Origin: Arthrobacter sp. TMP15
GTDB lineage: Bacteria; Actinomycetota; Actinomycetes; Actinomycetales; Micrococcaceae
Assembly: GCF_039529835.1 (NCBI RefSeq)
Contig: NZ_CP154262.1
Coordinates: 2,914,001 to 2,978,000, forward strand
Length of the DNA: 64,000 nucleotides
Reading direction: 5' to 3'
Shown: one piece after another, positions 1-64,000 of the stretch
How positions within the stretch are numbered: position 1 is the stretch's first letter
How the letters are laid out: every line of letters starts with the position of its first letter
Program-made: the position numbers and the translations under genes
Notes under the pieces: model-generated
Seen by the model: the letters and a program-made list of their open reading frames with translations, nothing else
Database searches by the model: none
Told to the model about the DNA's origin: nothing

Positions 1-840
1 CAGACCCAAACTAAGGAACGACAGTGTTGCCTCGGCCACGATGAACGTGCCCAAGGAAATACTGGCAACCACAATAATTGGTGCCAGCGAGTTTGGAAGT
101 ACGTGACGCATCAACGCCTTGAAACGGGACAGACCCAATGCCCTGGCTGCCGTGACGAAGTCCGCATTGCGGTTCTCCAACACAGCCCCACGGGTAATAC
201 GAGCAATTTGGGGCCACCCAAAGAGCACCAGAGCCACAACTACTGTCCACACACTCCGGTTATCACGGAAGGATGGCAACTGGTTGATAACAATGGCGCC
301 CAAGATCAATGGCAGTGCGAAGAAGATATCACCAAGTCGCGCCAGGATCATGTCCAACCAGCCGCCATAGAAGCCAGCCAAAGCGCCCATGATTCCACCG
401 ATGATCAGCACACCAATGGTGGTGAAAACACCAACCATCAAGGATGCTCGGGTGCCGTAGATCATGCGTGAGTAAACATCACAACCCTGCAGGGTAAACC
501 CAAGGGGATGCCCTGATCTGGCTGGCTCTGACGAGTTAGCCAAGGTGCAGTCGGTAGGTGAAACTTGAACAAAAAGTTGTGGGAAGAACGCCACAACAAG
601 TACCAACAGGATCAAAATGGAGGAAATAAGAAATAGCGGCTGCTTACGCAAATTCCGCCAGGCGTCCGCCCAGAGGCTTAGCGGAGCAGCAGTTTCATCG
701 ACATTGTCAATGGCTGCTAATGGAGTTTCCTCCAACGGGGCAACATAATGTTCAATGACACGGTGGGAGATTTTACCCTGGCGTGGGGCGTCAACGGCCC
801 GCTTCGTGGGGTCTTTATCGGGAGTCAGGTTCTCAGACAT
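1..840 (-). CDS. Peptide ABC transporter permease, DppC/OppC type (partial)
   Basis: Inner-membrane permease subunit of a family-5 (oligopeptide/dipeptide/nickel) ABC importer. The reading frame starts at 840 (MSENLTPDKDPTKRA) and is still open at the window edge, so the C-terminus is missing. After a soluble N-terminal stretch of about 80 residues there is a membrane helix. The BPD_transp_1 part follows, with the EAA-loop region (ARALGLSRFKALMRHVLPNS) near the cut end. The start overlaps the end of the upstream dppB-like gene by 8 nt, which points to translational coupling in one operon with the substrate-binding protein. The substrate cannot be told from sequence. Confidence 0.9.
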   Translation of the reverse strand, partial: MSENLTPDKDPTKRAVDAPRQGKISHRVIEHYVAPLEETPLAAIDNVDETAAPLSLWADAWRNLRKQPLFLISSILILLVLVVAFFPQLFVQVSPTDCTLANSSEPARSGHPLGFTLQGCDVYSRMIYGTRASLMVGVFTTIGVLIIGGIMGALAGFYGGWLDMILARLGDIFFALPLILGAIVINQLPSFRDNRSVWTVVVALVLFGWPQIARITRGAVLENRNADFVTAARALGLSRFKALMRHVLPNSLAPIIVVASISLGTFIVAEATLSFLSLGL

Positions 841-1759
841 AACGAATCCTTGGGTCGAGCAGCGCATACAGAAGGTCCACAACGAGGTTGGCCACGACGA
901 ACACGATGACTAGGACGCCAACGACGGCAACCACCGTTGCACTTTCGCCCTTCAAGATGGCTTGATAGAGAAGGTTACCAACACCGGGGACGTTGAAGAT
1001 TCCCTCGGTGACAATGGCGCCACCCATGAGCCCACCCAAGTCGGCACCTAGGAAGGTGACCACCGGGATCAGCGAGTTGCGCAAAATATGAACCACAACC
1101 ACACGACGTCGGCTAAGACCTTTTGCAGTGGCCGTACGGACGTAGTCAGCATTCATGTTTTCACTGACGGATGCCCGGGTTAGGCGGATGACGTAGGCCA
1201 ATGAAACTAGGCCTAGGACCAAGGCCGGCAAGACCAGTTCGTTCCACGGCGCGGTACCTGTCACGGTGGGGCGGGCCCAACCGAGTTGGACACCAATTAC
1301 CAGCTGCAGGACGAAGCCCAAAACAAAGGTGGGCACCGCAATAACAACCAAGGAAGCTACAAGGACGGTGCTGTCGAACAGCTTGCCCTTGCGAAGACCG
1401 GCAATGACGCCAAAAAATACGCCAAAGATTGCTTCGAATGCCAGAGCCATGATGGCCAGACGTGCCGTGACGGGATAGGCACGGCCAATAACTGCCGCAA
1501 CCTCCTGACCGGAGAAAGTTTGACCAAGGTTAAGTGTTACAAGATTTTTCAAATAAAGGCCATATTGCACCCAAAATGGTTGGTCAAGGTTGTACTGGGC
1601 ACGCAAGGCAGCTTCCACGGCCGGGGCCATGGGCTTGCCACCTGAGAGCGCCGCAATAGGGTCCCCAGGTGTTGCGAAAACAAGAAAATACACCAACAAA
1701 GTGGCGCCAAAAAAGACTGGAATCAGCTGCAGGAAGCGGCGGAAAGTGAACATCAGCAT
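833..1759 (-). CDS. Peptide ABC transporter permease, DppB/OppB type
   Basis: Inner-membrane permease, partner of the DppC-like protein that follows. The sequence shows the typical N-terminal helix (FLQLIPVFFGATLLVYFLV), the motif TPGDPIAAL, several membrane spans and the EAA loop (TATAKGLSRRRVVVVHILRNSLIPV), and it ends in DPRIRYV, a usual DppB ending. I place the start at 1759 (MLMFTFRR) because AGAGGTGA lies about 7 nt upstream. The in-frame ATG at 1783 would add eight residues and lacks such a site. The length of about 308 residues is normal for the family. The operon order is SBP, DppB, DppC. Confidence 0.9.
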   Translation of the reverse strand: MLMFTFRRFLQLIPVFFGATLLVYFLVFATPGDPIAALSGGKPMAPAVEAALRAQYNLDQPFWVQYGLYLKNLVTLNLGQTFSGQEVAAVIGRAYPVTARLAIMALAFEAIFGVFFGVIAGLRKGKLFDSTVLVASLVVIAVPTFVLGFVLQLVIGVQLGWARPTVTGTAPWNELVLPALVLGLVSLAYVIRLTRASVSENMNADYVRTATAKGLSRRRVVVVHILRNSLIPVVTFLGADLGGLMGGAIVTEGIFNVPGVGNLLYQAILKGESATVVAVVGVLVIVFVVANLVVDLLYALLDPRIRYV

Positions 1760-1904
1760 TGAAGTGTCACCTCTCGCCAGCATTCAGTTAGCAAAACGTT
1801 CATTATATTACCTGTTCGGATAGTGGTCGGTACAGCGTACCGAGCGGGATCCACCGCAATGATCTGCACGGATGGAACATACTTCCTTCTTTCTCGCGCA
1901 AACA

Positions 1905-1940
1905 CAATGGGGCCCCGGCCCAAAGGCCGGGTCCCCATTG
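1905..1940 (-). terminator. Intercistronic hairpin between SBP and dppB-like gene
   Basis: Arms 1905-1920 and 1925-1940 pair over 16 bp with one mismatch and a 4-nt loop, and are very GC-rich. Only a weak T-rich stretch follows on the minus strand. Hairpins at this place in SBP operons often act as partial terminators or protect the SBP message, giving more binding protein than permease. That role is inferred here. Confidence 0.6.
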
Positions 1941-1965
1941 TTACGCCGCGGCAGTAATTACTAAA

Positions 1966-3603
1966 TTACTTGGCGGTCACATTGTAGTACAGGGGAACGC
2001 CGTTCCAGCCGAACTCTACATTGTTGACGTTGTTGCTCCATACGCCCTGAACAGCCTGGTACCACAGGGGTACAACCGGCAGGTCCTTGAGCAGGATCTC
2101 CTGGGCTTCGTTGAAGATCTTGTTACCGTCTTCAACGCTTGTTGCGGCCAGGCCTTCAGCCAACTTGTCATCAAATGCCTTGTTGGAGTAGTTACCATCG
2201 TTTGAACCAGCTCCGGTGGCGTACAGCGGGCCAAGGAAGTTGAACAGTGACGGGTAATCTGCCTGCCAGCCGGCACGTGATGCACCGGTCAGCTTCTTGG
2301 AGTTCACCAGGGCACGCATCTCCTTGAAGGAGGTGACGGGGTTGAGCTCAGCCTTGATGCCCAAGTTCGTGGCAATCTGGTTGGCCATAGCCGTGATGTA
2401 TTCCTTGTTACCGGCACCGTCCACGTTGGAGGTAACGGTGAAGACCTTATCTGCGGGCCAGGGAGTAATGGCGTCAGCCTTCTGCCACAGTTCCTTGGCC
2501 TTGGCAGCATCAAACTTCAGGACATCGCTGCCCTTCAGAGCGGCTTCATAACCATCCAAAACGGGTGAGGTGAACTCCGTGGCAACCTTCTTGTTGCCGT
2601 AGAAGATCTTGTCGATGATCTGCTGGCGATCAATGGCCATGGAGATTGCCTGACGGCGCAGAATGCCGGCTTCACCTTCAAATTCAGGAAGGTAGCTCGG
2701 GATGACCATTGTTGCGTTACCAGCGTAAGGCTGGTTAACGAAGCGGCCTTCAAAGTCCTGCTTGAAGTTCGGCAGGCTGCTCGGCGGAACCTGGTCCAGG
2801 ACATCCAACGTGTCAGACTGAACGCTGGTGTACGCAGCATCAAAGTTAGTGAAGATTGAGAACGTCACGCCACCATTTTTAGCCTTGCGCGGTCCGTCAT
2901 AGTTCTCGTTAGGCACCAATGCGATGCTGACGTCATGCTTCCAGCCGCCTTCAGCCAACTTGTAGGGGCCGGTTCCAACAGGGTTCTCGCCGAAGGCCGC
3001 GGTATCTGCATAAGCAGACTCGGGCAGCGGGTAGAACGCCGTGTAGCCAAGACGCAAGGGGAAGTCAGATTCGGGCTGGTTCAGCTCGACTGTGAAGGTG
3101 CTGTCATCAACAACCTTCAAGCCTTCCATGGTTTCTTCGGTGGCGCCTTCTGCGCTGACCTTGTCGTAGCCCTTGATGGACTCGAAGAAGTAGCTGTTCA
3201 ACTGAGCGTTCTTAGCAGCCGCACCGAAGTTCCAAGCGTCAACAAAGTTCTTGGCCGTTACCGGGGTACCGTCGCTGAACTTCTTATCAGTCTTGATTTT
3301 GATGGTGTAGTTCTGAGAATCTTTAGTCTCGATGGAGTCTGCGATCTCATTAACGATCTGACCCTTAACGTCATAGCTGACCAAGCCAGAGAAAAGCAGG
3401 TCCATAACTCGTCCGCCACCAACTTCGTTGGTGTTGGCGGGGAGCAGCCCGTTGCCAGGCTCGGTGCTGTTAGCTGTAATAACCTTGCTGGTATCGCCGC
3501 CGGCATTGCTGCCACCGTCACCTGCGCCGCCGCCACATGCCGTGAGGGACATAGCCAAAACGGCTACGATTCCCAGTGCCTTGGAAGTGCGTGTGAAACG
3601 CAT
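1966..3603 (-). CDS. ABC transporter substrate-binding lipoprotein, family 5 (peptide)
   Basis: Extracellular solute-binding protein of the SBP_bac_5 family, anchored by lipid. A signal peptide with the lipobox LTAC (Cys23) is followed by a Gly/Asn/Ser-rich linker. The 545-residue length and motifs such as TPVTAKNFVDAWNF and VGTGPYKL are those of DppA/OppA-type proteins. An AAGGAGG site sits just before the ATG. It heads the operon with the two permeases. No ATPase genes are in the window and they may lie beyond the left edge. A perfect 14-bp palindrome lies upstream and could be an operator. The ligand is unknown. Confidence 0.92.
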   Translation of the reverse strand: MRFTRTSKALGIVAVLAMSLTACGGGAGDGGSNAGGDTSKVITANSTEPGNGLLPANTNEVGGGRVMDLLFSGLVSYDVKGQIVNEIADSIETKDSQNYTIKIKTDKKFSDGTPVTAKNFVDAWNFGAAAKNAQLNSYFFESIKGYDKVSAEGATEETMEGLKVVDDSTFTVELNQPESDFPLRLGYTAFYPLPESAYADTAAFGENPVGTGPYKLAEGGWKHDVSIALVPNENYDGPRKAKNGGVTFSIFTNFDAAYTSVQSDTLDVLDQVPPSSLPNFKQDFEGRFVNQPYAGNATMVIPSYLPEFEGEAGILRRQAISMAIDRQQIIDKIFYGNKKVATEFTSPVLDGYEAALKGSDVLKFDAAKAKELWQKADAITPWPADKVFTVTSNVDGAGNKEYITAMANQIATNLGIKAELNPVTSFKEMRALVNSKKLTGASRAGWQADYPSLFNFLGPLYATGAGSNDGNYSNKAFDDKLAEGLAATSVEDGNKIFNEAQEILLKDLPVVPLWYQAVQGVWSNNVNNVEFGWNGVPLYYNVTAK

Positions 3604-3722
3604 TCCGCCTCCTTGATTTTCTAATGGTTTCGAGTGGAATCATGAAAACCGCATATATTTCAGGTTCGCCATCGAACCCCGCAGTGTTCCAACTCATACC
3701 CCACAATCTTAGTCATGAAATA

Positions 3723-3736
3723 TTACTTGCAAGTAA
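3723..3736. promoter_or_regulatory. 14-bp perfect palindrome upstream of the peptide transporter operon
   Basis: TTACTTGCAAGTAA is a perfect dyad about 120 nt upstream of the SBP start. It overlaps a possible -35 region, with TAAGAT as a possible -10 about 15 nt downstream on the minus strand. It could bind a dimeric repressor or activator. No regulator gene is adjacent. Confidence 0.4.
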
Positions 3737-3786
3737 GCCAGGGCACATTTTGGGAAGATCTTTACCGAGATGAGACTTTAGACACA

Positions 3787-3820
3787 AGAGTCCGCCCCGG
3801 TTTCTACCGGGACGGACTCT
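3787..3820 (-). terminator. Terminator hairpin after typA
   Basis: Arms 3787-3801 and 3806-3820 form a 15-bp stem with one mismatch and a 4-nt loop. It lies about 35 nt after the typA stop on the minus strand and before the transporter promoter, so it separates the two transcription units. The following T run is poor. Confidence 0.7.
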
Positions 3821-3855
3821 TATAGGGAGCAATAAAACCGTTTACACGGGTGAGG

Positions 3856-5772
3856 CTATGACTTGGCGCGGGCGCGGAACGCCTTGGCGCGGTCACCGGC
3901 GTCCAAGATGAGTTTCCGGATGCGGATTGCTTCCGGGGTAACCTCAACGCACTCGTCTTCGCGAGCGAATTCGAGGGATTCTTCAAGGGTCAGGTTGCGC
4001 GGCGGGGTCATGTTCTCGAAGGTGTCCGAGGAGGCTGCACGCATGTTGGTGAGCTGCTTCTCCTTGGTGATGTTCACGTCCATGTCATCGGAACGGGAGT
4101 TCTCGCCAACGATCATGCCTTCGTAAACCTCCGACGTGGGCTGCACGAAGAAGTTCATGCGTTCCTGGAGTTTGATCATCGCGAACGGGGTGACAACCCC
4201 TGAGCGGTCAGCCACGATGGAACCGTTGTTGCGGTATTCGATGGAGCCGTGCCACTGCTCGTAGCCCTCGGCCAGCGAGGAAGCGATACCGGCACCGCGG
4301 GTATCTGTCATGAAGCGGGTGCGGAACCCGATCAGGCCACGGGCCGGAACGATGAATTCCATGCGGCACCAGCCGGTGCCGTGGTTGGCCATGTTAACCA
4401 TGCGGCCCTTGCGAGCTGCCATGAGCTGAGTGACGCCGCCCAAGTACTCTTCGGGTACGTCGATGGTCATGTGGTCCATCGGCTCGTGGGTCTTGCCGTC
4501 AACCTGAATGGTCACAACCTGCGGCTTGCCCACGGTCAACTCGAAGCCTTCGCGACGCATCTGCTCAACGAGGATGGACAGAGCCAATTCGCCACGGCCC
4601 TGAACTTCCCAAGCATCTGGACGCGCGGTCGGGAAAACTTTCAAGGAAACGTTGCCGATCAGTTCCTTGTCAAGGCGATCCTTGACCTGGCGGGCAGTGA
4701 CTTTGGCGCCCTTTACCCGTCCGGCCAGCGGTGAAGTGTTGATACCGATGGTCATGGAGATAGCCGGCGGGTCAACCGTGATTAGCGGCAGCGGCTGCGG
4801 GTTTTCCAGATCGGTCAGGGTCTCACCAATGGTGATGTCTTCAATACCGGCAACGGCCACGATCTCGCCGGGGCCAGCAGACTCTGCAGGCACACGGGTC
4901 AGCGCCTGGGTTGCCAGTAGTTCGGTGATCTTGACGGGCTTGATGGTGCCATCGGCACGCGCCCAGGCAACGGTCTGGCCCTTGCGCAGGGTGCCGTTGA
5001 AGATACGCAGAAGAGCCAAGCGGCCCAGGAAGGGGGAAGCGTCAAGGTTGGTGACGTGCGCCTGCAGGACACCTTCCGGGTTGTAGGTGGGTGCGGGGAT
5101 GTGCTCGATGATGGTCTTGAACAGCGGCTCAAGATTGTCACAGTCAGGGGCGGCACCGTTTTCGGGCTGGTTCAAGGAGGCGCGGCCCAGTTTGCCGGAT
5201 GCGTAAACAACCGGAACGTTCAGAACGGCGTCGAGGTCAAGGTCTGGAACTTCATCAACCATGTCAGAGGCGAGGCCCAGCAGCAGGTCCATGGACTCCG
5301 CAACAACTTCATCGATGCGAGCATCGGGGCGGTCTGTCTTGTTGACCAACAAAATTACGGGAAGCTTCGCGGCCAGTGCCTTACGCAGCACAAAGCGGGT
5401 CTGTGGCAGCGGTCCCTCAGAGGCATCCACGAGCAGAACAACGCCGTCAACCATGGACAGTCCACGCTCAACTTCGCCACCGAAGTCGGCGTGGCCGGGC
5501 GTGTCAATGACGTTGATGGTCATGATTTCACCGTTGGCTGACGGGCCGTTGTAGGCAACCGTGGTGTTCTTGGCCAAGATGGTGATGCCCTTTTCGCGCT
5601 CCAAGTCGCCGGAGTCCATGACGCGCTCAGCAACATTGCCGTGTTCGGCGAATGAGTGCGTTTGCTTGAGCATGGCGTCGACCAGTGTGGTCTTGCCATG
5701 GTCAACGTGCGCCACAATGGCGACGTTGCGCAGGTCATTGCGCGAGGCTGTGTTGAGAGAAAGATCGCTCAT
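3856..5772 (-). CDS. typA: Ribosome-associated GTPase TypA/BipA
   Basis: Translational GTPase that binds the ribosome and supports ribosome assembly and growth under stress or cold. The 638 residues match the family. G1 is AHVDHGKTT (residues 21-29), G3 is DTPGH (90-94) and G4 is NKTD (144-147). The EF-G-like domains and the C-terminal BipA domain follow (MTDTRGAG, GMIVGENSR). The gene appears monocistronic, with a good sigma-70 type promoter about 90 nt upstream and a hairpin terminator downstream. Confidence 0.97.
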   Translation of the reverse strand: MSDLSLNTASRNDLRNVAIVAHVDHGKTTLVDAMLKQTHSFAEHGNVAERVMDSGDLEREKGITILAKNTTVAYNGPSANGEIMTINVIDTPGHADFGGEVERGLSMVDGVVLLVDASEGPLPQTRFVLRKALAAKLPVILLVNKTDRPDARIDEVVAESMDLLLGLASDMVDEVPDLDLDAVLNVPVVYASGKLGRASLNQPENGAAPDCDNLEPLFKTIIEHIPAPTYNPEGVLQAHVTNLDASPFLGRLALLRIFNGTLRKGQTVAWARADGTIKPVKITELLATQALTRVPAESAGPGEIVAVAGIEDITIGETLTDLENPQPLPLITVDPPAISMTIGINTSPLAGRVKGAKVTARQVKDRLDKELIGNVSLKVFPTARPDAWEVQGRGELALSILVEQMRREGFELTVGKPQVVTIQVDGKTHEPMDHMTIDVPEEYLGGVTQLMAARKGRMVNMANHGTGWCRMEFIVPARGLIGFRTRFMTDTRGAGIASSLAEGYEQWHGSIEYRNNGSIVADRSGVVTPFAMIKLQERMNFFVQPTSEVYEGMIVGENSRSDDMDVNITKEKQLTNMRAASSDTFENMTPPRNLTLEESLEFAREDECVEVTPEAIRIRKLILDAGDRAKAFRARAKS

Positions 5773-5862
5773 GGATGAAGACTCGTTTCAGTTGGGCCCG
5801 GCTGCAGGCCCGGAAGGGCTAAAGCAGAAAGTCACATTGATAATTGGCCGTGGAGAATCGGC

Positions 5863-5891
5863 AGATAACACCATTCTAGTCGTACTGACAA
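5863..5891 (-). promoter_or_regulatory. Candidate promoter of typA
   Basis: On the minus strand TTGTCA (5891-5886) and TTATCT (5868-5863) are separated by 17 bp, close to the housekeeping sigma consensus. Transcription would begin about 80-85 nt before the typA ATG. Confidence 0.5.
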
Positions 5892-5995
5892 ATACGGCCT
5901 CCCCACTTTATCCCATAATTGGCCTAATTTTTGCCATCTGGGCACTTCTTCCTTCCTCCAATGCCCGCCTGGCCCCGGTTTTTAGCACTTATAGA

Positions 5996-6044
5996 ACGAC
6001 GGCGGTGGGTAAGTTTCGTGATGAAACTCACCCACCGCCGTCGT
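5996..6044 (-). terminator. Strong hairpin terminator after the 6091-6741 gene
   Basis: Arms 5996-6017 and 6023-6044 pair over 22 bp with a single mismatch and a 5-nt loop. It lies about 45 nt beyond the stop codon of the upstream minus-strand gene, and its position fits transcription termination. There is no clear U tract. Confidence 0.65.
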
Positions 6045-6090
6045 ACTTCATGGACTTCGGTGAGAGACCAAGGGCTCTGAAGTTCAACCG

Positions 6091-6741
6091 TTATGGAAGC
6101 CGGGCAAACTTTCCGCGCACCACTTCGCCGGGGCGCTGATCTGCGGGTATCTCCGAGACGGTGAGCTGGCCGTCATCGGTGAGCGGCAACGCGGCGAGTT
6201 GATGAGTGCCGTCAGTATTCACTTTAATATTGGCAACAACAGGCTCGGCCCCAAGCTTCCAGCACTGGGCAACAATTACCCCTTCACCGGCCGTGGCTGC
6301 ATCCGCAACGGCACCATCAACAACTTGTTCAACAAACTCCAGAAGGTCAGCGTCTTCAAGCAAGGGTAGGCAGACGTATTCACTCATGGGCTGCAGAAAA
6401 ATTGCCGCCCGCGCCCCTACCGCCTCCACGACGTACGTGGGAAGTGCCGACTGGGGACCGACCCGAATCACCTGGTACCAGGTGTGTGCACTGGCGAGGA
6501 TTCTGGCGATGACTTCGGCATCACCTTGCAAAATGATCTCTTCGCCATCTCGCTGGAGGGAATCCCTGATGTTCAGAGTTCCCATTCCTGCGCGGATCAG
6601 GTCACTGTCCTCGGGAATTTCAGCCAAGTTCAGAACCTTGCGACTCTGATCGATTTCTGCTCCCGCGTTGAAAGACATCAAAGCAAGAATTTCGTGGCTG
6701 GTGATGCGGTAGGCGCTCTCGGGAAGATCTAAGATGTTCAT
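6091..6741 (-). CDS. Hypothetical protein next to a WXG100-like gene
   Basis: A 216-residue soluble, acidic protein with no signal peptide and no membrane span. I do not recognise a named family. Its alternation of strands and helices, with a C-terminal stretch reading ADQRPGEVVRGKFARLP, recalls the small secretion-chaperone-like proteins found beside WXG100 genes in actinobacteria, but that is a guess from context. An AAGGAA site precedes the ATG. It lies 74 nt downstream of the WXG100-like gene on the same strand and is probably co-transcribed with it. Confidence 0.75.
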   Translation of the reverse strand: MNILDLPESAYRITSHEILALMSFNAGAEIDQSRKVLNLAEIPEDSDLIRAGMGTLNIRDSLQRDGEEIILQGDAEVIARILASAHTWYQVIRVGPQSALPTYVVEAVGARAAIFLQPMSEYVCLPLLEDADLLEFVEQVVDGAVADAATAGEGVIVAQCWKLGAEPVVANIKVNTDGTHQLAALPLTDDGQLTVSEIPADQRPGEVVRGKFARLP

Positions 6742-6815
6742 GGGTTCCTTGCTGTGTGCTGTTTAAGGGATTGCCGGGAGACGATGCGATTGGCAGGAAC
6801 TAATCGAAAATGAGC

Positions 6816-7685
6816 CTACCTCCCTGCTGCTTCTCTAATCGCTTCGCCCGTCTCGCGGCCCGAAGTTTCTGCTAGATCCAAAGCCCATTCCCACGGGCCT
6901 GCATACAAATCCCAAATGCGCTTTGTAAGGGGCACGTCGCCTGAGATCATGGAGGCGACTCCCCATACGAACGAGACAATGCCCACGGTGATTCCGGCGC
7001 GTCTGCTCGGCCCCAAAACTGCTGTTGCCAGTGCTAAGACGGCCCCTACAACCCCGTCTGCGACACGGAAAGGGTCATCATTCATAATTCCGGACCAGAT
7101 GTCCAGCGCACCGACAAGGATGCCGGCACCCCCAAGTAACCAGCCGCCATATTTCATGGCCGTGAAAATTTTGGGGGCATGTTCTTCAAGTTCTCCAAGA
7201 CTCACAGTCCAGCCGAACGTGTCCGCAACCCATTTCAGTACATTGACAAGCGCGGAAGACTGAGCCTCTTTGTCACCTAAGAACTCTTCTAGCAAGTAGT
7301 CGATACCGCTAGGTGCGGGCCGGTATTCCGGATCCGTGAAAACATCAGGTGGCATCCCAGCCTCCCTGGGCATACCACTGATGGCTATGGGGTAAAGGCT
7401 GCCACCGTTCCCAGTGTCCGCACTGGCTTTTTCTTGCTCCGTTGCCTGAGCCAACAAGAGTTTGGAAGCATCCTCAAGTCCCGCACAGGCGGTGCGAAGG
7501 GTAGGCCTCAGACGCGAGATCCATTGTTGGCGAAAGCGTTCACTATCCGGACCGTGCCAGCGTGATTGAGTAACAGCGGATTGCAAAGAGACTGCCACCT
7601 TCTCCAACGCCTGCCCCGAGAGACTCATGGATTTTGCCAGCTCTCTCATCTGGGCTGGATTTGCACCGATCATTCCTTCAGCCAC
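6816..7685 (-). CDS. WXG100-like N-terminal domain protein with hydrophobic C-terminus
   Basis: 289 residues. The first 100 resemble a WXG100/ESX-type helical hairpin: a helix from about residue 9 to 40, a turn with RWHGPDSERFRQQW in place of the classical W-x-G, then a second helix. Residues from about 170 to 260 are hydrophobic with several Gly/Ala-rich possible membrane segments. The GTG start at 7685 has GAAGGGAA just upstream. The layout is like a type VII-linked effector or a membrane-active protein, which is an inference. No ESX ATPase is in the window. Confidence 0.75.
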   Translation of the reverse strand: MAEGMIGANPAQMRELAKSMSLSGQALEKVAVSLQSAVTQSRWHGPDSERFRQQWISRLRPTLRTACAGLEDASKLLLAQATEQEKASADTGNGGSLYPIAISGMPREAGMPPDVFTDPEYRPAPSGIDYLLEEFLGDKEAQSSALVNVLKWVADTFGWTVSLGELEEHAPKIFTAMKYGGWLLGGAGILVGALDIWSGIMNDDPFRVADGVVGAVLALATAVLGPSRRAGITVGIVSFVWGVASMISGDVPLTKRIWDLYAGPWEWALDLAETSGRETGEAIREAAGR

Positions 7686-7816
7686 AGCAAGTTCCCTTCA
7701 ATGCGGCGCACAGCTGACAAAGGCGGGAAGGCCCATTGCGGTGCATCATCTTTGATAGAGACTAGCTTCGATACAACGCCACCGCGATGGGTACATGTCC
7801 CCGCGCCGGCAGGTGC

Positions 7817-9637
7817 CTACTTGACATATGACCACTTGGAAACACTGGCCCATGGACCAATCTCCAAGGGCGAGTATTCCACCCCTGCAACATGCTTACC
7901 GCTGGCGCTCAGAGTTGTGCGCTGGAACAGCGGCAACCCATAGCCCGCTTCAATGACAAGCTTGTCAATCTGCATTTTCAACGCGTTTTGTTTGGCTTCA
8001 TCCGGCTCCGCTGCTAGTTGCGCGGTGAGCTGGTCAACCACAGTATCTGAGAAGTGATTGAGGTTGGAGGCTGCTCCCGTCCGGAAAATTTGAGGCACTT
8101 GAACTGAGCCCGTGGAATTCCTGATCCAGCCGTAGAGCGCCACATCAAAGGCACCGTCCTTCAGCGCCGCCAGCCACTCCCCGGCGTTCCTGCCGGCGTC
8201 CGTAACTGTAAAGCCTGCCTCTGTGGCTGCGGCCGCAATGAGTGAATATTCCTGGAGCCGGGTGGGGTCATCCTTGTTGTACAGTATCCGCACCGTGGGC
8301 CGGGCGCCGTCGAGCAGTTCCTTAGCCTTTTCCATCCCAGGATTGACGGCTCCGGGAGTCTCCGGCGTGGCCTGCGCAAAGGCATTGATGCCACTACTAG
8401 CCACAGATTCCTTGTACGGAACATGCCCCGGATGGAACAAAAATGAGTTCAATAGTTGTGCATCTGCATTCAGCGGCTTAGCCACCAGTTCCAGGATCTC
8501 TTGTCGGGGAACGGTACGCAGGAAGGCCGTCCTAAAATCTGGAGGAGAGAGGACTCCTTGGAAGTTAAGCACCACTTGGTCAAAACCCAGTCCCTGGCCC
8601 TGTTGGATCTGGACGCCGGCAGATTTTAATCCGGCCAAAGTGTCCAGCCGTTCGCTCGTCACCGCTGGTGAAATAATGTCGGCTGTCTGTGCCTCGAGTG
8701 CCCCCAGTTGATTCGCCGGATCACTTTCATAGTGCACAGTCAAGGTATCAAGTTTGGGCTCTTCTCCCCACATGTAGTCTGCGTTGGGAGTAAGAACTAA
8801 TTCCTTCTGCGCGGTGATTGCCTTCACCAGGTAGGGGCCATTGGAGAGAGCCAACGAAGGGTCGGGCATACTCTTGGTGTCGAAGCCTGTGTTCCAAAAA
8901 TCGGCAACCTTGCGCAGAGTTGGGTTGGCAGGCCCGGGGTTGGCTGCATCGCCTTTAGATAAAAGTTGCATCAGGGCGCTCAGTGCCGGAGCATCCGCAA
9001 GCCCCGAACGGATGGCCACAACATGTGCCGGAACACTCACAGTTGTCCCCAGTGCGGTTTCCCAATCGGAAAAAGGAGTGGTGTATGTCAGTGTCAAGGA
9101 CATCCCATCGTCACCGATAACGGGGACTTCGGTCTGAGCAAGGCCTGTGTTATCTCCGGCTGTGTGGAAATATGCTGTGCCTGTTGTGACGGCAAAATTC
9201 TCATCCAAGGTTGCATCATTGAAATAGCCTGATTCCGCAGCCCACTCCAACAACAAGTCATCTGCGGTGACGGGCGCCCCATCAGACCACTGAACGCCAC
9301 TATTAATGGTGTATTTAATCGTCAGTGGCTGGTCCTTGATCTTCTCGTATTTACCAAACTTTTCATTCTTCACAATTTTCAGGTCAGTGCCCACATGATT
9401 GAATCCTGAGTGAGTGGCTGCTTCGATCCGAGTGTTGGTTGAAGTGCTGCCTGTGACGCTGCTGGCGTTAAATGAGGTGAATGGCGCACTCTCGAGAACA
9501 GTGACGTTTCCGCCGGGGGTAGGGGTTGGCGATGTTGTGGATTCGTTGGGTGGTGGCGGCGTGCTTGTGCATGCCGCCAGGGTGAGAGCCAGCGCCGCGG
9601 CCATGGCCAGTACTTTGGAAATGCGTCCGGGCCGCAT
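7817..9637 (-). CDS. ABC transporter substrate-binding lipoprotein, family 5 (second copy)
   Basis: 606-residue SBP_bac_5-like lipoprotein with signal peptide and lipobox LAAC (Cys23), then a Thr/Pro-rich linker. The motif SDGAPVTADDLLLEWA is typical of the family. It is unlike the 1966-3603 protein in detail and stands alone, with no permease or ATPase beside it, so it may serve transporters encoded elsewhere. GGAGGTGG immediately precedes the ATG. The C-terminus VSKWSYVK is characteristic of an actinobacterial subgroup. Confidence 0.88.
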   Translation of the reverse strand: MRPGRISKVLAMAAALALTLAACTSTPPPPNESTTSPTPTPGGNVTVLESAPFTSFNASSVTGSTSTNTRIEAATHSGFNHVGTDLKIVKNEKFGKYEKIKDQPLTIKYTINSGVQWSDGAPVTADDLLLEWAAESGYFNDATLDENFAVTTGTAYFHTAGDNTGLAQTEVPVIGDDGMSLTLTYTTPFSDWETALGTTVSVPAHVVAIRSGLADAPALSALMQLLSKGDAANPGPANPTLRKVADFWNTGFDTKSMPDPSLALSNGPYLVKAITAQKELVLTPNADYMWGEEPKLDTLTVHYESDPANQLGALEAQTADIISPAVTSERLDTLAGLKSAGVQIQQGQGLGFDQVVLNFQGVLSPPDFRTAFLRTVPRQEILELVAKPLNADAQLLNSFLFHPGHVPYKESVASSGINAFAQATPETPGAVNPGMEKAKELLDGARPTVRILYNKDDPTRLQEYSLIAAAATEAGFTVTDAGRNAGEWLAALKDGAFDVALYGWIRNSTGSVQVPQIFRTGAASNLNHFSDTVVDQLTAQLAAEPDEAKQNALKMQIDKLVIEAGYGLPLFQRTTLSASGKHVAGVEYSPLEIGPWASVSKWSYVK

Positions 9638-9860
9638 TCCACCTCCAAATTCTTCGCTTCAATGTTCATCCGAGATTCATTCGGCGATAACTTTCACGCC
9701 ATGCCCACCCGGGAATAGTCCTGCAAGATACAGTACCGCAGCCACCCGTTCGGCTCCTGGTAATGTTTCTTCTCCGATTGCACTATCCGCGATTCATGTT
9801 CATCAACCGTGCCCGTGAGGACTCTGTTCAGGACAGCCATAGAGGTGGCACAATGGCGCC

Positions 9861-10256
9861 ATGGCAATTCGAATCGAGACCTACTCCATTGACTCCATCT
9901 CACCGTCTGAGATCGCACGGTTCTGGGCTGAAGCGTTGGGTTGGCGGATTACCGAGGACGACGGCGATGAAGTCGCCTTGCAGCCCCCTGCCGACAGTCC
10001 CGAGGCTGGAGTCATTCCAGACCTCTTATTCCTCCGGGTACCAGAGCGAAAGTCTATAAAGAATCGCTTCCATCTTGATCTACGCTCGGATGATCAGCCT
10101 GCCGAAGTAGCGCGCCTGGAAGCGCTGGGTGCCACCAGGGTTGAGGTGGGTCAGGGAAGTGAGGTGTCGTGGGTAGTGTTGGCAGATCCGGAAGGCAACG
10201 AATTTTGCGTGCTCAGCACTCACGCTTCTTCTGCTCACACCCCCAGCAACACCTAG
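9861..10256 (+). CDS. VOC family (glyoxalase-like) protein
   Basis: 131-residue single-domain protein of the vicinal oxygen chelate superfamily. The N-terminal half contains SISPSEIARFWAEALGWRI, and the C-terminal half ends in the usual VLADPEGNEFCVL. Such proteins are metal-dependent lyases, isomerases or dioxygenases, or resistance proteins. The substrate cannot be assigned. The stop overlaps the convergent membrane-protein gene by 4 nt. Confidence 0.88.
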   Translation: MAIRIETYSIDSISPSEIARFWAEALGWRITEDDGDEVALQPPADSPEAGVIPDLLFLRVPERKSIKNRFHLDLRSDDQPAEVARLEALGATRVEVGQGSEVSWVVLADPEGNEFCVLSTHASSAHTPSNT

Positions 10257-10861
10257 GGCGCCTTAGCTACCTTGTCGTTTCCTGGCTGATCTGTGCGCAA
10301 TAATGGCAAAAAAGCGATGGCAAATCCGGCGGTGAGAGAACCCAACCCACCCAGTGCCATATCGGCGATTGTGTCCCCGTAAGCGGTGTAGATTTCATCG
10401 CTGATGTAGGCACGGCCCAGCCATTCCACCATCTCCCAGACGGCACTCAAAGCGAGTCCTATGGTTAATGTGAGGATGACCCCCGACGTTCTCGAGTTTC
10501 TTCCTCCCCGCAGTAGAGGAACGATCTGCAGGTTTGCCAGCACAAGATAAGCCCCCGCTGCAACAACGCCGGTGCACACGAAATGCACTGCCAGGTCCCA
10601 CCAGCTAATTCTTGTGTAGAGATCAAAAACGTTGCTCCACGCAGCAATAAGTACCGTGCCCGCAAATAGCAGGTCCGCCCACGCCCGCATCCCGACAAAT
10701 CGTGGAAAATAAAGTCCCGGCAACGCAAACGCAACTATGGCTGCATCGGTGAGGTCAAAGAATATTGCGGCTAAGACTACGCTCACTGTTCCCACTGCCC
10801 GCAGAACATCTGCACCGAGCTCCACTGGGCCACATGCCGCGCGGAGAAAGTTCTCTATCAC
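10253..10861 (-). CDS. Integral membrane protein, DUF2238/YjdF-like
   Basis: 202 residues with about five to six membrane helices. The conserved-looking WWDLAVHFVCTG and SAVWEMVEWLGR segments, followed by DTIADMALGG, resemble the DUF2238 (YjdF) membrane family. The family call is by pattern and is moderate. It starts with GTG overlapping the stop of the EEP-family gene (GTGA), so it is the third gene of a GT2-EEP-membrane protein operon. Confidence 0.8.
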   Translation of the reverse strand: MIENFLRAACGPVELGADVLRAVGTVSVVLAAIFFDLTDAAIVAFALPGLYFPRFVGMRAWADLLFAGTVLIAAWSNVFDLYTRISWWDLAVHFVCTGVVAAGAYLVLANLQIVPLLRGGRNSRTSGVILTLTIGLALSAVWEMVEWLGRAYISDEIYTAYGDTIADMALGGLGSLTAGFAIAFLPLLRTDQPGNDKVAKAP

Positions 10862-11742
10862 GGGCTGTTATTGTGCTCGGGGAGCGCAAGCACCGTTTGA
10901 ACAGGTAGGTGATCTGATGCCCATGCTCCTCTATATTGCTGTGTGTTGATTGCCACACGCTCTACACGGAAAACTGGTGAGGCAAAAATCCAGTCGATGC
11001 GTTTGCCGCCGCTGCGGGGAGCTTTGTAGTTGGCAAAAGTGCCCCATTCCTCAGTTTCACGACTATGCGCGTTCACCCATGTTTCCACCACCAGATCATC
11101 TTGAAACAGGTCACACAACACGCTGCTACCAGCTGGTGCATTCATGTCCCCAGTCAATACCGCGGGCAACTCGCTGTCGGCAATGATCCGACGAATGGCT
11201 TGAACGGACCGCAAACGTGAATGACCGGACAGGTGATCAAGATGAGTATTAAGGACCATGAAGCGTCGAGCGCTCGCACGATCCACGAACGCAGCTGACA
11301 CCAGAATTCGTGGGATGACGTTACCCCACGATACTGAACCGGGTCGTGTTGGCCGATCAGAAAGCGCGGTCTGTATCCAGTCGATTAGATCGAGTCTTTG
11401 CGTGTCAAAATATATTGGACATCCCTCACCCCTACCGTCAGCATTTCTCCCCCGACCAACCCATGCATAGTTGGCCCCCAAAGAATCGCCAATGAACTGC
11501 GCTTGATCCGCAAGCGCCTCCTGTACACCCAAGAGCGTAGGGCGTTCAGCACTCAGCAATGCTTTGAGTGCAGGCGCTCGGCGGTCCCATCGATCCGCGG
11601 GCCGAGGAATCAGGTGAGGGATCCGTCGTCGAACATTCCAACTCATAACGTGCAGCGACGGCGCCTCCACGTATCCAACGAGGTTACTCCTGCGTGCGGG
11701 TGGCGGCTCCGGGGGACCGACCTGGGAATTCTCAGTGTTCAT
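10858..11742 (-). CDS. Endonuclease/exonuclease/phosphatase (EEP) family protein
   Basis: 294 residues with all EEP signature blocks in order: MSWNVRR, VQEAL, NTHLDHLSGHSR, GDMNAP, RIDWIF and SDHLPV. These supply the metal ligands and the catalytic His and Asp of DNase I-like hydrolases. There is no signal peptide, so it probably acts in the cytoplasm on a nucleic acid, phosphoinositide or other phosphodiester. It overlaps the upstream glycosyltransferase gene by 11 nt and the downstream membrane protein by 4 nt, indicating one operon. Confidence 0.9.
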   Translation of the reverse strand: MNTENSQVGPPEPPPARRSNLVGYVEAPSLHVMSWNVRRRIPHLIPRPADRWDRRAPALKALLSAERPTLLGVQEALADQAQFIGDSLGANYAWVGRGRNADGRGEGCPIYFDTQRLDLIDWIQTALSDRPTRPGSVSWGNVIPRILVSAAFVDRASARRFMVLNTHLDHLSGHSRLRSVQAIRRIIADSELPAVLTGDMNAPAGSSVLCDLFQDDLVVETWVNAHSRETEEWGTFANYKAPRSGGKRIDWIFASPVFRVERVAINTQQYRGAWASDHLPVQTVLALPEHNNSP

Positions 11743-12541
11743 GGGTTAGTCCCAGTGAGGCCAGCCGGCTCCGGCACTGAAGCGTAACCATCCTGAACCA
11801 ACGATGGGGCGGAAAGTCCCTGGGCCAATGGACCGTTACGGTGCGAAAGCCACGGTAGGTACGTCGGCGGAACGAGCTCATACTCCTGAACGGACGCATG
11901 GACATACCCATCGCCTCAGACTTAAGGTACTGAACGTGGTGACGCTCACCGATGTGGAACGAAAGATCAAGGTCGTCGTGTAATTCGGGGTCGTCACGAT
12001 GCACGGACGTTCGAACCGACTGCCAAACCTCACGACGCATTGCGAAATTGGATCCAAACAAGGGCCTATGTCCTAACGCTGGAGCCGTCATTAGGGTGTA
12101 AATAGAAAGATAAATCGCAGACAGCGGCACTCTTATAGCGGCCGGACCGTCGATGAATCTGGCGGGACCGGTGAGGACTGAGACATCAGTGTGATGTGCG
12201 AAGTAATTCACACTGCTGGCGATCCATGATTCTGGTGGCACACAATCTGCGTCCAGCCGGAAGATCAGGTCACCGGTTGCAAAGTCGTAGCCCCGTGAAC
12301 TTGCCGCAGGTATGCCGGGCTCAGGACAGTAAATCACGGTCGCCCCGGCAACCTCAGCCGTACGGACCGAGTCATCTGATGAGCCATTGTCCACCACGAT
12401 TATCTCATCAGCAGGTCTGGTTTGCGCCCCTAGGGCTCGCAAGCATCTGCCTAGGACAGCGCTGTCATTCTTAACAGGGATGACCACTGAAACCACGGCT
12501 CGCTGCGGACTTGGGGGCATGCTTTGATTCTCAGTATGCAT
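11732..12541 (-). CDS. Glycosyltransferase family 2
   Basis: 269-residue GT-A fold protein. The first block is VSVVIPVKNDSAVLGRCLRAL, followed by EIIVVDNGSSDDS and the metal-binding FRLDADCVP (DxD-like DAD). It is a predicted nucleotide-sugar-dependent transferase for a cell-surface glycan or glycolipid. The acceptor is unknown. AGGAG lies 5 nt before the ATG. It is the first gene of a three-gene operon with an EEP hydrolase and a membrane protein. Confidence 0.9.
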   Translation of the reverse strand: MHTENQSMPPSPQRAVVSVVIPVKNDSAVLGRCLRALGAQTRPADEIIVVDNGSSDDSVRTAEVAGATVIYCPEPGIPAASSRGYDFATGDLIFRLDADCVPPESWIASSVNYFAHHTDVSVLTGPARFIDGPAAIRVPLSAIYLSIYTLMTAPALGHRPLFGSNFAMRREVWQSVRTSVHRDDPELHDDLDLSFHIGERHHVQYLKSEAMGMSMRPFRSMSSFRRRTYRGFRTVTVHWPRDFPPHRWFRMVTLQCRSRLASLGLTHEH

Positions 12542-12795
12542 GTTGGCTCCTGTCCGGCGCTCTGCTCATCCTAGATTAGCTGCTCGCCCACGGTATGGGA
12601 CAGCTAACTGCGGCTCATCAATAGATGGCTCACCAACAAATCGGGAGGAATGGCAAGCTTTCTGTGTTGAAACTGAGCTGGAATAAGGGCAGGCCACCGT
12701 TATCCTAGTACTGACAGCGATACAGCAGTGCATCGCCCTTAGCACTAAGCTCCAAAACGGAGTTAGTACAACTACTTGGCAACTGGAGGCCTAAA

Positions 12796-13557
12796 TTGGA
12801 GTCCTATCCATATGCAATTGACCGGCGTCCCCCTCCTCTAGGTAGCGCCGCCATTTTGCGACAGCGGTGGAGTGATGTCAGCTTTTTGCATTGGAAAGTT
12901 GATCCAAAACTGGTCGAAGATTATATGCCCGCAGGATGCACTCCTGATGTGATAAATGGAAGTACGTGGGTGGGGCTTATCGGGTTCCAAATGTCAAAGA
13001 GTTCATTCTTTGGCAGTCCGAGTATCCCGTGGCTTGGGAACTTTCCTGAAGTGAACGTTCGTTTGTACTCGATCGACGAGCTCGGCCATCGAGGGGTTGT
13101 TTTTCTCAGCCTTGAAGCATCACACGTGATCCCAGTGCTCATAGCTCGAATGGCGTTCGGTCTGAAGTATCAGTGGGCGGCAATGAAATTGGAACAACGC
13201 GATGGCATGGTTGCCTACTTGACAAGACGCCATGGCCAACCCGACGCCTCATCACACATGATCGTGCAGCCAAGTCACGATGTAGCAGCAAATGCTGCAA
13301 TCGCCCTTGACCCGGTATCAACCTTTTTGACGTCGCGGTGGGGGTTCCATGAGAGGCACTTGGGCCATACCATCTACTGCCGGAACCATCACCAGTCCTG
13401 GCCACTCCAGCACGCCAAGCTTGTGCACCTTGACGATGGACTCCTGGCCGCAGCAGGTTTCAAAGGGCTAGCTGATCGGGCCCCCGATTCCGTGCTTTAT
13501 GCCACGGAAGTGACAACTGTGTTCGCTTCTCCGCAGCAACGCAATAGAGTCCGTTAG
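12796..13557 (+). CDS. DUF2071 (YqjF-like) family protein
   Basis: 253 residues with DUF2071 features: QRWSDVSFLHWKVDPKLVEDYMP near the N-terminus, STWVGLIGFQM, and NVRLYSIDELGHRGVVFLSLEA. The fold is acetoacetate-decarboxylase-like and the function is unknown. The start is TTG, supported by GGAGG 6 nt upstream. The stop is followed by a short GTTAGTCC duplication, and the convergent oxidoreductase gene ends 17 nt away. Confidence 0.87.
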   Translation: MESYPYAIDRRPPPLGSAAILRQRWSDVSFLHWKVDPKLVEDYMPAGCTPDVINGSTWVGLIGFQMSKSSFFGSPSIPWLGNFPEVNVRLYSIDELGHRGVVFLSLEASHVIPVLIARMAFGLKYQWAAMKLEQRDGMVAYLTRRHGQPDASSHMIVQPSHDVAANAAIALDPVSTFLTSRWGFHERHLGHTIYCRNHHQSWPLQHAKLVHLDDGLLAAAGFKGLADRAPDSVLYATEVTTVFASPQQRNRVR

Positions 13558-13574
13558 TCCGTTAGTCCTGGCGA

Positions 13575-14831
13575 TCAACGGCGCAAGTAGTCCGTTACGG
13601 TTTGTCCCGCACAGTCTCCGGAAGTCAGTGCACCTTGAATGGATCCTGCGCTGCGGTGGTCCCCTGTCACAAGAGTCCTCTCCCCCGCCCAGATTGGACT
13701 GTTGTTTTGAAATGGTGGCGGATGCAGTGGGAGTGCGTGTGGCACCACATCGTGGCGCAGGATCTCCCAATCCTTGGTGGAGGTCTGGTAAAGGCGTTCA
13801 AGGTCACGACGGACGTCGGCTTCGGAGGCGAGGCCGTCAGGACGATCCAGCAAAGTTGTTGCCTCGATGAGATGCTCACCGGCGGGCGCGTAAGAGGGTG
13901 CAGCATCGGAGACCACGGCGGTGTGCCAGATCGGTCCAGCAGGACCGCCACCTGGGCGGCTCGCATCCAACATCAAGAACGGGCTTTTTCGCGGTCGATC
14001 CGGCGCTCGGAACCACCAAGTGGTTAGCCCACGGGTGAGAGTCGCAGACAAATTTGTAAACTTAGGGACATCCTGAGGGCCAACTGCCAGAACGGCAACT
14101 CGTGCACGGATTATCCCGTTGTCTGTCCTGACTTGAATGCCGTCTGGTATCTCCTGCAGTTCCCTGGCTGCGCAGTTCAATAGAACGGAATTCTGGAGCG
14201 AAGACGCCATCTGTTCTGGTAGGGCCCTCATCCCTTGACGCGGAAGACCGGGAGTACCAAGGGCAAAGAAGCGCATCAGCACTCGTGAGTAGTTCGCGGA
14301 GGTCTCTCCTGAGCTATCAGCAAGCACTCCAGCGAGAAAAGTATCAAGTACATCACGCCTTAGTGGTCCGGCAACGCCCGCGCCGTCTAGTGACTCACTA
14401 AGTGTTTGATCGCGCCAGGAGCGGTAGGCAATTGAGGGACGCAACAGGGTCGGCACAAACCATCGAGTGAGGTTAACTAGTTCAGATATTGAGGTGAGCT
14501 CGCTGCGCAGTGTGGCAAGAGCGTGTGTGGGATGGTAGATCGGATGAGCAAGGGTGGTGGTCTTTTCACCGACTCGAACCACAACGCCAACACCAAATTT
14601 CTGGAGTTTCAGTGCTGGCACATTGATCCATTGGCGCACCGCAGGGTATGCCGGATTTAGCAGCTGAAACCCCCTATCACACAGAAATCCATCGATCTGA
14701 TCAGTCTGAACCCGGCCACCAACGGCACTTCCAGCCTCAAGAACAATGACCTTGTGACCGTTGCGTTGTGCCCTACGTGCGCATTGCAGACCAGCTAGTC
14801 CTGCTCCAATGACGATGACATCGGCTTCCAT
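13575..14831 (-). CDS. FAD-dependent oxidoreductase (amine oxidase / phytoene desaturase-like)
   Basis: 418 residues. The N-terminal Rossmann motif is VIVIGAGLAGLQCARRAQ, followed by VLEAGSAVGGRVQTD, the usual FAD-binding pair of the flavin amine oxidase/phytoene desaturase superfamily. The C-terminus has the second FAD-binding region (TLVTGDHRSAGSIQGALTSG). The substrate is not predictable. It is convergent with the DUF2071 gene. Confidence 0.9.
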   Translation of the reverse strand: MEADVIVIGAGLAGLQCARRAQRNGHKVIVLEAGSAVGGRVQTDQIDGFLCDRGFQLLNPAYPAVRQWINVPALKLQKFGVGVVVRVGEKTTTLAHPIYHPTHALATLRSELTSISELVNLTRWFVPTLLRPSIAYRSWRDQTLSESLDGAGVAGPLRRDVLDTFLAGVLADSSGETSANYSRVLMRFFALGTPGLPRQGMRALPEQMASSLQNSVLLNCAARELQEIPDGIQVRTDNGIIRARVAVLAVGPQDVPKFTNLSATLTRGLTTWWFRAPDRPRKSPFLMLDASRPGGGPAGPIWHTAVVSDAAPSYAPAGEHLIEATTLLDRPDGLASEADVRRDLERLYQTSTKDWEILRHDVVPHALPLHPPPFQNNSPIWAGERTLVTGDHRSAGSIQGALTSGDCAGQTVTDYLRR

Positions 14832-14967
14832 GGGGCTCCGTCCAGTTTCGCTTCAGTCTAGCGTTGGCCGGGCTTTCGGTAGGTAGTTCCCCGAAATACT
14901 CGTTCCATCTGCACGCGAATGGTGCTGGCATTCTCGAATCACGAGTCGCTAGAAGTATCTTTAGCGT

Positions 14968-15162
14968 ATGCCTCTGTTGTTTTACATTGCCGCGATTCCA
15001 TTGTTGCTTTCGGCAATCGTGATGTTCTACGTTGGGTACCTATACCGCGGGTTCGAAAAGTTGCACCGACCTTCGCCTTCGCGTATCAGCACATGGATCT
15101 GGATGACACTCGCCGTGGTGCTCGCTCTTATGGGAATCACTCTCACGCAACTCTCAAAATAG
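14968..15162 (+). CDS. Small two-helix membrane protein
   Basis: 64 residues with two clear membrane helices (residues 4-24 and 44-60) separated by a basic loop. No strong ribosome binding site is visible, so the call rests on the hydrophobic pattern and the stop-free frame. It lies 45 nt before another membrane protein on the same strand. The family is unknown. Confidence 0.5.
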   Translation: MPLLFYIAAIPLLLSAIVMFYVGYLYRGFEKLHRPSPSRISTWIWMTLAVVLALMGITLTQLSK

Positions 15163-15207
15163 CGCGCACTAAAACCGTCCCATCGGCTTAGTTGCTAGAT
15201 TTGCGCT

Positions 15208-15861
15208 GTGTGGAGGCTCCCGGCTAGCTTGAGCAGGGTGACATTAGACGCGATTTTTGCCATCTCCCTGCCTTTCCTCCTCATTGGGGGTATCACGACC
15301 GTGACATGGCTGTTTGTTAGACGCCGGCACCAGCGTGAACGTGAGCAGGGAACCTACCGTCCGCCGTTGCTACTTAGAATCACTGGTGTCTTCACTGTCT
15401 TTGTTGGCGCAATTTTCCTCCCAATCGGTATTACACAGATCATGGTTGCGTTATCAGCCGGTTCCCCGATTACGGATGACTTCGTGGCCCAGGCTGTCAT
15501 CGGTGTTGTGTTTCTGCTTGTGGGACTCTTCTTGTGGCTTAAAAATTCCACCCGCCTGACCCTGGGCTCTGAAGGACTGAGCTACTGCAAGTACCTTGTC
15601 GTCAAGGGGACAATGAACTATGGAGATATTGAATCGGTTGTGACTAGCAAACTGACTCAAGTAACTACCATCACATTGCGTGACATTCAGGGCAAAAAAC
15701 TGGATATGCCTGCGGGATCCGTGGATTGGAGCCGGCTGATCGAATGGGCCCTGACGAACTCCCGCTCCGACATCTCCGGAATATTCTCGGTAAGCCCCCA
15801 CATGGAAGTTACGAAAAGTTCAAGCGAGAACTCCAAGTACAGCCCTGAGTGGAAGCAGTGA
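15208..15861 (+). CDS. Membrane protein with a PH-like cytoplasmic domain
   Basis: 217 residues. There are helices at about residues 14-34, 55-77 and 90-110, then a soluble part (LTLGSEGLSYCKYLVVKGTMNYGDIESVV) that looks like the strand pattern of bacterial PH-like domains. The start is GTG at 15208. Function unknown. It may form a unit with the preceding small membrane protein. Confidence 0.7.
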   Translation: MWRLPASLSRVTLDAIFAISLPFLLIGGITTVTWLFVRRRHQREREQGTYRPPLLLRITGVFTVFVGAIFLPIGITQIMVALSAGSPITDDFVAQAVIGVVFLLVGLFLWLKNSTRLTLGSEGLSYCKYLVVKGTMNYGDIESVVTSKLTQVTTITLRDIQGKKLDMPAGSVDWSRLIEWALTNSRSDISGIFSVSPHMEVTKSSSENSKYSPEWKQ

Positions 15862-15938
15862 GACGATCAATGTGAACCAGTGCGTGTGGCACGCACCTGC
15901 TCCTGAGTGCTCCCAACTAGGGTAGTTTTACTCGGATG

Positions 15939-16334
15939 TCACGGCCGGGAATCCCTGGCCACAAGTTCGATCTCCACAGCCGCCCCCAGCGGCAGACCTG
16001 CCGCCGCGATCGTTGTTCTTGCCGGATACGGTTCGGAGAAAACTTCACCGTAGATCGCGTTCATAGCGCTGAAGTCATCGAGGGTGGTCAGGTACACGTT
16101 GACCTTCAGCACTGCGTCGAAGTTCGAGTCCGCAGCTGCTAACACTGTCCCCAGATTCGCAAACACCTGCCGAGTCTGCACTTCGATCCCACCAGCCACA
16201 ATCTCTCTCGTTTGCGGGTCAATCGGAGTTTGGCCGGAGAGGAACAGCAGGCCTCCGTGGCGAACTGCATGGGAGTACGGTCCCACAGCGGCTGGCGCTC
16301 CGGGAGCATGAATAGAATTACGCTTCATTTGCAT
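15939..16334 (-). CDS. RidA family (YjgF/UK114) enamine/imine deaminase
   Basis: 131 residues. It shows PGAPAAVGPYSHAVRHGGLLFLSGQ near the start and PYPARTTIAAAGLPLGAAVEIE at the end, which contains the conserved Arg and Glu of the trimeric active site. RidA hydrolyses reactive enamine/imine intermediates released by PLP enzymes such as threonine dehydratase. It stands alone on its strand. Confidence 0.93.
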   Translation of the reverse strand: MQMKRNSIHAPGAPAAVGPYSHAVRHGGLLFLSGQTPIDPQTREIVAGGIEVQTRQVFANLGTVLAAADSNFDAVLKVNVYLTTLDDFSAMNAIYGEVFSEPYPARTTIAAAGLPLGAAVEIELVARDSRP

Positions 16335-16497
16335 AATCTAGAACCTACCTTTTTACCTAAAACAAACCCACCCAAATGTTGTTTAAAGTTGAGATATACG
16401 CGTTAACAGCTAATGAATGGGATCAACTGCTCATATTACGCCAGCGCGAATTGTGCCAGCACGAACCGCGCGACGCCCTTGTGGCTAGGCTGGTTAG

Positions 16498-17190
16498 ATG
16501 ACAACAGTAATTCTCGTGCGGCACGGCCGCACCACAGCCAATGCCACTGGACTGCTGGCTGGCCGGACGGCGGGCGTCGATCTGGACCAGGTCGGGCGCG
16601 ACCAAGCGGCTTTGACAGGAGAACGGCTCGCGGCCGTGCCCCTAGTCGGGGTGGTTTCAAGCCCTCTTGAGCGTTGCCAGCAGACAACTCAGCTCATCCT
16701 CGATCGCCAAGCTGGCAAGCCGAATACGCTGATCGATCCGGCTCTCATCGAGTGCGACTACGGCCAATGGCAGGGCCGCACATTGTGTGATCTCGCGACC
16801 GAGGATCTGTGGCCAGTGGTGCAGTCGCAACCGTCCGCCGTCGTCTTTCCCGGGGGTGAATCGATGGCCGGGATGCAGGCTCGGTCTGTGGCAGCAATTC
16901 GACGCCATGACGCAGCCTTCGAAGCCGAGTTCGGGCCGGAGGCCGTATGGGTTGTTGTCAGTCATGGTGACATCATCAAGTCAATCCTCGCCGATGCGTT
17001 CGGCATGCACCTTGACCTGTTCCAGCGGATTAACGTTGGCCCTGCCTCTGTATCGATCGTGCATTACGGCGTTGATCGGCCGAGCGTCTACGCGACGAAC
17101 ACCACAGCAGGCGATCTATCGTGGCTTTCAAACAAAATTCTGGGTGGTGATGCGCCGGTGGGTGGCGGTGCAGGTCAAAAGGCGCCGTGA
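16498..17190 (+). CDS. MSMEG_4193-type histidine phosphatase
   Basis: 230-residue member of the histidine phosphatase (phosphoglycerate mutase-like) superfamily. The nucleophile motif is LVRHGRT (residues 6-12), and the second catalytic His lies in VVSHGDIIKS. The ECDYGQWQGRTL block matches the family. It heads the conserved actinobacterial trio with DUF3090 and a SCO1664-type protein. The physiological substrate of this group is not established. Confidence 0.9.
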   Translation: MTTVILVRHGRTTANATGLLAGRTAGVDLDQVGRDQAALTGERLAAVPLVGVVSSPLERCQQTTQLILDRQAGKPNTLIDPALIECDYGQWQGRTLCDLATEDLWPVVQSQPSAVVFPGGESMAGMQARSVAAIRRHDAAFEAEFGPEAVWVVVSHGDIIKSILADAFGMHLDLFQRINVGPASVSIVHYGVDRPSVYATNTTAGDLSWLSNKILGGDAPVGGGAGQKAP

Positions 17191-17214
17191 AGCAAATGTG
17201 CCTAGACTACACAT

Positions 17215-17769
17215 ATGTCTACACATATCCACGAGTTTGACTGGCCGGATCGGGTCGTCGTTGGCACCATTGGCGTTCCGGGAACACGTACCTTTTATCT
17301 GCAGGTGCGCGCAGGGAAGCAGATTCTCAGTATTGCCCTTGAGAAGCAGCAGGCCGCTCTGCTCGCAGAGAAGATCGAGGAAATTCTTGATCAGCTCATC
17401 ACTTTGGAGGGTAACCCCTTCAGTGTTCCCACGAGCACTCCCATTGAACTTGTTGACAATGACCAACTCGAAGCCGTCGATGAGCAGTTTCGCACCGGGG
17501 CCATGAGCTTAGGGTGGGACCCCACCACAGCCCAGGTTGTCATTGAAGCCCACCCCATCACCACTGTCGAGGCTGATGACAACGACGAATGGCTTGAAGA
17601 AGACGCCGCCAACGAGCCAGAAATGCTGCTGGTGCGCATGCCAGTCGGTACCGCCCGCGCCTTCGCCATGCGCACCCATGAGATCGTGGGCGCAGGGCGT
17701 CCCACGTGCCCACTCTGCGGGTACCCAATGGACGCCGACGGGCACCTCTGCCTCCCTCCCGAGGCCTGA
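17215..17769 (+). CDS. DUF3090 family protein
   Basis: 184 residues. It has FDWPDRVVVGTIGVPGTRTFYLQ at the start and a C-terminal zinc-knuckle-like CPLCGYPMDADGHLC, both diagnostic of DUF3090. Function unknown. It lies 24 nt after the phosphatase and its TGA overlaps the ATG of the next gene (TGATG), so the trio is translationally coupled. Confidence 0.92.
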   Translation: MSTHIHEFDWPDRVVVGTIGVPGTRTFYLQVRAGKQILSIALEKQQAALLAEKIEEILDQLITLEGNPFSVPTSTPIELVDNDQLEAVDEQFRTGAMSLGWDPTTAQVVIEAHPITTVEADDNDEWLEEDAANEPEMLLVRMPVGTARAFAMRTHEIVGAGRPTCPLCGYPMDADGHLCLPPEA

Positions 17770-18536
17770 TGGCAGCGCCAAACCTAGCGACCTCTGAGCT
17801 GACTCTCACCGGTCGGATCACGACGGCTTCAAACGCTACATTCCTGGGCAGCATCGGCGATGTGGTGGTGGTCTACAAGCCGATAGCAGGCGAAAGCCCG
17901 CTATGGGATTTTCCGCACGGAAGTCTGGCTCATCGAGAGGTGGCCGCGTATCTAGTCTCGCAGGTCTTCGGCGGCGACGTGGTGCCGCATACTTGGTTGC
18001 GCGATGGTCCACTGGGCGAAGGCATGGTGCAACTCTGGCAGGAGCAAGACCCCGCCCAAAACGCCGTCGACCTTATCGCAACTGACCTTGTGCCGGCGAC
18101 AGGCTGGAAATACGTTCTCGAAGGACGCGGTGAGAACGGGCAGATGGTTGCGCTCGTGCACGAAGACTCGCCAGCGCTGCGACGTATGGCGGTGTTGGAC
18201 ATCATCATCAACAACGCCGACCGCAAAGGCGATCACATACTTTCGATGGCTGACGGACTCCGGCACGGTGTGGACCACGGCCTCACCTTTCACCGTGACC
18301 ACAAGCTGCGAACGGTTCTGTGGGGATGGGTGGGAGAGGACCTAAGCGCTAAGGAACTCGACGGCATAGATCGTGTCAGCGAAGGACTTCACGGTGAGCT
18401 GGGGCGAAATTTGACGGACTTGCTCAGCGCCGAAGAAATCGCATCGCTCGCCACGCGCTGCGCCGGGTTGCGCTTGGCAGGGCAGTTTCCGGCTCCAAGC
18501 GGTGAGATGTCAGCGGTTCCTTGGCCGCTTTTCTAA
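17769..18536 (+). CDS. SCO1664 family protein (PI3/4-kinase-like fold)
   Basis: 255 residues from the ATG at 17769, chosen because it overlaps the DUF3090 stop. Kinase-like elements are VVVYKPIAGE (ATP-contacting Lys), LDIIINNADRKGDHIL (the catalytic loop D..NNAD) and GVDHGLTFH (metal-binding DH). This is the pattern of small PI kinase-like proteins. It is the last gene of the trio. In many actinobacteria mshC follows, whereas here the accessory array begins about 75 nt later. Confidence 0.88.
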   Translation: MAAPNLATSELTLTGRITTASNATFLGSIGDVVVVYKPIAGESPLWDFPHGSLAHREVAAYLVSQVFGGDVVPHTWLRDGPLGEGMVQLWQEQDPAQNAVDLIATDLVPATGWKYVLEGRGENGQMVALVHEDSPALRRMAVLDIIINNADRKGDHILSMADGLRHGVDHGLTFHRDHKLRTVLWGWVGEDLSAKELDGIDRVSEGLHGELGRNLTDLLSAEEIASLATRCAGLRLAGQFPAPSGEMSAVPWPLF

Positions 18537-18610
18537 GGGAATGACGGTCCTGGCTTCCCAGACTGCGCCCCGTTGAGTCACCCTCTCTACCGGTCAGCGG
18601 TACAAGTTTC

Positions 18611-18657
18611 AGGCAGTCCAGCGGCTCAGACGTTGAAGCGGAACTCCACCACGTTCC
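18611..18657 (-). repeat. ychF 3'-end remnant / att-like site 1 (distal boundary)
   Basis: Read on the minus strand, codons ending at 18626 give R-N-V-V-E-F-R-F-N-V-stop. VVEFRFNV is the expected C-terminus of a bacterial YchF, yet the intact ychF lies 19.5 kb to the right. Homology with ychF at 38102-38126 covers about 16 bp (CGGAACTCCACCACGT on the plus strand). The stretch around the stop is also shared with site 2. It is best explained as the displaced original end of ychF at the far junction of the array. Confidence 0.8.
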
Positions 18658-19041
18658 GTAATCGAATAATCTTTGGGCCGCCGGTTCACTCTCAGCAACC
18701 TTCTATCCTCCGGCCTCCAACTCATCTGATTTCTGTTCTCCGCACGACGTCGGCTCAAAACGCTCAGCCACGCCGCATGCTACAACTCCATTTTCCGAAA
18801 ATCGCACCAATAACACTTTTTACCGCTAGTCCGCTGTGAACACCCGATGTTCATCCCGACCCGGTAAGCGTCCGGCTCCGGAACGGCCTAAGCACAGTTC
18901 CTGCCGCTCGTCCCACGTAGACTCCGCCGCAACGACTCCTCCAACTGATCCGCCAGTACCAGCAATCCAGTTTCAGATTGATTTGGCAACCTGTGCCATT
19001 ACGTCGCGCGCGGTTCCGTTCGACGTTCCCGGCCACCTAAA
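18658..19041. other. Non-coding or decayed stretch inside the array
   Basis: Nothing convincing is seen in these 384 bases. A 69-codon open frame (18836-19045, plus) has a Pro/Ser/Arg-rich composition without a ribosome binding site, and I do not believe it. The region lies just inside the distal att-like site and may hold promoter DNA for the broken gene that follows. Confidence 0.4.
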
Positions 19042-19611
19042 GTGAGCTTTGGATTCCAGCAGCTCAAGCCCGTACCTGCACCAGAACCATCCATGTCCTT
19101 TCTACTGTCCATGGTGATTGCCGTTGTGACCTTGATCATCGCCTGGATGACATTCAAGGTGTCGAAGGAGAGCAGAATTGTGGCCGAGCAAGGCCACAGG
19201 ACGTCACAGGAGTCCCTACAAGTGGCCATCAACGGCTGGAAGCAGGTGGGCCGTGAAGAGCCGTGGTCCCTTACCAAGCTAGATAAGAACAACTGACCCC
19301 TGGAACACCTGCACTATAGCCCTGCTGCCATTGTTGCTGCGGCTGAAGCGTCGCCACTTTTCAGAGGCTCTCCTGTGAACTTCCAAAACCCTGCCGGGGC
19401 ACCGGTGTCAATCTCCCGCAGCGGAGCAAAAGTTGTCCTGGAAATTCCGTCAACGAACCCGGGCGCTTCCCTCACCCTGTATTACCGTGAGTTCGCTGAG
19501 ACCGAAGCTGTTCCGAAATGGAATCAGCTGTACTTTGCCGGCAACGACTGGACGACGGCCCAGTACTGCGCAGCTTGGGGCTTCTGCCACCGCCCCACCA
19601 CGTCGCCTTAG
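19042..19611 (+). pseudogene. Hypothetical membrane-anchored protein interrupted by one in-frame stop
   Basis: Two open stretches in the same frame (to 19296 and on to 19611) are separated only by a TGA at 19294-19296, where a Trp codon would give a continuous protein of about 189 residues. The first part has a membrane helix (FLLSMVIAVVTLIIAWM). The second part (ASLTLYYREFAE, WNQLYFAGNDW) is well ordered and looks coding. The product is unknown. Either one nonsense mutation has inactivated it or the protein is made as two pieces. Confidence 0.55.
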
Positions 19612-19763
19612 CCACCTAGCCTCAGACTAAGGTTTCACCCTGCCAATTTGTCACGGAGCCACTGTCTGTTCGAATCGCGATACCGAAAGCCCCGAGGTTA
19701 GCTCGGGTGGCGAAGCACCGACACCAAAGCTTGTGTCAAACCCCGGGATTGGTGGAGGGTTTA

Positions 19764-19893
19764 TTAGACCCGTTCCAGCGTTTTGAGGGCAGGTAGATTT
19801 GAGTTGTAGTTGGCTTCTTCTTCGACTGGCGGGATCTATCCGATTTCTCCGTGGAGTCGTCGGTGGTTGTACAAATCGATGTACTCGTCGACG
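19764..19893 (-). pseudogene. 3' remnant of an IS3-family transposase
   Basis: The minus-strand frame reads VDEYIDLYNHRRLHGEIG, a stop, then IPPVEEEANYNSNLPAL and LKTLERV to the stop at 19764. The Y-N-x-R-R-x-H segment is the typical C-terminus of IS3-family OrfB integrases. The body of the element is missing and an in-frame TAG is present. A TGTCAAACCCC stretch at about 19734 may be the surviving terminal inverted repeat. Confidence 0.7.
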
Positions 19894-19998
19894 CCTAAGC
19901 ATAGGCATCTGCCGAGCGTACCGCACGAGCCGGCAGCCACGGCTGTGGCATCAACGGCCCAGACGAGAAATGAGCGATCCGCCCAATTTATGCTCTAG

Positions 19999-20661
19999 CT
20001 AATCGATGATCCTGACGGCGTCGATTACGTCCGCGGCGTGCAGTCGGTGCACCGTGGCCTGCCAGTAGTCTCTTGTGCCAAAATTCGTACTGTCGAAGAT
20101 GCACCCCCAGGACTGCTCGGCCTCCTCAACCAAGGCTGCGGGCCAATGACTGATCGGAGTGTTGACCACGCCGGCGGCCTTGAGACGCGCATGGAAGCCG
20201 TCGTAAATCTGATCCCAACGCTTATCGAACTCGTCTTCTGGCTCTCCTGGCCACTTCGGGATCGCCAGAGTCGAGTTGAGCACGGAATGCCATTCATCGA
20301 AGTGCGACAGAAGGACCCTTTCCCGAGGAATCCTGCAGGTCAGCAGGACCTGGCCCCGAGCACGACGACAGTCGGCGACCAGATCGACCCGTCGAATCTT
20401 TGCCCACAACCACAGCGCAGCATCACCAGACGTGGGCAACTGCGCCGCCATCATCCGGCCCATCCAACCATACGCCTCTGACAAGAACGGATCCGCCAGA
20501 GCCGAGTCCGGCAACAACACCTCTGTTGTCAACAGTTCCTCGAACGCGGCACGCGTCTGGATCGTGTGCAGGAGTAAAACGTCAGCGTGCAGGTCATGGG
20601 CGAGCCTGCCCGGAGGTACAGCCGTCTCTGGCGCAGCGGATCGAATCGGAAACGGTGGCAT
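19999..20661 (-). CDS. DUF3841 domain protein
   Basis: 220 residues from the ATG at 20661. The longer open frame upstream overlaps the divergent gene and is not credible. The family pattern is clear: LLLHTIQTRAAFEEL near the start, then AYGWMGRMMAAQL, ALWLWAKI, and the central RVLLSHFDEWHSVLN. DUF3841 proteins are of unknown function and often lie in variable regions. It is divergent from a small Cys-pair protein with 67 nt between the starts. Confidence 0.75.
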   Translation of the reverse strand: MPPFPIRSAAPETAVPPGRLAHDLHADVLLLHTIQTRAAFEELLTTEVLLPDSALADPFLSEAYGWMGRMMAAQLPTSGDAALWLWAKIRRVDLVADCRRARGQVLLTCRIPRERVLLSHFDEWHSVLNSTLAIPKWPGEPEDEFDKRWDQIYDGFHARLKAAGVVNTPISHWPAALVEEAEQSWGCIFDSTNFGTRDYWQATVHRLHAADVIDAVRIID

Positions 20662-20728
20662 GAGCACTATTCTTCCGTACCGCACCGACAACCCTTGCTT
20701 GTCGGTGCTTCCGACTAGAGTTACCGTC

Positions 20729-20947
20729 ATGAGCAAAGATAATTTGGACATCGTAAAAATAGAAGAAGCGATCCTCCAGAAAGAAGAGGACATGAAAGCC
20801 TGGTGCCCGTCCAGTGGTGAGAACGTGGGCCGCATGATCGAGTCCTCCGCCACCGACAACTGGTACATCGCGTGCCCCACCTGCGGGGTGCGGTGGGCCG
20901 GTGGAAGTACAGTGCTTTCCGACCACACAAGGCCGGGCTACCGGTGA
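20729..20947 (+). CDS. Small hypothetical protein with CPTCG motif
   Basis: 72 residues. The N-terminal half is acidic and helical. The rest contains NWYIACPTCGVRWAGGSTVLSDH, and AWCPSSGENVG lies earlier, so two Cys-containing loops could bind zinc. The ATG at 20729 faces the DUF3841 start across 67 nt, suggesting a shared divergent promoter and perhaps a pair. No family is recognised. Confidence 0.5.
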   Translation: MSKDNLDIVKIEEAILQKEEDMKAWCPSSGENVGRMIESSATDNWYIACPTCGVRWAGGSTVLSDHTRPGYR

Positions 20948-21138
20948 TCAACATCGAATAAGCCGAGGCTGGGATCATCCAACGGCGGTGAGACACTGCA
21001 CCGACGGGAGCAAAGTCGAGCCGGAAATTCCCCCATCGTCCGTGGCCGTGAGTTCGCTGGGTGGGAACCTGCTCAGCCGCTGTCGAATAAAGGCAAACGA
21101 AAGGCGGAGCGAATCGAACACGCGCGGAACACGTCTGA

Positions 21139-21723
21139 CTACGAGACCCGCTTGTTCGACTGGATCCAGAACTCTGGGGACTCACTTGCCGGGTACGAAT
21201 CGTACGTCTTGTCTATGATCTCGCCCTGTAGCGGGATCAGCATCCCAGCGACGTCGAGAAGTTCCTCCTTGTCATCGAGCTCGGGTTCGTTAGCGTCGCC
21301 GATCTCGGTATGACCAAGCTCGAACCTTACTGTGCACCACTGTCTGCCTCGATAGTCGAGCTTCGCGTCGAAGGGTTGCATGACGTACACCGTGGGAACG
21401 GCTGGCGGTCGAGGTGCGGCTTTCTCGACCAATCGCCCGGTGAACCCAGCCTAACCTTCCTCCAAGGCAGCCTAGAAATCGCTGTGGAATTGAGCCAGTG
21501 TCTGGTTCCGTGCGGCGTCGAGGTCCTTGGTAAACCGCGTCCCCTGCCCATCACGCAGCGCCATAGCGCTACCATCCTTGATTGCTCCCCCGGGGAGCGG
21601 CTGGCCAACGACGACCAAGGCCATGCAGATCCTACGCCGTTGGGCCAACCCGTCGTCACCTTCGATGTTGCGGATTCTTCGCTCTAAGGAGTGCATATTC
21701 GTCCGCGTGTCCGTGTACGTCAT
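21139..21723 (-). pseudogene. Broken abiEii toxin gene (type IV toxin-antitoxin)
   Basis: Start ATG at 21723, overlapping the abiEi stop by 4 nt. The N-terminal part contains GQPLPGGAIKDGSAMALR and TRFTKDLDAAR, the nucleotidyltransferase signature of AbiEii/AbiGii. Two in-frame TAG codons follow around 21470 and 21446. The same frame then continues LVEKAAPRPP, YVMQPFDAKLDYRG and RFELGHTEIGD, and it stops at about 205 codons, short of the roughly 300 usual for the family. The toxin is therefore very probably dead. Confidence 0.75.
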
Positions 21724-22262
21724 TTCTTGAGTCCTTTTTTCACTCGCTGCCATTCGGCGGTAGTTAACAACCCTTCCGCCCGCGCCTCTTTAGTGGCATT
21801 CACTAGGCGTTCAGTCTCGACACGCCCACGACACTCAAGGAGAGCATCGGCAACGCGTTGCGCGGCAAGTCCCTCATAGACAGTCCTAGGTGCGCCCCCT
21901 CTCACCTGTGCCAGTTCAACGAATGAGGGCAGCTTCGGCCGCGCGCGTCGCGGAACGGCCACTTTGATCCGGCGAGGGTTGACATCGGCGAGCCCGAAGA
22001 AGGCCAGCACCGATTCCCCATGGAGGTATGCACCCTCACCTACACGCAGGAGAGCCTCAGCAAACTGGTCATAACGGGTGGGTGGGACTTCCGGCACGCG
22101 GTACAGTCCGTAAGCGACATTCTCCAAACCGCCCCTAGCGGCCAGTTTGGGGAGCTCAACCGCGGGAACGCCTGCCTCGATAGCTTCTTTTGTGCTGACA
22201 TACCCGTAATGATCGAGCGCTAGCTCACGCACGATGTCTCGGTACTTCGCGCCTGCAACCAT
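21720..22262 (-). CDS. AbiEi-type antitoxin / transcriptional autorepressor
   Basis: 180 residues from the ATG at 22262. The N-terminal winged helix (IVRELALDHYGYVSTKEAIEAGV) matches the AbiEi antitoxin N-terminal domain, followed by YGLYRVPEVPPTRYDQFAEALL and the C-terminal AbiEi_4-like part. AbiEi proteins repress their own promoter through inverted repeats and antagonise the AbiEii nucleotidyltransferase. A long imperfect palindrome abuts the start codon here. The gene looks intact although its toxin partner is broken. Confidence 0.85.
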   Translation of the reverse strand: MVAGAKYRDIVRELALDHYGYVSTKEAIEAGVPAVELPKLAARGGLENVAYGLYRVPEVPPTRYDQFAEALLRVGEGAYLHGESVLAFFGLADVNPRRIKVAVPRRARPKLPSFVELAQVRGGAPRTVYEGLAAQRVADALLECRGRVETERLVNATKEARAEGLLTTAEWQRVKKGLKK

Positions 22263-22296
22263 GTCACAACTAAACCGAAATCGGTAGTGTTGTGAC
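22263..22296. promoter_or_regulatory. Imperfect palindrome upstream of abiEi (candidate operator)
   Basis: Arms GTCACAAC and GTTGTGAC, with inner CCGA/TCGG, form a dyad of 34 bp directly before the abiEi ATG. AbiEi proteins are known to bind inverted repeats in their own promoter, so this is the likely autoregulatory site. The position also suggests a very short or absent leader. Confidence 0.6.
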
Positions 22297-22311
22297 GAGC
22301 CAGCGCTTTTC

Positions 22312-22443
22312 ATGACGATCTATAAAACTAAGGAATACAAGCTTGGAGAGGACAGCGCCGTCAAGTATAAGTGCCACAACCAGAAGTTCTTTGACGGTGC
22401 TGAAAACACTTGGGACGAAGCCGAGGAAGTCGTGGAATCGTGA
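22312..22443 (+). CDS. Possible 43-residue protein divergent from abiEi
   Basis: An ATG at 22312 opens a short frame ([20 protein letters not shown] onward, ending in [10 protein letters not shown]). Composition is protein-like and charged, but no ribosome binding site is evident and no family is known. It may be the start of a gene lost by recombination at the nearby att-like site. Confidence 0.25.
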
Positions 22444-22583
22444 GGTGCTGACGATCCGATCACGCCTGATTGGCTTAAGCAATATCTATGAGCCCAGCGT
22501 CAGCAGGATGCACCATTTCAAGGTCACACGGTGTCAGATAAACCAATGATTTGCCACCCATCTTAGGCCACACTAGCGGACTA

Positions 22584-22618
22584 AGACGCCCTGGATGCTC
22601 GAAGCATCCAGGGCGTCT
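22584..22618 (-). terminator. Hairpin just downstream of the site 2 ychF remnant
   Basis: Arms 22584-22599 and 22603-22618 pair perfectly over 16 bp with a 3-nt loop. Read on the minus strand it lies about 20 nt after the displaced ychF stop codon of site 2, so it probably was the ychF terminator before the next insertion. Confidence 0.65.
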
Positions 22619-22623
22619 CACAA

Positions 22624-22687
22624 AGCAGTCCAGCCGCTCAGACGTTGAAGCGAACTCCACCGAATTCCGGCACGTACCAACCTCTGG
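22624..22687 (-). repeat. ychF 3'-end remnant / att-like site 2
   Basis: The minus strand contains codons for F-N-V-stop (stop at 22638-22640) preceded by GTGGAGTTC, with one base missing against the canonical frame. The stretch from about 22624 to 22661 is nearly identical to site 1 at 18611-18650. The other flank (TTCCGG, ACGTA, CAACCTCT) is shared with site 4 at 26095-26116. Confidence 0.75.
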
Positions 22688-22946
22688 GGACAACGCACAT
22701 GCGCGTCCGGGGTCTACGATCAGACATTACAACTTCATACCGAGCTAATAAGGTCTCGCGTACTCGTCGCACAACGCATTTCAAGAGCCAGTATCCAAGC
22801 CATGGGACCGGGCATGCCCAAAGCAACCTCTGCAACTCAACGTACAACAAAATGGATCCCCATACCCTTATGGAGCTCGGGCACTTGACGCGATAGTCTA
22901 AACCTATCCGTCACTATTACTGCGCGAACGCCGGAAGGAGACCGTT

Positions 22947-23339
22947 GTGGACCTAGTAGGAATCATGACCAGTGGCTCAGCAATTGTTCGCGAAAATGAC
23001 GACGCTCAATGCTTACGGCAATGTGCTGAAGCTCTGGTGAACGCAGTTACCTCATACAAAGGCTTCGGCGTGGTCGCTGCAAGTCCACAGGCCGAGCGAG
23101 TACTCGGAGCGGCGATGATGTTGAGTCCGACCATGCACGGACACAGCAGCGGACCTTCAATAGTCTTCGACGTGAACTACGCAAGCGGCACCATGCTCGC
23201 CCGCGCCGCTCTACGCTTGCGGAACCACGGTAATCAATCGCCACTCATCGGCATCGTGCTCAACCCGTTAATTGACACAGAAAAGGCCATCAGGGTCACT
23301 GAGTTCGATTACGTTCATGTCGAACCAATGCGACCTTAG
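22947..23339 (+). CDS. Phosphoribosyltransferase-like small protein
   Basis: 130 residues. The start is GTG at 22947 with AAGGAG 6 nt upstream. Residues 72-92 (IVFDVNYASGTMLARAALRL) are like a PRPP-binding loop region of type I phosphoribosyltransferases, and the GFGVVAASPQAERVLGAAMM stretch fits the preceding strand-helix. The loop is degenerate, lacking the DD pair, so catalysis is uncertain. It lies tail to tail with the RuvC-like gene, and the two stops are adjacent. I infer a three-gene module with the kinase. Confidence 0.65.
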   Translation: MDLVGIMTSGSAIVRENDDAQCLRQCAEALVNAVTSYKGFGVVAASPQAERVLGAAMMLSPTMHGHSSGPSIVFDVNYASGTMLARAALRLRNHGNQSPLIGIVLNPLIDTEKAIRVTEFDYVHVEPMRP

Positions 23340-23795
23340 TTACGGCAACAGAGCGAGTGCGGCGTATACGGCATCGCGGAACTTGCGACTGGTTAGCTCC
23401 TCCGCGCTGGCCTCCAAATCAGCTTTCTTCTTTCCAGCAAGTGTCGCGAGCCCCTGGGCGTCTTTGGCCTCCACACGGACATCAGTGCCCTCATTCAGAA
23501 CAAAAAGTAAAGCCCCTTCAGCGTGAGCTCGTTGGAACGCCGCACGGTTTCTACGCGGGACCGGAGATGCACCTGCGGTTTTGATCGCGGCGGCCTCAAA
23601 CGACAGGGCCGGAATGCGCCCTTGGACAAGTCGGGCTAGGCTGACTGCCTGTGCGCCCGGCTCACTCTCCGTCGTCATAATGGTAAAACTGTCTACGAGG
23701 ACGGGGCCAGTCGCCTGCAGTTCGACGATAGTTACATTGACTTTCGGATTCCCGGCCGCAGGATCCACAGATACACCTAAAACTCGCATTCCCAT
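23340..23795 (-). CDS. RuvC/RNase H-fold-like protein of unknown function
   Basis: 151 residues. The start MRVLGVSVDPAAGN and a following strand VTIVEL resemble the first beta hairpin of RuvC-like RNase H folds. The C-terminus FRDAVYAALAL (140-150) resembles the last helix with its catalytic Asp (D-A-x-x-A). The middle has GALLFVLNEGTDVRVEAK. The fold assignment is my pattern reading, not certain. It is divergent from the kinase gene with only 22 nt between the starts. Confidence 0.6.
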   Translation of the reverse strand: MGMRVLGVSVDPAAGNPKVNVTIVELQATGPVLVDSFTIMTTESEPGAQAVSLARLVQGRIPALSFEAAAIKTAGASPVPRRNRAAFQRAHAEGALLFVLNEGTDVRVEAKDAQGLATLAGKKKADLEASAEELTSRKFRDAVYAALALLP

Positions 23796-23817
23796 ACGCG
23801 TATCTTATACTTGACTT
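23796..23817. promoter_or_regulatory. 22-bp divergent promoter, overlapping -10 elements, leaderless transcripts
   Basis: Between the two starts the plus strand has TATACT at 23806-23811, 6 nt before the kinase GTG. The minus strand has TATAAG (23810-23805), 9 nt before the RuvC-like ATG. Neither gene has room for a ribosome binding site, so both may be made from leaderless mRNAs and compete for polymerase. Confidence 0.45.
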
Positions 23818-24867
23818 GTGAACCTATCGGAGCTTCCTACGGGAACGACCATTAACGATCGCTACGAGCTCGTAGGTATTCTTGGCGCTGGAGCTGGTGG
23901 TTCTGTCTACGAGGCCCATGACAGACACCTGAGCAAAAGGGTCGCGGTGAAACTGCTCAACCCGCAGGATGAGAACCCCGGAGGATCTTGGAAAGAGGCC
24001 CAACTCCTGGAGCACCTCAAATCGCGATTCTTGTTAAATGTAATCAACGCCGATGTCGTGATCGACAGTGACATCCGATTCATCGTCACTCCTGTAATGA
24101 GCGGTGGCGATTTGCAGGGCTTCTCCGAACCATTCGGCCTCTCCGCCTCGACTGCAGCCCGACTTGTGCAACAAATTGCTTCGGGCCTCGATCGTATCCA
24201 CAGAGCCGATATGGTTCACCGGGATGTCAAACCTGCCAATGTCCTGCTCGGCGGCAATGAGGCCGTTCTGGGCGATCTGGGTTTCTGCCATCTCCTTGAT
24301 GTCGATGGCACAGCGCCTCCGAACGGAACTTATTGCACTGTTGCACCGGAGGTGCTCGACGAAAATGGAAAATGCTCACCGTTGACCGATATTTATTCAC
24401 TTGCGGCGACTGCGTTCTACTTCTTGAGCGGCGAGTACCCAATAGATCATCGGGATACAAAACTGGAACAGCGCGATCAAATTATGGCCGGTTCTTTTCG
24501 GGAGCTTAGGACCATCGCTCCGCACGTGTCCCGATCGGTTGGCGCTGTAATACGGAAGTCGCTCAATCGTGATCCGCAAAAACGTCATCCGAGCGCAACA
24601 GAATTCGGCAACTCTTTAGCTGGCGCTGTGCAAGGCATTAGGGACTGGAACCGCGTAAATCATGCAGAACACGTGTATTGCATCTCTGGGGCGAGCCACG
24701 GCTCTAAGAAGGAAATCCAAGTGTGTTGCCAACAAGTCGACAGTGGTCCGATCGAAGTCAGAGCTCGAATGGCCGCGAGTGGACGACAAGTCTCCGGCAA
24801 ACCGGACTTTCTCGTCGCCCCGGGAAAGCTACCCGTGAAGCTGCAGCAGCTCACAGCGAGTCTTTGA
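23818..24867 (+). CDS. Hanks-type Ser/Thr protein kinase with a C-terminal extension
   Basis: 349 residues. The glycine loop is GAGAGGSV (23-30), ATP Lys is in RVAVKLL (Lys45), the catalytic loop is HRDVKPAN (134-141), the Mg-binding motif is DLG (153-155, for DFG), and APE is at 176-178. After residue 275 comes a tail of about 75 residues (VYCISGASHGSKKEIQVCCQ) without membrane span or PASTA repeats, unlike housekeeping PknB. The start is GTG. The soluble kinase in a defence-type island, beside two small enzyme-like proteins, suggests a signalling or antiphage role. Confidence 0.9.
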   Translation: MNLSELPTGTTINDRYELVGILGAGAGGSVYEAHDRHLSKRVAVKLLNPQDENPGGSWKEAQLLEHLKSRFLLNVINADVVIDSDIRFIVTPVMSGGDLQGFSEPFGLSASTAARLVQQIASGLDRIHRADMVHRDVKPANVLLGGNEAVLGDLGFCHLLDVDGTAPPNGTYCTVAPEVLDENGKCSPLTDIYSLAATAFYFLSGEYPIDHRDTKLEQRDQIMAGSFRELRTIAPHVSRSVGAVIRKSLNRDPQKRHPSATEFGNSLAGAVQGIRDWNRVNHAEHVYCISGASHGSKKEIQVCCQQVDSGPIEVRARMAASGRQVSGKPDFLVAPGKLPVKLQQLTASL

Positions 24868-24965
24868 GTCCAGAACGAGATCTGTTCAAGCAGCGATACA
24901 GTGCGTCACAGCGAGAGCCCGCTCTCTAGATACTGATGACCCTAAGATCGACGACACTAAACACA

Positions 24966-25003
24966 CGAATGCCCCTGCTACTCAAAAGAAACCGGGGCAT
25001 TCG
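24966..25003 (-). terminator. Hairpin between the kinase gene and the site 3 ychF remnant
   Basis: Arms 24966-24975 and 24994-25003 form a 10-bp perfect GC-rich stem with an 18-nt loop. On the minus strand it lies 12 nt after the displaced ychF stop codon at site 3, and on the plus strand about 100 nt after the kinase. It may end transcription from both sides. Confidence 0.6.
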
Positions 25004-25014
25004 CAGACGATTAA

Positions 25015-25047
25015 TTACACACTAAATATAAACTCCACCACGTTCCG
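25015..25047 (-). repeat. ychF 3'-end remnant / att-like site 3
   Basis: Minus-strand codons from 25047 read R-N-V-V-E-F-I-F-S-V-stop (TAA at 25017-25015), a variant YchF terminus. The 17 bp AACTCCACCACGTTCCG (plus strand, 25031-25047) are identical to site 1. The broken helicase gene ends only 15 nt to the right. Confidence 0.8.
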
Positions 25048-25061
25048 ATGGTCAAGAAATA

Positions 25062-25747
25062 TTAGTAAACGCCAGTAGGAGGCCTGGAGTCCGGTCGCCC
25101 GCCGACGCTCGCCGAGGACGGGCACTCGTCGTAGTGGTTCGTCCAGTCGCACGCATGGGGACCTGCGCGGTGGTGCCACCCGCCGAATCGACCAAGCTCT
25201 TCAGACCAGTCCTCGCATCGGAGGCAGATTGGTAGCCCCAGCCCCATCGCTCGGATTGCCTGCGACCAGCTTGGCGCTGGCTCATAGTGACATTCATCCA
25301 CGATGACCCCGCCAAACTCGACAAATTTTCTCGCCATGCCCTCAATCCCGACGTCCTCCTGGTTGAGGACCTCGAGCGCCATCGCAAATGTCGCGACGAA
25401 CACAGTGGGCTGGGTTGCTGGCTTTGAGACTTCTTCAAGAAAGGACTTCGCGCTTCTGACGATCTTGACTCCTCCAAGATTCATGGGCCTGGGAAGTCCG
25501 AGGTTCAGCCAGACACGCTCGTCGATGTCCTCAGCAATCTGTTGCGCGAGCCCAACCATGGCGTCACCACCATCATGTGTTTCAAGCGTCCGGCCGCAGG
25601 AACATTGGCAAGAATCTGAGCAATTACTGCAGACTTGCCTGTCCCCGTCGGCATCGTGATGAGCGCCGCGCCGTCTCCGGAGTTCCAGCCGCGCAAGTAT
25701 CTCCGCAGCACAACGACGGCTTTCTTCTGGTGATCCCACAAGGGCAT
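25062..25747 (-). pseudogene. Truncated, frameshifted SF2 (DEAD/DEAH-type) helicase
   Basis: The first part from the ATG at 25747 reads LWDHQKKAV, then MPTGTGKSAVIAQIL (Walker A) and MVVTPW. The continuation GLAQQIAEDIDERVW, FVATFAMALEVL and GGVIVDECHYEPAPSWSQA (DECH box) is in another frame, so one base was lost or gained near 25550-25562. After about 230 codons the homology stops and an unrelated Cys/His-rich tail runs to the stop beside att-like site 3. The second helicase domain is missing. Confidence 0.75.
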
Positions 25748-25763
25748 AAGTCAACCTCTCCAC

Positions 25764-25989
25764 TACGCTGTTGCAGGCTGTGACGTTAATGCTCGGCGTG
25801 CGTCCCTACTTGCACCCCGCCCACGTGTCCATGTTGACATAACCCACGGGACGCAGGAACGCACTCCAACCTCGCCGGGCAATTGGACGACTTCGTCGAC
25901 GCGTGAGCAGACGGCCGTAATGCCCCTTAGCATCCACGTAGCGTGCAAAACCTCTGGCCCTCGCGCTCGACGAAGAGCACACTAGGTAG
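25764..25989. other. Decayed stretch, no gene recognised
   Basis: No frame with a start, ribosome binding site and recognisable product is seen. A minus-strand frame containing GFARYVDAKGHYGRLLTRRR looks mildly protein-like but has no start, and it could be debris of a lost gene between att-like sites 3 and 4. Confidence 0.35.
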
Positions 25990-26116
25990 CTAGGAGGTCA
26001 CAACGGCCGACGTTAAACGGGACTCGACCGATCGCCACTTTCTTAGAACTTGCAGGCCAGGGGTTTCTTCTGCGTTGAACCCATATTCCATCGAGTTCCG
26101 GTACGTAGCAACCTCT
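25990..26116 (-). repeat. ychF 3'-end variant / att-like site 4
   Basis: The minus-strand frame reads R-N-S-M-E-Y-G-F-N-A-E-E-T-P and continues to a stop at 25990. MEYGFNA aligns with VEFRFNV, now with a tail of about 26 residues. The flank at 26091-26116 (GTTCCGG, ACGTA, CAACCTCT) matches site 2 closely, so sites 2 and 4 look like a pair from one element family. Confidence 0.65.
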
Positions 26117-26220
26117 AACGCGATCCGTGCGATTGAAAATGCCCGAAACTGGCAGACTAGGGGGTTGGCGCAAGTTCACTTAGATAACGTATGCACGCGC
26201 CCTGTCCATCATCACGAACA

Positions 26221-26257
26221 AAAAAGACGGGGAGTGCCCGGATGCGAGACACTCCCC
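26221..26257 (-). terminator. Rho-independent terminator of the 26271-26549 gene
   Basis: Stem GGGGAGTG/CACTCCCC (26229-26236 and 26250-26257). On the minus strand it is followed by a T-rich run reading CTTTTTTG. It begins 13 nt after the gene's stop codon. Confidence 0.75.
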
Positions 26258-26270
26258 TGTCCGAATCTGG

Positions 26271-26549
26271 CTAGCTGCGCTTCTTCAAGTCACTCCAGTG
26301 AACAACATGAATAGCCATATCAAGGGAAGCCTCTGCATTACCGGCTGCGTGGCGGGAAGGATCGTCAACTACGACAGCCGAGGCGCTATAGCGCGTGGAG
26401 GGCCTTGAGTCGCCCATGTCTATTACAGATATACGGACTTCCTCATTGGTCTCGTCCAGGCACCCGCCAAAAGTGCGCACCTCGTGAACTTCAAATAATT
26501 TGCCCGCTTCTTCAAGCTGGATAATGATTTCTGATACGTCGTCGCTCAT
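26271..26549 (-). CDS. Small hypothetical acidic protein
   Basis: 92 residues starting MSDDVSEIIIQLEEAGKLFE. AGGGGAG lies 5 nt before the ATG and a good terminator follows, so the gene looks real. The strand-rich middle (EVRISVIDMGDS, ASAVVVDD) suggests a small alpha/beta domain. No family is recognised. It lies 108 nt downstream of the HNH endonuclease gene on the same strand and may be its partner. Confidence 0.65.
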   Translation of the reverse strand: MSDDVSEIIIQLEEAGKLFEVHEVRTFGGCLDETNEEVRISVIDMGDSRPSTRYSASAVVVDDPSRHAAGNAEASLDMAIHVVHWSDLKKRS

Positions 26550-26657
26550 GTCGCTCCCCTAGCTGGAATGTGCAGTAAATCACATTCTACCTGCAGGGCG
26601 CAACAAAGAGGACTTCGGACCCTTCGATTCATAAAGATGAGCCAGTGAGTCCAAGGG

Positions 26658-27263
26658 TTAGCTCTGTCTGAACCTATCCTGAGCACGGGCTCGTACCCAT
26701 CCTTCGCCGAAAAGGCTCACGTTGAGGGCAGAATTGCACCACTTGTGAGCAGTCCTCAGGTTATCCAAATCATCGCCTCCTCCATCAACAACACGAATAA
26801 TGTGATCCAGTGTTGGATACTGGTCCGCAGTCGTGCCGACATCGGGATCGGTTGGCAAATCGCAGATCTGACAGATGAAGCCATCCCGTTCGAGCACAGT
26901 CCGGCGGTGCTTGCCGTGGGTAGTTGGACGGCGCTGCGCCATTGATTGGGGAATCGATTTGGTGATGCCCTTTCGCGCCTTGCAGTCCACGCATCGACAA
27001 TCGTCATCGCGTCCTAATTCGTCGAGATACTGTGCCCGGCACGTCTGGTGCTCTGCCGGGAAATCACCCAACGGCGTACCTGACTCATTGCGGCCCAGGC
27101 CAATCTTGTACTCAAATGGAACCTCAGCCTTGCAGTATCTACACCTCCCGAGCCACGCGAGTCTGAAGGTGAAATTACAGCTAGAACAGCAGAAGAGTCT
27201 GGCTCGTTGATGAGACTCAAATGTAACCGCGCACCCCTTGCAGACCACTTGTGCCCTGTACAC
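26658..27263 (-). CDS. HNH endonuclease with zinc-finger N-terminus
   Basis: 201 residues. The first 100 contain CKGC, FCCSSC, CRYC and CRCVDC Cys pairs, probably structural zinc sites. The HNH core is RRTVLERDGFICQICDLP, then YPTLDHIIRVVDGGGDDLDNLRTAHKWCNSAL, with the D-H and N-x-x-x-x-H residues in place. The start is GTG with AGGGGAG 5 nt upstream. It sits beside the type I restriction operon and may act as a DNA nuclease in defence. Confidence 0.88.
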   Translation of the reverse strand: MYRAQVVCKGCAVTFESHQRARLFCCSSCNFTFRLAWLGRCRYCKAEVPFEYKIGLGRNESGTPLGDFPAEHQTCRAQYLDELGRDDDCRCVDCKARKGITKSIPQSMAQRRPTTHGKHRRTVLERDGFICQICDLPTDPDVGTTADQYPTLDHIIRVVDGGGDDLDNLRTAHKWCNSALNVSLFGEGWVRARAQDRFRQS

Positions 27264-27731
27264 AGCTCCCCTTTGTCAGTATTTCAATACAATAAGTGAA
27301 TCTCAAACAGCTTCGTTCATGACTACTCCAAGCGAACAACACCCGTGATTCAGGGGTTTGGTGTCCTTATGACCGCCATAGTCCGTTAAGACTAGCTGAG
27401 GCCTACAACAGGCTCGGTAGGCGGCGTGTTGTTATGCGTTGCAGCTGGTCCGCTGTCCATATCAACTAGATCCTGGGCAGACCCGGGCGGTTCATGATGC
27501 TGCGAGGAAAAGAGAATGCCTTGACGACTTTGGTAAGCCATCGTGGTCTCGCGGCCAAATAGGAGGTGCGATGTACTCGAATCCTGTGTGATCGGCGTCG
27601 GAATTAAGCCGTTGAGAACCCGTATGTCGTACTTGAGACCTTGCTCGTTGGCCTGCTACTGGTGATGCGTCACGCGTCTGACACGACACGACCTCGCGAA
27701 GAGTTTCGCTACTTGGTACACGAGTGGCCCA
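27264..27731. other. Intergenic stretch between HNH gene and restriction operon
   Basis: 468 bases without a strong gene. A possible 49-residue frame is listed separately. No integrase, tRNA or ychF-like repeat is seen here. Confidence 0.4.
27392..27541 (-). CDS. Possible 49-residue protein
   Basis: Frame MAYQSRQGILFSSQHHEPPG and on to VVGLS. It has no clear ribosome binding site and no family, and is listed only because it is the best short frame in this gap. Confidence 0.15.
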   Translation of the reverse strand: MAYQSRQGILFSSQHHEPPGSAQDLVDMDSGPAATHNNTPPTEPVVGLS

Positions 27732-28439
27732 TCATGCATCAGCCGCCCCGCTGGCGGCTGTTCGGTCCTTTGGGTGCCGCATCTCAGCGGGCACGGGGTC
27801 GTCTGCTATGCCTGCGGCCGGAGAGGGCAGGTCTTGCTCTTCAATCTCCACCACATGGCGCTGCCATCCAACACCGGCTTGGTATCTCGCCAACCAGATC
27901 TCGGTGGTTCCCAGCAGTTGACGAGACTTGCGTCGCGCTCGGCCTTTGAACCAGACATCAGAGATGCCCTCAGGCAAGGCGAGATCCTCAACAGGCTCTA
28001 CCAACCCGCCCTTGTCCGAATCGGACAGGCGATAGAAGTAATGCTTGACATCGTGACTTCGCCCAAACAGGAAGAGATGGCGTTCATCAGCCTGCTGGGC
28101 TTGCAGCTTCTCGATGTTTTCGAGCGCCCAGTCCGCTGCGAGCAATTCGGCACAGACGTCAGCGAGCTCGTTCAGGCGCAGCGGAACCGACCCGCTCTCC
28201 ATCTGCGGTCGGCCTTCCTTCTTCGCTCGCGCCCATTCAGTCAGGAGGTCTCTGGCCGGAGGCGAGGTGATCTCGACGATGCCCCAAGTACGGCCGTCTT
28301 CATTCACCCAAGAGCCATCGGGCATCTTGTCACCGCCGGCAGCGTCCGCGAGACTGATGTCGATGCCAAGGACCTGCTCCATGGCCAGGAATGCAATCTC
28401 TTCTTCGCGGCGTGCTTTTGCACCGGCACCATTGCTCAT
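27732..28439 (-). CDS. Unknown protein, last gene behind the type I restriction operon
   Basis: 235 residues, soluble, acidic. It contains RTWGIVEITSPPARDLLTEWARAK and RHLFLFGRSHDVKHYFYRLSD. The first could be the central strands of a small restriction-endonuclease-like fold (E-I-T), but this is not certain. It starts 108 nt after hsdR on the same strand. I do not recognise a family. Its place suggests an accessory role to restriction. Confidence 0.7.
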   Translation of the reverse strand: MSNGAGAKARREEEIAFLAMEQVLGIDISLADAAGGDKMPDGSWVNEDGRTWGIVEITSPPARDLLTEWARAKKEGRPQMESGSVPLRLNELADVCAELLAADWALENIEKLQAQQADERHLFLFGRSHDVKHYFYRLSDSDKGGLVEPVEDLALPEGISDVWFKGRARRKSRQLLGTTEIWLARYQAGVGWQRHVVEIEEQDLPSPAAGIADDPVPAEMRHPKDRTAASGAADA

Positions 28440-28547
28440 ACTCAGATTCCTTCACATTCTGATGGGCGCGAGGCCTATTGGCTCAGACTGAGCCTGAGAA
28501 ATCGAATATTGGCCGTGACTCGACGAGCCACCCGTGGGCGGCCGTGG

Positions 28548-31487
28548 TCATGCACTCTTCCTGTATGTCGTTCTAAACACGGCCTCGGCGAGCCAGTGCT
28601 TAAAGCTGCTGTTGTCCTGAAATTCCTTGAAGAGCTGAGTGTCATCGGCAATGAGGCGCAACATGACTTGGCTGAGAGCACGGTCGCTTTCCACTCGGGC
28701 GTTCACGGGATCGTCGTTGACTTGAGCGTTCCGATACGCCTCATCTTCGGCGACGAGCCTTGGGATTTCTTCGGTAATGAAGCGTTCGACGCGGTCGGCG
28801 TCGTTCCAGTCGATATTGCCGAAGTGGTCATTGAAACTCCGCACGATCGCCGAAAGCCTTTCGAGCTCCGTGTCCTTGCGGTGCCCCCCACTAGCAGCCG
28901 GAGCCGGCTCGAGGATGCCGTCCTCATCATCGAGGACGATCTTCATCGTATTGAGCTTCTCAGCCCGATACGACTCCAGGTCGATGTTCTCCAAGATGCC
29001 TGCCGAGAGATCGTCCTCCTTGGGTGCGGGCAATTTCGGCACCAAGTGGTCGAGGAAGATCAAACGCTTCTCCCATTCACTACTGCCGTAGGGCAGGACA
29101 GTAGAGAGGAAGTTGTAGGTACGCAGGAACGCCTTCGCATTACCCTTGAACGTCACTTGGTCATCTTCATCGGGGAGCTCGATGTAATCTGCGACGCTGA
29201 TATCGAGAAGCGGGTCGAGCCGGTCACGATTCTCCCCTTCCAGGTAACGACTGACGAATTCCTCGACCTGCTCGGGCGTATAGATACCGGAAGCATCGAG
29301 GTCGTTGACCAGATCGTGCAGCTTGTTGGCATCGGTCTCCTCTGCCAACGCCGTCGTGCGGTAGTACGGCTCGAACGCGATTTGGATGTCGTCGGAGACG
29401 TTGGCGAAGTCCAGCACCAATGTGTCGTGCTTGGCCGGGTGCGCCCGGTTCAGTCGCGACAGCGTCTGCACGGCCATGACGCCTGAGAGCATCTTGTCCA
29501 CGTACATCGTGTGCAGGAGCGGCTCGTCATAGCCCGTCTGGAACTTGTTTGCGACAACAAGAATCCGATACGGATCGGTCTTCACCTGCTCGGCGATCGC
29601 GTTGGAGGGGAAGCCGTTCAAGCTCGCCTCGGTGACGTTGAAACCTTTGTATTCGTGCTCACCGGAGAACGCGACGACTACCCGGTACGGGCTCTTGCGC
29701 GCAGCGAGTGCATCACGGATCGCATGGAAGTACTCGATGCACCGCACGATCGACGAGGTGACGACCATTGCGCGCGCCTGGCCACCGATCTTGCGCTTAG
29801 CAATCACCTGAGCAAGGAAGTGCTCGACCATAATGTCTGTCTTCTGCGCTATCGCGTACTCATTGCCCTCGACATAGGCGCGAAGCTTCTTCGAGGCACG
29901 CTTCGCGTCGAACTCTGGATCGTCCTCGACTGTCTTCATCAGCTTGTAGTAGCTGTCGACAGGCGTGTAGTTGGCCAGGACATCGACGATGAAGCCCTCC
30001 TGAATTGCCTGCTTCATCGTGTACGAGTGGAACGGCAAGAAGCCCGTGCCACCTTCGACATTGGGCACCGGCTCCCCGAACATCTCAAGCGTCTTGTTCT
30101 TCGGCGTCGCGGTGAACGCGAAATAGCTCGCGTTCGACAATAGCTTTTTACCCTCGATGATCCGGTTGATCCGGTCCTCGACAGTGTCTTCCTCGTCGGT
30201 CTCGATGCCAGCGAGGGCGCTGGAGACGGCCGCTGAGGTTTTCGACCCTTGGGACGAGTGCGCCTCGTCGATGACGATGGCGAAACTACGGTCACGGTGG
30301 TCCGCGCCGATGTCATCCAAGATGTATGGGAATTTCTGTACCGTGGTGACGATGATCTTCTTGCCCGCCGTGATCGCCCGCCGCAGATCTCCGGACCGGT
30401 CGGCATGAACCACCGTCGAACCCACCTGAAGGAACGACTTGATGGTCTGCGTGAGCTGGCTATCAAGGATGATGCGATCGGTGACCACGATGATCGAGTC
30501 GAAGGCTATCTGATCGGCATGTGTGGCCTCAGCGAGCTGGTGAACAAGCCAGGCGATCGAGTTTGATTTACCGCTACCTGCAGAGTGTTGGATGAGATAC
30601 TTCCGACCGGCACCATTCGCCTCGACATCAGAGAGGAGCTGTCGTACGACGTCGAGCTGGTGGTAACGGGGAAAGATCGCTTTCGACACTTTCTTGCCGG
30701 TCTTCGAGTTTTTCTCGACCACGATCTGCGCGTAGTTCTCGATGATCCCCGCGAGACTCTGTAGGGAAAGCACTTGCCGCCATAGATAGTCCGTCATGAT
30801 CCCATCAGGGTTCGGCGGGTTACCCGCTCCATCGTTGAATCCTTGATCGAACGGCAGGAACCACGACGAGCTTCCCTTCAGTTCGGTACAGAATCGTGCA
30901 CGCTGATCGTCAAGAGCGAAGTGCGCGATCGTCCGGCCGAATGCGAACAGTGGCTCGCGAGGGTCACGGTCGCGCTGGTACTGCTGCACTGCGTCTTCGA
31001 CGGTCTGGTTCGTGATGTTGTTCTTCAGCTCGAACGTGAACATCGGCAGACCGTTGACGAACGCGACGAGGTCAACGGCATCACCGGTGTTACTGACGCT
31101 GTGGTGCACCTGCCGAGTGACTACGAACCGGTTGGCGGCGAAATGCTCAGCCGCCTTCTGGTTCCCGCCCGCAGCCGTCGGGTAGTACAGGTCAATGTGG
31201 TGACCATGGTGATCGATACCGTTACGCAATACGTGGACAACCCCGCGTCGCGTGATTTCTCCCTGTAAACGAGCGAGGAACTTATGACGCGTAGGAGTTT
31301 CCGTCGTGAGCCCAAGCGGCTCAACGAGATCCGGCTGGGTTGACTCGATGAACGCGGCAAAATGCCCGAGATCGAGCGCGTAGGAAGCGACGTAGTCGCC
31401 GGGCGCACCCTCAGTCCAGCCACCTTCGCTCATCTGGGTGACAATGAGCTTTTCCAGGCTCTCCTCGTTGAGTCGCTGCATGCTCAC
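28548..31487 (-). CDS. hsdR: Type I restriction enzyme R subunit
   Basis: 979 residues. The nuclease core has D-L-V-A-F-V-N-G-L-P-M-F-T-F-E-L-K-N-N (ELKNN 153-157, the PD-(D/E)xK strand). Walker A is AGSGKS (303-308), DEAH at 407-410, motif III FAFTATP, and later SF2 motifs (TGYDEPLLHTMYVDK, LSRLNRAHP) follow. It translocates DNA and cuts when the M-S complex meets an unmodified site. The start is GTG at 31487, overlapping the hsdS stop by 4 nt. No frameshift is seen, so the enzyme looks active. Confidence 0.96.
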   Translation of the reverse strand: MSMQRLNEESLEKLIVTQMSEGGWTEGAPGDYVASYALDLGHFAAFIESTQPDLVEPLGLTTETPTRHKFLARLQGEITRRGVVHVLRNGIDHHGHHIDLYYPTAAGGNQKAAEHFAANRFVVTRQVHHSVSNTGDAVDLVAFVNGLPMFTFELKNNITNQTVEDAVQQYQRDRDPREPLFAFGRTIAHFALDDQRARFCTELKGSSSWFLPFDQGFNDGAGNPPNPDGIMTDYLWRQVLSLQSLAGIIENYAQIVVEKNSKTGKKVSKAIFPRYHQLDVVRQLLSDVEANGAGRKYLIQHSAGSGKSNSIAWLVHQLAEATHADQIAFDSIIVVTDRIILDSQLTQTIKSFLQVGSTVVHADRSGDLRRAITAGKKIIVTTVQKFPYILDDIGADHRDRSFAIVIDEAHSSQGSKTSAAVSSALAGIETDEEDTVEDRINRIIEGKKLLSNASYFAFTATPKNKTLEMFGEPVPNVEGGTGFLPFHSYTMKQAIQEGFIVDVLANYTPVDSYYKLMKTVEDDPEFDAKRASKKLRAYVEGNEYAIAQKTDIMVEHFLAQVIAKRKIGGQARAMVVTSSIVRCIEYFHAIRDALAARKSPYRVVVAFSGEHEYKGFNVTEASLNGFPSNAIAEQVKTDPYRILVVANKFQTGYDEPLLHTMYVDKMLSGVMAVQTLSRLNRAHPAKHDTLVLDFANVSDDIQIAFEPYYRTTALAEETDANKLHDLVNDLDASGIYTPEQVEEFVSRYLEGENRDRLDPLLDISVADYIELPDEDDQVTFKGNAKAFLRTYNFLSTVLPYGSSEWEKRLIFLDHLVPKLPAPKEDDLSAGILENIDLESYRAEKLNTMKIVLDDEDGILEPAPAASGGHRKDTELERLSAIVRSFNDHFGNIDWNDADRVERFITEEIPRLVAEDEAYRNAQVNDDPVNARVESDRALSQVMLRLIADDTQLFKEFQDNSSFKHWLAEAVFRTTYRKSA

Positions 31488-32854
31488 TTCTCGCTTTCGC
31501 TTAGTACTTCCTCGAGATCAACATTAGGCTCCGACATCTCAGTGTCGACCGATTCAGGCGCATCAGGCAACGTCGCTGCGATCGCACGAACGTCCACCTG
31601 GCCTGTCACGACGTCGGCGACCAGGCGTGTGCGGAATTCCTGAAGCAGGCCGACCTCGCGCAGTACACGTGAACGTACAGGCATCGTTCCGGCACGCTGT
31701 CTGTCGATGGCTACGGTCACCCGCATCTGCTCTTCGAGGGGTGGAAACGGTAGGTGGATTGTGCCGAAGTTTTCGTAGTACAGGCGCATGAATCCGGATG
31801 CCCCTGTACCCAATCCATTCGACCGTCGACGAAACTCAGCCATCGCCGCGTCGGTCTTAAAGAGGTGCAAGAAAAATCCGGGATCCACACCAGCCTCAAC
31901 CGTCATTGTCGAGTAGTCAGGACTCACTAACCCCTCCTTAGTCGCGACTCCAAAAAGGCCAATCGCCGCACGCATTCGGTTCATCACGATGTCACCGGGG
32001 CGAACGATCTTGTAGCCGAGAAGGGCTTCCGGCGGAATGGGTGTCTCAGTGAAGTCGTTGGCATCAACCAGCCCTTCGCGCATTCGCAACGACAGAAGGC
32101 CTTCACTACCGGTCACACTCCGCCGATCAACCTCTTTGAACAACCGCTTCGCGGGGATCGGTTTCCATACCGATGGGACCAAGCCCAGCCAAGGAATTGG
32201 ATTCCCGTCCGTCGTACCCGCATTAATTGACCCAGCAAGATCATTTTCCACCGCTCGGTCAAGCTCGCCCAAGAGCGCAATGAGGCGGCTCTTCGCGGCG
32301 ATGGCCTTGTCGATGCGAGCGTTCGCGTGGGCGAGATACTTCACGATCGCCGTTTGTTCCTCCGCTGACGGCACTGGGAGTAAGTCAACGGCCAAAGTCG
32401 AATAGTCGATGTTCTGGCCTTCCCTGATCCCAGTAACCGCGAGCGTCAGCGAGCTGATAAAGTGCTTCGACTTGAACAAATACGTCAAGTATTCCCGATA
32501 TCCAGCCGATATGGCTGTCAGCACGGTATAGGCGGGCGAGATGATCCCCCGATGATAGCAACGCTCAATCCCACCCTGAAACGAACGCAAACTGATCACA
32601 AAGTCACCGACTTCGACGAGCTTCAGCAGGTGGAGGTCCTTAGATGCTGTGACCGTTCGAGTGCCATAGTCGGATTTTCTGATCACGCCGTGGCTTTGCG
32701 TCGCCGCGAGCAGTGGTTCTTCGGGATACCCCTTTTGGCCTCTTTCGGTCAGAAGCGATTTTGTGCGTTGCGTAGTCCAATGCGACGGTAACGGCCCTAA
32801 CCATGAACTATCGTTCGTGGCGTATTGATCGTAGCTCGGTAAATCTCGAAACAT
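31484..32854 (-). CDS. hsdS: Type I restriction enzyme specificity subunit S
   Basis: 456 residues from the ATG at 32854, which overlaps the stop of the DUF262 gene (TGATG). Two target recognition domains are seen: SSWLGPLPSHWTTQRTKSLL with its conserved helix (SAEEQTAIVKYLAHANARIDKAIAAK), and IPWLGLVPSVWKPIPAKRLF with the second helix (PPLEEQMRVTVAIDRQ). Together they read the two halves of a bipartite DNA target. The longer open frame upstream is rejected because of the overlap. Confidence 0.93.
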   Translation of the reverse strand: MFRDLPSYDQYATNDSSWLGPLPSHWTTQRTKSLLTERGQKGYPEEPLLAATQSHGVIRKSDYGTRTVTASKDLHLLKLVEVGDFVISLRSFQGGIERCYHRGIISPAYTVLTAISAGYREYLTYLFKSKHFISSLTLAVTGIREGQNIDYSTLAVDLLPVPSAEEQTAIVKYLAHANARIDKAIAAKSRLIALLGELDRAVENDLAGSINAGTTDGNPIPWLGLVPSVWKPIPAKRLFKEVDRRSVTGSEGLLSLRMREGLVDANDFTETPIPPEALLGYKIVRPGDIVMNRMRAAIGLFGVATKEGLVSPDYSTMTVEAGVDPGFFLHLFKTDAAMAEFRRRSNGLGTGASGFMRLYYENFGTIHLPFPPLEEQMRVTVAIDRQRAGTMPVRSRVLREVGLLQEFRTRLVADVVTGQVDVRAIAATLPDAPESVDTEMSEPNVDLEEVLSESEK

Positions 32855-34719
32855 CACTCCGCCACCGCCAGACCGGCGACGCGAAGGAGGTCCTCGGGAT
32901 TCCACACTTGCTTGGCAATCGCTCGGTACAGGTCCCCACGCTCGGTGACTGAAGTAGCGGTGAACGCGTCGTAGGGGCGGAAGTCGAGCCCGCGGCTGCG
33001 CACGAACCGAACGAAGCCCGGGTTTTTCTCGTAGGCCTGCGGATCGAGTGACGCTGCCAGCAGGTTCTGAGAGAAGTAGCGGGGCCGCTTCTGCTCATAA
33101 GTGTCGTCGTTGTAGCTGCCGTTGTGCTGTTTCGGGAGCAGAAGCAGGCCCCCAATGCGGTTCCTGTGCCGTGCGAATTCAGTCTCTTGGACGAACTCGC
33201 CGGTATGGCGCTCTGGATGGTTTGCCCAGATGTGCTCGACTTCGTACTTCACTCCCGTGCCACCGGTGAGTTCAACGTAATTCGAGGCCTGCCCCGACTG
33301 TGTTGTGACGTGGTCGGTGATACGGGCGAGGATCTTATGGAGCTGGCCGCGGTTCTGCTGGTGCACGTATAGGTCTGCGCCCGAGTCGAAGGTTTCCTTC
33401 TCGTCGAGGAGGTAACGGTACAACTCGCGAGCCAGTTCACTGACGCTTAGCCCTCGGATGCGAAACATGAGCGCAGTCATGCCGTACTGCATCGTCGAGT
33501 AGTCAGTGGCCCGGAAATTCCAGATACGCCAGGCCAACAGGATGTCGATGAAGCGGCCAACGATCTCGAATTTGATATCGATGGTCGCGGCTTCATCATC
33601 AGTGCGGAGCGGAGCGAGCAGCATCTGGTCTTGAAGAGTGAAGCGATGGTCGGCGTTGAACCGGATGAACCGCAGCGGGCTCTTCGGAGCAAACGATACC
33701 TCGGCCTCGATGATGCGCTCGTACTGGCGCGCGTAGAAGTCGAGGTCGCGCGTGACGAACGTGCCGAACGCGTCGTTCGAGGTAAGCCCGATGCGTTTGG
33801 CATCTCCACGAAGCCACCGGTGAAACTCGGTGCCTATGCGGTCCCAGTTCTGGGGCTTCGCATCCTTCTTGCGCTCACGAATCTTGGTTGAGTACTGGCT
33901 TCGCAGCCAAGTTTTCAGGAAGTCCGAGCCGAGACCCTCATCAAAATCGTCGAGCCTCCGCATCCAGGAACGCCAGAGGTCGTTAGCTTTCGCGCGCGGC
34001 GCTCCGTCATCGATGTTCGCAAGCAAGTAGCCCTTGAGCATGTCGGCCGGAGTCAATTTAAGTCCGCGATCGTTCATCGTTTCGAAGATCGCGTACGCGT
34101 CATCGTCGTTGTAAGCGGTGATCTGAACGATCTGTACGCGATCCTTGAGCCAGTCGATGAAGTACGGCAACGCATCGCCTTTGAGTTCGTCCGGGAAGAG
34201 ATCGTCGATTTCGCTGTATCGAGCGATGAGTGTATGCACTGACTCAACGGATTCAGGCGGTGCTTCATACTCCCCTTGTTCGAACAAGCCCTGCATGCTG
34301 TCGTTGCGGTCGGCGACGTCGAGGTTGAAAGACTTCTCTCCGTAGGCCTCTGAATAGATCAGCTCATCGATCTTCACCTCGGAGGTACCAAGATCACTCT
34401 GCAGACGACGCAAATAGGTGAGGATCAGCGTGAGCGTGGTGAGCCGCTGCTGACCGTCAACGACGAACGGCTGGCTACCCTTCTGCGAGACGATGATCGA
34501 ACCGAGGAAGTACCCTGGGTATCCTCCGACCGCAGTCCGCTTGTGATCCGGGCTGTAGAACTCAAGGAACTTCCCCGTCAGGTCCGTCACGAGCTCAGCG
34601 AGCTGCTTCGTCTCCCACTTGTATTCGCGCTGGTAATAGTCAATCGAATACTTCTTGTCCTTCAGAATTTCGGCGATCGTCTTAGCGACTCCGTCAATAC
34701 TGTTTGCGCGCTCGCTCAC
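32854..34719 (-). CDS. DUF262/DUF1524 (GmrSD-type) restriction protein inside the type I operon
   Basis: 621 residues. The N-terminal DUF262 domain has YSIDYYQREYKW (24-35) and FVVDGQQRLTTLTL (DGQQR 88-92), the nucleotide-hydrolysing ParB-like signature. The C-terminal DUF1524 has KYEVEHIWANH (His496 region) and NRIGGLLLLPKQHNGSYND, a His-Me-finger nuclease. Single-chain GmrSD-type proteins restrict modified DNA. The ATG overlaps the hsdM stop by 4 nt and its stop overlaps hsdS, so it is an integral gene of the operon. Confidence 0.92.
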   Translation of the reverse strand: MSERANSIDGVAKTIAEILKDKKYSIDYYQREYKWETKQLAELVTDLTGKFLEFYSPDHKRTAVGGYPGYFLGSIIVSQKGSQPFVVDGQQRLTTLTLILTYLRRLQSDLGTSEVKIDELIYSEAYGEKSFNLDVADRNDSMQGLFEQGEYEAPPESVESVHTLIARYSEIDDLFPDELKGDALPYFIDWLKDRVQIVQITAYNDDDAYAIFETMNDRGLKLTPADMLKGYLLANIDDGAPRAKANDLWRSWMRRLDDFDEGLGSDFLKTWLRSQYSTKIRERKKDAKPQNWDRIGTEFHRWLRGDAKRIGLTSNDAFGTFVTRDLDFYARQYERIIEAEVSFAPKSPLRFIRFNADHRFTLQDQMLLAPLRTDDEAATIDIKFEIVGRFIDILLAWRIWNFRATDYSTMQYGMTALMFRIRGLSVSELARELYRYLLDEKETFDSGADLYVHQQNRGQLHKILARITDHVTTQSGQASNYVELTGGTGVKYEVEHIWANHPERHTGEFVQETEFARHRNRIGGLLLLPKQHNGSYNDDTYEQKRPRYFSQNLLAASLDPQAYEKNPGFVRFVRSRGLDFRPYDAFTATSVTERGDLYRAIAKQVWNPEDLLRVAGLAVAE

Positions 34720-36689
34720 GCCTGACCTCCCGCAATCTCGGCGATCAGGTCGTCGGTCTCGGCTTCGAGTTCGCGGATATCGGCTTGGATATCTGCAAGG
34801 GTGCGCATCGGAGCGGGCTTATAAAAGTGGCGAGTGAAGGAGATTTCGTAGCCGATTTTCGTCTTCGACTTATCGATCCAGGCATCCGCTGCATAGGGTG
34901 TAACTTCACGTCGGAAGAACGCCTCAATGCCGTCGGCGAACTCTCCTGCTGGCTCGGTCAGCGGCACCTGTTCGGTGTCGCGAAGTTCGGTGTCGGGCTC
35001 GTACTCCACCACGCGAGTACGCCCGTCAATAGTCACCTCGTATTGGCCGCGCAGCGGGTCGGGCACAGCAGCATTCGGGAGCATCTTCTTGATGACTGCG
35101 GGCGCAGTCTCGTCGCGCACACCGTCTTCCTTAAGTTGCTTGATTTCCTTCGCCGTATACACGCGGGTCGGGTTCACACCCACGATTCGGAGCGGTCGCT
35201 CGACGGTGATCTTCTGGTAGCCGAAATCGACTCCGTCGAACACCTTGGAACGATCGGTGTCGTCGTACTGGTCGAATGCGTTGAACGCCTCAAGAACATT
35301 GTCGGCGTCCGTAGCTTTAACCTCAACACCCTTTTCGCCGAGGTTCTTGCGGAGCGGCGTGGACCAGCCGGTCGCGTCGATGAGCTGAACCTTGCCCTTG
35401 CGTCGCTCCTCTTTACGGTTTGAGAGCACCCATATGTATGTCGCGATACCCGTGTTATAGAACATCTTCAGCGGCAGCGCAACGATCGCTTCGAGCCAGT
35501 CGTTCTCGATGATCCATCGACGGATGTTACTCTCGCCCTGTCCTGCGTCGCCAGTGAACAGCGAGGACCCGTTATGGACCGACGCGATCCGAGAGCCAAG
35601 CTCAGTCTCCTGCTTCATCTTCGAGATGAGGTTCGCCAGGAACATCAGCTGCCCATCGCTGCTACGCGTGACGAGTGAGTACTCACTGTCGCCGGCGTGG
35701 GTGACCACGAAGCGCGGGTCGATGATCTTCTTTGCACCTCCGAGCCGATCCTGATCGGTCTTCCAGCTCTTGCCGTACGGCGGGTTCGAGAGCATGAAGT
35801 CGAACTCCTGCCCCGCGAATGCATCATTCGAAAGTGTTGAGTATTCCGGACCACCGACGATGTTGTCAGCCGCCTTCCCATCACCTTTGAGGATCAGGTC
35901 AGCTTTCGCGATCGCGTATGTCTCGGCGTTGATCTCCTGCCCATACAAGTGAGTGGACACTTTCTTGCCGGAGCTCTCCGTCAAATGCTTCAGTGTTTCC
36001 TCGGCGACGGTCAGCATGCCGCCGGTACCCATCGCGCCGTCATAGAGACGGTATGTTCCCGAAGGGATCTCGTCAGCGATAGGTTCAAACATCAATCTGG
36101 TCATCAACCGCACCGCGTCACGCGGAGTCCAGTGCTCACCAGCCTCTTCGTTATTCTCCTCGTTGAACCGACGCACGAGTTCCTCGAAGACGGTGCCCAT
36201 TCCATGGTTATCAAGCCCCGTCGGCGAGAGGTCAAGATCAGGCGCGAGGAACTTCTCGATCAGCGCTCCGAGTGCGTCAGCCTTGGTCAGCCGGGAAAGT
36301 TGGTTGCGGAACTCAAAATTGTCAATGATCTCCTGAACATTCGGTGAGAACCCATCCAGGTACGCTTCGAAATTCTGACGCAGCCGCGTCGAGTTCGACG
36401 TGTGGCGCAGATCCTGCAGTGTGAATCCGGACGTATTGTAGAAGTCCTGCTTGGCGGCGTCCCTGAGCGGTGCGTCCTGATCGGCAATGCCGGCATCATC
36501 GAGCATCTTCTTCATCGTCATCACCGCGTCGCGAGTCTGCCTGAGGACACTGTCGAGTCGGCGAAGGACAGTGAAGGGGAGAATCACGTCGCGGTATTTG
36601 CCGCGGACATAGAGGTCTCTCAGTACGTCGTCAGCGATGCTCCAGATGAGGGCTGCGATTCGAGAATGGTTGATGGGGCTTTGCGACAC
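34716..36689 (-). CDS. hsdM: Type I restriction enzyme M subunit (N6-adenine methyltransferase)
   Basis: 657 residues, longer than the usual 500-550 because of a C-terminal extension. The N-terminal helical domain is followed by GEHWTPRDAVRLMTRLM (185-200), the SAM motif DGAMGTGG (217-224) and the catalytic NPPY (302-305). It methylates the target given by HsdS. It is the first gene of the operon hsdM, DUF262, hsdS, hsdR. The extension contains a coiled-coil end (DIQADIRELEAETDDLIAEI). Confidence 0.95.
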   Translation of the reverse strand: MSQSPINHSRIAALIWSIADDVLRDLYVRGKYRDVILPFTVLRRLDSVLRQTRDAVMTMKKMLDDAGIADQDAPLRDAAKQDFYNTSGFTLQDLRHTSNSTRLRQNFEAYLDGFSPNVQEIIDNFEFRNQLSRLTKADALGALIEKFLAPDLDLSPTGLDNHGMGTVFEELVRRFNEENNEEAGEHWTPRDAVRLMTRLMFEPIADEIPSGTYRLYDGAMGTGGMLTVAEETLKHLTESSGKKVSTHLYGQEINAETYAIAKADLILKGDGKAADNIVGGPEYSTLSNDAFAGQEFDFMLSNPPYGKSWKTDQDRLGGAKKIIDPRFVVTHAGDSEYSLVTRSSDGQLMFLANLISKMKQETELGSRIASVHNGSSLFTGDAGQGESNIRRWIIENDWLEAIVALPLKMFYNTGIATYIWVLSNRKEERRKGKVQLIDATGWSTPLRKNLGEKGVEVKATDADNVLEAFNAFDQYDDTDRSKVFDGVDFGYQKITVERPLRIVGVNPTRVYTAKEIKQLKEDGVRDETAPAVIKKMLPNAAVPDPLRGQYEVTIDGRTRVVEYEPDTELRDTEQVPLTEPAGEFADGIEAFFRREVTPYAADAWIDKSKTKIGYEISFTRHFYKPAPMRTLADIQADIRELEAETDDLIAEIAGGQA

Positions 36690-36974
36690 TGGGATCCTTC
36701 ACTCTTGACAGAACGTCCCGTTGAACTGCCGGGAGACCAAACGATTACAGGCGATGCCGCCTCCACCAAGACGAGAGTTCCAGAGGCGACTCGTAACGTC
36801 CAGGTGTTTAGTTGTGACGGAATTCCACCATAGTTCGCAGCACTTTCACTCGACCGAGCATCTTAACGTCGATCGTCATTTTTTGCCCTGAACGACAGAT
36901 GCTACTCCATGCAGGAACTCCACTGCGTCGTCGTTCATTTCCGACGCATTTTTGGTACTTTCCACGTCTAATCG
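36690..36974. other. Junction region upstream of hsdM with att-like site 5
   Basis: 285 bases holding the presumed hsdM promoter on the minus strand and the displaced ychF end described separately. No other gene is seen. Confidence 0.4.
36808..36838 (-). repeat. ychF 3'-end remnant / att-like site 5
   Basis: Minus-strand codons read M-V-E-F-R-H-N-stop (TAA at 36810-36808). The plus-strand GTGACGGAAnTCCACCA is shared with the live ychF end at 38104-38120, where the frame reads VVEFRH before diverging. Sites 5 and 6 thus flank a segment of about 1.3 kb with one gene. Confidence 0.8.
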
Positions 36975-38054
36975 CTACTTATCCCAATGTCGCCCGAACA
37001 GTTTCATCGCCGTGTCTATATTCTTTTCGAGTGAGGCGGTAATTCCGGCGGTGTCGCATGAAAGTACTTGCGGGCAGCTGACCTTCCACACGCTCAAGAG
37101 CAGATAGTAGGAAGCAAGGAACAAAAAGTACGGATGGGTGTATGTACGTATGCTCGCGTCGCTGCTTACAAAAGGTGAGAACGACTCACCATGAAACCTG
37201 CCATTGCGGGCAGTGTACAAAAACAAGGAAATGAGGACGCCCGAACGCGACGATGCATCAAGACAGAACCCCGAGACCGGCCCGAGATCGAGGACGTCCC
37301 CCCGAAGTGCCTTTCTCAGAAGTAGCGAGCCCTTTCGTCGGGAATCTGAAGAGTCGTCTCCATAAGTGGCGCGCAAGTGCTCCAACAGCTGAACGATTTT
37401 GGCATCATTCAAGCCTGTTACCCGATTTTCAATTCGAATGCCCGCGTCAGCCTTAGCCGCATTCACATCGACCTTAGCGGCCTTTTCCCAAGCCTTCGCG
37501 GCCTTCATCTCCGCCGCACCCACGGCTGTAGCAATTTTATCCTCAGCCTCATCAAGTTTGGCCTTAGCATTAGCAAGCTTAGTCTTAGCCATAGCAACAT
37601 CAGGAACGAGCCGCTTGAATAGATATTCGCAGGATTGCACAGGGAAGAATGAACAAAGTCGATTCGTGAGGCTTACATCAAGTGTTCCCGACAACGACTT
37701 GAGCCGATCAGTGATATTTCCATCATTCATGTCTGTCGAGGCCAGCTCAAACGCTTTCCAAGTCGAGTCGAAAGCGATGTCCACCCGCTCGGGCAACGCA
37801 TCAAATGCATCCATGAGGTAGCTCAGCTGGCGATGAAATTTCACGGAACTGGAGTCGTGGAGTGAAACTGGCCTGAAGAAAACCTCTGTTAAACGGGCAA
37901 CGCGTTCTGCGAATGCCTGTTCAATTGGCAACTTCTTACGTTGTTCCAAGACGCCAACTTCCGACCACCGCGCCAATGCACGTAGTCGCTCAGTGCGATG
38001 AAACGTCACTTCATAGGTCATATGGCTCACCGACCCGAACGACAGAAGCTGCAT
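36975..38054 (-). CDS. HEPN-like protein with Ala/Lys-rich coiled coil, single-gene cargo behind ychF
   Basis: 359 residues from 38054 (the alternative start at 38021, MTYEVTF, gives 348). Residues 155-207 form an Ala/Lys-rich coiled coil (KTKLANAKAKLDEAEDK and on). Near the end, RNGRFH (283-288) is a textbook HEPN R-x4-H motif inside a helical region (VLISLFLYTARNGRFHGESF), followed by another long helix. HEPN domains are metal-independent RNases in many toxins and abortive-infection proteins. The gene begins 16 nt after the ychF stop on the same strand, so it may be read from the ychF promoter. The overall family is unknown to me. Confidence 0.75.
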   Translation of the reverse strand: MQLLSFGSVSHMTYEVTFHRTERLRALARWSEVGVLEQRKKLPIEQAFAERVARLTEVFFRPVSLHDSSSVKFHRQLSYLMDAFDALPERVDIAFDSTWKAFELASTDMNDGNITDRLKSLSGTLDVSLTNRLCSFFPVQSCEYLFKRLVPDVAMAKTKLANAKAKLDEAEDKIATAVGAAEMKAAKAWEKAAKVDVNAAKADAGIRIENRVTGLNDAKIVQLLEHLRATYGDDSSDSRRKGSLLLRKALRGDVLDLGPVSGFCLDASSRSGVLISLFLYTARNGRFHGESFSPFVSSDASIRTYTHPYFLFLASYYLLLSVWKVSCPQVLSCDTAGITASLEKNIDTAMKLFGRHWDK

Positions 38055-38070
38055 CTACCGTTTTTGCAGA

Positions 38071-39180
38071 TCATTTTTTACCCTGTGCAGCAGAGGTTAT
38101 TCCGTGACGGAACTCCACCACGTCGCCGTCGTGCATAACGTATTCCTTACCCTCAATACGGACCTTGCCCTTGGCCTTGGCCTCGTGCATCGATCCCGCT
38201 TCTATCAAGTCATCAAAGTGGACAACTTCAGCCTTGATGAATCCACGCTGGAAATCTGTGTGGATAACTCCGGCTGCCTGCGGAGCTGTGTCACCCTGAC
38301 GGATGGTCCACGCGCGCGTTTCTTTCGGACCTGCCGTGAGGTACGTCTGCAAACCAAGGGTGTGGAAGCCAACGCGGGCCAGCTGATTCAGGCCTGATTC
38401 CTCTTGGCCACTCATCTCGAGCATCTCCCTAGCCTCCTCCTCATCTAGCTCAACGAGGTCGGATTCCAGCTTGGCGTCAAGGAAAATCGCGTCTGCGGGA
38501 GCCACAAGTTCACGCAGCTCGGCTTGGCGCTCCGGGTTGGCCAGAACTGCGTCATCAACATTGAAAACATAGATGAAAGGTTTGGCCGTGAGCAGGCTGA
38601 GCTCGGCCAAGTGCTCCATCTCCAGCTTGTCGCTCTTGATGGAAGCAAAGATGGTGTCTCCGCGTTCAAGGACAGTCTGGGCGGCCAAGATTGCCTTCAA
38701 CTCGGCTGCATCTCGCTGCTTGAGCTTGACAGCCTTTTCCAAGCGCGGAATCGCCTTTTCAATGGTCTGCATGTCAGCCAGAATCAGCTCTGTATTGATG
38801 GTTTCCATATCGGAACGGGGGTCAACCTTACCGTCCACATGAATAACATCGGGATCGTCGAAGACCCGGATGACCTGAGCGATCGCTTCAGCCTCGCGAA
38901 TATTGGCCAGGAATTTATTGCCCAGCCCTTCCCCTTCCGAAGCGCCTTTGACAATTCCTGCGATGTCAACAAAAGACACCACTGCAGGCAGCAAGCGCTG
39001 CGAGCCGAAGATTTCAGCGAGCTTCGCCAAACGGGGATCGGGCAGGCTGACGACGCCAACATTGGGCTCGATGGTGGCGAACGGATAGTTCGCTGCGAGC
39101 ACGTTGTTGCGAGTCAGTGCGTTGAAAAGAGTTGATTTGCCGACGTTGGGCAGTCCGACGATGCCAATTGTAAGAGCCAC
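38071..39180 (-). CDS. ychF: Redox-regulated ATPase/GTPase YchF (OLA1-like)
   Basis: 369 residues. P-loop [14 protein letters not shown] (8-21), G3-like [17 protein letters not shown], and N-V-D-D in place of the classical NKxD give the ATP-preferring specificity of this family. It ends with a TGS-domain ([33 protein letters not shown]). The C-terminus is [12 protein letters not shown] rather than RFNV, because the last codons come from an inserted element. YchF binds ribosomes and the proteasome-like machinery in other organisms and affects stress responses. Downstream in the same direction is the HEPN-like gene. Confidence 0.96.
38102..38126 (-). repeat. Live ychF 3' end / att-like site 6 (proximal junction)
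   Basis: The codons for D-V-V-E-F-R-H-G share CGGAACTCCACCACGT (plus strand) with site 1 and GTGACGGAA-TCCACCA with site 5. Native ychF sequence lies to the right and element-derived codons to the left. It is the junction where the newest insertion joined the gene. Confidence 0.75.
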
Positions 39181-39383
39181 GGGTCAAGCTTACCGGCAGG
39201 GCGCCCATTTTGTTCAGCCGCGCGAATTCAGCACTCAGCTCCCTGAACACGGACTCGGGGGTAGTTATTACTTTCCGCCCGCCGTACACCGGGTGCTAAA
39301 CGTAATATCTACCCCCTGGCGCCGTACCGAGGCTGCAGCGAGAAGAAACGCTCAATGTCAGTGCTTCATGCGAAGGTAGTTTC

Positions 39384-40580
39384 ATGAATGGAATTGGGTG
39401 GCTTGTAGCCGTATTGATGTTGGTAGTTGGGCTGGTGCTCGGCGCCGCCGCAGTAGCGTGGGTGCTGCTGGGCAGACTCCGCGGTGCAAACGAGGAGGCG
39501 GATGCGGCCCATGAGCGGGTGGCCGCGCTCAATACGAGTTTTGCTGGTGCGGATGCAGAACGCAGGCTTCTTGCCTCGCAGAATCACGCCCTCACAGCTC
39601 AGCAAGGCTCTGATTCGAACGTCCTGCAGGCATTGGGGCCTGTCTCCGAGAAGCTCAGCGCCGTGCAGCGCCAAGTCGCTTTGCTCGAGCGTGATCGTGT
39701 AGAACAGTACGGTCAGCTCGCCGAACAGCTACGAGCCGCTAAGGACGCAGACGCCAAATTATTGGCCACGACCTCATCGCTGGCCTCAGCCCTTCGCTCC
39801 AATAGTGCCCGTGGCAAATGGGGCGAAGTCCAGCTGCGCCGTGTGGTGGAGTCCGCTGGCATGCTTGCCCACGTCGACTTTGAGGAACAGGTCCACACCG
39901 CCACGGACGACGGCGTTCACCGCCCCGACATGATTGTCCGGCTTCCCGGTGGTAAGGAGTTGGTCCTGGATGCCAAAGTTCCATTATCTTCCTTTCTCAA
40001 CGCGCACGACGCCGGCACAACCGACAGCGCCGAATCACAGCAACATTTGGCTCGCCATGCCAAAGCCGTTAAGGCTCACATTGATGCGCTGGCTGGTAAG
40101 CAGTACTGGGCCTCAGCGACAAACTCTCCGGAACTGGTGATTTGTTTTGTGCCGGTGGAGTCAATCCTCTCAGCGGCACTGATGTCCGACCCCGGTCTCT
40201 TGGATTATGCAATGTCCAAAAACGTGGTGCTCGCCTCGCCCATCTCACTTATGGCCATTTTGAAGTCCGTGGCCTTTAGTTGGCGCCAAGACGTCCTGAC
40301 CGAAAGCGCCAAGGAACTCTTTGAGCTCTCAGCCCAGCTGTACACGCGTTTGGGCACCATGGGCGAGGCCGTTTCAGCAGTAGGCGTCTCACTTAAGACA
40401 AGTGTTGACCGCTACAACAAATTAGTGGGAACTCTCGAAGCAAGGGTTCTGCCCACCGCCCGCAAGCTCAATGCTCTTGACCCAAAATCGCTTGAATCTC
40501 CTGCCCAAGTAGAGAGCACCCCGCGAATACTCACAGCTCCTGAATTTGAGGAAACACCAAGGATAAATCAAGCTATTTAG
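39384..40580 (+). CDS. rmuC: DNA recombination protein RmuC homologue
   Basis: 398 residues. An N-terminal membrane helix (3-30) is followed by a coiled coil. The RmuC nuclease-like domain follows with SARGKWGEVQLRRVVESAGM, RPDMIVRLPGGKELVLDAKVPL and ISLMAILKSVAFSW. RmuC limits rearrangements at inverted repeats. It is divergent from ychF, part of the conserved ychF-rmuC-ispH-xseAB neighbourhood. Confidence 0.92.
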   Translation: MNGIGWLVAVLMLVVGLVLGAAAVAWVLLGRLRGANEEADAAHERVAALNTSFAGADAERRLLASQNHALTAQQGSDSNVLQALGPVSEKLSAVQRQVALLERDRVEQYGQLAEQLRAAKDADAKLLATTSSLASALRSNSARGKWGEVQLRRVVESAGMLAHVDFEEQVHTATDDGVHRPDMIVRLPGGKELVLDAKVPLSSFLNAHDAGTTDSAESQQHLARHAKAVKAHIDALAGKQYWASATNSPELVICFVPVESILSAALMSDPGLLDYAMSKNVVLASPISLMAILKSVAFSWRQDVLTESAKELFELSAQLYTRLGTMGEAVSAVGVSLKTSVDRYNKLVGTLEARVLPTARKLNALDPKSLESPAQVESTPRILTAPEFEETPRINQAI

Positions 40581-40600
40581 TGTTTTATGGTCCAGGCTAA

Positions 40601-41680
40601 TTACAGCAGGTTGGCGCTGCGAACTCCCTTGTAATCGGGGTCGCCGGCTGCCTTCAATGTTGCGCGTAGTTCTTTGGGCAGGGAGAACAAGATGTCTTCT
40701 TTTGCCGTGACTACTTCTTCCACGGACTCGTAACCGTACGTGGCAAGCAGGTGCAGCACATCCTGGACAAGCACTTCAGGTACTGAAGCCCCACTGCTAA
40801 CGCCTACACTGGCCACGCCTTCAAACCAGGTTTCATCAATTTCGTGGGCAAAGTCCACTCGGTAGGATGCTTTGGCACCGTACTCGAGAGCAACTTCCAC
40901 CAAACGGACCGAGTTGGAGGAGTTGGCTGAACCAACAATTATCACCAGATCGGCTTGAGGGGCTATCTCCTTGATGGCAGTCTGGCGGTTCGTGGTGGCA
41001 TAACAAATATCGTCGCTGGGAGGATTCTGCAACTTCGGGAACCGCTCACGCAAGATTTCAACAATCTCCATAGTCTCATCCACTGACAGAGTGGTCTGAG
41101 AAAGCCAGATCAGGCGGTCGGGGTCTGCAACATGAACGGTCCGAGCCTCATCCGGGTTGTTCACAATCGTGATGCTCTCGGGTGCCTCGCCATAGGTTCC
41201 TTCCACTTCCTCGTGGCCTTCGTGGCCAATCAGGAGAATGTGGTTTTCTTCCTTGGCGAATCTGACAGCTTCCTTGTGAACCTTGGTTACCAGCGGGCAT
41301 GTGGCGTCGATGGTCCGCAGCCCGCGCTCCGCAGCGGACGCAACCACGGCCGGGGAAACACCGTGGGCGGAGAAGACCACTAGTTCACCTTCTGGAACTT
41401 CCTCGTTCTCTTCCACGAAGATTGCCCCGCGTGCTTCAAGGGAAGAGACAACATGAACGTTGTGCACAATTTGTTTGCGTACGTAAACGGGTGCTCCGTG
41501 ATGTTCAATCGCCTTCTCCACGGCAATGACGGCGCGGTCTACTCCAGCGCAATAGCCACGCGGGGCGGCAAGCAGGACGCGCTTTTCTCCGCTCACAGGG
41601 GCGGCGGCGGCCACCTCTTCGGGCGACCTGCGACGGCGCGGAACGGCGGGCATAGGAAAAGACATTGCAGTGGTGCTCAT
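40601..41680 (-). CDS. ispH: 4-hydroxy-3-methylbut-2-enyl diphosphate reductase
   Basis: Last enzyme of the non-mevalonate isoprenoid pathway, a 4Fe-4S protein making IPP and DMAPP. The three cluster Cys are in [24 protein letters not shown] and [17 protein letters not shown] and [14 protein letters not shown] are also conserved. I start at 41680 (MSTTAMSF). The in-frame ATG at 41701 would add seven residues. It is convergent with rmuC, 20 nt apart. Confidence 0.96.
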
Positions 41681-41702
41681 ACCCACCATCCTACGTGCCA
41701 TC

Positions 41703-42569
41703 CTACGTGGTGCGTCTGCCCTTAACTATGAGAGCTCCAACACCAGCCACGGCCACCACTGCCGCCGTCACGAATGTAAGGGTAATCCCACCCTGCCAGC
41801 TTTGCCGCGCAAGGACACTGAGCTCCTGGCCAAACTGCTGCGCAACCTCCGGCCCAACAACAAGTTCCGCCAGGATCGTCTCCACAAAACCTGAGCCCGC
41901 CACCCACAACAACGCCACCACTGCCAGTCCCAAGCCAGCCAGCACAACTGTCACAGCGCGCCGTCGGGCAACCACTATCCCCAAAATAAGAAGATCCACG
42001 GCGATAAAAGCCAACCAGCCACCCCAACCGGCCACCATGGTCAGTTTGGGTAGCAACTGGGCCACCTTAGGCTGATCAAGGCTCACGACTACGTCTTTAG
42101 GGGTGGGCACAGTGATGCCGATATCCTTGCCGACATTAGCGGAAATCAAGCCAACTAGCGGAGCAATATCCACCAGGACATCCCCCTGAATATCTTTGTT
42201 TCCGGCGGCGTCAAAAGTCAGTTTGTGGCTACGCTTCAGGGTATCTTTCCACGCTTGGGCATAGCCAGGGTCGGTGTAAATGCTACGGGCCGCAGAGTTA
42301 ATGACAGCAGCCGCGATATTGTTCAGCTGCGGTGGCAGGTCAAGTGAGGCTGTTGCCTGGCTGGTGGCCATGGCTGACAGTCCCTCTTGGAACGCCTCAT
42401 TACTGCCAAGGGGGCCGGCAAGCTCAACAAACCCGGCCTGGGCAACAACGTTATGTTGCATCCATATGGCTGGCCCGGCTACGGCTGCTAACAGCAACGC
42501 CAGGACGACGAGAAATACTGAGGTAAGCGTGCGCATGAACCATCCCAAAACACGAGAATTTTCTGACAT
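41703..42569 (-). CDS. Conserved membrane protein, unknown function
   Basis: 288 residues with an N-terminal helix (9-33), an extracellular region of about 150 residues containing the repeated amphipathic segments typical of such actinobacterial proteins, and then three helices (177-200, 205-225, 255-280) before KGRRTT. No enzymatic motif is seen. It lies between ispH and xseA, and is separated from ispH by 22 nt on the same strand. Confidence 0.8.
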
Positions 42570-42673
42570 TGGACTCCAACATTAGTGCATGGCTGTGGAT
42601 GACGGTGTGCCAGTGTCAGTGCGTGAAGCTAGAGTTATTTCAAGACTGTATGGTGGCGTCCCACTAGTCACCC

Positions 42674-42713
42674 AGGCTGAAGACCCCAGGCTGAACACTC
42701 AGGTTGAACACTC
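42674..42713. repeat. Three imperfect 13-14 bp direct repeats before xseA
   Basis: Units AGGCTGAAGACCCC, AGGCTGAACACTC and AGGTTGAACACTC follow each other without spacing, about 25 nt before the xseA ATG. They resemble other short tandem duplications in this window. Effect on expression unknown. Confidence 0.6.
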
Positions 42714-42737
42714 AGAGCAAAGGACGGCGACACTGTT

Positions 42738-44054
42738 ATGGCGGACACCCCGGAGCGTCAGGTTATTGCGCCAACGGCGGCCGAGACCTCACCTGAAAAC
42801 CCGTGGCCTTTGCAACTACTGAGCCAAAAGCTCAAGTCCCACATTGAGAAAGCCCCGCCAGCTTGGGTTGAGGCCCAAGTGATCGAGCTGAACAAGCGTG
42901 CCAACGTCAGCTATCTGACCTTGCGTGACATAGACGCTGAGGTCTCCTTGAGTGTTACGGTGTGGGGCTCTGTTCTGAGCCGTTTGGAAGCACCTTTGGA
43001 GCAAGGTTCCCGTGTTGTAGCCCAGCTCAAACCAGATTTTTGGCTCAAGACAGGCCGCCTGTCCATGCAAGGACAGGACATTCGGCCTGTGGGCTTGGGG
43101 GATCTGCTGGCACGGATCGAACAATTGCGCCAGGCCTTGGCGGCTGAAGGACTCTTTGACCCGCGCCGTAAAAAGCCGCTGCCGTTACTCCCCCACCGGA
43201 TTGGCCTGATCACGGGCAGAAATTCAGATGCTATGAAGGACGTGATTCGCAATGCCTCGTTGCGGTGGCCTGCAGTGGAATTTGAAGTACGCGAAGTTGC
43301 CGTCCAGGGCGTCAATGCAGTCACGGCTGTTATCGGGGCGCTGAGGGAACTCGATGCCGATCCCCGGATCGATGTCATTGTCATTGCCCGTGGTGGCGGT
43401 TCCCTCGAGGACCTGCTCGCTTTCAGCCACGAATCATTGGTCCGTGCCGTGGCTGCCGCGCATACCCCCATTGTCAGCGCTATTGGTCACGAAGCGGACA
43501 GGCCGCTCCTGGACGAGGTTGCCGATCTGCGTGCTTCAACGCCAACCGATGCCGCCAAACGTATTGTCCCGGACGTTGGCGAGGAGCTGCGCCGCGTAGA
43601 TCAGGCACGATCGCAGCTCAACCGCAGAATACAAGGCCTCCTGGACCGCGAAACTGAGCGCCTGCTTTATCTTCGGTCCCGGCCAGTGCTGGCAAACCCT
43701 ATGCTCATGTTCACAACAAAGTATGACGAAGTTACCTCCTCACGCGGGCGGATGCGCACCGCCGTCCGCACCCAGGTAGGGCGTCATTTCGACCAGCTCA
43801 GACACCTCCGCGCCCAAGTTCGTGCCCTGTCCCCGCAAAAAACTCTCGACCGAGGGTATGCGGTGGTTCAACTCGAAGACGGGGCCATCGTCAGGGACCC
43901 CGAGCAGGCCCCCGCCCGGACACTCTTGAGAGTTCGAGTTGCAGGCGGAGATATCACCGCCGTAAGCACCGAAGGTACAGCAGCACCTCGTACCGATGAC
44001 TCATCTGCCAAACCGTTCGTCTCAAACACCACATCAGCAAAGGACTCAGTATGA
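42738..44054 (+). CDS. xseA: Exodeoxyribonuclease VII large subunit
   Basis: 438 residues. An N-terminal OB-fold ([21 protein letters not shown]) precedes the catalytic domain with [37 protein letters not shown] and [29 protein letters not shown], all hallmarks of XseA. A coiled-coil C-terminus follows. With XseB it degrades single-stranded DNA. The stop overlaps the xseB ATG by 4 nt. Confidence 0.97.
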
Positions 44055-44296
44055 ACCCCGCCGAAACACCCGCTACCCCCACTAATATTGACGCACTCAG
44101 CTACGAGCAGGCCCGTGAACAACTGATGAACGTGGTCAACCAGCTCGAGGCCGGCAGTTCAAACCTTGAGGACTCTTTGGCCCTCTGGGAACGAGGCGAG
44201 TCACTGGCTAAGCGTTGCGAAGAATGGTTGGAAGGCGCCAAAGCCCGCCTCGAAGCCGCGCGTTCCATTGACAATCAAGTACCCTCGGAGCAGTAA
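44051..44296 (+). CDS. xseB: Exodeoxyribonuclease VII small subunit
   Basis: 81 residues with [20 protein letters not shown] and [22 protein letters not shown], the classical XseB helices that wrap XseA. Its ATG overlaps the xseA stop (ATGA), so the two are translationally coupled. Confidence 0.96.
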
Positions 44297-44318
44297 TTTA
44301 AAGTGTGAAGGAAATGCA

Positions 44319-45161
44319 GTGAGAGCCGAGATCGAAGTTGCTGGCCGTAAACGGTCTTACCAGCTGATTACAAGAACGTCAGCTGATACTCAAAGTCGGC
44401 AAGAAACCTCCGCCGTGCTCATTTTTTTACACGGTTCCAAGCAAACCGGGCAGTCGGTACGCGAGTTCGCTGGGAACAGCATTGATCAGCTGGCAGACAA
44501 CGGGCATGTGGCAGTTGTTTACCCGGATGGACTGCAAAAACGCTGGAATCATAATAAAAACAGCTCCGGCAGTACCAATGATGTTGCTTTCATAGAATCC
44601 CTGGCAGACCATTTTCATGGCAAATACGGTCCCATTCCGGTGATTATTGCTGGTTTTTCCAACGGCGGACAGTTGGTCATCCGGCTGATTCATGAAAACC
44701 AGGAGAAATTCCATGGAGCCGCTATCATCGGTGCCACACTGCCACGACCGGGGGGTTTGGACTTCGCCGATCAGCTAAGACCATTACCGGTGCTGCTGAT
44801 CCACGGGACAAGTGACCTTGTGGTTCCATACGGAGGTGAAGGGTGGTTTGCCACGTTCTTCGGTGCCCGGCGCGGACCCTCAGCCCTGAAAACGGCCCAG
44901 TACTTCGCTGCGCGCAACTCGATCTCTAACCCGCCTTTGCATGAGGTATTGCCGCATCGCAAGGAGAGCGGTAGGACCACTGTTGGCCTCACCCGCTTTG
45001 AGCAGGATGCGCTCCCAAGCGTTTGGCTTTATACAGTCAGAGGCGGCGGACACGTGGTGCCGAACCGCCATCGAAAAGCCATCTTTCTCGCAGGCAGAAC
45101 AACCCAGGACATCACAACAGCACAGGCACTGGCAGACTTTTTTCCCGTACTGCGCAAATGA
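44319..45161 (+). CDS. Alpha/beta-hydrolase, PHB depolymerase-like esterase
   Basis: About 280 residues from the GTG at 44319, which has AAGGAA 5 nt upstream and follows xseB by 22 nt. The longer frame reaching into xseB is rejected. The oxyanion segment is VLIFLHGSKQTG, the nucleophile elbow IAGFSNGGQLVIRL (G-x-S-x-G), Asp in LLIHGTSDLVVPYGG, and His in RGGGHVVPN. No signal peptide, so cytosolic. Substrate unknown. Confidence 0.88.
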   Translation: MRAEIEVAGRKRSYQLITRTSADTQSRQETSAVLIFLHGSKQTGQSVREFAGNSIDQLADNGHVAVVYPDGLQKRWNHNKNSSGSTNDVAFIESLADHFHGKYGPIPVIIAGFSNGGQLVIRLIHENQEKFHGAAIIGATLPRPGGLDFADQLRPLPVLLIHGTSDLVVPYGGEGWFATFFGARRGPSALKTAQYFAARNSISNPPLHEVLPHRKESGRTTVGLTRFEQDALPSVWLYTVRGGGHVVPNRHRKAIFLAGRTTQDITTAQALADFFPVLRK

Positions 45162-45248
45162 TGCCCAGACGCTTTCTCCTACTGCGCTTCTTTCGCATGC
45201 TGCGCTATTTAGGAGTACCGTGCTTCTCAATGCATGCGGCTGTCCGCA

Positions 45249-46103
45249 TCAAGCGTCTTTAAGCCGGGCACGCTCAGCGGCAAGGTCGTAGTCACCTGCC
45301 GGCCATTGCAGATTCAGACTTCCCAGTGTCTTAATAAGAATTTCTTGGACTGCCATACGGGCGTACCACTTCTTGTCCGCTGGGACCACATACCAGGGCG
45401 CATTCTCGGTGCTGGTCTGCTCAAAGACACGCTGGTAGGCGTCCATGTACTCCGGCCAAAACTCACGTTCGTCCAGGTCTGTAGGACTGTATTTCCAGTA
45501 CTTCGTGGGGTCATGTAAACGCGCGGTGAGCCGTTCTAGCTGTTCCTTAGGACTGACGTTCAACATGATTTTTACAATAGAAGTACCAGATTCAACCATC
45601 TCTGCCTCAAACTCGTTGATGGCTTCATAGCGCCGCTGAAGTTCGTCGGCATCTGCCCAAGCATGAACACGGTGGATCAGCACATCTTCGTAGTGGGACC
45701 TATCAAAGACGCCAAACATCCCAGGTACTGGGGCCGCGGGGCGTACACGCCAGAGAAAATGGTGAGCCTTCTCCTCATCAGTTGGTGCCTTGAACGTGGT
45801 CAGCTGCACACCTTGCGGATCTACCGAACCAACCACATGGCCAACAATCCCGCCCTTGCCTGCGGTGTCCATCGCCTGCAAAATCAACAAAATCGATTTT
45901 CTGGAGCCAAAACGACTTTCGGCGAAAAGCTGCTCTTGAAGCTGGGCAAGCACAGGTGCCCTCGCTGCCAAGGTTTCGGCGCCGTCGGACTTCTTGCCTG
46001 AAAAACCTGGAGAGACATTGGTTGCTTGCTCCGCAAGAGAAAAGCCGGAATCTACTTTCAGCAAATCGCTTGGGTGTTTAGTGAATCCAATTGGCAATGA
46101 CAT
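45249..46103 (-). CDS. Polyphosphate kinase 2 family protein
   Basis: 284 residues from the ATG at 46103 (MSLPIGFTKH), supported by GGGAAAGG 6 nt upstream. The longer frame overlaps the aminotransferase gene and lacks such a site. Walker A is LQAMDTAGKGGIVGHV. FDRSHYEDVLIHRVH, LNVSPKEQLERLTAR and YWKYSPTDLDER are typical PPK2 blocks. It transfers phosphate between polyphosphate and nucleotides. Substrate class not decided. It lies 13 nt after the aminotransferase. Confidence 0.92.
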   Translation of the reverse strand: MSLPIGFTKHPSDLLKVDSGFSLAEQATNVSPGFSGKKSDGAETLAARAPVLAQLQEQLFAESRFGSRKSILLILQAMDTAGKGGIVGHVVGSVDPQGVQLTTFKAPTDEEKAHHFLWRVRPAAPVPGMFGVFDRSHYEDVLIHRVHAWADADELQRRYEAINEFEAEMVESGTSIVKIMLNVSPKEQLERLTARLHDPTKYWKYSPTDLDEREFWPEYMDAYQRVFEQTSTENAPWYVVPADKKWYARMAVQEILIKTLGSLNLQWPAGDYDLAAERARLKDA

Positions 46104-46116
46104 GGTGGGCCTTTCC

Positions 46117-47334
46117 CTAGGGTTTGTAAGTACTGAGGAATTCTGCGATGCGTCCAATGGCTTCTTCCAGGACCAACACATTAGGCAACGTCACAAGGCG
46201 AAAATGATCGGGACGAATCCAATTAAACGCTGTGCCATGTGAAATCAGGATTTTTTGGGATTCCAGCAGATCCAAGGCAAATTTCTCGTCACTTTTGATC
46301 GGGTAAGCCTCCGGGTCAAGTTTGGGAAATAAGTAGAGCGCACCCTTGGCCTGATTGGTAGTAACCCCGGGGATGTCGTTGAGTAGCTTATAGGCGATGT
46401 CCCGCTGTTCCTTGAGCCGACCGCCGGGCAGGATCAGATCCTTAATGCTCTGGTATCCCCCCAAAGCTGTCTGAATGGCGTGCTGTCCAGGGACATTGGC
46501 ACACATGCGCATATTCGCCAGTAGGTTGATCCCCTCAAGATAATCCGCTGCCCGAGCCTTGGGCCCGGAAATAGCAAGCCAGCCAGAGCGATACCCACAG
46601 ATCCGGTAGGCCTTAGACAACCCGCTGAAGGTCATGCACAGAACGTCATCACCGGTGATGGTTGCTGTGTTGATGTGTTCGGCATCGTCGTAGAGAATCT
46701 TCTCGTAGATCTCATCCGAGAACACCACCAACCCGTACTTGTAGGCAAGGTCAACCATGGCTTTCACGATGTGTCTTGGGTAGACCGCGCCGGTGGGATT
46801 GTTGGGGTTAATGACCACTAGGCCCTTGGTTTTGGCGGTGATCTTCGATTCAAGATCCGCAAGATCCGGCCACCATTCCTGGTTCTCGTCACAGAGGTAG
46901 TGCACCGGACGCCCGCCCGCCAGACTCACAGATGCGGTCCACAAGGGGTAATCAGGAGTGGGAACAAGCACTTCATCGCCGGTATTCAGCAGCGCCATCA
47001 GGGACAGCGTGATCAATTCGCTGACACCGTTTCCCAGGTAGACATCATCAACGTGGATGTTTTGGATACCTCGCGTTTGGTAATACTGCACGACGGCGGT
47101 CCTCGCCGAAAAGATCCCCCGAGAGTCGCTGTAGCCCTGAGCGTGTGGCAGGTGAGCCATCATGTCCACCAAAATGGCATCTGGTGCCTCAAATCCGAAA
47201 GGGGCCGGATTACCAATGTTCAGCTTCAGGATTCGGTGCCCTTCGGCTTCCAACTTTTGGGCCCGTTCCAGCACAGGTCCACGGATATCGTAGAGAACAT
47301 TGTGAAGCTTGGTGGACTGCTTGAAATCTGCCAT
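46117..47334 (-). CDS. alaA: AlaA-like PLP-dependent aminotransferase
   Basis: 405 residues, strongly similar in motif order to E. coli AlaA: KLHNVLYDIRGPVLERAQ, ILKLNIGNPAPFGFEAPD, GNGVSELITLSL, TPDYPLWTASVSLAGG, INPNNPTGAVYP, SDEIYEKILYD, and the PLP lysine in FSGLSKAYRICGYRSGW. It makes alanine from pyruvate and glutamate. It is followed closely by the PPK2 gene on the same strand. Confidence 0.93.
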   Translation of the reverse strand: MADFKQSTKLHNVLYDIRGPVLERAQKLEAEGHRILKLNIGNPAPFGFEAPDAILVDMMAHLPHAQGYSDSRGIFSARTAVVQYYQTRGIQNIHVDDVYLGNGVSELITLSLMALLNTGDEVLVPTPDYPLWTASVSLAGGRPVHYLCDENQEWWPDLADLESKITAKTKGLVVINPNNPTGAVYPRHIVKAMVDLAYKYGLVVFSDEIYEKILYDDAEHINTATITGDDVLCMTFSGLSKAYRICGYRSGWLAISGPKARAADYLEGINLLANMRMCANVPGQHAIQTALGGYQSIKDLILPGGRLKEQRDIAYKLLNDIPGVTTNQAKGALYLFPKLDPEAYPIKSDEKFALDLLESQKILISHGTAFNWIRPDHFRLVTLPNVLVLEEAIGRIAEFLSTYKP

Positions 47335-47400
47335 TTACCCAATATGGCACAGCTGCTCCGTGTTTGCTTCCGCAACGTGCCCACCTTCGCAGGCCAATGG

Positions 47401-48363
47401 CTAAGAACTGGCCTTGACAAGTCCCTGCTGTACCAGCCAGATGGTTGCAACCTCGGATAAGTCGCCATAGTGACGGTCCTGGGACAGGCGGTTAAGGTTG
47501 GCTAGCTCTTCTGTGTTTAGAGCGGCGCTGACCCGGTTCAGAACCGCCTGCACTTCTGCCGGAACCCTGTTCTTGGCCACCAAAGGGACAACGTTTTGGC
47601 TGAGAAAAAGTCCTTTGGGATCACTGAGTATCACTAAGGAGTTATCCGCTATCGCAGGAGAAGAATTGGGCAGCTGGGCAATTTGGATTTCATCCCGCAA
47701 GAGGGACCAGAGAATGCTCACGTCGTTGAAGTCCAGGGTGGGCATCAGCGCCTTGTAACTTTTTGGCGTGCAGTTATAGTCGTTGCCCAAGCCGGGTAAG
47801 CCCCGCTCCTTGACCTTAAACTCCGCCGAGCCACCCATGCCCAGTTTCTCGCACACCTTCCCCAAATCGGAGAGGCTCTTGAGCTGGTATTTCTCCGCCG
47901 TGAGTGCTGTGACCACAGTGACGTTGCTATTCTCGGTTTTGGCTGTATCCAGCAGGCCGATACCGGTTGGCAACGAGGTTTTTAGCGCATCAATAACATC
48001 GCCTGCACCCACATCAGTATCGGCAGGGGCAATGGCGGACAGTGCCAAACGAGAATAAACGGGAACAATGTCCACGCTCCCTGCCTCCACGCCCGAAACT
48101 ACGGCCCCTTGGTTGAGCGGGGGCTTAATAATCTCGGCTTTGACGCCTGCAGCATTCAACGCCGCGGCGTACACGTGGGCCAGCAGGGCACCTTCTTGGG
48201 GGTTCACGCCGTCGGGCACTTCCGGGGTTGCCACCTTGAGGGGAACCTGCGCTACTTCTTCAGAGGCGGTATGAATAGTGGTAATTGGTTCAGGAGTGCA
48301 AGCAACTGTTGTCCCCATGAGCAACAGGAAGATTCCCAGTGCGACAACTAATTTTCGATGCAC
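47401..48363 (-). CDS. Osmoprotectant-type ABC substrate-binding lipoprotein (OpuAC/OsmF-like)
   Basis: About 320 residues from the GTG at 48363 (AGGGAG upstream). The lipobox is TVAC (Cys22). The mature part resembles glycine betaine/choline-binding proteins: EGALLAHVYAAALNAAGV near the start, SLSDLGKVCEKLGMGGSAEFKVKERGLPGL, and DLSEVATIWLVQQGL at the end. No transporter genes are adjacent, so it may work with a remote system. It starts 26 nt after the beta-galactosidase stop. Confidence 0.82.
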   Translation of the reverse strand: MHRKLVVALGIFLLLMGTTVACTPEPITTIHTASEEVAQVPLKVATPEVPDGVNPQEGALLAHVYAAALNAAGVKAEIIKPPLNQGAVVSGVEAGSVDIVPVYSRLALSAIAPADTDVGAGDVIDALKTSLPTGIGLLDTAKTENSNVTVVTALTAEKYQLKSLSDLGKVCEKLGMGGSAEFKVKERGLPGLGNDYNCTPKSYKALMPTLDFNDVSILWSLLRDEIQIAQLPNSSPAIADNSLVILSDPKGLFLSQNVVPLVAKNRVPAEVQAVLNRVSAALNTEELANLNRLSQDRHYGDLSEVATIWLVQQGLVKASS

Positions 48364-48388
48364 TGCACTTCTCCCTAAAACTTTTTTA

Positions 48389-50335
48389 TTACCCCAAATC
48401 CTCAACATACGTTACCCCGACAAGACCCAAATTGGGCTCTTCAAGAAGTTCTCCATGCGTTCCGCCGCGTTCGAGTTCCAACACAGTTATCTCATTGCTG
48501 CCGGTTCTTAGCAGCGGAGCGGGAACGTACAGTGTGATTTGGGGGCCCACTTCCCAAAATCGTCCCAGCAGAAAACCATTGATCCACACCATGCCTTTTC
48601 CGAAACCTGGCAGTGCCAAGTACGTGTCGGCAGGCTCTTGGACGTTGATCTCACCGTGAAAGTACCCCGGCTCACGGGTATCAGCGGCGGTACTTTCATC
48701 ATCTGGTCCAGACAGCGTCCCCGGGCTTCGAGCAGGGACACCGATCTCCAGCAGTTCGGACAACGGCCTCTCCAGATTGATGGCGCGCTGCTCCCAATGG
48801 AAGACGTAACGTTGGTTGATCAGTACCCCGTCGAGGATACCTTTGCCCTGACCAAAGAATGGTCCGTAGTTCACACGGCCCTGGTTCTCCACCAAAATTT
48901 CCAGTTTTGCCAGCCCGCCGCCAGTTTCAACGTTCAAACCCTGCGCACCAGTCGCGTCATTGAGGACACCCGCGTAGACGTTGTCCACCCAGATGTAGGC
49001 TCTGTCATGCAAATCCCTAATCTTGATGGTTGCCTCACCGACCGGCAGGATCGCTTTTGCGCCGTAGTGGACCATGCCTCGGTCAAGACCCAGTTTTTCA
49101 AAAGCTAGTGGCTTAACGCTCGCCACAGGTTCGATGTCCCTAACAAAATCAAGCAGTCCCGTACCCCGGGTCAGATCAAAATGGCGGGCCGGCAGCACGG
49201 GTATAGGACGGGACAATTTCTCAGGGACAGGCGTCAGTTCCCGCCCGGATGCTGCAAAGAAAATCTCACGCATTGCATGGAACTTCTCTGTCAGGTGCCC
49301 ATCCTCAGCAATCGGGGCATCCGAGTCGTAGCTGGTGACTGTCGGTTGAAGGGCGCCGTCGTGGTTTGCCCCAGATGCCAGACCAAAGTTGGTCCCGCCA
49401 TGAGCCATGTACAGACAGATCGAGCCATCAAGGTCAAGAATCTTTTTTACTTCGGCTCCCGCATCAATTCCGCCGCGGGTGTGGTGATCTTCGCCCCAGT
49501 GGTCAAACCAGCCATTCCAGAATTCAACGGTGAAGAACGGCTCACCGGGGCGCCTTCGTTCCCACACTGCATCCGCCTCTGGCCCGCGGGAGCCAAGAGT
49601 CGCCGTCGCCCACGTCTCTGGCAGGGAACCGCCGTCAAGGAAGTAGTCCGTACCGCCGTCGGCCGTAAACAAAATCTCAGTGATACCGCGATCCAGCAGC
49701 GCTTTGTTGTTCCAACGCAGATATTCCACATCGTCACCGTAACTGCCGTACTCATTCTCGACTTGCACGGCAATCACCGGACCTCCATGGCACGCCTGTA
49801 GTGGCTCAATGATCGGCAGCAGGACATCAAACCACTCTTCAACGGCGTTGGTAAACAACGGATCTGATGAACGCAACACCATGTCAGGGTTGGAGATGGC
49901 CCATGAGGGGAAACCTGCGTTGTCCCACTCGGCACAGATGTAAGGACCGGGGCGGACAATGACATCCAGCCCCGCATTTCCGGCCAGAGTAATGAAGGCG
50001 GCCAAGTCTTTCCAACCACTGAAATCCGGGGCGAGGTCCTTATAGGGCTGGTGAAAATTCCATGCAACGTATGTGTCTAGTGTGTTCACCCCCATCGCCA
50101 CGAGCCGGTCAATCCGGTCCTGCCAAAGCTGGGGATGGATCCGAAAATAGTGCACGGCACCGGCAATGATGCGGTGCGGTTCACCGTACCTAAAAAGTTT
50201 CCGGTTTGCGTAGGACAACGCCGGAGGGGTCGTGGCACCCCCGGAAGTTGCCGGCGTTTGAGGCTGAACGGGCTTTTCCGGTTTTAGACGGGCGTTATCA
50301 GCTGGTTCCTCTGGTGAGATCGTGGACTTGGACAA
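48389..50335 (-). CDS. Glycoside hydrolase family 35 beta-galactosidase
   Basis: 648 residues, no signal peptide. An unusual N-terminal stretch of about 40 Pro/Lys-rich residues precedes the GH35 barrel. Motifs are RIIAGAVHYFRIHPQLWQDR, RPGPYICAEWDNAGFP, the acid/base Glu195 in VQVENEYGSYGD, and the nucleophile Glu271 in FFTVEFWNGWFD. It removes terminal beta-galactose. Divergent from a LacI-family regulator, which very likely controls it. Confidence 0.95.
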   Translation of the reverse strand: MSKSTISPEEPADNARLKPEKPVQPQTPATSGGATTPPALSYANRKLFRYGEPHRIIAGAVHYFRIHPQLWQDRIDRLVAMGVNTLDTYVAWNFHQPYKDLAPDFSGWKDLAAFITLAGNAGLDVIVRPGPYICAEWDNAGFPSWAISNPDMVLRSSDPLFTNAVEEWFDVLLPIIEPLQACHGGPVIAVQVENEYGSYGDDVEYLRWNNKALLDRGITEILFTADGGTDYFLDGGSLPETWATATLGSRGPEADAVWERRRPGEPFFTVEFWNGWFDHWGEDHHTRGGIDAGAEVKKILDLDGSICLYMAHGGTNFGLASGANHDGALQPTVTSYDSDAPIAEDGHLTEKFHAMREIFFAASGRELTPVPEKLSRPIPVLPARHFDLTRGTGLLDFVRDIEPVASVKPLAFEKLGLDRGMVHYGAKAILPVGEATIKIRDLHDRAYIWVDNVYAGVLNDATGAQGLNVETGGGLAKLEILVENQGRVNYGPFFGQGKGILDGVLINQRYVFHWEQRAINLERPLSELLEIGVPARSPGTLSGPDDESTAADTREPGYFHGEINVQEPADTYLALPGFGKGMVWINGFLLGRFWEVGPQITLYVPAPLLRTGSNEITVLELERGGTHGELLEEPNLGLVGVTYVEDLG

Positions 50336-50539
50336 CTAAACTCCCGGCACTAATTTTTAGGCTGATACAAAGACTTTGATATGCATAACAATTCTAAGCC
50401 TGGCAGTCTGGGAAAAACGCCATGCCGCACCGTCCCACCCAGAATTAGCGGTATGTTACAAGTAAACAATCTTGGCTCTTTGGGGACCCGCTCCCCGTGC
50501 CGCAGCCCACCCGAAACACGTCACACTTAGAGGATCTCA
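50336..50539. promoter_or_regulatory. Divergent promoter region of GH35 gene and LacI regulator
   Basis: 204 bases between divergent starts. A partial dyad TGTT-N7-AACA at 50454-50468 is the best operator-like site I find, and is weak by LacI-family standards. The region must hold both promoters. Confidence 0.3.
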
Positions 50540-51562
50540 ATGAGCACGGAACAGTTCACTCGCGGGCCGGCAATGCGAGACGTCGCAGCAGCAGCACGCG
50601 TCTCCGCGCAGACGGTTTCTCGAGTGCTCAATGAGCACCCTAATGTCCACGACAGCACAAGGCGGCGTGTTCTGGCAGCCATTGAAGACCTTGGTTACCG
50701 ACGGAATAATACGGCACGCGCACTCGTCACTGGACGCTCTAAAACGATTGGCGCACTGACACTAGCAACTAACAATTACTCTCGATCCTCGTTGGCGTTG
50801 GGTGTTGAACTTGGCGCACGCGAAGCTGGCTACACAGTGACATCCGCGACCTCCAGCTTCAATGTCCAAGCCTTAACCGATGCCGTGAGCCGATTGGTTC
50901 ACCAAGGAGTCGATGGCATCATTATCTCCGCACCCTTGCACGACGCAGCTGCGCAGATCAGCAAAATTACCTCGAGAATCCCAACTGTCAACACTGATGG
51001 GTCTTCCAACATGGGCCAGAACATGGTCGGTGTTGATCAGGATACTGCCGCTGTTTTAGCAACCAAACATTTGCTGGAGCTAGGACACGAAACCGTATGG
51101 CACATAGCCGGTCCGCGCGAATGGTCGGATGCTGCAAGCCGCCTTAACAGCTGGCGGCGGACCCTACGGGAAGCAGGCGCTACGGTCCCGCCCGAGCTTT
51201 ACGGCGATTGGAGTCCCGAATCCGGTTACCGCAATGGACTCATCTTGGGCCGCATGCCAGAAGTCACAGCAATCTTGGTGGCTAGCGATGAAATGGCATT
51301 TGGCGTAGTCCGCGCGTTGACTGAGTTGGGGCGGCGCGTCCCTGAAGATGTTTCAGTGGTCGGCATTGATGACATTGATTTGGCAGCCTTTTCCAATCCT
51401 CCTCTGACAACCATTCGCCAATCGTTTGAAGAGACCGGCCGCCGCGCTGTGCAACATTTGGTTGCCCAGATCAATCACCCCGAGATGGCAAGCACCCCGG
51501 AGCTGGTTGCGCCGAGTCTGATGATTCGCTCAAGTACTGCGGCGCCCCCTGCACGGGGCTAA
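50540..51562 (+). CDS. LacI family transcriptional regulator
   Basis: 340 residues. The HTH and hinge are AMRDVAAAARVSAQTVSRVLNEHPNVHDSTRRRVLAAIEDLGY (about 11-53), followed by the periplasmic-binding-like sugar domain (GVDGIIISAPLHD, TAVVASDEMAFG-like segment, VSVVGIDDIDLAAFSNPPLTTI). It likely senses a galactoside and controls the divergent GH35 gene and perhaps the sugar kinase that ends 5 nt after it. Confidence 0.94.
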   Translation: MSTEQFTRGPAMRDVAAAARVSAQTVSRVLNEHPNVHDSTRRRVLAAIEDLGYRRNNTARALVTGRSKTIGALTLATNNYSRSSLALGVELGAREAGYTVTSATSSFNVQALTDAVSRLVHQGVDGIIISAPLHDAAAQISKITSRIPTVNTDGSSNMGQNMVGVDQDTAAVLATKHLLELGHETVWHIAGPREWSDAASRLNSWRRTLREAGATVPPELYGDWSPESGYRNGLILGRMPEVTAILVASDEMAFGVVRALTELGRRVPEDVSVVGIDDIDLAAFSNPPLTTIRQSFEETGRRAVQHLVAQINHPEMASTPELVAPSLMIRSSTAAPPARG

Positions 51563-51566
51563 ACGG

Positions 51567-52538
51567 CTAGCCCTGCGTTGCGTGGGCCTGCGTCGCTACT
51601 AGCAGGGGGATCCCAAAGATGGGGTCCTGCTTGAGAATCTGCACATCGCTATAACCAAGCCCTGCCAGGTGTGAGATAAAGGCCTCTTGAAGTGCCGGGA
51701 CGTTACTGCCCATGCCACTGCCCAATACGATGGGTCCTGAAATATTCAGCTGGCTCGCCACTTTCGCAGCCATGGCAGCGAGGTCCTTAGCCGCCTGATC
51801 GACCAACGCCGATGCGTGTGCATGGCCATTTTCGGCAGCGCCAAAGATTACCGGGGACGCCGCTGCCCAGTAACGACGAGTGGTGCCCTGATGGAAGTGA
51901 GCAATCAGTTCCCCTGGCTCCTGGAGCTGGCAGTACTTCAGAAGTGCAGCCGTCAGCTCGTCTACTGGCTTCCCGGAATCCATCCGTTCCAGACTGTAGC
52001 GAACTGCTTCACGGCCAAGCCAATACCCGCTGCCTTCATCCCCAAGCAAATAGCCCCAACCTCCGGCACGCGCTTCCTGGCACACTTGGTTCATGCCCCA
52101 GGCGGCCGAGCCGGTCCCAGCAATGACGGCAACCCCTGTTGTAGTCCCGCCCGCGGCGAGAAGAAGGCGAGTGTCATGCACCACGCTCACGTGCGCACCA
52201 GGAACAAAAGGTGAGATGAGGCTGCGAAGTGCTGCTGCGTCGTCGTCCGTGTCAACACCACCGGCACCGGCATACACCTGGCTGGCCTCACTCACGTCCA
52301 ATCGGGCAAACAGTGTGCCCATATTCTCCGCGGCAGTCTCCGGGGTCACATTTTGGACGTTTGTACTGCCAACGCTGAAATCGGAGGTGATGACACCCTC
52401 ACTCCACACGATGCCGCGGGTTTTGGAGCCACCAATATCAAGGCCCACAAAACGGGCAGGCAGCGCAGGAAGGTTCAGCGCAGCAGGGTTCAGCGCAGGA
52501 AGGTTCAGCGCAGCGGGGTTCAAAGGCGTATTGTCCAC
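51567..52538 (-). CDS. BadF/BcrA-type ATPase, N-acetylglucosamine kinase-like
   Basis: 323 residues. The sugar-kinase phosphate loop is FVGLDIGGSKTRGIV (30-44), followed by AGAGGVDTDDD, AVIAGTGSAAWGM and GGWGYLLGDEGSGYWLGREAV. This is the ASKHA fold of BadF/GlcNAc kinases. Before it lies an odd N-terminus in which LNPAALNLPA is repeated, encoded by a 30-bp tandem duplication. Convergent with the LacI gene (4 nt). Sugar substrate not known. Confidence 0.88.
   Translation of the reverse strand: MDNTPLNPAALNLPALNPAALNLPALPARFVGLDIGGSKTRGIVWSEGVITSDFSVGSTNVQNVTPETAAENMGTLFARLDVSEASQVYAGAGGVDTDDDAAALRSLISPFVPGAHVSVVHDTRLLLAAGGTTTGVAVIAGTGSAAWGMNQVCQEARAGGWGYLLGDEGSGYWLGREAVRYSLERMDSGKPVDELTAALLKYCQLQEPGELIAHFHQGTTRRYWAAASPVIFGAAENGHAHASALVDQAAKDLAAMAAKVASQLNISGPIVLGSGMGSNVPALQEAFISHLAGLGYSDVQILKQDPIFGIPLLVATQAHATQG
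52461..52520. repeat. 30-bp tandem duplication in the N-terminus of the sugar kinase
   Basis: Two units (52461-52490 and 52491-52520) differ at one base. Each unit is itself made of two related halves starting CAGCGCAG. They encode the repeated LNPAALNLPA at the start of the protein, ahead of the catalytic domain. Confidence 0.85.
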
Positions 52539-52555
52539 GCCTCTAGACTAATGGC

Positions 52556-53662
52556 ATGTTCACCACACCTTTGATAGCCGCCCCCATGGCTGGCGGAACA
52601 ACCACCACTGAACTTGCCTTGGCGGCCCAAGACGCCGGCGCATTTGCGTTTGCTGCGGGTGGATACAAGACCGCCGATCAGCTGGCCGCGCACATAGCAC
52701 CACTGCGCTCCGCAGGCATCGATTTTGGCGTGAACCTGTTTGTCCCGCGAACCGCACCACTGACATCCGTTCAGCTCATCGAACTGAGCGAATACCGCAC
52801 CAAATTACGGACGACGGCGGGACTCTACGGTGCCGCTGTGCCCGAGGAGTTACTAGCCGAGGACGATCCTCGGGTTCAGGACTACTGGGCCCAGAAGATT
52901 GCATTACTGCTGGCCGATCCAGTAGCGCTTGTCAGCTTTACCTTTGGGCTGGCTCCTGCCGAAGTCGTGGAACAGTTGCACAACGTGGGGACACAGGTAC
53001 TTGCTTCTGTTACGAGCGTTGCAGAAGCCGTGGCCGCCGCCAAATCCGGAGCAGACGCATTGGTGGTCCAACACGCCAATGCCGGTGGCCATAGCGCCGC
53101 CTTTCTTGCGGCGACGGGGACACCTCCGGTGGCGGGTGCGGTGGAAGCCAGTGGGAGTGGGTCCAGTGGGAATGGGTCCAGTGGGGGTAGGTCCAGTATG
53201 AAGCCCGCCACGCTACCACAGCTGATCAGCGAAGTTCGCTCCGAGGTACTGCTTCCACTGGTGGGTGCCGGCGGTATTTCCACCCCGGAAGACGTCAAAG
53301 CCGTATTAGCAGCCGGTGCTGAATCGGCAGCCATCGGCACAGCCTTGATCCGCACTAATGAAAGCGGTGCTCGATTGCTACATAAGAACGCTCTAGGCGA
53401 TCCGAGCTACACAGACACTGCTATTACTCGAGCTTTCACCGGCAAGCCTGCTCGGGCACTGATCAACGATTTTGTGCGAGATTATACGGACGCTGCACCG
53501 CACGCCTACCCTGATGTGCATTTCGCAACGGCACCATTGCGCGCAGCAGCGGCAGCTCAGAACAATCCACGGGCACTAAATCTATGGGCCGGCTCCGGCT
53601 GGAAATCCGCCAGGACGGGACCTGCGGCAGCCGTCATTGCAGGCTTTCTCCAGTTCCTTTAG
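52556..53662 (+). CDS. Nitronate monooxygenase-like FMN oxidoreductase
   Basis: 368 residues with a TIM barrel. It begins LIAAPMAGGTTTTELALAAQDAGAFAFAAGGY and has FGVNLFVP, DALVVQHANAGGHS (the catalytic His region) and LPLVGAGGISTPEDVKAVLAAGAESAAIGTALIRTNES, which bind FMN. The loop after the His region contains a Ser/Gly insertion (SGSGSSGNGSSGGRSS) from a 15-bp triplication. Divergent from the sugar kinase, 17 nt apart. Confidence 0.9.
   Translation: MFTTPLIAAPMAGGTTTTELALAAQDAGAFAFAAGGYKTADQLAAHIAPLRSAGIDFGVNLFVPRTAPLTSVQLIELSEYRTKLRTTAGLYGAAVPEELLAEDDPRVQDYWAQKIALLLADPVALVSFTFGLAPAEVVEQLHNVGTQVLASVTSVAEAVAAAKSGADALVVQHANAGGHSAAFLAATGTPPVAGAVEASGSGSSGNGSSGGRSSMKPATLPQLISEVRSEVLLPLVGAGGISTPEDVKAVLAAGAESAAIGTALIRTNESGARLLHKNALGDPSYTDTAITRAFTGKPARALINDFVRDYTDAAPHAYPDVHFATAPLRAAAAAQNNPRALNLWAGSGWKSARTGPAAAVIAGFLQFL
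53150..53194. repeat. Three 15-bp tandem units in the NMO-like gene
   Basis: AGTGGGAGTGGGTCC, AGTGGGAATGGGTCC and AGTGGGGGTAGGTCC follow each other in frame and encode three Ser/Gly pentapeptides in a loop of the flavoprotein. The composition differs from the rest of the gene. Confidence 0.85.
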
Positions 53663-53810
53663 CCGCAGCGCTGCTGCTTCTCTAGCGAACCCAAGGCCCA
53701 TAACCGTTGAAGTGCTGTACTCAATTATTCGGCAATTTGCTATTATGGCGAACTAACGGCTGCCCTCCGAGACGGGTTGGGCGTGAGAATCGTGAACTTT
53801 GGAGGATCTT

Positions 53811-54326
53811 TTGGCAACTGCAGCGAAGAACGTTCGGCGAGATCCAGCGCAGGGACAGCTGTCACCTGAGCCTCTTGACGCCGTCGACCGTCAGATCATT
53901 GACACTCTGGTCTCAGATGCTCGGATCACCAATAGGGATCTTGCTGACGCTGTGGGCATCGCCCCATCCACGGCGTTGATGCGCACCCGCGCTCTTACGG
54001 AGCGCGGGGCCATTGAGGGCTTCGAGGCAAAACTGAATCTGGCCTCGATTGGCCGCGCTGTTCAGGCCCTCATAGCCGTTCGGCTGCGCGCTCATGACAG
54101 AGACCAGATCGACACGTTTACGGCGCGCGTACCCCTGCTGCCCGAGGTTCTTTCCACTTTCCACACTTCCGGTTCGGTGGATTATTTGCTGCACATCGCT
54201 GTCCGTGACACCGACGCCCTGCGGGACTGGGTACTGGATAATTTAACCACTGATCCAGTGGTTGGGCACACCGAAACCACGCTTGTATTCAAGCATATTC
54301 CGGGGCATACAGGTCCGTTGGACTAA
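53811..54326 (+). CDS. Lrp/AsnC family transcriptional regulator
   Basis: 171 residues from the TTG at 53811, supported by GGAGG 5 nt upstream. The winged helix is LDAVDRQIIDTLVSDARITNRDLADAVGIAPSTALMRTRALTERGAI, followed by a RAM ligand-binding domain (TSGSVDYLLHIAVRDTDALRDWV). Such proteins respond to amino acids or related metabolites. Target genes are not evident from the neighbourhood. Confidence 0.93.
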   Translation: MATAAKNVRRDPAQGQLSPEPLDAVDRQIIDTLVSDARITNRDLADAVGIAPSTALMRTRALTERGAIEGFEAKLNLASIGRAVQALIAVRLRAHDRDQIDTFTARVPLLPEVLSTFHTSGSVDYLLHIAVRDTDALRDWVLDNLTTDPVVGHTETTLVFKHIPGHTGPLD

Positions 54327-54369
54327 CCAGCGTGCATGATTTTCGTTTAGATTCGCCCATAATGGGCAA

Positions 54370-55365
54370 GTGACCATCATCGACAATGCCGTATACGTGG
54401 ACGGCAAGCGCTTCGCTACCCCAGAGAACCTCGAGCAGACCTATGAGGTTATGGACTCCTGCAATGGGATGGCCTGGATCGGCATGTTCCGCCCTGATGC
54501 CGAGGAAATGAAGTCTCTGGCCGCCGAGTTTTCGCTGCACGAACTTGCGGTTGAGGATGCCATCAAGGCCCATCAACGACCCAAACTGGAGCGCTACGAC
54601 GACGTCGTTTTTACTGTGCTGCGCCCAGCTCGCTATATTGACGATACTGAGACTGTTGAATTTGGTGAGCTCCATGTTTTCACTGGTCCTGACTTTGTAC
54701 TCACCATCCGTCATGCCGAGACCCCTGGCCTATCCTCAACCCGAAGCCGTCTGGAAGGCGACCCGGAGCTACTGGCGCTTGGGCCGGAAGCGGTGCTTTA
54801 CGCCATCATGGACCAAGTGGTTGACGACTACCAGCCAGTGATCAGCGGCCTGGAAAATGATATTGACGAAATAGAAGACCAGCTTTTTGCGGGGGAACCC
54901 AACGTCTCACTGCGTATTTACCAGCTCTCCCGCGAGGTCATCCAGTTCCAGCGCGCCATCCACCCCTTGCAGGACATTGTGCAACGACTCCAAGCCGGTT
55001 ATGAAAAGTACAGTGTCAACGTTGAACTGGAACGTTATTTGCGCGACGTTCAGGACCATATTGAAATTGTCACGGCCAAAGCGGATTCCTTTCGTCAGCT
55101 GCTGCAAAACGCGCTGACGGTTGACGGCACGCTGACCACCAACCGCCAAAATGAAGCCGCTGCCGCCGAAAATGAGCAGGTTAAGAAGATCTCTTCTTGG
55201 GCAGCTATCCTCTTTGCGCCGTCCTTTGTGGGCTCCATCTACGGCATGAACTTTGACATCATGCCCGAACTCCACTGGGCATTCGGCTACCCCTTCGCCT
55301 TAACTCTGATGTTCCTGGTGGGACTTTCCATGTACCTGATCTTCAAGAAAAAGACCTGGCTCTAG
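54370..55365 (+). CDS. corA: CorA-type magnesium/divalent cation channel
   Basis: 331 residues, start GTG. A long cytoplasmic alpha/beta and helical part (LEDIDEIEDQLF-type helix, VQRLQAGYEKYSVNVELERYLRDVQDHIE) precedes two C-terminal membrane helices with the selectivity motif SIYGMNF (GMN 292-294). The end KKKTWL is the usual basic tail. Pentameric channel for magnesium uptake. Confidence 0.95.
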   Translation: MTIIDNAVYVDGKRFATPENLEQTYEVMDSCNGMAWIGMFRPDAEEMKSLAAEFSLHELAVEDAIKAHQRPKLERYDDVVFTVLRPARYIDDTETVEFGELHVFTGPDFVLTIRHAETPGLSSTRSRLEGDPELLALGPEAVLYAIMDQVVDDYQPVISGLENDIDEIEDQLFAGEPNVSLRIYQLSREVIQFQRAIHPLQDIVQRLQAGYEKYSVNVELERYLRDVQDHIEIVTAKADSFRQLLQNALTVDGTLTTNRQNEAAAAENEQVKKISSWAAILFAPSFVGSIYGMNFDIMPELHWAFGYPFALTLMFLVGLSMYLIFKKKTWL

Positions 55366-55416
55366 CCCTCTCCGATTTCATCTCTCCTCGCCCCTTACTC
55401 CTCGTCCCTTAGCCCT

Positions 55417-55481
55417 CGTCGAGATTGGAGATAATGACACCTCTACGGAGTGTTCGGGTGTCATTATCTCCAATCTCGACG
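55417..55481. repeat. 25-bp perfect inverted repeat between convergent genes
   Basis: Arms 55417-55441 and 55457-55481 are perfectly complementary, with a 15-nt loop. It lies between the corA stop and the GNAT-AAA stop, so it can end transcription from both sides. There is no U tract, and the length and perfection are greater than usual for a plain terminator. Confidence 0.8.
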
Positions 55482-55505
55482 GGAAGGGGTTGCAACGGGA
55501 GGGAC

Positions 55506-56792
55506 TTAGGTACGCGCCAAGGCAGCGATGTCTTCCAAGAAGTCCGCGGACACGGCATCGCTGACGGTTGCCTTGGTCTCGGCAATCCGCTCCAGGTAGT
55601 CGGCCGTCACCGGGCCACGGCGTTCGGTGGGAACAACGCCGTCGAACATGGCCTTTTCCAGCGCCCGCTGTGAGGCACTACGAGCAGCAAATTCAATGTC
55701 CGCCGGGGAGAATCCACCGCTGGCCTCAACTAAGGTTTGAACATCAATTTCAGCTACCAGGTGGGCTGGAATAAAGCGGTTCCACATGGCTGTGCGGGCT
55801 TGATCATCGGGCAAACCGATGGGGATAACGTAGTCGAACCGCCCGTGGCGCAGGAACGCAGAATCCAATGAACGGATGAAGTTCGTGGCGCACACCAGCA
55901 GCCTGCCGGGCTGATCACGGAACGCCGGGATGATCTTGAGCAGCTCATTGGTGACACCCTGCATCGGCGAAGGCGGCTCTCCTGAACGCTGCGAAGCGAT
56001 CTCCTCAACCTCGTCAATAAAGACCACGGCGTGCTCAAGCTCTGCGATATCCAAGAAAGTCTGGCGCAGCGCACCGGCCAATCCGCCAGGCTCACCGGCC
56101 AGACGCGAAGGGAACACTTCCACAAATGGCCATTCAAGGCGGGAGGCAATGGCCTTGGCAAAGGTTGTCTTTCCAGTGCCAGGAGGGCCAAAAAGTACGA
56201 CGGCGCGGGGCGGCACCACACCGAACTCCTCCGCAAGTGCTGCTTCAGCCAGCGGCATGACCAGCCTTCGCTCAAGGAGCTCTTTCTCTGCGGTCATACC
56301 AGCGACGCGGTCCCACAGATCACGTGGCAGGACCCTACCGCCAAGTTCATCCAGCACCCCCAGCTCAGCTCGCTGCACTGGGATGTGACGCTCAAAGTAA
56401 CGCAGGTTCTTTTTCACCACGAAACCGCGGTTGGTGAATGCTTCCACACGATTTTCCGTTTCCGGCATTAGCGCAGAAAGCTTGTTTAGTCCGTGTGCTG
56501 CCATACGGTTTTCCACCGCAGCGAGAAGGAGTGTCCCGATGCCGCGGCCACGGAAAATTGGCAGAGTTGCCAGAAAGACTATCCAGCCTTGATCGTGCGC
56601 AGCCCGCCCAACAGCTGCGCCAATGATCGCATCACCTTGAACGGCCACCACCGCATGGTCCTTCTCGCACGAGGCAAGCACTTCGGAGAGGTCGTAAACA
56701 GGTTCCACACCGTTGTCGCGCAGCGACTGCCACAACGCCAGAATGCCTTCAACATCTTGCGAATGAAAATCGCGAATAGTCCATGCCGTCAT
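55506..56792 (-). CDS. GNAT acetyltransferase fused to an AAA ATPase
   Basis: 428 residues from the ATG at 56792 (MTAWTIRDFH); the longer frame upstream is rejected. Residues 1-140 are a GNAT domain with the acetyl-CoA loop RGRGIG (81-86). Then an AAA module: Walker A GPPGTGKT (202-209), Walker B VVFIDEVEE (257-263), sensor-like VCATNFIRSLDSAFLRHGRFDYVIPIGLPD, and a C-terminal helical lid. The AAA part is like proteasomal or spastin-type AAA proteins. Target and function unknown. Confidence 0.88.
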   Translation of the reverse strand: MTAWTIRDFHSQDVEGILALWQSLRDNGVEPVYDLSEVLASCEKDHAVVAVQGDAIIGAAVGRAAHDQGWIVFLATLPIFRGRGIGTLLLAAVENRMAAHGLNKLSALMPETENRVEAFTNRGFVVKKNLRYFERHIPVQRAELGVLDELGGRVLPRDLWDRVAGMTAEKELLERRLVMPLAEAALAEEFGVVPPRAVVLFGPPGTGKTTFAKAIASRLEWPFVEVFPSRLAGEPGGLAGALRQTFLDIAELEHAVVFIDEVEEIASQRSGEPPSPMQGVTNELLKIIPAFRDQPGRLLVCATNFIRSLDSAFLRHGRFDYVIPIGLPDDQARTAMWNRFIPAHLVAEIDVQTLVEASGGFSPADIEFAARSASQRALEKAMFDGVVPTERRGPVTADYLERIAETKATVSDAVSADFLEDIAALART

Positions 56793-56870
56793 GTCACTGC
56801 CGCTCCCTTGCGTTAGCCAATATCTGAATGATGGCACAGGGCTCACGTTCCCCGGAAATTTGGTGGCAGG

Positions 56871-56895
56871 AAGGTTACTCACCAGTAGTAACCTT
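56871..56895. promoter_or_regulatory. 9-bp inverted repeat upstream of the nitroreductase gene
   Basis: AAGGTTACT (56871-56879) and AGTAACCTT (56887-56895) are complementary, separated by 7 nt. GTTACT-type dyads are bound by HxlR/MarR-class regulators that often control nitroreductase-like genes. It lies 120 nt before the next start and 80 nt before the divergent GNAT-AAA start. Confidence 0.45.
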
Positions 56896-57015
56896 TGGCT
56901 GAGGTCAACAAGTTTCCCCGTAGTGCCATTTCTCACAACTAGAAGGGAAACAATTTGCTGGAACTCGGCGCTGCATATGGGTGGACCATTCTTCACTCTT
57001 TTAGGAAGTTGCCCC

Positions 57016-57645
57016 ATGAGCATTGACATCGCCACTGAAACCGAACTCAACACCGAACTCATTCTTGATGCTGGCACAGCAGCTGCCCTGTTCCTCGAGG
57101 CCCGAACCGCAAATAGTTTCACTGATGAGCAGATTTCGGATGAGACCCTGCAGGCCGTCTACGCATTGACAAGGATGGGGCCCACGGCAATGAATATTCA
57201 GCCTCTGCGGATTACGTGGGTTCGCTCCACCGAAGCCCGCGAGGCCCTGGTTATTAACATGGCAGCGGGGAACAAGGAAAAGACATTGGCCGCACCTTTG
57301 GTGGCACTGTTGAGCTATAACCCTCGTTGGCATGAAAATTTGGCCACCACAACACCGCATATGGCCAGCAAGGTGGCCTCGTTTGCCGAGAACTCAGCCC
57401 TGCGCCAGACCATGGCATTCGATAACGCCCACCTGCAGGCTGGCTATTTCATTCTGGCTGCACGCTCAGCGGGTCTGGCCGTGGGCCCCATGAGTGGGTT
57501 CGACAGTGCTGGTATGGATCAGGAATTCAATGCGGATTCCGGACTGAAGTCATTTCTCGTGGTGAACTTGGGCCGGTCCAATGGCCGCATAGACCGCGCG
57601 CGCCTTCCGCGTCTGGATTTCGACGCCGCAAACACAACCGTATAA
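57016..57645 (+). CDS. RutE/HadB-like nitroreductase (malonic semialdehyde reductase family)
   Basis: 209 residues from the ATG at 57016, with AGGAAG upstream; the longer frame is rejected. FMN-binding and family motifs are FLEARTANSFTDEQISDETLQAVYALTRMGPTAMNIQPLRI and AGYFILAARSAGLAVGPMSGFD. The family reduces malonic semialdehyde or similar in pyrimidine or other catabolism using NAD(P)H. A 9-bp dyad upstream may be its operator. Confidence 0.9.
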   Translation: MSIDIATETELNTELILDAGTAAALFLEARTANSFTDEQISDETLQAVYALTRMGPTAMNIQPLRITWVRSTEAREALVINMAAGNKEKTLAAPLVALLSYNPRWHENLATTTPHMASKVASFAENSALRQTMAFDNAHLQAGYFILAARSAGLAVGPMSGFDSAGMDQEFNADSGLKSFLVVNLGRSNGRIDRARLPRLDFDAANTTV

Positions 57646-57954
57646 ACACCTCAGCATTTCATTACCTGGGTGAAATTAACCACAAGCGCGCTGTCCTTGT
57701 TTTTCACAGTTTTCACAGTTTTTCACACGGAGAGCGCACTTTTTTGTTTTCCACACTTTGATAAATCTGGAATTTTCGCTGCTATGGCAAGAGTCTGTTG
57801 ATACAGAACGCTCACCAAAGAATCGGCGCTTTAGCCGCCGGCGTGAAAACTCGTCAGCAGAATCATGGCAATTCTTGTGCGACTACCCTGTATTTTCAGC
57901 TAATGCGCGTTTCAGTAATTTTGACGGCTGGTTCGGGCTGGCGATACTTGGAGG
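57646..57954. other. Intergenic stretch with TTTTCACA direct repeats
   Basis: 309 bases without a gene. Between about 57700 and 57728 the sequence TTTTCACAG/TTTTCACAC occurs three times in a row with short spacing, in an AT-rich patch that may be a promoter or protein-binding site of the downstream lipoprotein gene. Confidence 0.4.
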
Positions 57955-58485
57955 ATGACTACTCTAGGAAACCAATTCAGCCGCCGCCTCAAGCCTCTCA
58001 TCGCCGTGGCGTCAGTGGCACTTTTGGGCCTATCACTGGCAGCCTGCTCTCCTGCCTCCACTGATGCACCCAGTGAGTCCTCCCCAGTTGCCGTGTCAGA
58101 ATCTGCAGCACCCGCCACGGCAGCCCCAGCAAAGAGCGCCGCTGCCGTGGAAACAACAGCGCCGCCCGCCGCCGCTACCGAGCGCAAAGTCACCGTGAAG
58201 GTCACCGGCGCCAAGGATAGTGCCCTCGTGAAGTCACTTGTGGTGACAAACGATGACAAGGAAACAGATGGAGAGATGGTTCAGCAGACTCTCCCCTATA
58301 CCCAAGAGTTCTCCCTTCCTGCCGGGGCTACCTTCACCAAGATTTTGGTCTTGGCGAAATACCCCTCGGGCGGCACAGGCGAAATCTCCTGCACTGTCAC
58401 CGTGGATGGCAAGGAAGTTGCAACGAACAGCTCCAGCAACCATGAGCCTGCCAAGTGCCTGTTCGTTGAAAAGGACACTAAGTAG
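57955..58485 (+). CDS. MmpS-like lipoprotein
   Basis: 176 residues. Signal peptide with lipobox LAAC (Cys31), then a long Ala/Ser/Pro-rich linker (about 32-75), then an immunoglobulin-like domain with two Cys: EISCTVTVDGKEVATNSSSNHEPAKCLF. This last block resembles MmpS-type transport accessory proteins. No MmpL partner is adjacent. GGAGG lies directly before the ATG, with unusually short spacing. Confidence 0.8.
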   Translation: MTTLGNQFSRRLKPLIAVASVALLGLSLAACSPASTDAPSESSPVAVSESAAPATAAPAKSAAAVETTAPPAAATERKVTVKVTGAKDSALVKSLVVTNDDKETDGEMVQQTLPYTQEFSLPAGATFTKILVLAKYPSGGTGEISCTVTVDGKEVATNSSSNHEPAKCLFVEKDTK

Positions 58486-58530
58486 GCGGAGCACACCACG
58501 GACTGGATATTTCCAACCTCCAGCGCGTCC

Positions 58531-58605
58531 CAGCGTCTATGAGTGGTACCGGCGGTTAGCACGCACCTGCTAGCCAGTAGTACCAGGCGTAGACGCTGTT
58601 TTGTG
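58531..58605 (+). terminator. Long hairpin terminator after the lipoprotein gene
   Basis: Outer arms 58531-58549 and 58580-58598 pair with three mismatches, and an inner 8-bp stem (GGTTAGCA / TGCTAGCC) pairs with one mismatch. TTTTGTG follows directly. It ends the transcript before mdh. Confidence 0.7.
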
Positions 58606-58650
58606 TCGGCAGCCCAGGAACACTCAAGTAGACCCGGCTAGACTGGCGCC

Positions 58651-59646
58651 ATGAACGCACATGATCCCGCTCCCGTCACAGTCACTGTCACCGGAGCCGC
58701 AGGCCAGATAGGTTACGCCCTCTTGTTCCGGATTGCCTCCGGAGCCATGCTGGGCCCTAACGTTCCCATTAAATTGAATCTTCTGGAGATCCCGCAGGCG
58801 GTGCAGGCCGCGGAAGGCACAGTCCTTGAACTCATGGACTGTGCCTTCCCGCTCTTGGCCGGTGTGGACGTTTTTGACGATCCGTACAAGGCGTTCGACG
58901 GCGCGAATCTCGCCATGTTGGTTGGTTCCCGTCCTCGCGGGCCGGGTATGGAGCGCGCTGATCTCCTCAGCGCTAATGGCGGTATTTTCTCCGTGCAGGG
59001 CAAGGCCCTGAATGCTGGAGCGGCATCAGATTTGAAGGTGGTTGTTGTGGGTAACCCCGCCAATACCAATGCGCTGATCGCCTCCTCCCACGCTCAGGAC
59101 ATTCCGGCCTCCCGTTTCACAGCTATGACACGTCTGGACCATGACCGGGCGCTGGCACAGCTTGCTGCGAAAACCGGCACGGGTATTGCTGCAATTAAGC
59201 GGGTGACCATTTGGGGCAACCATTCGGCCACCCAGTACCCCGACCTCAGCCATGCAACAGTTTCCGGGAAACCAGCCACTAGTTTCCTGGAGCAGTCGTG
59301 GATTGTGGATGAATTCATACCCCGTGTAGCAAAGCGGGGCGCGGAGGTCATCGCGGTCCGTGGCGGCTCCTCAGCTGCTTCGGCTGCCAACGCCGCCATA
59401 GAGCACATGCGCCTGTGGGTGCAGGGCACACCCGAAGGAGATTGGACGAGTATGGCTGTCCCTTCCGACGGGTCTTATGGCGTGCCAAAGGGTTTGGTGA
59501 GTTCTTTCCCCGTCACCACGCACGACGGCGAAATCACCATTGTGCCCAACCTCGCCATCAGTGACTTCTCCCGCACCAGAATTGACGCCTCCATAGCCGA
59601 ACTTGAATCAGAACGGGACGCTGTTTCCGGCCTGGGGTTGCTCTAA
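58651..59646 (+). CDS. mdh: Malate dehydrogenase
   Basis: 331 residues. NAD-binding [21 protein letters not shown] (11-31), substrate Args in [25 protein letters not shown] with the catalytic Asp, and [14 protein letters not shown] with the catalytic His. This is the actinobacterial/cytosolic-type enzyme that interconverts malate and oxaloacetate in the TCA cycle. Followed 20 nt later by pxpA. Confidence 0.97.
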
Positions 59647-59666
59647 CGCCGCGGCCGCTGCGACTT

Positions 59667-60467
59667 ATGAGCGATACTTCAGCGTCCAGACAAACCACTA
59701 TTGCGTCTTCGCTACGGTTGGATCTCAACGCAGACATCGGTGAGGCTTTTGGCCCTTGGGGCCTTGGCAATGACGCAGCCATCATGGCCAATGTCTCCAG
59801 TGTGAACATCGCCTGTGGTTTTCATGCCGGCGACCCGCGCTCCATGCGCCGCAGTTGCGCATCTGCGGCGGTCGCCGGTGTGTCGATTGGGGCGCACCCG
59901 GGTTACCGTGACTTGGCTGGTTTTGGCAGGCGCTTCATGGAGATGGATCCGGATGAGCTAACCCAGGAGCTTGTTTACCAAATCGGGGCGCTGCAAGCCA
60001 TTGCACGGGCCGAAGGTGCCGCCGTGCGCTACGTCAAGCCTCATGGGGCTTTGTATAACGCCATCGTTCATCACGCGGAGCAGGCCCAGGCGGTGGTTAC
60101 GGCCGTGCAGGAAACGGACCCAACTCTGGCGTTGTTGGTGGCGCCGAAATCGCACGTGCAGCGGTTGGGTCTGGCCGCCGGCCTGAAAGTTCTCACGGAA
60201 GCTTTTGCGGACCGTGCCTACAATCCGGATGGCACGCTGGTATCGCGAACGCATCCGGCGGCAGTCCATCACAGCCTTGATGTTGTGGTGGCCCAAAGCC
60301 TAGACCTCGCGTTGCATCAGGAAGTCACCGCGATTGACGGCTCCCGCATCAAAGTGACCGCCCAGAGCTTGTGCCTGCACGGAGATACTCCCGGCGCTGT
60401 TGCCATGGCCGCTGCTGTGCATGAGGCACTGGTGGGCGCCGGAGTGAGAATCAGCAGTTTCCTCTAG
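59667..60467 (+). CDS. pxpA: 5-oxoprolinase subunit A (LamB/YcsF family)
   Basis: 266 residues. SLRLDLNADIGEAFGPWGLGND, VNIACGFHAGDP, SIGAHPGYRDLAGFGRR and VRYVKPHGALYN are the family blocks. With PxpB and PxpC it hydrolyses 5-oxoproline to glutamate using ATP. The first 15 residues are variable. The stop abuts the ATG of the pxpB-pxpC fusion without any spacing. Confidence 0.95.
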   Translation: MSDTSASRQTTIASSLRLDLNADIGEAFGPWGLGNDAAIMANVSSVNIACGFHAGDPRSMRRSCASAAVAGVSIGAHPGYRDLAGFGRRFMEMDPDELTQELVYQIGALQAIARAEGAAVRYVKPHGALYNAIVHHAEQAQAVVTAVQETDPTLALLVAPKSHVQRLGLAAGLKVLTEAFADRAYNPDGTLVSRTHPAAVHHSLDVVVAQSLDLALHQEVTAIDGSRIKVTAQSLCLHGDTPGAVAMAAAVHEALVGAGVRISSFL

Positions 60468-62144
60468 ATGACCCACTCTTTTTTGCTCCGTCCGGCAGGG
60501 GACTGCGCTGTTTTGGTGGAATGTGCGGACCTTGCGGAGGTCATGGGTTTGCAGGCTGCGCTACGCTCCCCCACCGCACCCAAGATTGAGGAGGTGATTG
60601 CCGCAGCCCAAACCGTGTTCATTAGTTGCGACTCGCCCAGGATGCTCAGCAAGCTGCGGATGTGGCTAAAAAACGTGCAGCTTCCAGAACATGCCCCGGC
60701 GTCGGGAACCTTGCATATCCTCAATACCGTGTACGACGGCGCCGACCTCACCGAAGTGGCCCGGCTGGCCAGCATGAGTGTTGAGGCGTTGATCGCTTGG
60801 CATAGCGGCCAGAACTGGTTGGCTGCTTTTGGGGGTTTCGCGGCAGGTTTCATGTACCTCACACCGTCGGGCGAAGGGTTATCCGTTGCCAGACGTGCCA
60901 GTCCACGCACCTCTGTACCAGCTGGCTCTGTGGCTTTAGGTGGGCAGTTCTGTGCCGTTTATCCCGGCCCATCCCCCGGTGGATGGCAGTTATTGGGCCA
61001 TAGCGATGTACTCCTGTGGGACGTTTCCCTACCGCAACCGGCACTGCTGATGCCCTCGGATACTGTTCGCTTTAAGACGATGCGGGAGACAATACGTGGC
61101 AGTGCCACCGCACCGGTAACTGGCAGTTCCCTGATGCCTGCCGGTTCCCTGATGCCTGCGGGCACTCCCGCTAAGAAGAATGTTGAGGGCGCAACCGGCA
61201 AAAATATCTCCTCCGGCGACGTGCCTCCTGCCGAGGGACTGATGGTGCTTGCGTCAGGAATGCTAACAACTTTGCAGGACTTGGGCCGTCCGGGCCTGGC
61301 TCACCAAGGTGTTAGTGGATCCGGCGCACTGGACCGGGCGGCTCTCCGCCGGGTTAACAGGATGGTGGGTAATACTGACATGTCCGGTTCCGGCTGCGCT
61401 GGCTTGGAAACCGTAATGGCCGGGTTGCGCATCAAAGCTATGGGAAGTCATGTTGTGGCTGTCACCGCTGGTGCCATCGAGTTGCAGATGCAATCTGTAG
61501 TTGGTTCCGTACGCGCTGCTCCGCTTGATACGCCGTTTGTGCTCAGAGACGGGGAGACTTTGGAGTTTCGTCCTTGTCTAGGGGCAGCAGGATTTCGTGG
61601 CTATCTGGGTGTGCGCGGGGGACTTGCCGTACCTGCCGTTCTGGGAAGTCGGTCCACCGATCTGCTGTCAGGGCTAGGACCGGCTCCTCTTCGCGCCGGA
61701 GCGTTTCTCCCCGTGGTCCAGCCTTTTAGAGGTGGCATAGTTGGATTTCCCGAGCCGGGCCCGAAGCCCACGCAGGTTCTTACAGTGTTCCGGTATCTTC
61801 CCGGACCACGCAGTGGCTGGTTCACGCCTGAATCAAGAACAAAATTTGAGCAGCAGACGTGGCACCTCTCGGCTCAGTCCAATAGGATTGGCCTACGTTT
61901 GAGCGGAAGCCCATTAGTGCGCACCATGGCGGCCATGACGGCTGAGCTACCCAGCGAAGGCATGCCGACAGGCGCAATCCAAGTGCCGCCGTCGGGCCTT
62001 CCCGTGCTGTTCTTGGCCGACCACCCTGTGACCGGAGGCTACCCGGTGCTAGGCGTGGTCCCGCGCGAACAACTGGATCGGGCCGCGCAGCTGCCGCCCG
62101 GGGCGAAAATCCGCTTCGTCAGCAGTGAGTACACACAGCAGTGA
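60468..62144 (+). CDS. pxpBC: Fused 5-oxoprolinase subunits B and C
   Basis: 558 residues. The N-terminal 200 are PxpB/KipI (FLLRPAGDCAVLVE, AAFGGFAAGFMYLTPS, FCAVYPGPSPGGWQLLG). A linker of about 50 residues with a duplicated S-L-M-P-A-G follows. From about residue 262, PxpC/KipA begins (MLTTLQDLGRPGLAHQGVSGSGALD, ending LPVLFLADHPVTGGYPVLGVV). The two are separate proteins in E. coli and B. subtilis. Fusion fixes their stoichiometry. Confidence 0.93.
   Translation: MTHSFLLRPAGDCAVLVECADLAEVMGLQAALRSPTAPKIEEVIAAAQTVFISCDSPRMLSKLRMWLKNVQLPEHAPASGTLHILNTVYDGADLTEVARLASMSVEALIAWHSGQNWLAAFGGFAAGFMYLTPSGEGLSVARRASPRTSVPAGSVALGGQFCAVYPGPSPGGWQLLGHSDVLLWDVSLPQPALLMPSDTVRFKTMRETIRGSATAPVTGSSLMPAGSLMPAGTPAKKNVEGATGKNISSGDVPPAEGLMVLASGMLTTLQDLGRPGLAHQGVSGSGALDRAALRRVNRMVGNTDMSGSGCAGLETVMAGLRIKAMGSHVVAVTAGAIELQMQSVVGSVRAAPLDTPFVLRDGETLEFRPCLGAAGFRGYLGVRGGLAVPAVLGSRSTDLLSGLGPAPLRAGAFLPVVQPFRGGIVGFPEPGPKPTQVLTVFRYLPGPRSGWFTPESRTKFEQQTWHLSAQSNRIGLRLSGSPLVRTMAAMTAELPSEGMPTGAIQVPPSGLPVLFLADHPVTGGYPVLGVVPREQLDRAAQLPPGAKIRFVSSEYTQQ
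61126..61161. repeat. 18-bp tandem duplication in the pxpBC linker
   Basis: GTTCCCTGATGCCTGCCG (61126-61143) is followed by a copy differing at one base (61144-61161). It duplicates S-L-M-P-A-G in the linker between the two enzyme halves. Confidence 0.85.
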
Positions 62145-62184
62145 ATAGATCAGGAGCAGGTAGGACTCTCAGCCTTGACGGGGG

Positions 62185-62925
62185 CTAACTTGTGCCATGT
62201 GCGTGAGTGAAAACCCAGGGCAGATCAGTCATCGTGAGCCTGTGCCGTGCTCCAGCAGGAGCCTTGGATTCAGGGTATTCCTCATCTCCGTCCCAGAGCA
62301 CACCGGCAGCAGCTCCTGCACCAAACCCGGCCAAAGTACTGGCTGCTTCACCGTTTGACGGCGTCAAAAGGTGGGTGTTGTAGATGAAAGGTGTAGCCTT
62401 TCGACTTTGCTCCACCGCTTGTTCCGTGGACTCCAGCCCTAGGAGATTGTGCAGTGTCACCCAGGTTGGTGGCACCAGGATCATCTTCCCGGCGGTATGA
62501 AGAGCAAGTGCCTCACGTGCAGGTAGCCATGAGCTGCGTTCATGCTCTTCGGGGTTAAGCACTACCTGGTCCGTGGTTGCCGCACCTAACATGAACCAGG
62601 TTCGGAACCGGCGCGGAATTCGTTGCATGGGTGTCCATTGCGATAGCCATACAAGTTCTTTTGGGGACAGCTGTTGGCCAGTTTCTTCGGCCAGCTCTCG
62701 CAAACCCGCAGCCTGCGCCGCAGCAAATTCATCAAGTTGCTCACCGGCAGGGTTAACCCTATCGCCGGGATCGACCTTGCCGCCAGGAAATACCCATGCG
62801 CCGCCAAAGGATCGGCTGTTGCCTGGCCGTTCCAGCATGAGTGTCTCCAGCCCTGCTGCACCGTCACGGAGCAGAACAATTGTGCAGGCATCTTCCAGCG
62901 GGGCAAGCTGTTGAGCAGTATCCAT
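62185..62925 (-). CDS. NUDIX hydrolase
   Basis: 246 residues. The Nudix box begins GGAWVFPGGKVDPGDR and, after an insertion typical of a longer subclass, continues AAQAAGLRELAEETGQQL with the E-x2-E-E metal-binding Glu. The C-terminal part (about 130-246) is an extension found in RNA- or CoA-related Nudix proteins, though the substrate is unknown here. Convergent with pxpBC. Confidence 0.9.
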   Translation of the reverse strand: MDTAQQLAPLEDACTIVLLRDGAAGLETLMLERPGNSRSFGGAWVFPGGKVDPGDRVNPAGEQLDEFAAAQAAGLRELAEETGQQLSPKELVWLSQWTPMQRIPRRFRTWFMLGAATTDQVVLNPEEHERSSWLPAREALALHTAGKMILVPPTWVTLHNLLGLESTEQAVEQSRKATPFIYNTHLLTPSNGEAASTLAGFGAGAAAGVLWDGDEEYPESKAPAGARHRLTMTDLPWVFTHAHGTS

Positions 62926-63025
62926 GGAACCAGCCTATCCTCACCAGTATTGCCCACAATGAGTTTGCACCGGAGTAGCCTGACAGAAGAGCCGTGATTA
63001 AAATACTGCTACGAAGGGCGAAACT

Positions 63026-63532
63026 GTGGAGTTCATGACATTAGGCCAGGCGCTGGAGAATGAACACCGTGAAATTGACGGTGGGATAGAGTCCTTCGTG
63101 GCCGCGATGGACTCCAGGGGACCCACCTCACCGACCTCGCTGCTAACGGCATTTTCGGGTCTACGCAGGCATATCTACTTGGAGGAAACTTTCTTGTTTC
63201 CACCTCTAAAGGCCGCCGGCCTCATGGGTCCACTGTTCGTGATGCTCCGCGAGCACGGCCAGCTGTGGAATCAAATGGGGACTATTGAGTCCCTACTGAG
63301 CACCGAGGCTCAGAAAGGCGGTGAGGTTCAGAAAGCCACGCAGGGCCAGAAAGTCACGCTACGCAGTGCCTGCGCGGCGTTACTCCAGCTGCTCGACGCC
63401 CACAATTCCAAGGAAGAGACCATCATTTATGCGCAAGCGGATGAAATTCTTGACTCTGCCGCCGGCAGTGAACTCCTTAGCTTCTTGGAGAAGAGGACCA
63501 TGCCACATGGCTGGGTTTGCGGCGTCAGCTAA
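63026..63532 (+). CDS. Hemerythrin-like (HHE) cation-binding protein
   Basis: 168 residues, start GTG. The four-helix HHE pattern shows ENEHREID (His14), GLRRHIYLEETFLFP (His49, Glu53), MLREHGQLWNQM and AHNSKEETIIYAQAD (His-x3-Glu). It should bind a di-iron centre for oxygen, NO or iron handling. A degenerate 18-bp triplication (63308-63361) inserts Q-K-rich repeats between helices three and four. Confidence 0.88.
   Translation: MEFMTLGQALENEHREIDGGIESFVAAMDSRGPTSPTSLLTAFSGLRRHIYLEETFLFPPLKAAGLMGPLFVMLREHGQLWNQMGTIESLLSTEAQKGGEVQKATQGQKVTLRSACAALLQLLDAHNSKEETIIYAQADEILDSAAGSELLSFLEKRTMPHGWVCGVS
63308..63361. repeat. Three degenerate 18-bp units in the hemerythrin-like gene
   Basis: Units at 63308, 63326 and 63344 share the core TCAGAAAG/CCAGAAAG at the same place and encode QK-containing hexapeptides in an inter-helix loop. 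Confidence 0.65.
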
Positions 63533-63556
63533 CCAGCCACGAGATCAACCGAGAGT

Positions 63557-64000
63557 TCAGCCAGCGGCAGCCAACAATATGGACCTCGCCAAGGGCCCCC
63601 CTGTAACGGCACCCAAGTCACCGTCTTCAACGAATACGGCCACGGCAATATCGCCTTGGGCAGCAATCACCCATGAGTGTGTACGCGGAGGATTATCCGT
63701 GCCATATTCTGCCGTCCCCGTTTTACCAATCGCCTCAGCGCCAGGCAGGTCCCCCAACATGCCTAGGTAGCCCTCAGTAACAACGGCACGCATCATTGTG
63801 CGCAGGTCTATGGCTTCCTTCTGCGTCAATGCCGCACCTTCAGCGGCCTTCGATTTGCCGTCATGGCCTTCTATCAGCACGGGAAAAACAGCAGCACCCT
63901 TGACCACAGAGGACATCATCGCAGCCATCATCAGAGGTGAGACCTGTACCTTGCCCTGACCAATCATTGAGGCGGCGTGTTCGGTTCCGGCTGAGTCGCG
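63557..64000 (-). CDS. Penicillin-binding protein, transpeptidase C-terminus (partial)
   Basis: The minus-strand frame is open from the window edge (RDSAGTEHAASMIGQGKVQVSPL) to the stop at 63557. It contains the class B/PBPA-type GQGKVQVSPLMMA and the third active-site motif GKTGTAE, followed by HSWVIAAQGDIAVAVFVEDG. This is the last 147 residues of a D,D-transpeptidase that cross-links peptidoglycan. The start and the SxxK motif lie beyond the window. Confidence 0.93.
   Translation of the reverse strand, partial: RDSAGTEHAASMIGQGKVQVSPLMMAAMMSSVVKGAAVFPVLIEGHDGKSKAAEGAALTQKEAIDLRTMMRAVVTEGYLGMLGDLPGAEAIGKTGTAEYGTDNPPRTHSWVIAAQGDIAVAVFVEDGDLGAVTGGPLARSILLAAAG

Follow-up and report, generated by a model that had tools for sequence, protein, structure and literature searches.

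A putative directional cassette array anchored at the ychF 3' end in Arthrobacter sp. TMP15 and other Micrococcales

CALINs are clusters of integron-type cassettes without an integrase, and toxin-antitoxin cassettes are present in superintegrons; at staphylococcal rlmH, large serine recombinases are carried by some SCC elements. The 64,000-nucleotide stretch of Arthrobacter sp. TMP15 DNA analysed here (the window) contains what appears, from sequence comparison, to be a directional cassette array anchored at the 3' end of ychF. It resembles integrons and CALINs in its directional small cassettes, repeated site, single anchor and toxin-antitoxin cassettes, and insertion beside the anchor is probably a further likeness. 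Unlike integrons, the ychF array has as its anchor the end of a housekeeping gene, which is supplied again by the cassettes, and it is widespread without a local integrase. In addition, the window genome encodes five tyrosine recombinases, and no integron integrase is among them; the best match to the integron model TIGR02249 was the XerC-like protein, at 109 bits against a cut-off of 265. Single-strand DNA folding of five site sequences, examined for an attC-like fold, gave z values of -0.24 to -1.87, not clearly better than shuffles, and for the two longer sequences among them 11/200 and 9/200 shuffles folded as well.

Similarly, CIMEs and the accretion of ICEs and IMEs share with the ychF array an integrase-free, att-flanked, tandem build-up beside a gene end, and the array does consist of integrase-free segments bounded by att-type sites at one gene end. 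It differs from CIMEs in that searches of the genus arrays gave no ICE partner, the cassettes measure about 1 kb, a single array has up to eight displaced sites, and several families of the order are involved. SCC elements and their remnants resemble it as islands that follow one another at the 3' end of a gene, repeat its end codons and carry genes for defence or resistance; unlike SCC, insertion is at ychF and not rlmH, the core suggests a tyrosine enzyme, although none was found in the array, and in place of ccr serine recombinases a PF00239 search of 23 genus genomes gave, among the places listed, one array match, a truncated resolvase in G002. The array is likewise unlike a phage satellite or PICI, which has its own integrase and genes for phage interference or packaging: no integrase was found among the window ORFs scanned, and a PHROGs search of eight window ORFs gave 1 match, to HNH endonuclease families, with a weak terminase small-subunit match (0.00055). 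Defence-island hotspots, for example those of P2/P4 (PMC9122126), similarly keep changing defence genes at one location; in the ychF array, by contrast, a recombination site delimits each unit and the target gene is re-formed. Among phage satellites and prophages at ychF, MulchRoom (OQ784832; PMC10690885) is like the array in its site: next to its tyrosine integrase, 23 bp match the ychF end exactly. Unlike the array, it brings an integrase gene of its own as well as capsid genes. Pneumococcal elements (PMC10383233 and PMC6375853) differ in position: they lie on the upstream side of ychF instead of at its 3' end. A literature search of titles and abstract openings returned, among the matches listed, no description of a cassette array at ychF.

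The predicted sites and cassettes of the window, with site scores in bits, are as follows.

17706 to 18536, plus strand: left neighbour gene, convergent with ychF, presumably SCO1664-like
18645 to 18652, minus strand: site 1, 8-bp spacer (48.3 bits, site model)
18652 to 22663, minus strand: cassette A, 4011 bp; AbiEi-like 21720-22313 (PADLOC AbiEi 1.8e-59), DUF3841 19999-20928 (Pfam 1.2e-12)
22656 to 22663, minus strand: site 2, 8-bp spacer (34.5 bits, site model)
22663 to 25041, minus strand: cassette B, 2378 bp; Ser/Thr kinase 23818-24867 on the plus strand (Pfam Pkinase 1.8e-35)
25034 to 25041, minus strand: site 3, 8-bp spacer (15.1 bits, site model)
25041 to 26094, minus strand: cassette C, 1053 bp; ORF 25062-25763 (233 aa)
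26087 to 26094, minus strand: site 4, 8-bp spacer (18.4 bits, site model)
26094 to 36832, minus strand: cassette D, 10738 bp (Pfam and PADLOC); HsdM 34716-36689 (PADLOC MTase_I 9.3e-241), GmrSD-like 32854-34719 (Pfam), HsdS 31484-32905 (PADLOC Specificity_I 3.1e-66), HsdR 28548-31487 (PADLOC REase_I 9.8e-47), ORF of unknown function 27732-28439, HNH nuclease 26658-27263 (Pfam)
36825 to 36832, minus strand: site 5 (VEFRHN-stop), 8-bp spacer (5.1 bits; mainly likeness to site 6)
36919 to 36926, minus strand: site 5b (4.5 bits on the general model; weak alone)
36926 to 38121, minus strand: cassette E, 1195 bp; ORF 36975-38054 (359 aa)
38114 to 38121, minus strand: site 6, live junction, 8-bp spacer GTGGTGGA (15.3 bits)
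38071 to 39180, minus strand: ychF, live copy with a substitute end from cassette E (Pfam YchF-GTPase_C 1.9e-38)

All sites are on the minus strand, which is that of ychF, and the six ychF-end sites of the original prediction were all recovered at their places; a seventh, weaker site (5b) had been overlooked. Site 5b has a VQGKK-type end, is identical to the live end at 38/51 bases and is separated from site 5 by a 94-bp segment; both score at background level in the site model and, weak when taken alone, are probably to be accepted as sites for their resemblance to site 6. A site with a core whose best form is CGGAAC-GTGGTGGA-GTTCCG recurs in one orientation. The flanks common to sites 1/3 (GGAACGTGGTGGAGTT), 2/4 (GAGGTTG-TACGT-CCGGAA) and 5/6 (GTGGARTTCCGTCAC) can be read in the sequence as had been claimed, but these pairs are not the unit, since one core is common to the sites and each cassette is bounded by neighbouring sites.

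Cassette D encodes a type I restriction-modification system, with HsdM, HsdS and HsdR all present. The expectation of mostly defence cargo is borne out for several segments, but among the five large ones C and E contain no recognisable defence gene and B only a protein kinase, which matches the PADLOC mad6/PD-T4-6 kinase models, as a generic kinase would too. Profile searches gave no match for the cassette B ORFs at 23340-23795 and 22947-23339, nor, with Pfam, PADLOC and other profiles, for the 233-aa ORF of cassette C; the 359-aa ORF of cassette E was without a match in Pfam, PADLOC, NCBIfam or PHROGs, and the AlphaFold model of its product was discarded (pLDDT 39.8). Against plasmids, cassette A gave short matches only, one being an IS3 fragment. 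Foreign base composition was rejected as a marker of the array, whose G+C (0.565) equals that of its flanks (0.559 and 0.569).

In the related genomes G013 and G017, ychF ends in VVEFRFNV-stop and abuts the same left neighbour without an insert, so that the predicted uninterrupted gene beside the left flank does exist. The downstream flank of site 1 aligns with these empty sites; site 1 is the displaced original ychF end (RFNV-stop) with its intergenic flank. The VVEFRFNV-stop end is found in 21/22 other genus genomes (G008 is cut by a contig end), and the left neighbour gene is matched in 21/23, always on the ychF contig. Displaced sites occur in 17/23 genus regions, with a maximum of eight in one array (G016) and a median of 1.4 kb for the 48 genus cassettes listed; across the genus, ychF and its left neighbour are 0.17-19.6 kb apart. 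In the same-species genome G058, cassette A is also present, in a distal position (99.0% over 4010 bp), while the proximal cassettes differ from those of the window genome, G000; array content turns over within one species. Serial site-specific insertion at the ychF 3' end with substitute ends, as originally proposed, is supported.

A 47-bp site model, built from 38 of 42 seed sites and run over 795 kb with a cut-off of at least 10 bits, gave 191 matches in the ychF orientation, live ychF ends counted, and 0 on the opposite strand; the reversed-sequence control gave 1. Among the nucleotide differences of displaced ends, 186/304 are in synonymous codons (61%; expected 17%), compared with 23/262 and 19/273 in the shifted frames; displaced sites are thus still recognisable as coding for a YchF terminus. 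For live ends, among them GTGGTGGAATTTAGATTTAATGTTTAG, divergence from the native sequence is seen on the right-hand side of GTGGTGGA, and this puts the crossover inside the spacer.

Arrays at ychF are also found in Demequina, Nesterenkonia, Kocuria, Janibacter, Brevibacterium, Microbacterium and Cryobacterium; the system extends beyond the lineage for which an integration hotspot had been suggested. Some of these arrays have cassettes or modules in common that are closer than their ychF genes. A 1866-bp cassette occupies different positions in two Demequina species with 96.5% identity, compared with 88.4% for ychF; another Demequina cassette, of 809 bp, is no closer than ychF (90.9% vs 92.0%). 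Seven pairs of higBA modules from loci of different families share 79-87% identity, compared with 71-75% for ychF. In the higBA cassettes, most homology blocks start at core base 1-4, the toxin-antitoxin pair is constant, and the third gene varies, often beginning on the higA stop codon. Cassettes or modules are common to several genera and families, and their boundaries fall at the core.

The array probably arose by integron-like accretion of integrase-free cassettes through a tyrosine integrase supplied in trans. Cassettes open with a YchF end of their own, in most cases still a coding one, so that insertion beside ychF exchanges the end of the gene without breakage, the older end being pushed outward. 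Strand crossing by a tyrosine recombinase would occur inside the 8-bp spacer; the enzyme may act in trans, since none was found in the window cassettes or other genus arrays, and would most likely be a phage integrase, or that of another element with the same site. The cargo (restriction-modification, TIR/SLATT, Abi, toxin-antitoxin) may be retained for defence and by addiction. Accretion in trans is favoured by the 191:0 strand bias, the empty sites, the variable distance from ychF to its left neighbour, the G000/G058 turnover, the shared cassettes, the homology blocks starting at the core, the coding ends, the live ends and viral contig L146, described below. Counting against it are the far ends of L035 and L052, the limited spread of L146 integrase relatives and the L042 search (all given below), together with the 809-bp Demequina cassette, the weak sites 5 and 5b, the G+C of the array and the two tyrosine recombinases of Demequina mangrovi. 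A further proposal, in which a cassette system of its own kind is spread through the Micrococcales, with integrase-free cassettes that have one recombination site in common, supply the end of a conserved host gene anew and borrow phage enzymes, and in which higBA forms an addiction-locked slot with an exchangeable third gene on the higA stop, is offered tentatively, the odds being somewhat against it.

Pfam matched no recombinase family among the window ORFs scanned, and nothing found marks the segments as former ICEs. In the arrays of 23 genus genomes, a PF00589 search revealed no tyrosine recombinase among the matches listed; a home-made tyrosine-integrase profile run on 9711 ORFs found none in genus arrays, and Pfam on 72 array ORFs gave transposases and no integrase among the 25/62 families listed. 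It could still be that each segment is the relic of a complete phage or ICE that entered at ychF by its own integrase and then decayed, now immobile and reshuffled solely by homologous recombination. This is unlikely, at perhaps a quarter of our expectation: integrase-bearing elements exist at the same gene end, G020 and G019 have fused cassettes with eroded inner sites, and some array-bearing genomes have very few tyrosine recombinases (two were found in the draft genome of Demequina mangrovi, which has four sites, so some arrays may be frozen), but the genus arrays yielded only the G002 resolvase and no listed integrase, and the same short modules with exact left ends recur across families, closer than their ychF.

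A resident enzyme, either XerC/XerD or some unrecognised recombinase whose gene lies in another part of the chromosome, is less probable again. The five PF00589 proteins of G000 (XerC-like, XerD-like and three others) would allow it, as would the two of Demequina mangrovi, whose high scores, judged by score alone, are typical of Xer proteins; against it, a third tyrosine recombinase common to all array-bearing genomes does not fit the match counts, and the core is unlike dif sites as generally described. Chance or coding resemblance, with unrelated short repeats looking like a conserved gene end, would suit the background scores of sites 5 and 5b and is otherwise extremely improbable; for the array as a whole it is refuted by the strand bias and its reversed control, the empty sites and the core-bounded shared cassettes.

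For the favoured supply in trans, a candidate source is viral contig L146, whose integrase ends 21 bp from a 45.4-bit site. Relatives of this integrase occur in 28/396 order genomes and are absent from the listed window-genus genomes G000 and G001. One protein scan for more such viral sites returned L146 alone, and two further sequence patterns gave no match, the first of which would miss L146 too. Integrase-bearing elements at the ychF end are L045, L051, L052, L035, L154, L159, L160, L162 and L170, together with the 9.7-kb Gordonia element L042; four ychF-side elements carry relatives of the L146 integrase. The far end is visible in two of these, L035 and L052, where near and far ends have only GTTCCGCTTCAACGTCTGA or part of it in common, a stretch further right than the cassette crossover. 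L042 and L146 use similar sites, and no such autonomous element was found in genus arrays. The L042 integrase was rejected as a general enzyme, no relative appearing in 394 class genomes or plasmids (a search run without a positive control).

If the proposed mechanism is true, the array gives Gram-positive bacteria an integron-like reserve of genes for defence and addiction that is without an integrase, and it shows how defence genes may spread without a mover of their own; whether cassettes live off passing phage integrases by hitchhiking becomes a testable question. The site model offers a route to short defence candidates with defined ends, in large numbers, and the capture of new genes into an addiction operon can be followed in the higBA cassettes as a natural experiment.

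The intact ychF of the window, in the 3.7-Mb genome of Arthrobacter sp. TMP15 (G000), is followed by an array of cassettes bounded by copies of its own 3' end. Six displaced copies of the last ychF codons, running in the same direction as the gene, extend down to 18645, and the best form of the site is the displaced original end farthest from ychF (site 1), in which the 8-bp spacer GTGGTGGA is flanked by CGGAAC and GTTCCG.

38071–39180, minus strand: ychF, bearing the live site (the end in use by the intact gene)
Inter-site segments in the window: 1195, 94, 10738, 1053, 2378 and 4011 bp

Inside cassette A, the segment farthest from ychF, about 90 bases (19803–19890) are similar to IS3-family transposase genes.

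The ychF-end sites are not chance matches. A site model built from 38 seed sites was scanned over 795 kb in 99 regions, comprising 75 of 80 named loci (those whose ychF end was recognised by script), the 23 regions from the genus and a single region on the second contig of G014; at 10 bits or more, it gave 191 matches on the ychF strand, live ychF ends included, none on the opposite strand and one on the reversed sequence. Since the seed sites came from the scanned regions themselves, it is the comparison with the other strand and with reversed sequence that makes the case, rather than the number of matches by itself. Raising the threshold to 15 bits and excluding 12 regions left 81 live ends, plus 75 displaced sites across 31 loci; EFRFNV* is still encoded by 47 of these displaced sites, in 31 spellings. 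The differences of displaced sites from the reference fall in synonymous codons in 186 of 304 cases, compared with an expected 17% if single changes were random; in the two shifted frames the shares are 9% and 7%.

Within the genus, the gene on the left flank was matched in 21 of 23 genomes, each time on the contig that carries ychF, the other flank gene, and the distance between the two ranges from 0.17 to 19.6 kb. Of the 23 genus regions, 17 contain displaced sites scoring 15 bits or more; among the remaining six, G008 ends at a contig end. The uninterrupted ychF that the original prediction had looked for was found in G013 and G017, which carry no insert, ychF continuing directly into the kind of sequence that lies beyond site 1 in G000. 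G058, of the same species as G000, has cassette A in common at 99.0% identity and lacks B to E, and part of another of its cassettes is about 83% similar to the far end of cassette A. A pattern search of the 23 whole genomes returned nine places, eight of them downstream of ychF. The exception is in G002, where the match precedes by about 115 bp a histidine-phosphatase gene just past the left flank. A 49.8-bit site of G002 (L183:3123–3169) lies past three conserved left-flank genes, and host genes are therefore enclosed by two sites in this genome. On the 385-kb second contig of G014 (C2, locus L133), a chimeric ORF at 218690–218974 terminates in VVEFRFNV* and includes some 97 residues of YchF C-terminal sequence; nearby ORFs read like transposase, and this is a possible plasmid-borne landing site.

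The array is also spread across Micrococcales. Among the 75 named loci, 20 have displaced sites scoring 15 bits or more. Six of them (L004, L031, L042, L052, L066 and L073) are left out of the tally as belonging to other types of element or being uncertain cases; by record titles, the other 14 belong to Psychromicrobium, Pseudarthrobacter, Arthrobacter, Kocuria, Nesterenkonia, Demequina, Microbacterium, Janibacter, Brevibacterium and Cryobacterium. One 1866-bp cassette occurs in two Demequina species (L049, L027) but not at the same position in the array, and its copies are 96.5% identical, versus 88.4% for ychF. The copies of an 809-bp cassette in L049 and L026 are 90.9% identical, versus 92.0% for ychF, and so give no evidence for transfer. 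In L031 (Naasia sp.), three ychF 3' ends follow in succession, with longer ychF stretches and a live end VVEFRHS*, and this is apparently a different element type at ychF. No description of a ychF cassette array was found in the papers covered, among them PMC10383233, PMC10690885, PMC6375853 and PMC12884075; subscription papers fell mostly outside the scope of this search, which hence is no proof that the array is unpublished.

In the window, a type I restriction-modification system is accompanied by a GmrSD-type gene, and the rest of the cargo is an AbiEi-like gene, a protein kinase and ORFs without a match; in G058 and G015 the cargo consists of an IrrE-like peptidase with DUF4411, a uracil-DNA glycosylase, TIR and SLATT. 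At a cut-off of 1e-10, 72 genus-array ORFs, taken mechanically by length, matched 26 PADLOC models between them; these are models, not genes, and because one protein can match several, and because of the length-based choice of ORFs, they give no count of defence genes. The first cassette of L019 (Kocuria marina) encodes an 849-aa protein that reads as a TIR-NTPase-TPR defence protein.

Eleven cassettes with both ends share the same opening module, namely the core, the YchF end and genes putatively named higB and higA from their sequence. Homology blocks between these cassettes extend at most about 15 bp beyond the higA stop, and several stop earlier; the exception is G001_8143 and G012, the only pair with cargo in common. 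A differing third gene, with an ATG or GTG start overlapping the higA stop, is present in eight of the eleven (decayed to 66 codons in G002, reading through the next site in G012) and absent from G001_8143, L026 and L071. To judge from sequence resemblance, two of these third genes would encode acetyltransferases and others a zeta-toxin/kinase, a hydrolase or a NUDIX protein, among further types; members of the zeta-toxin and alpha/beta-hydrolase families turned up in the Pfam search of the array ORF set.

The existence of the array, its insertion history and its spread are demonstrated. Mobility of the cassettes in trans is the best reading, and its main rival is that the array segments are decayed remains of once complete elements. 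Family searches found neither a tyrosine nor a serine recombinase in the window array, and a home-made profile found no tyrosine recombinase in the genus array ORFs; PF00589 results for the genus are those among the matches listed, and weak ones may be missing. Two tyrosine recombinases are all that the draft genome of Demequina mangrovi encodes. Tyrosine integrases do use the ychF 3' end: one lies directly past ychF in four named loci and in five of 30 loci of an order-wide search, and in MulchRoom, a phage satellite or prophage, one lies beside a 23-bp match to the ychF end. In the viral contig L146, a gap of 21 bp separates an integrase (PHROGs, 1.4e-63) from a 45.4-bit site that has the cassette-type arm. 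Judging by the far ends of two integrase-bearing ychF elements, their crossover would lie to the right of that in the cassettes, which argues against simple identity of the enzymes. In L146 (IMGVR_UViG_3300010384_000122), the ychF-type site is flanked by a tyrosine integrase and a putative serine recombinase. A 9.7-kb element at ychF in Gordonia spumicola (L042:11044–20787) carries a 569-aa tyrosine integrase together with ORFs whose products look, from their sequence, like replication and FtsK-type proteins; by this reading it would be AICE-like.
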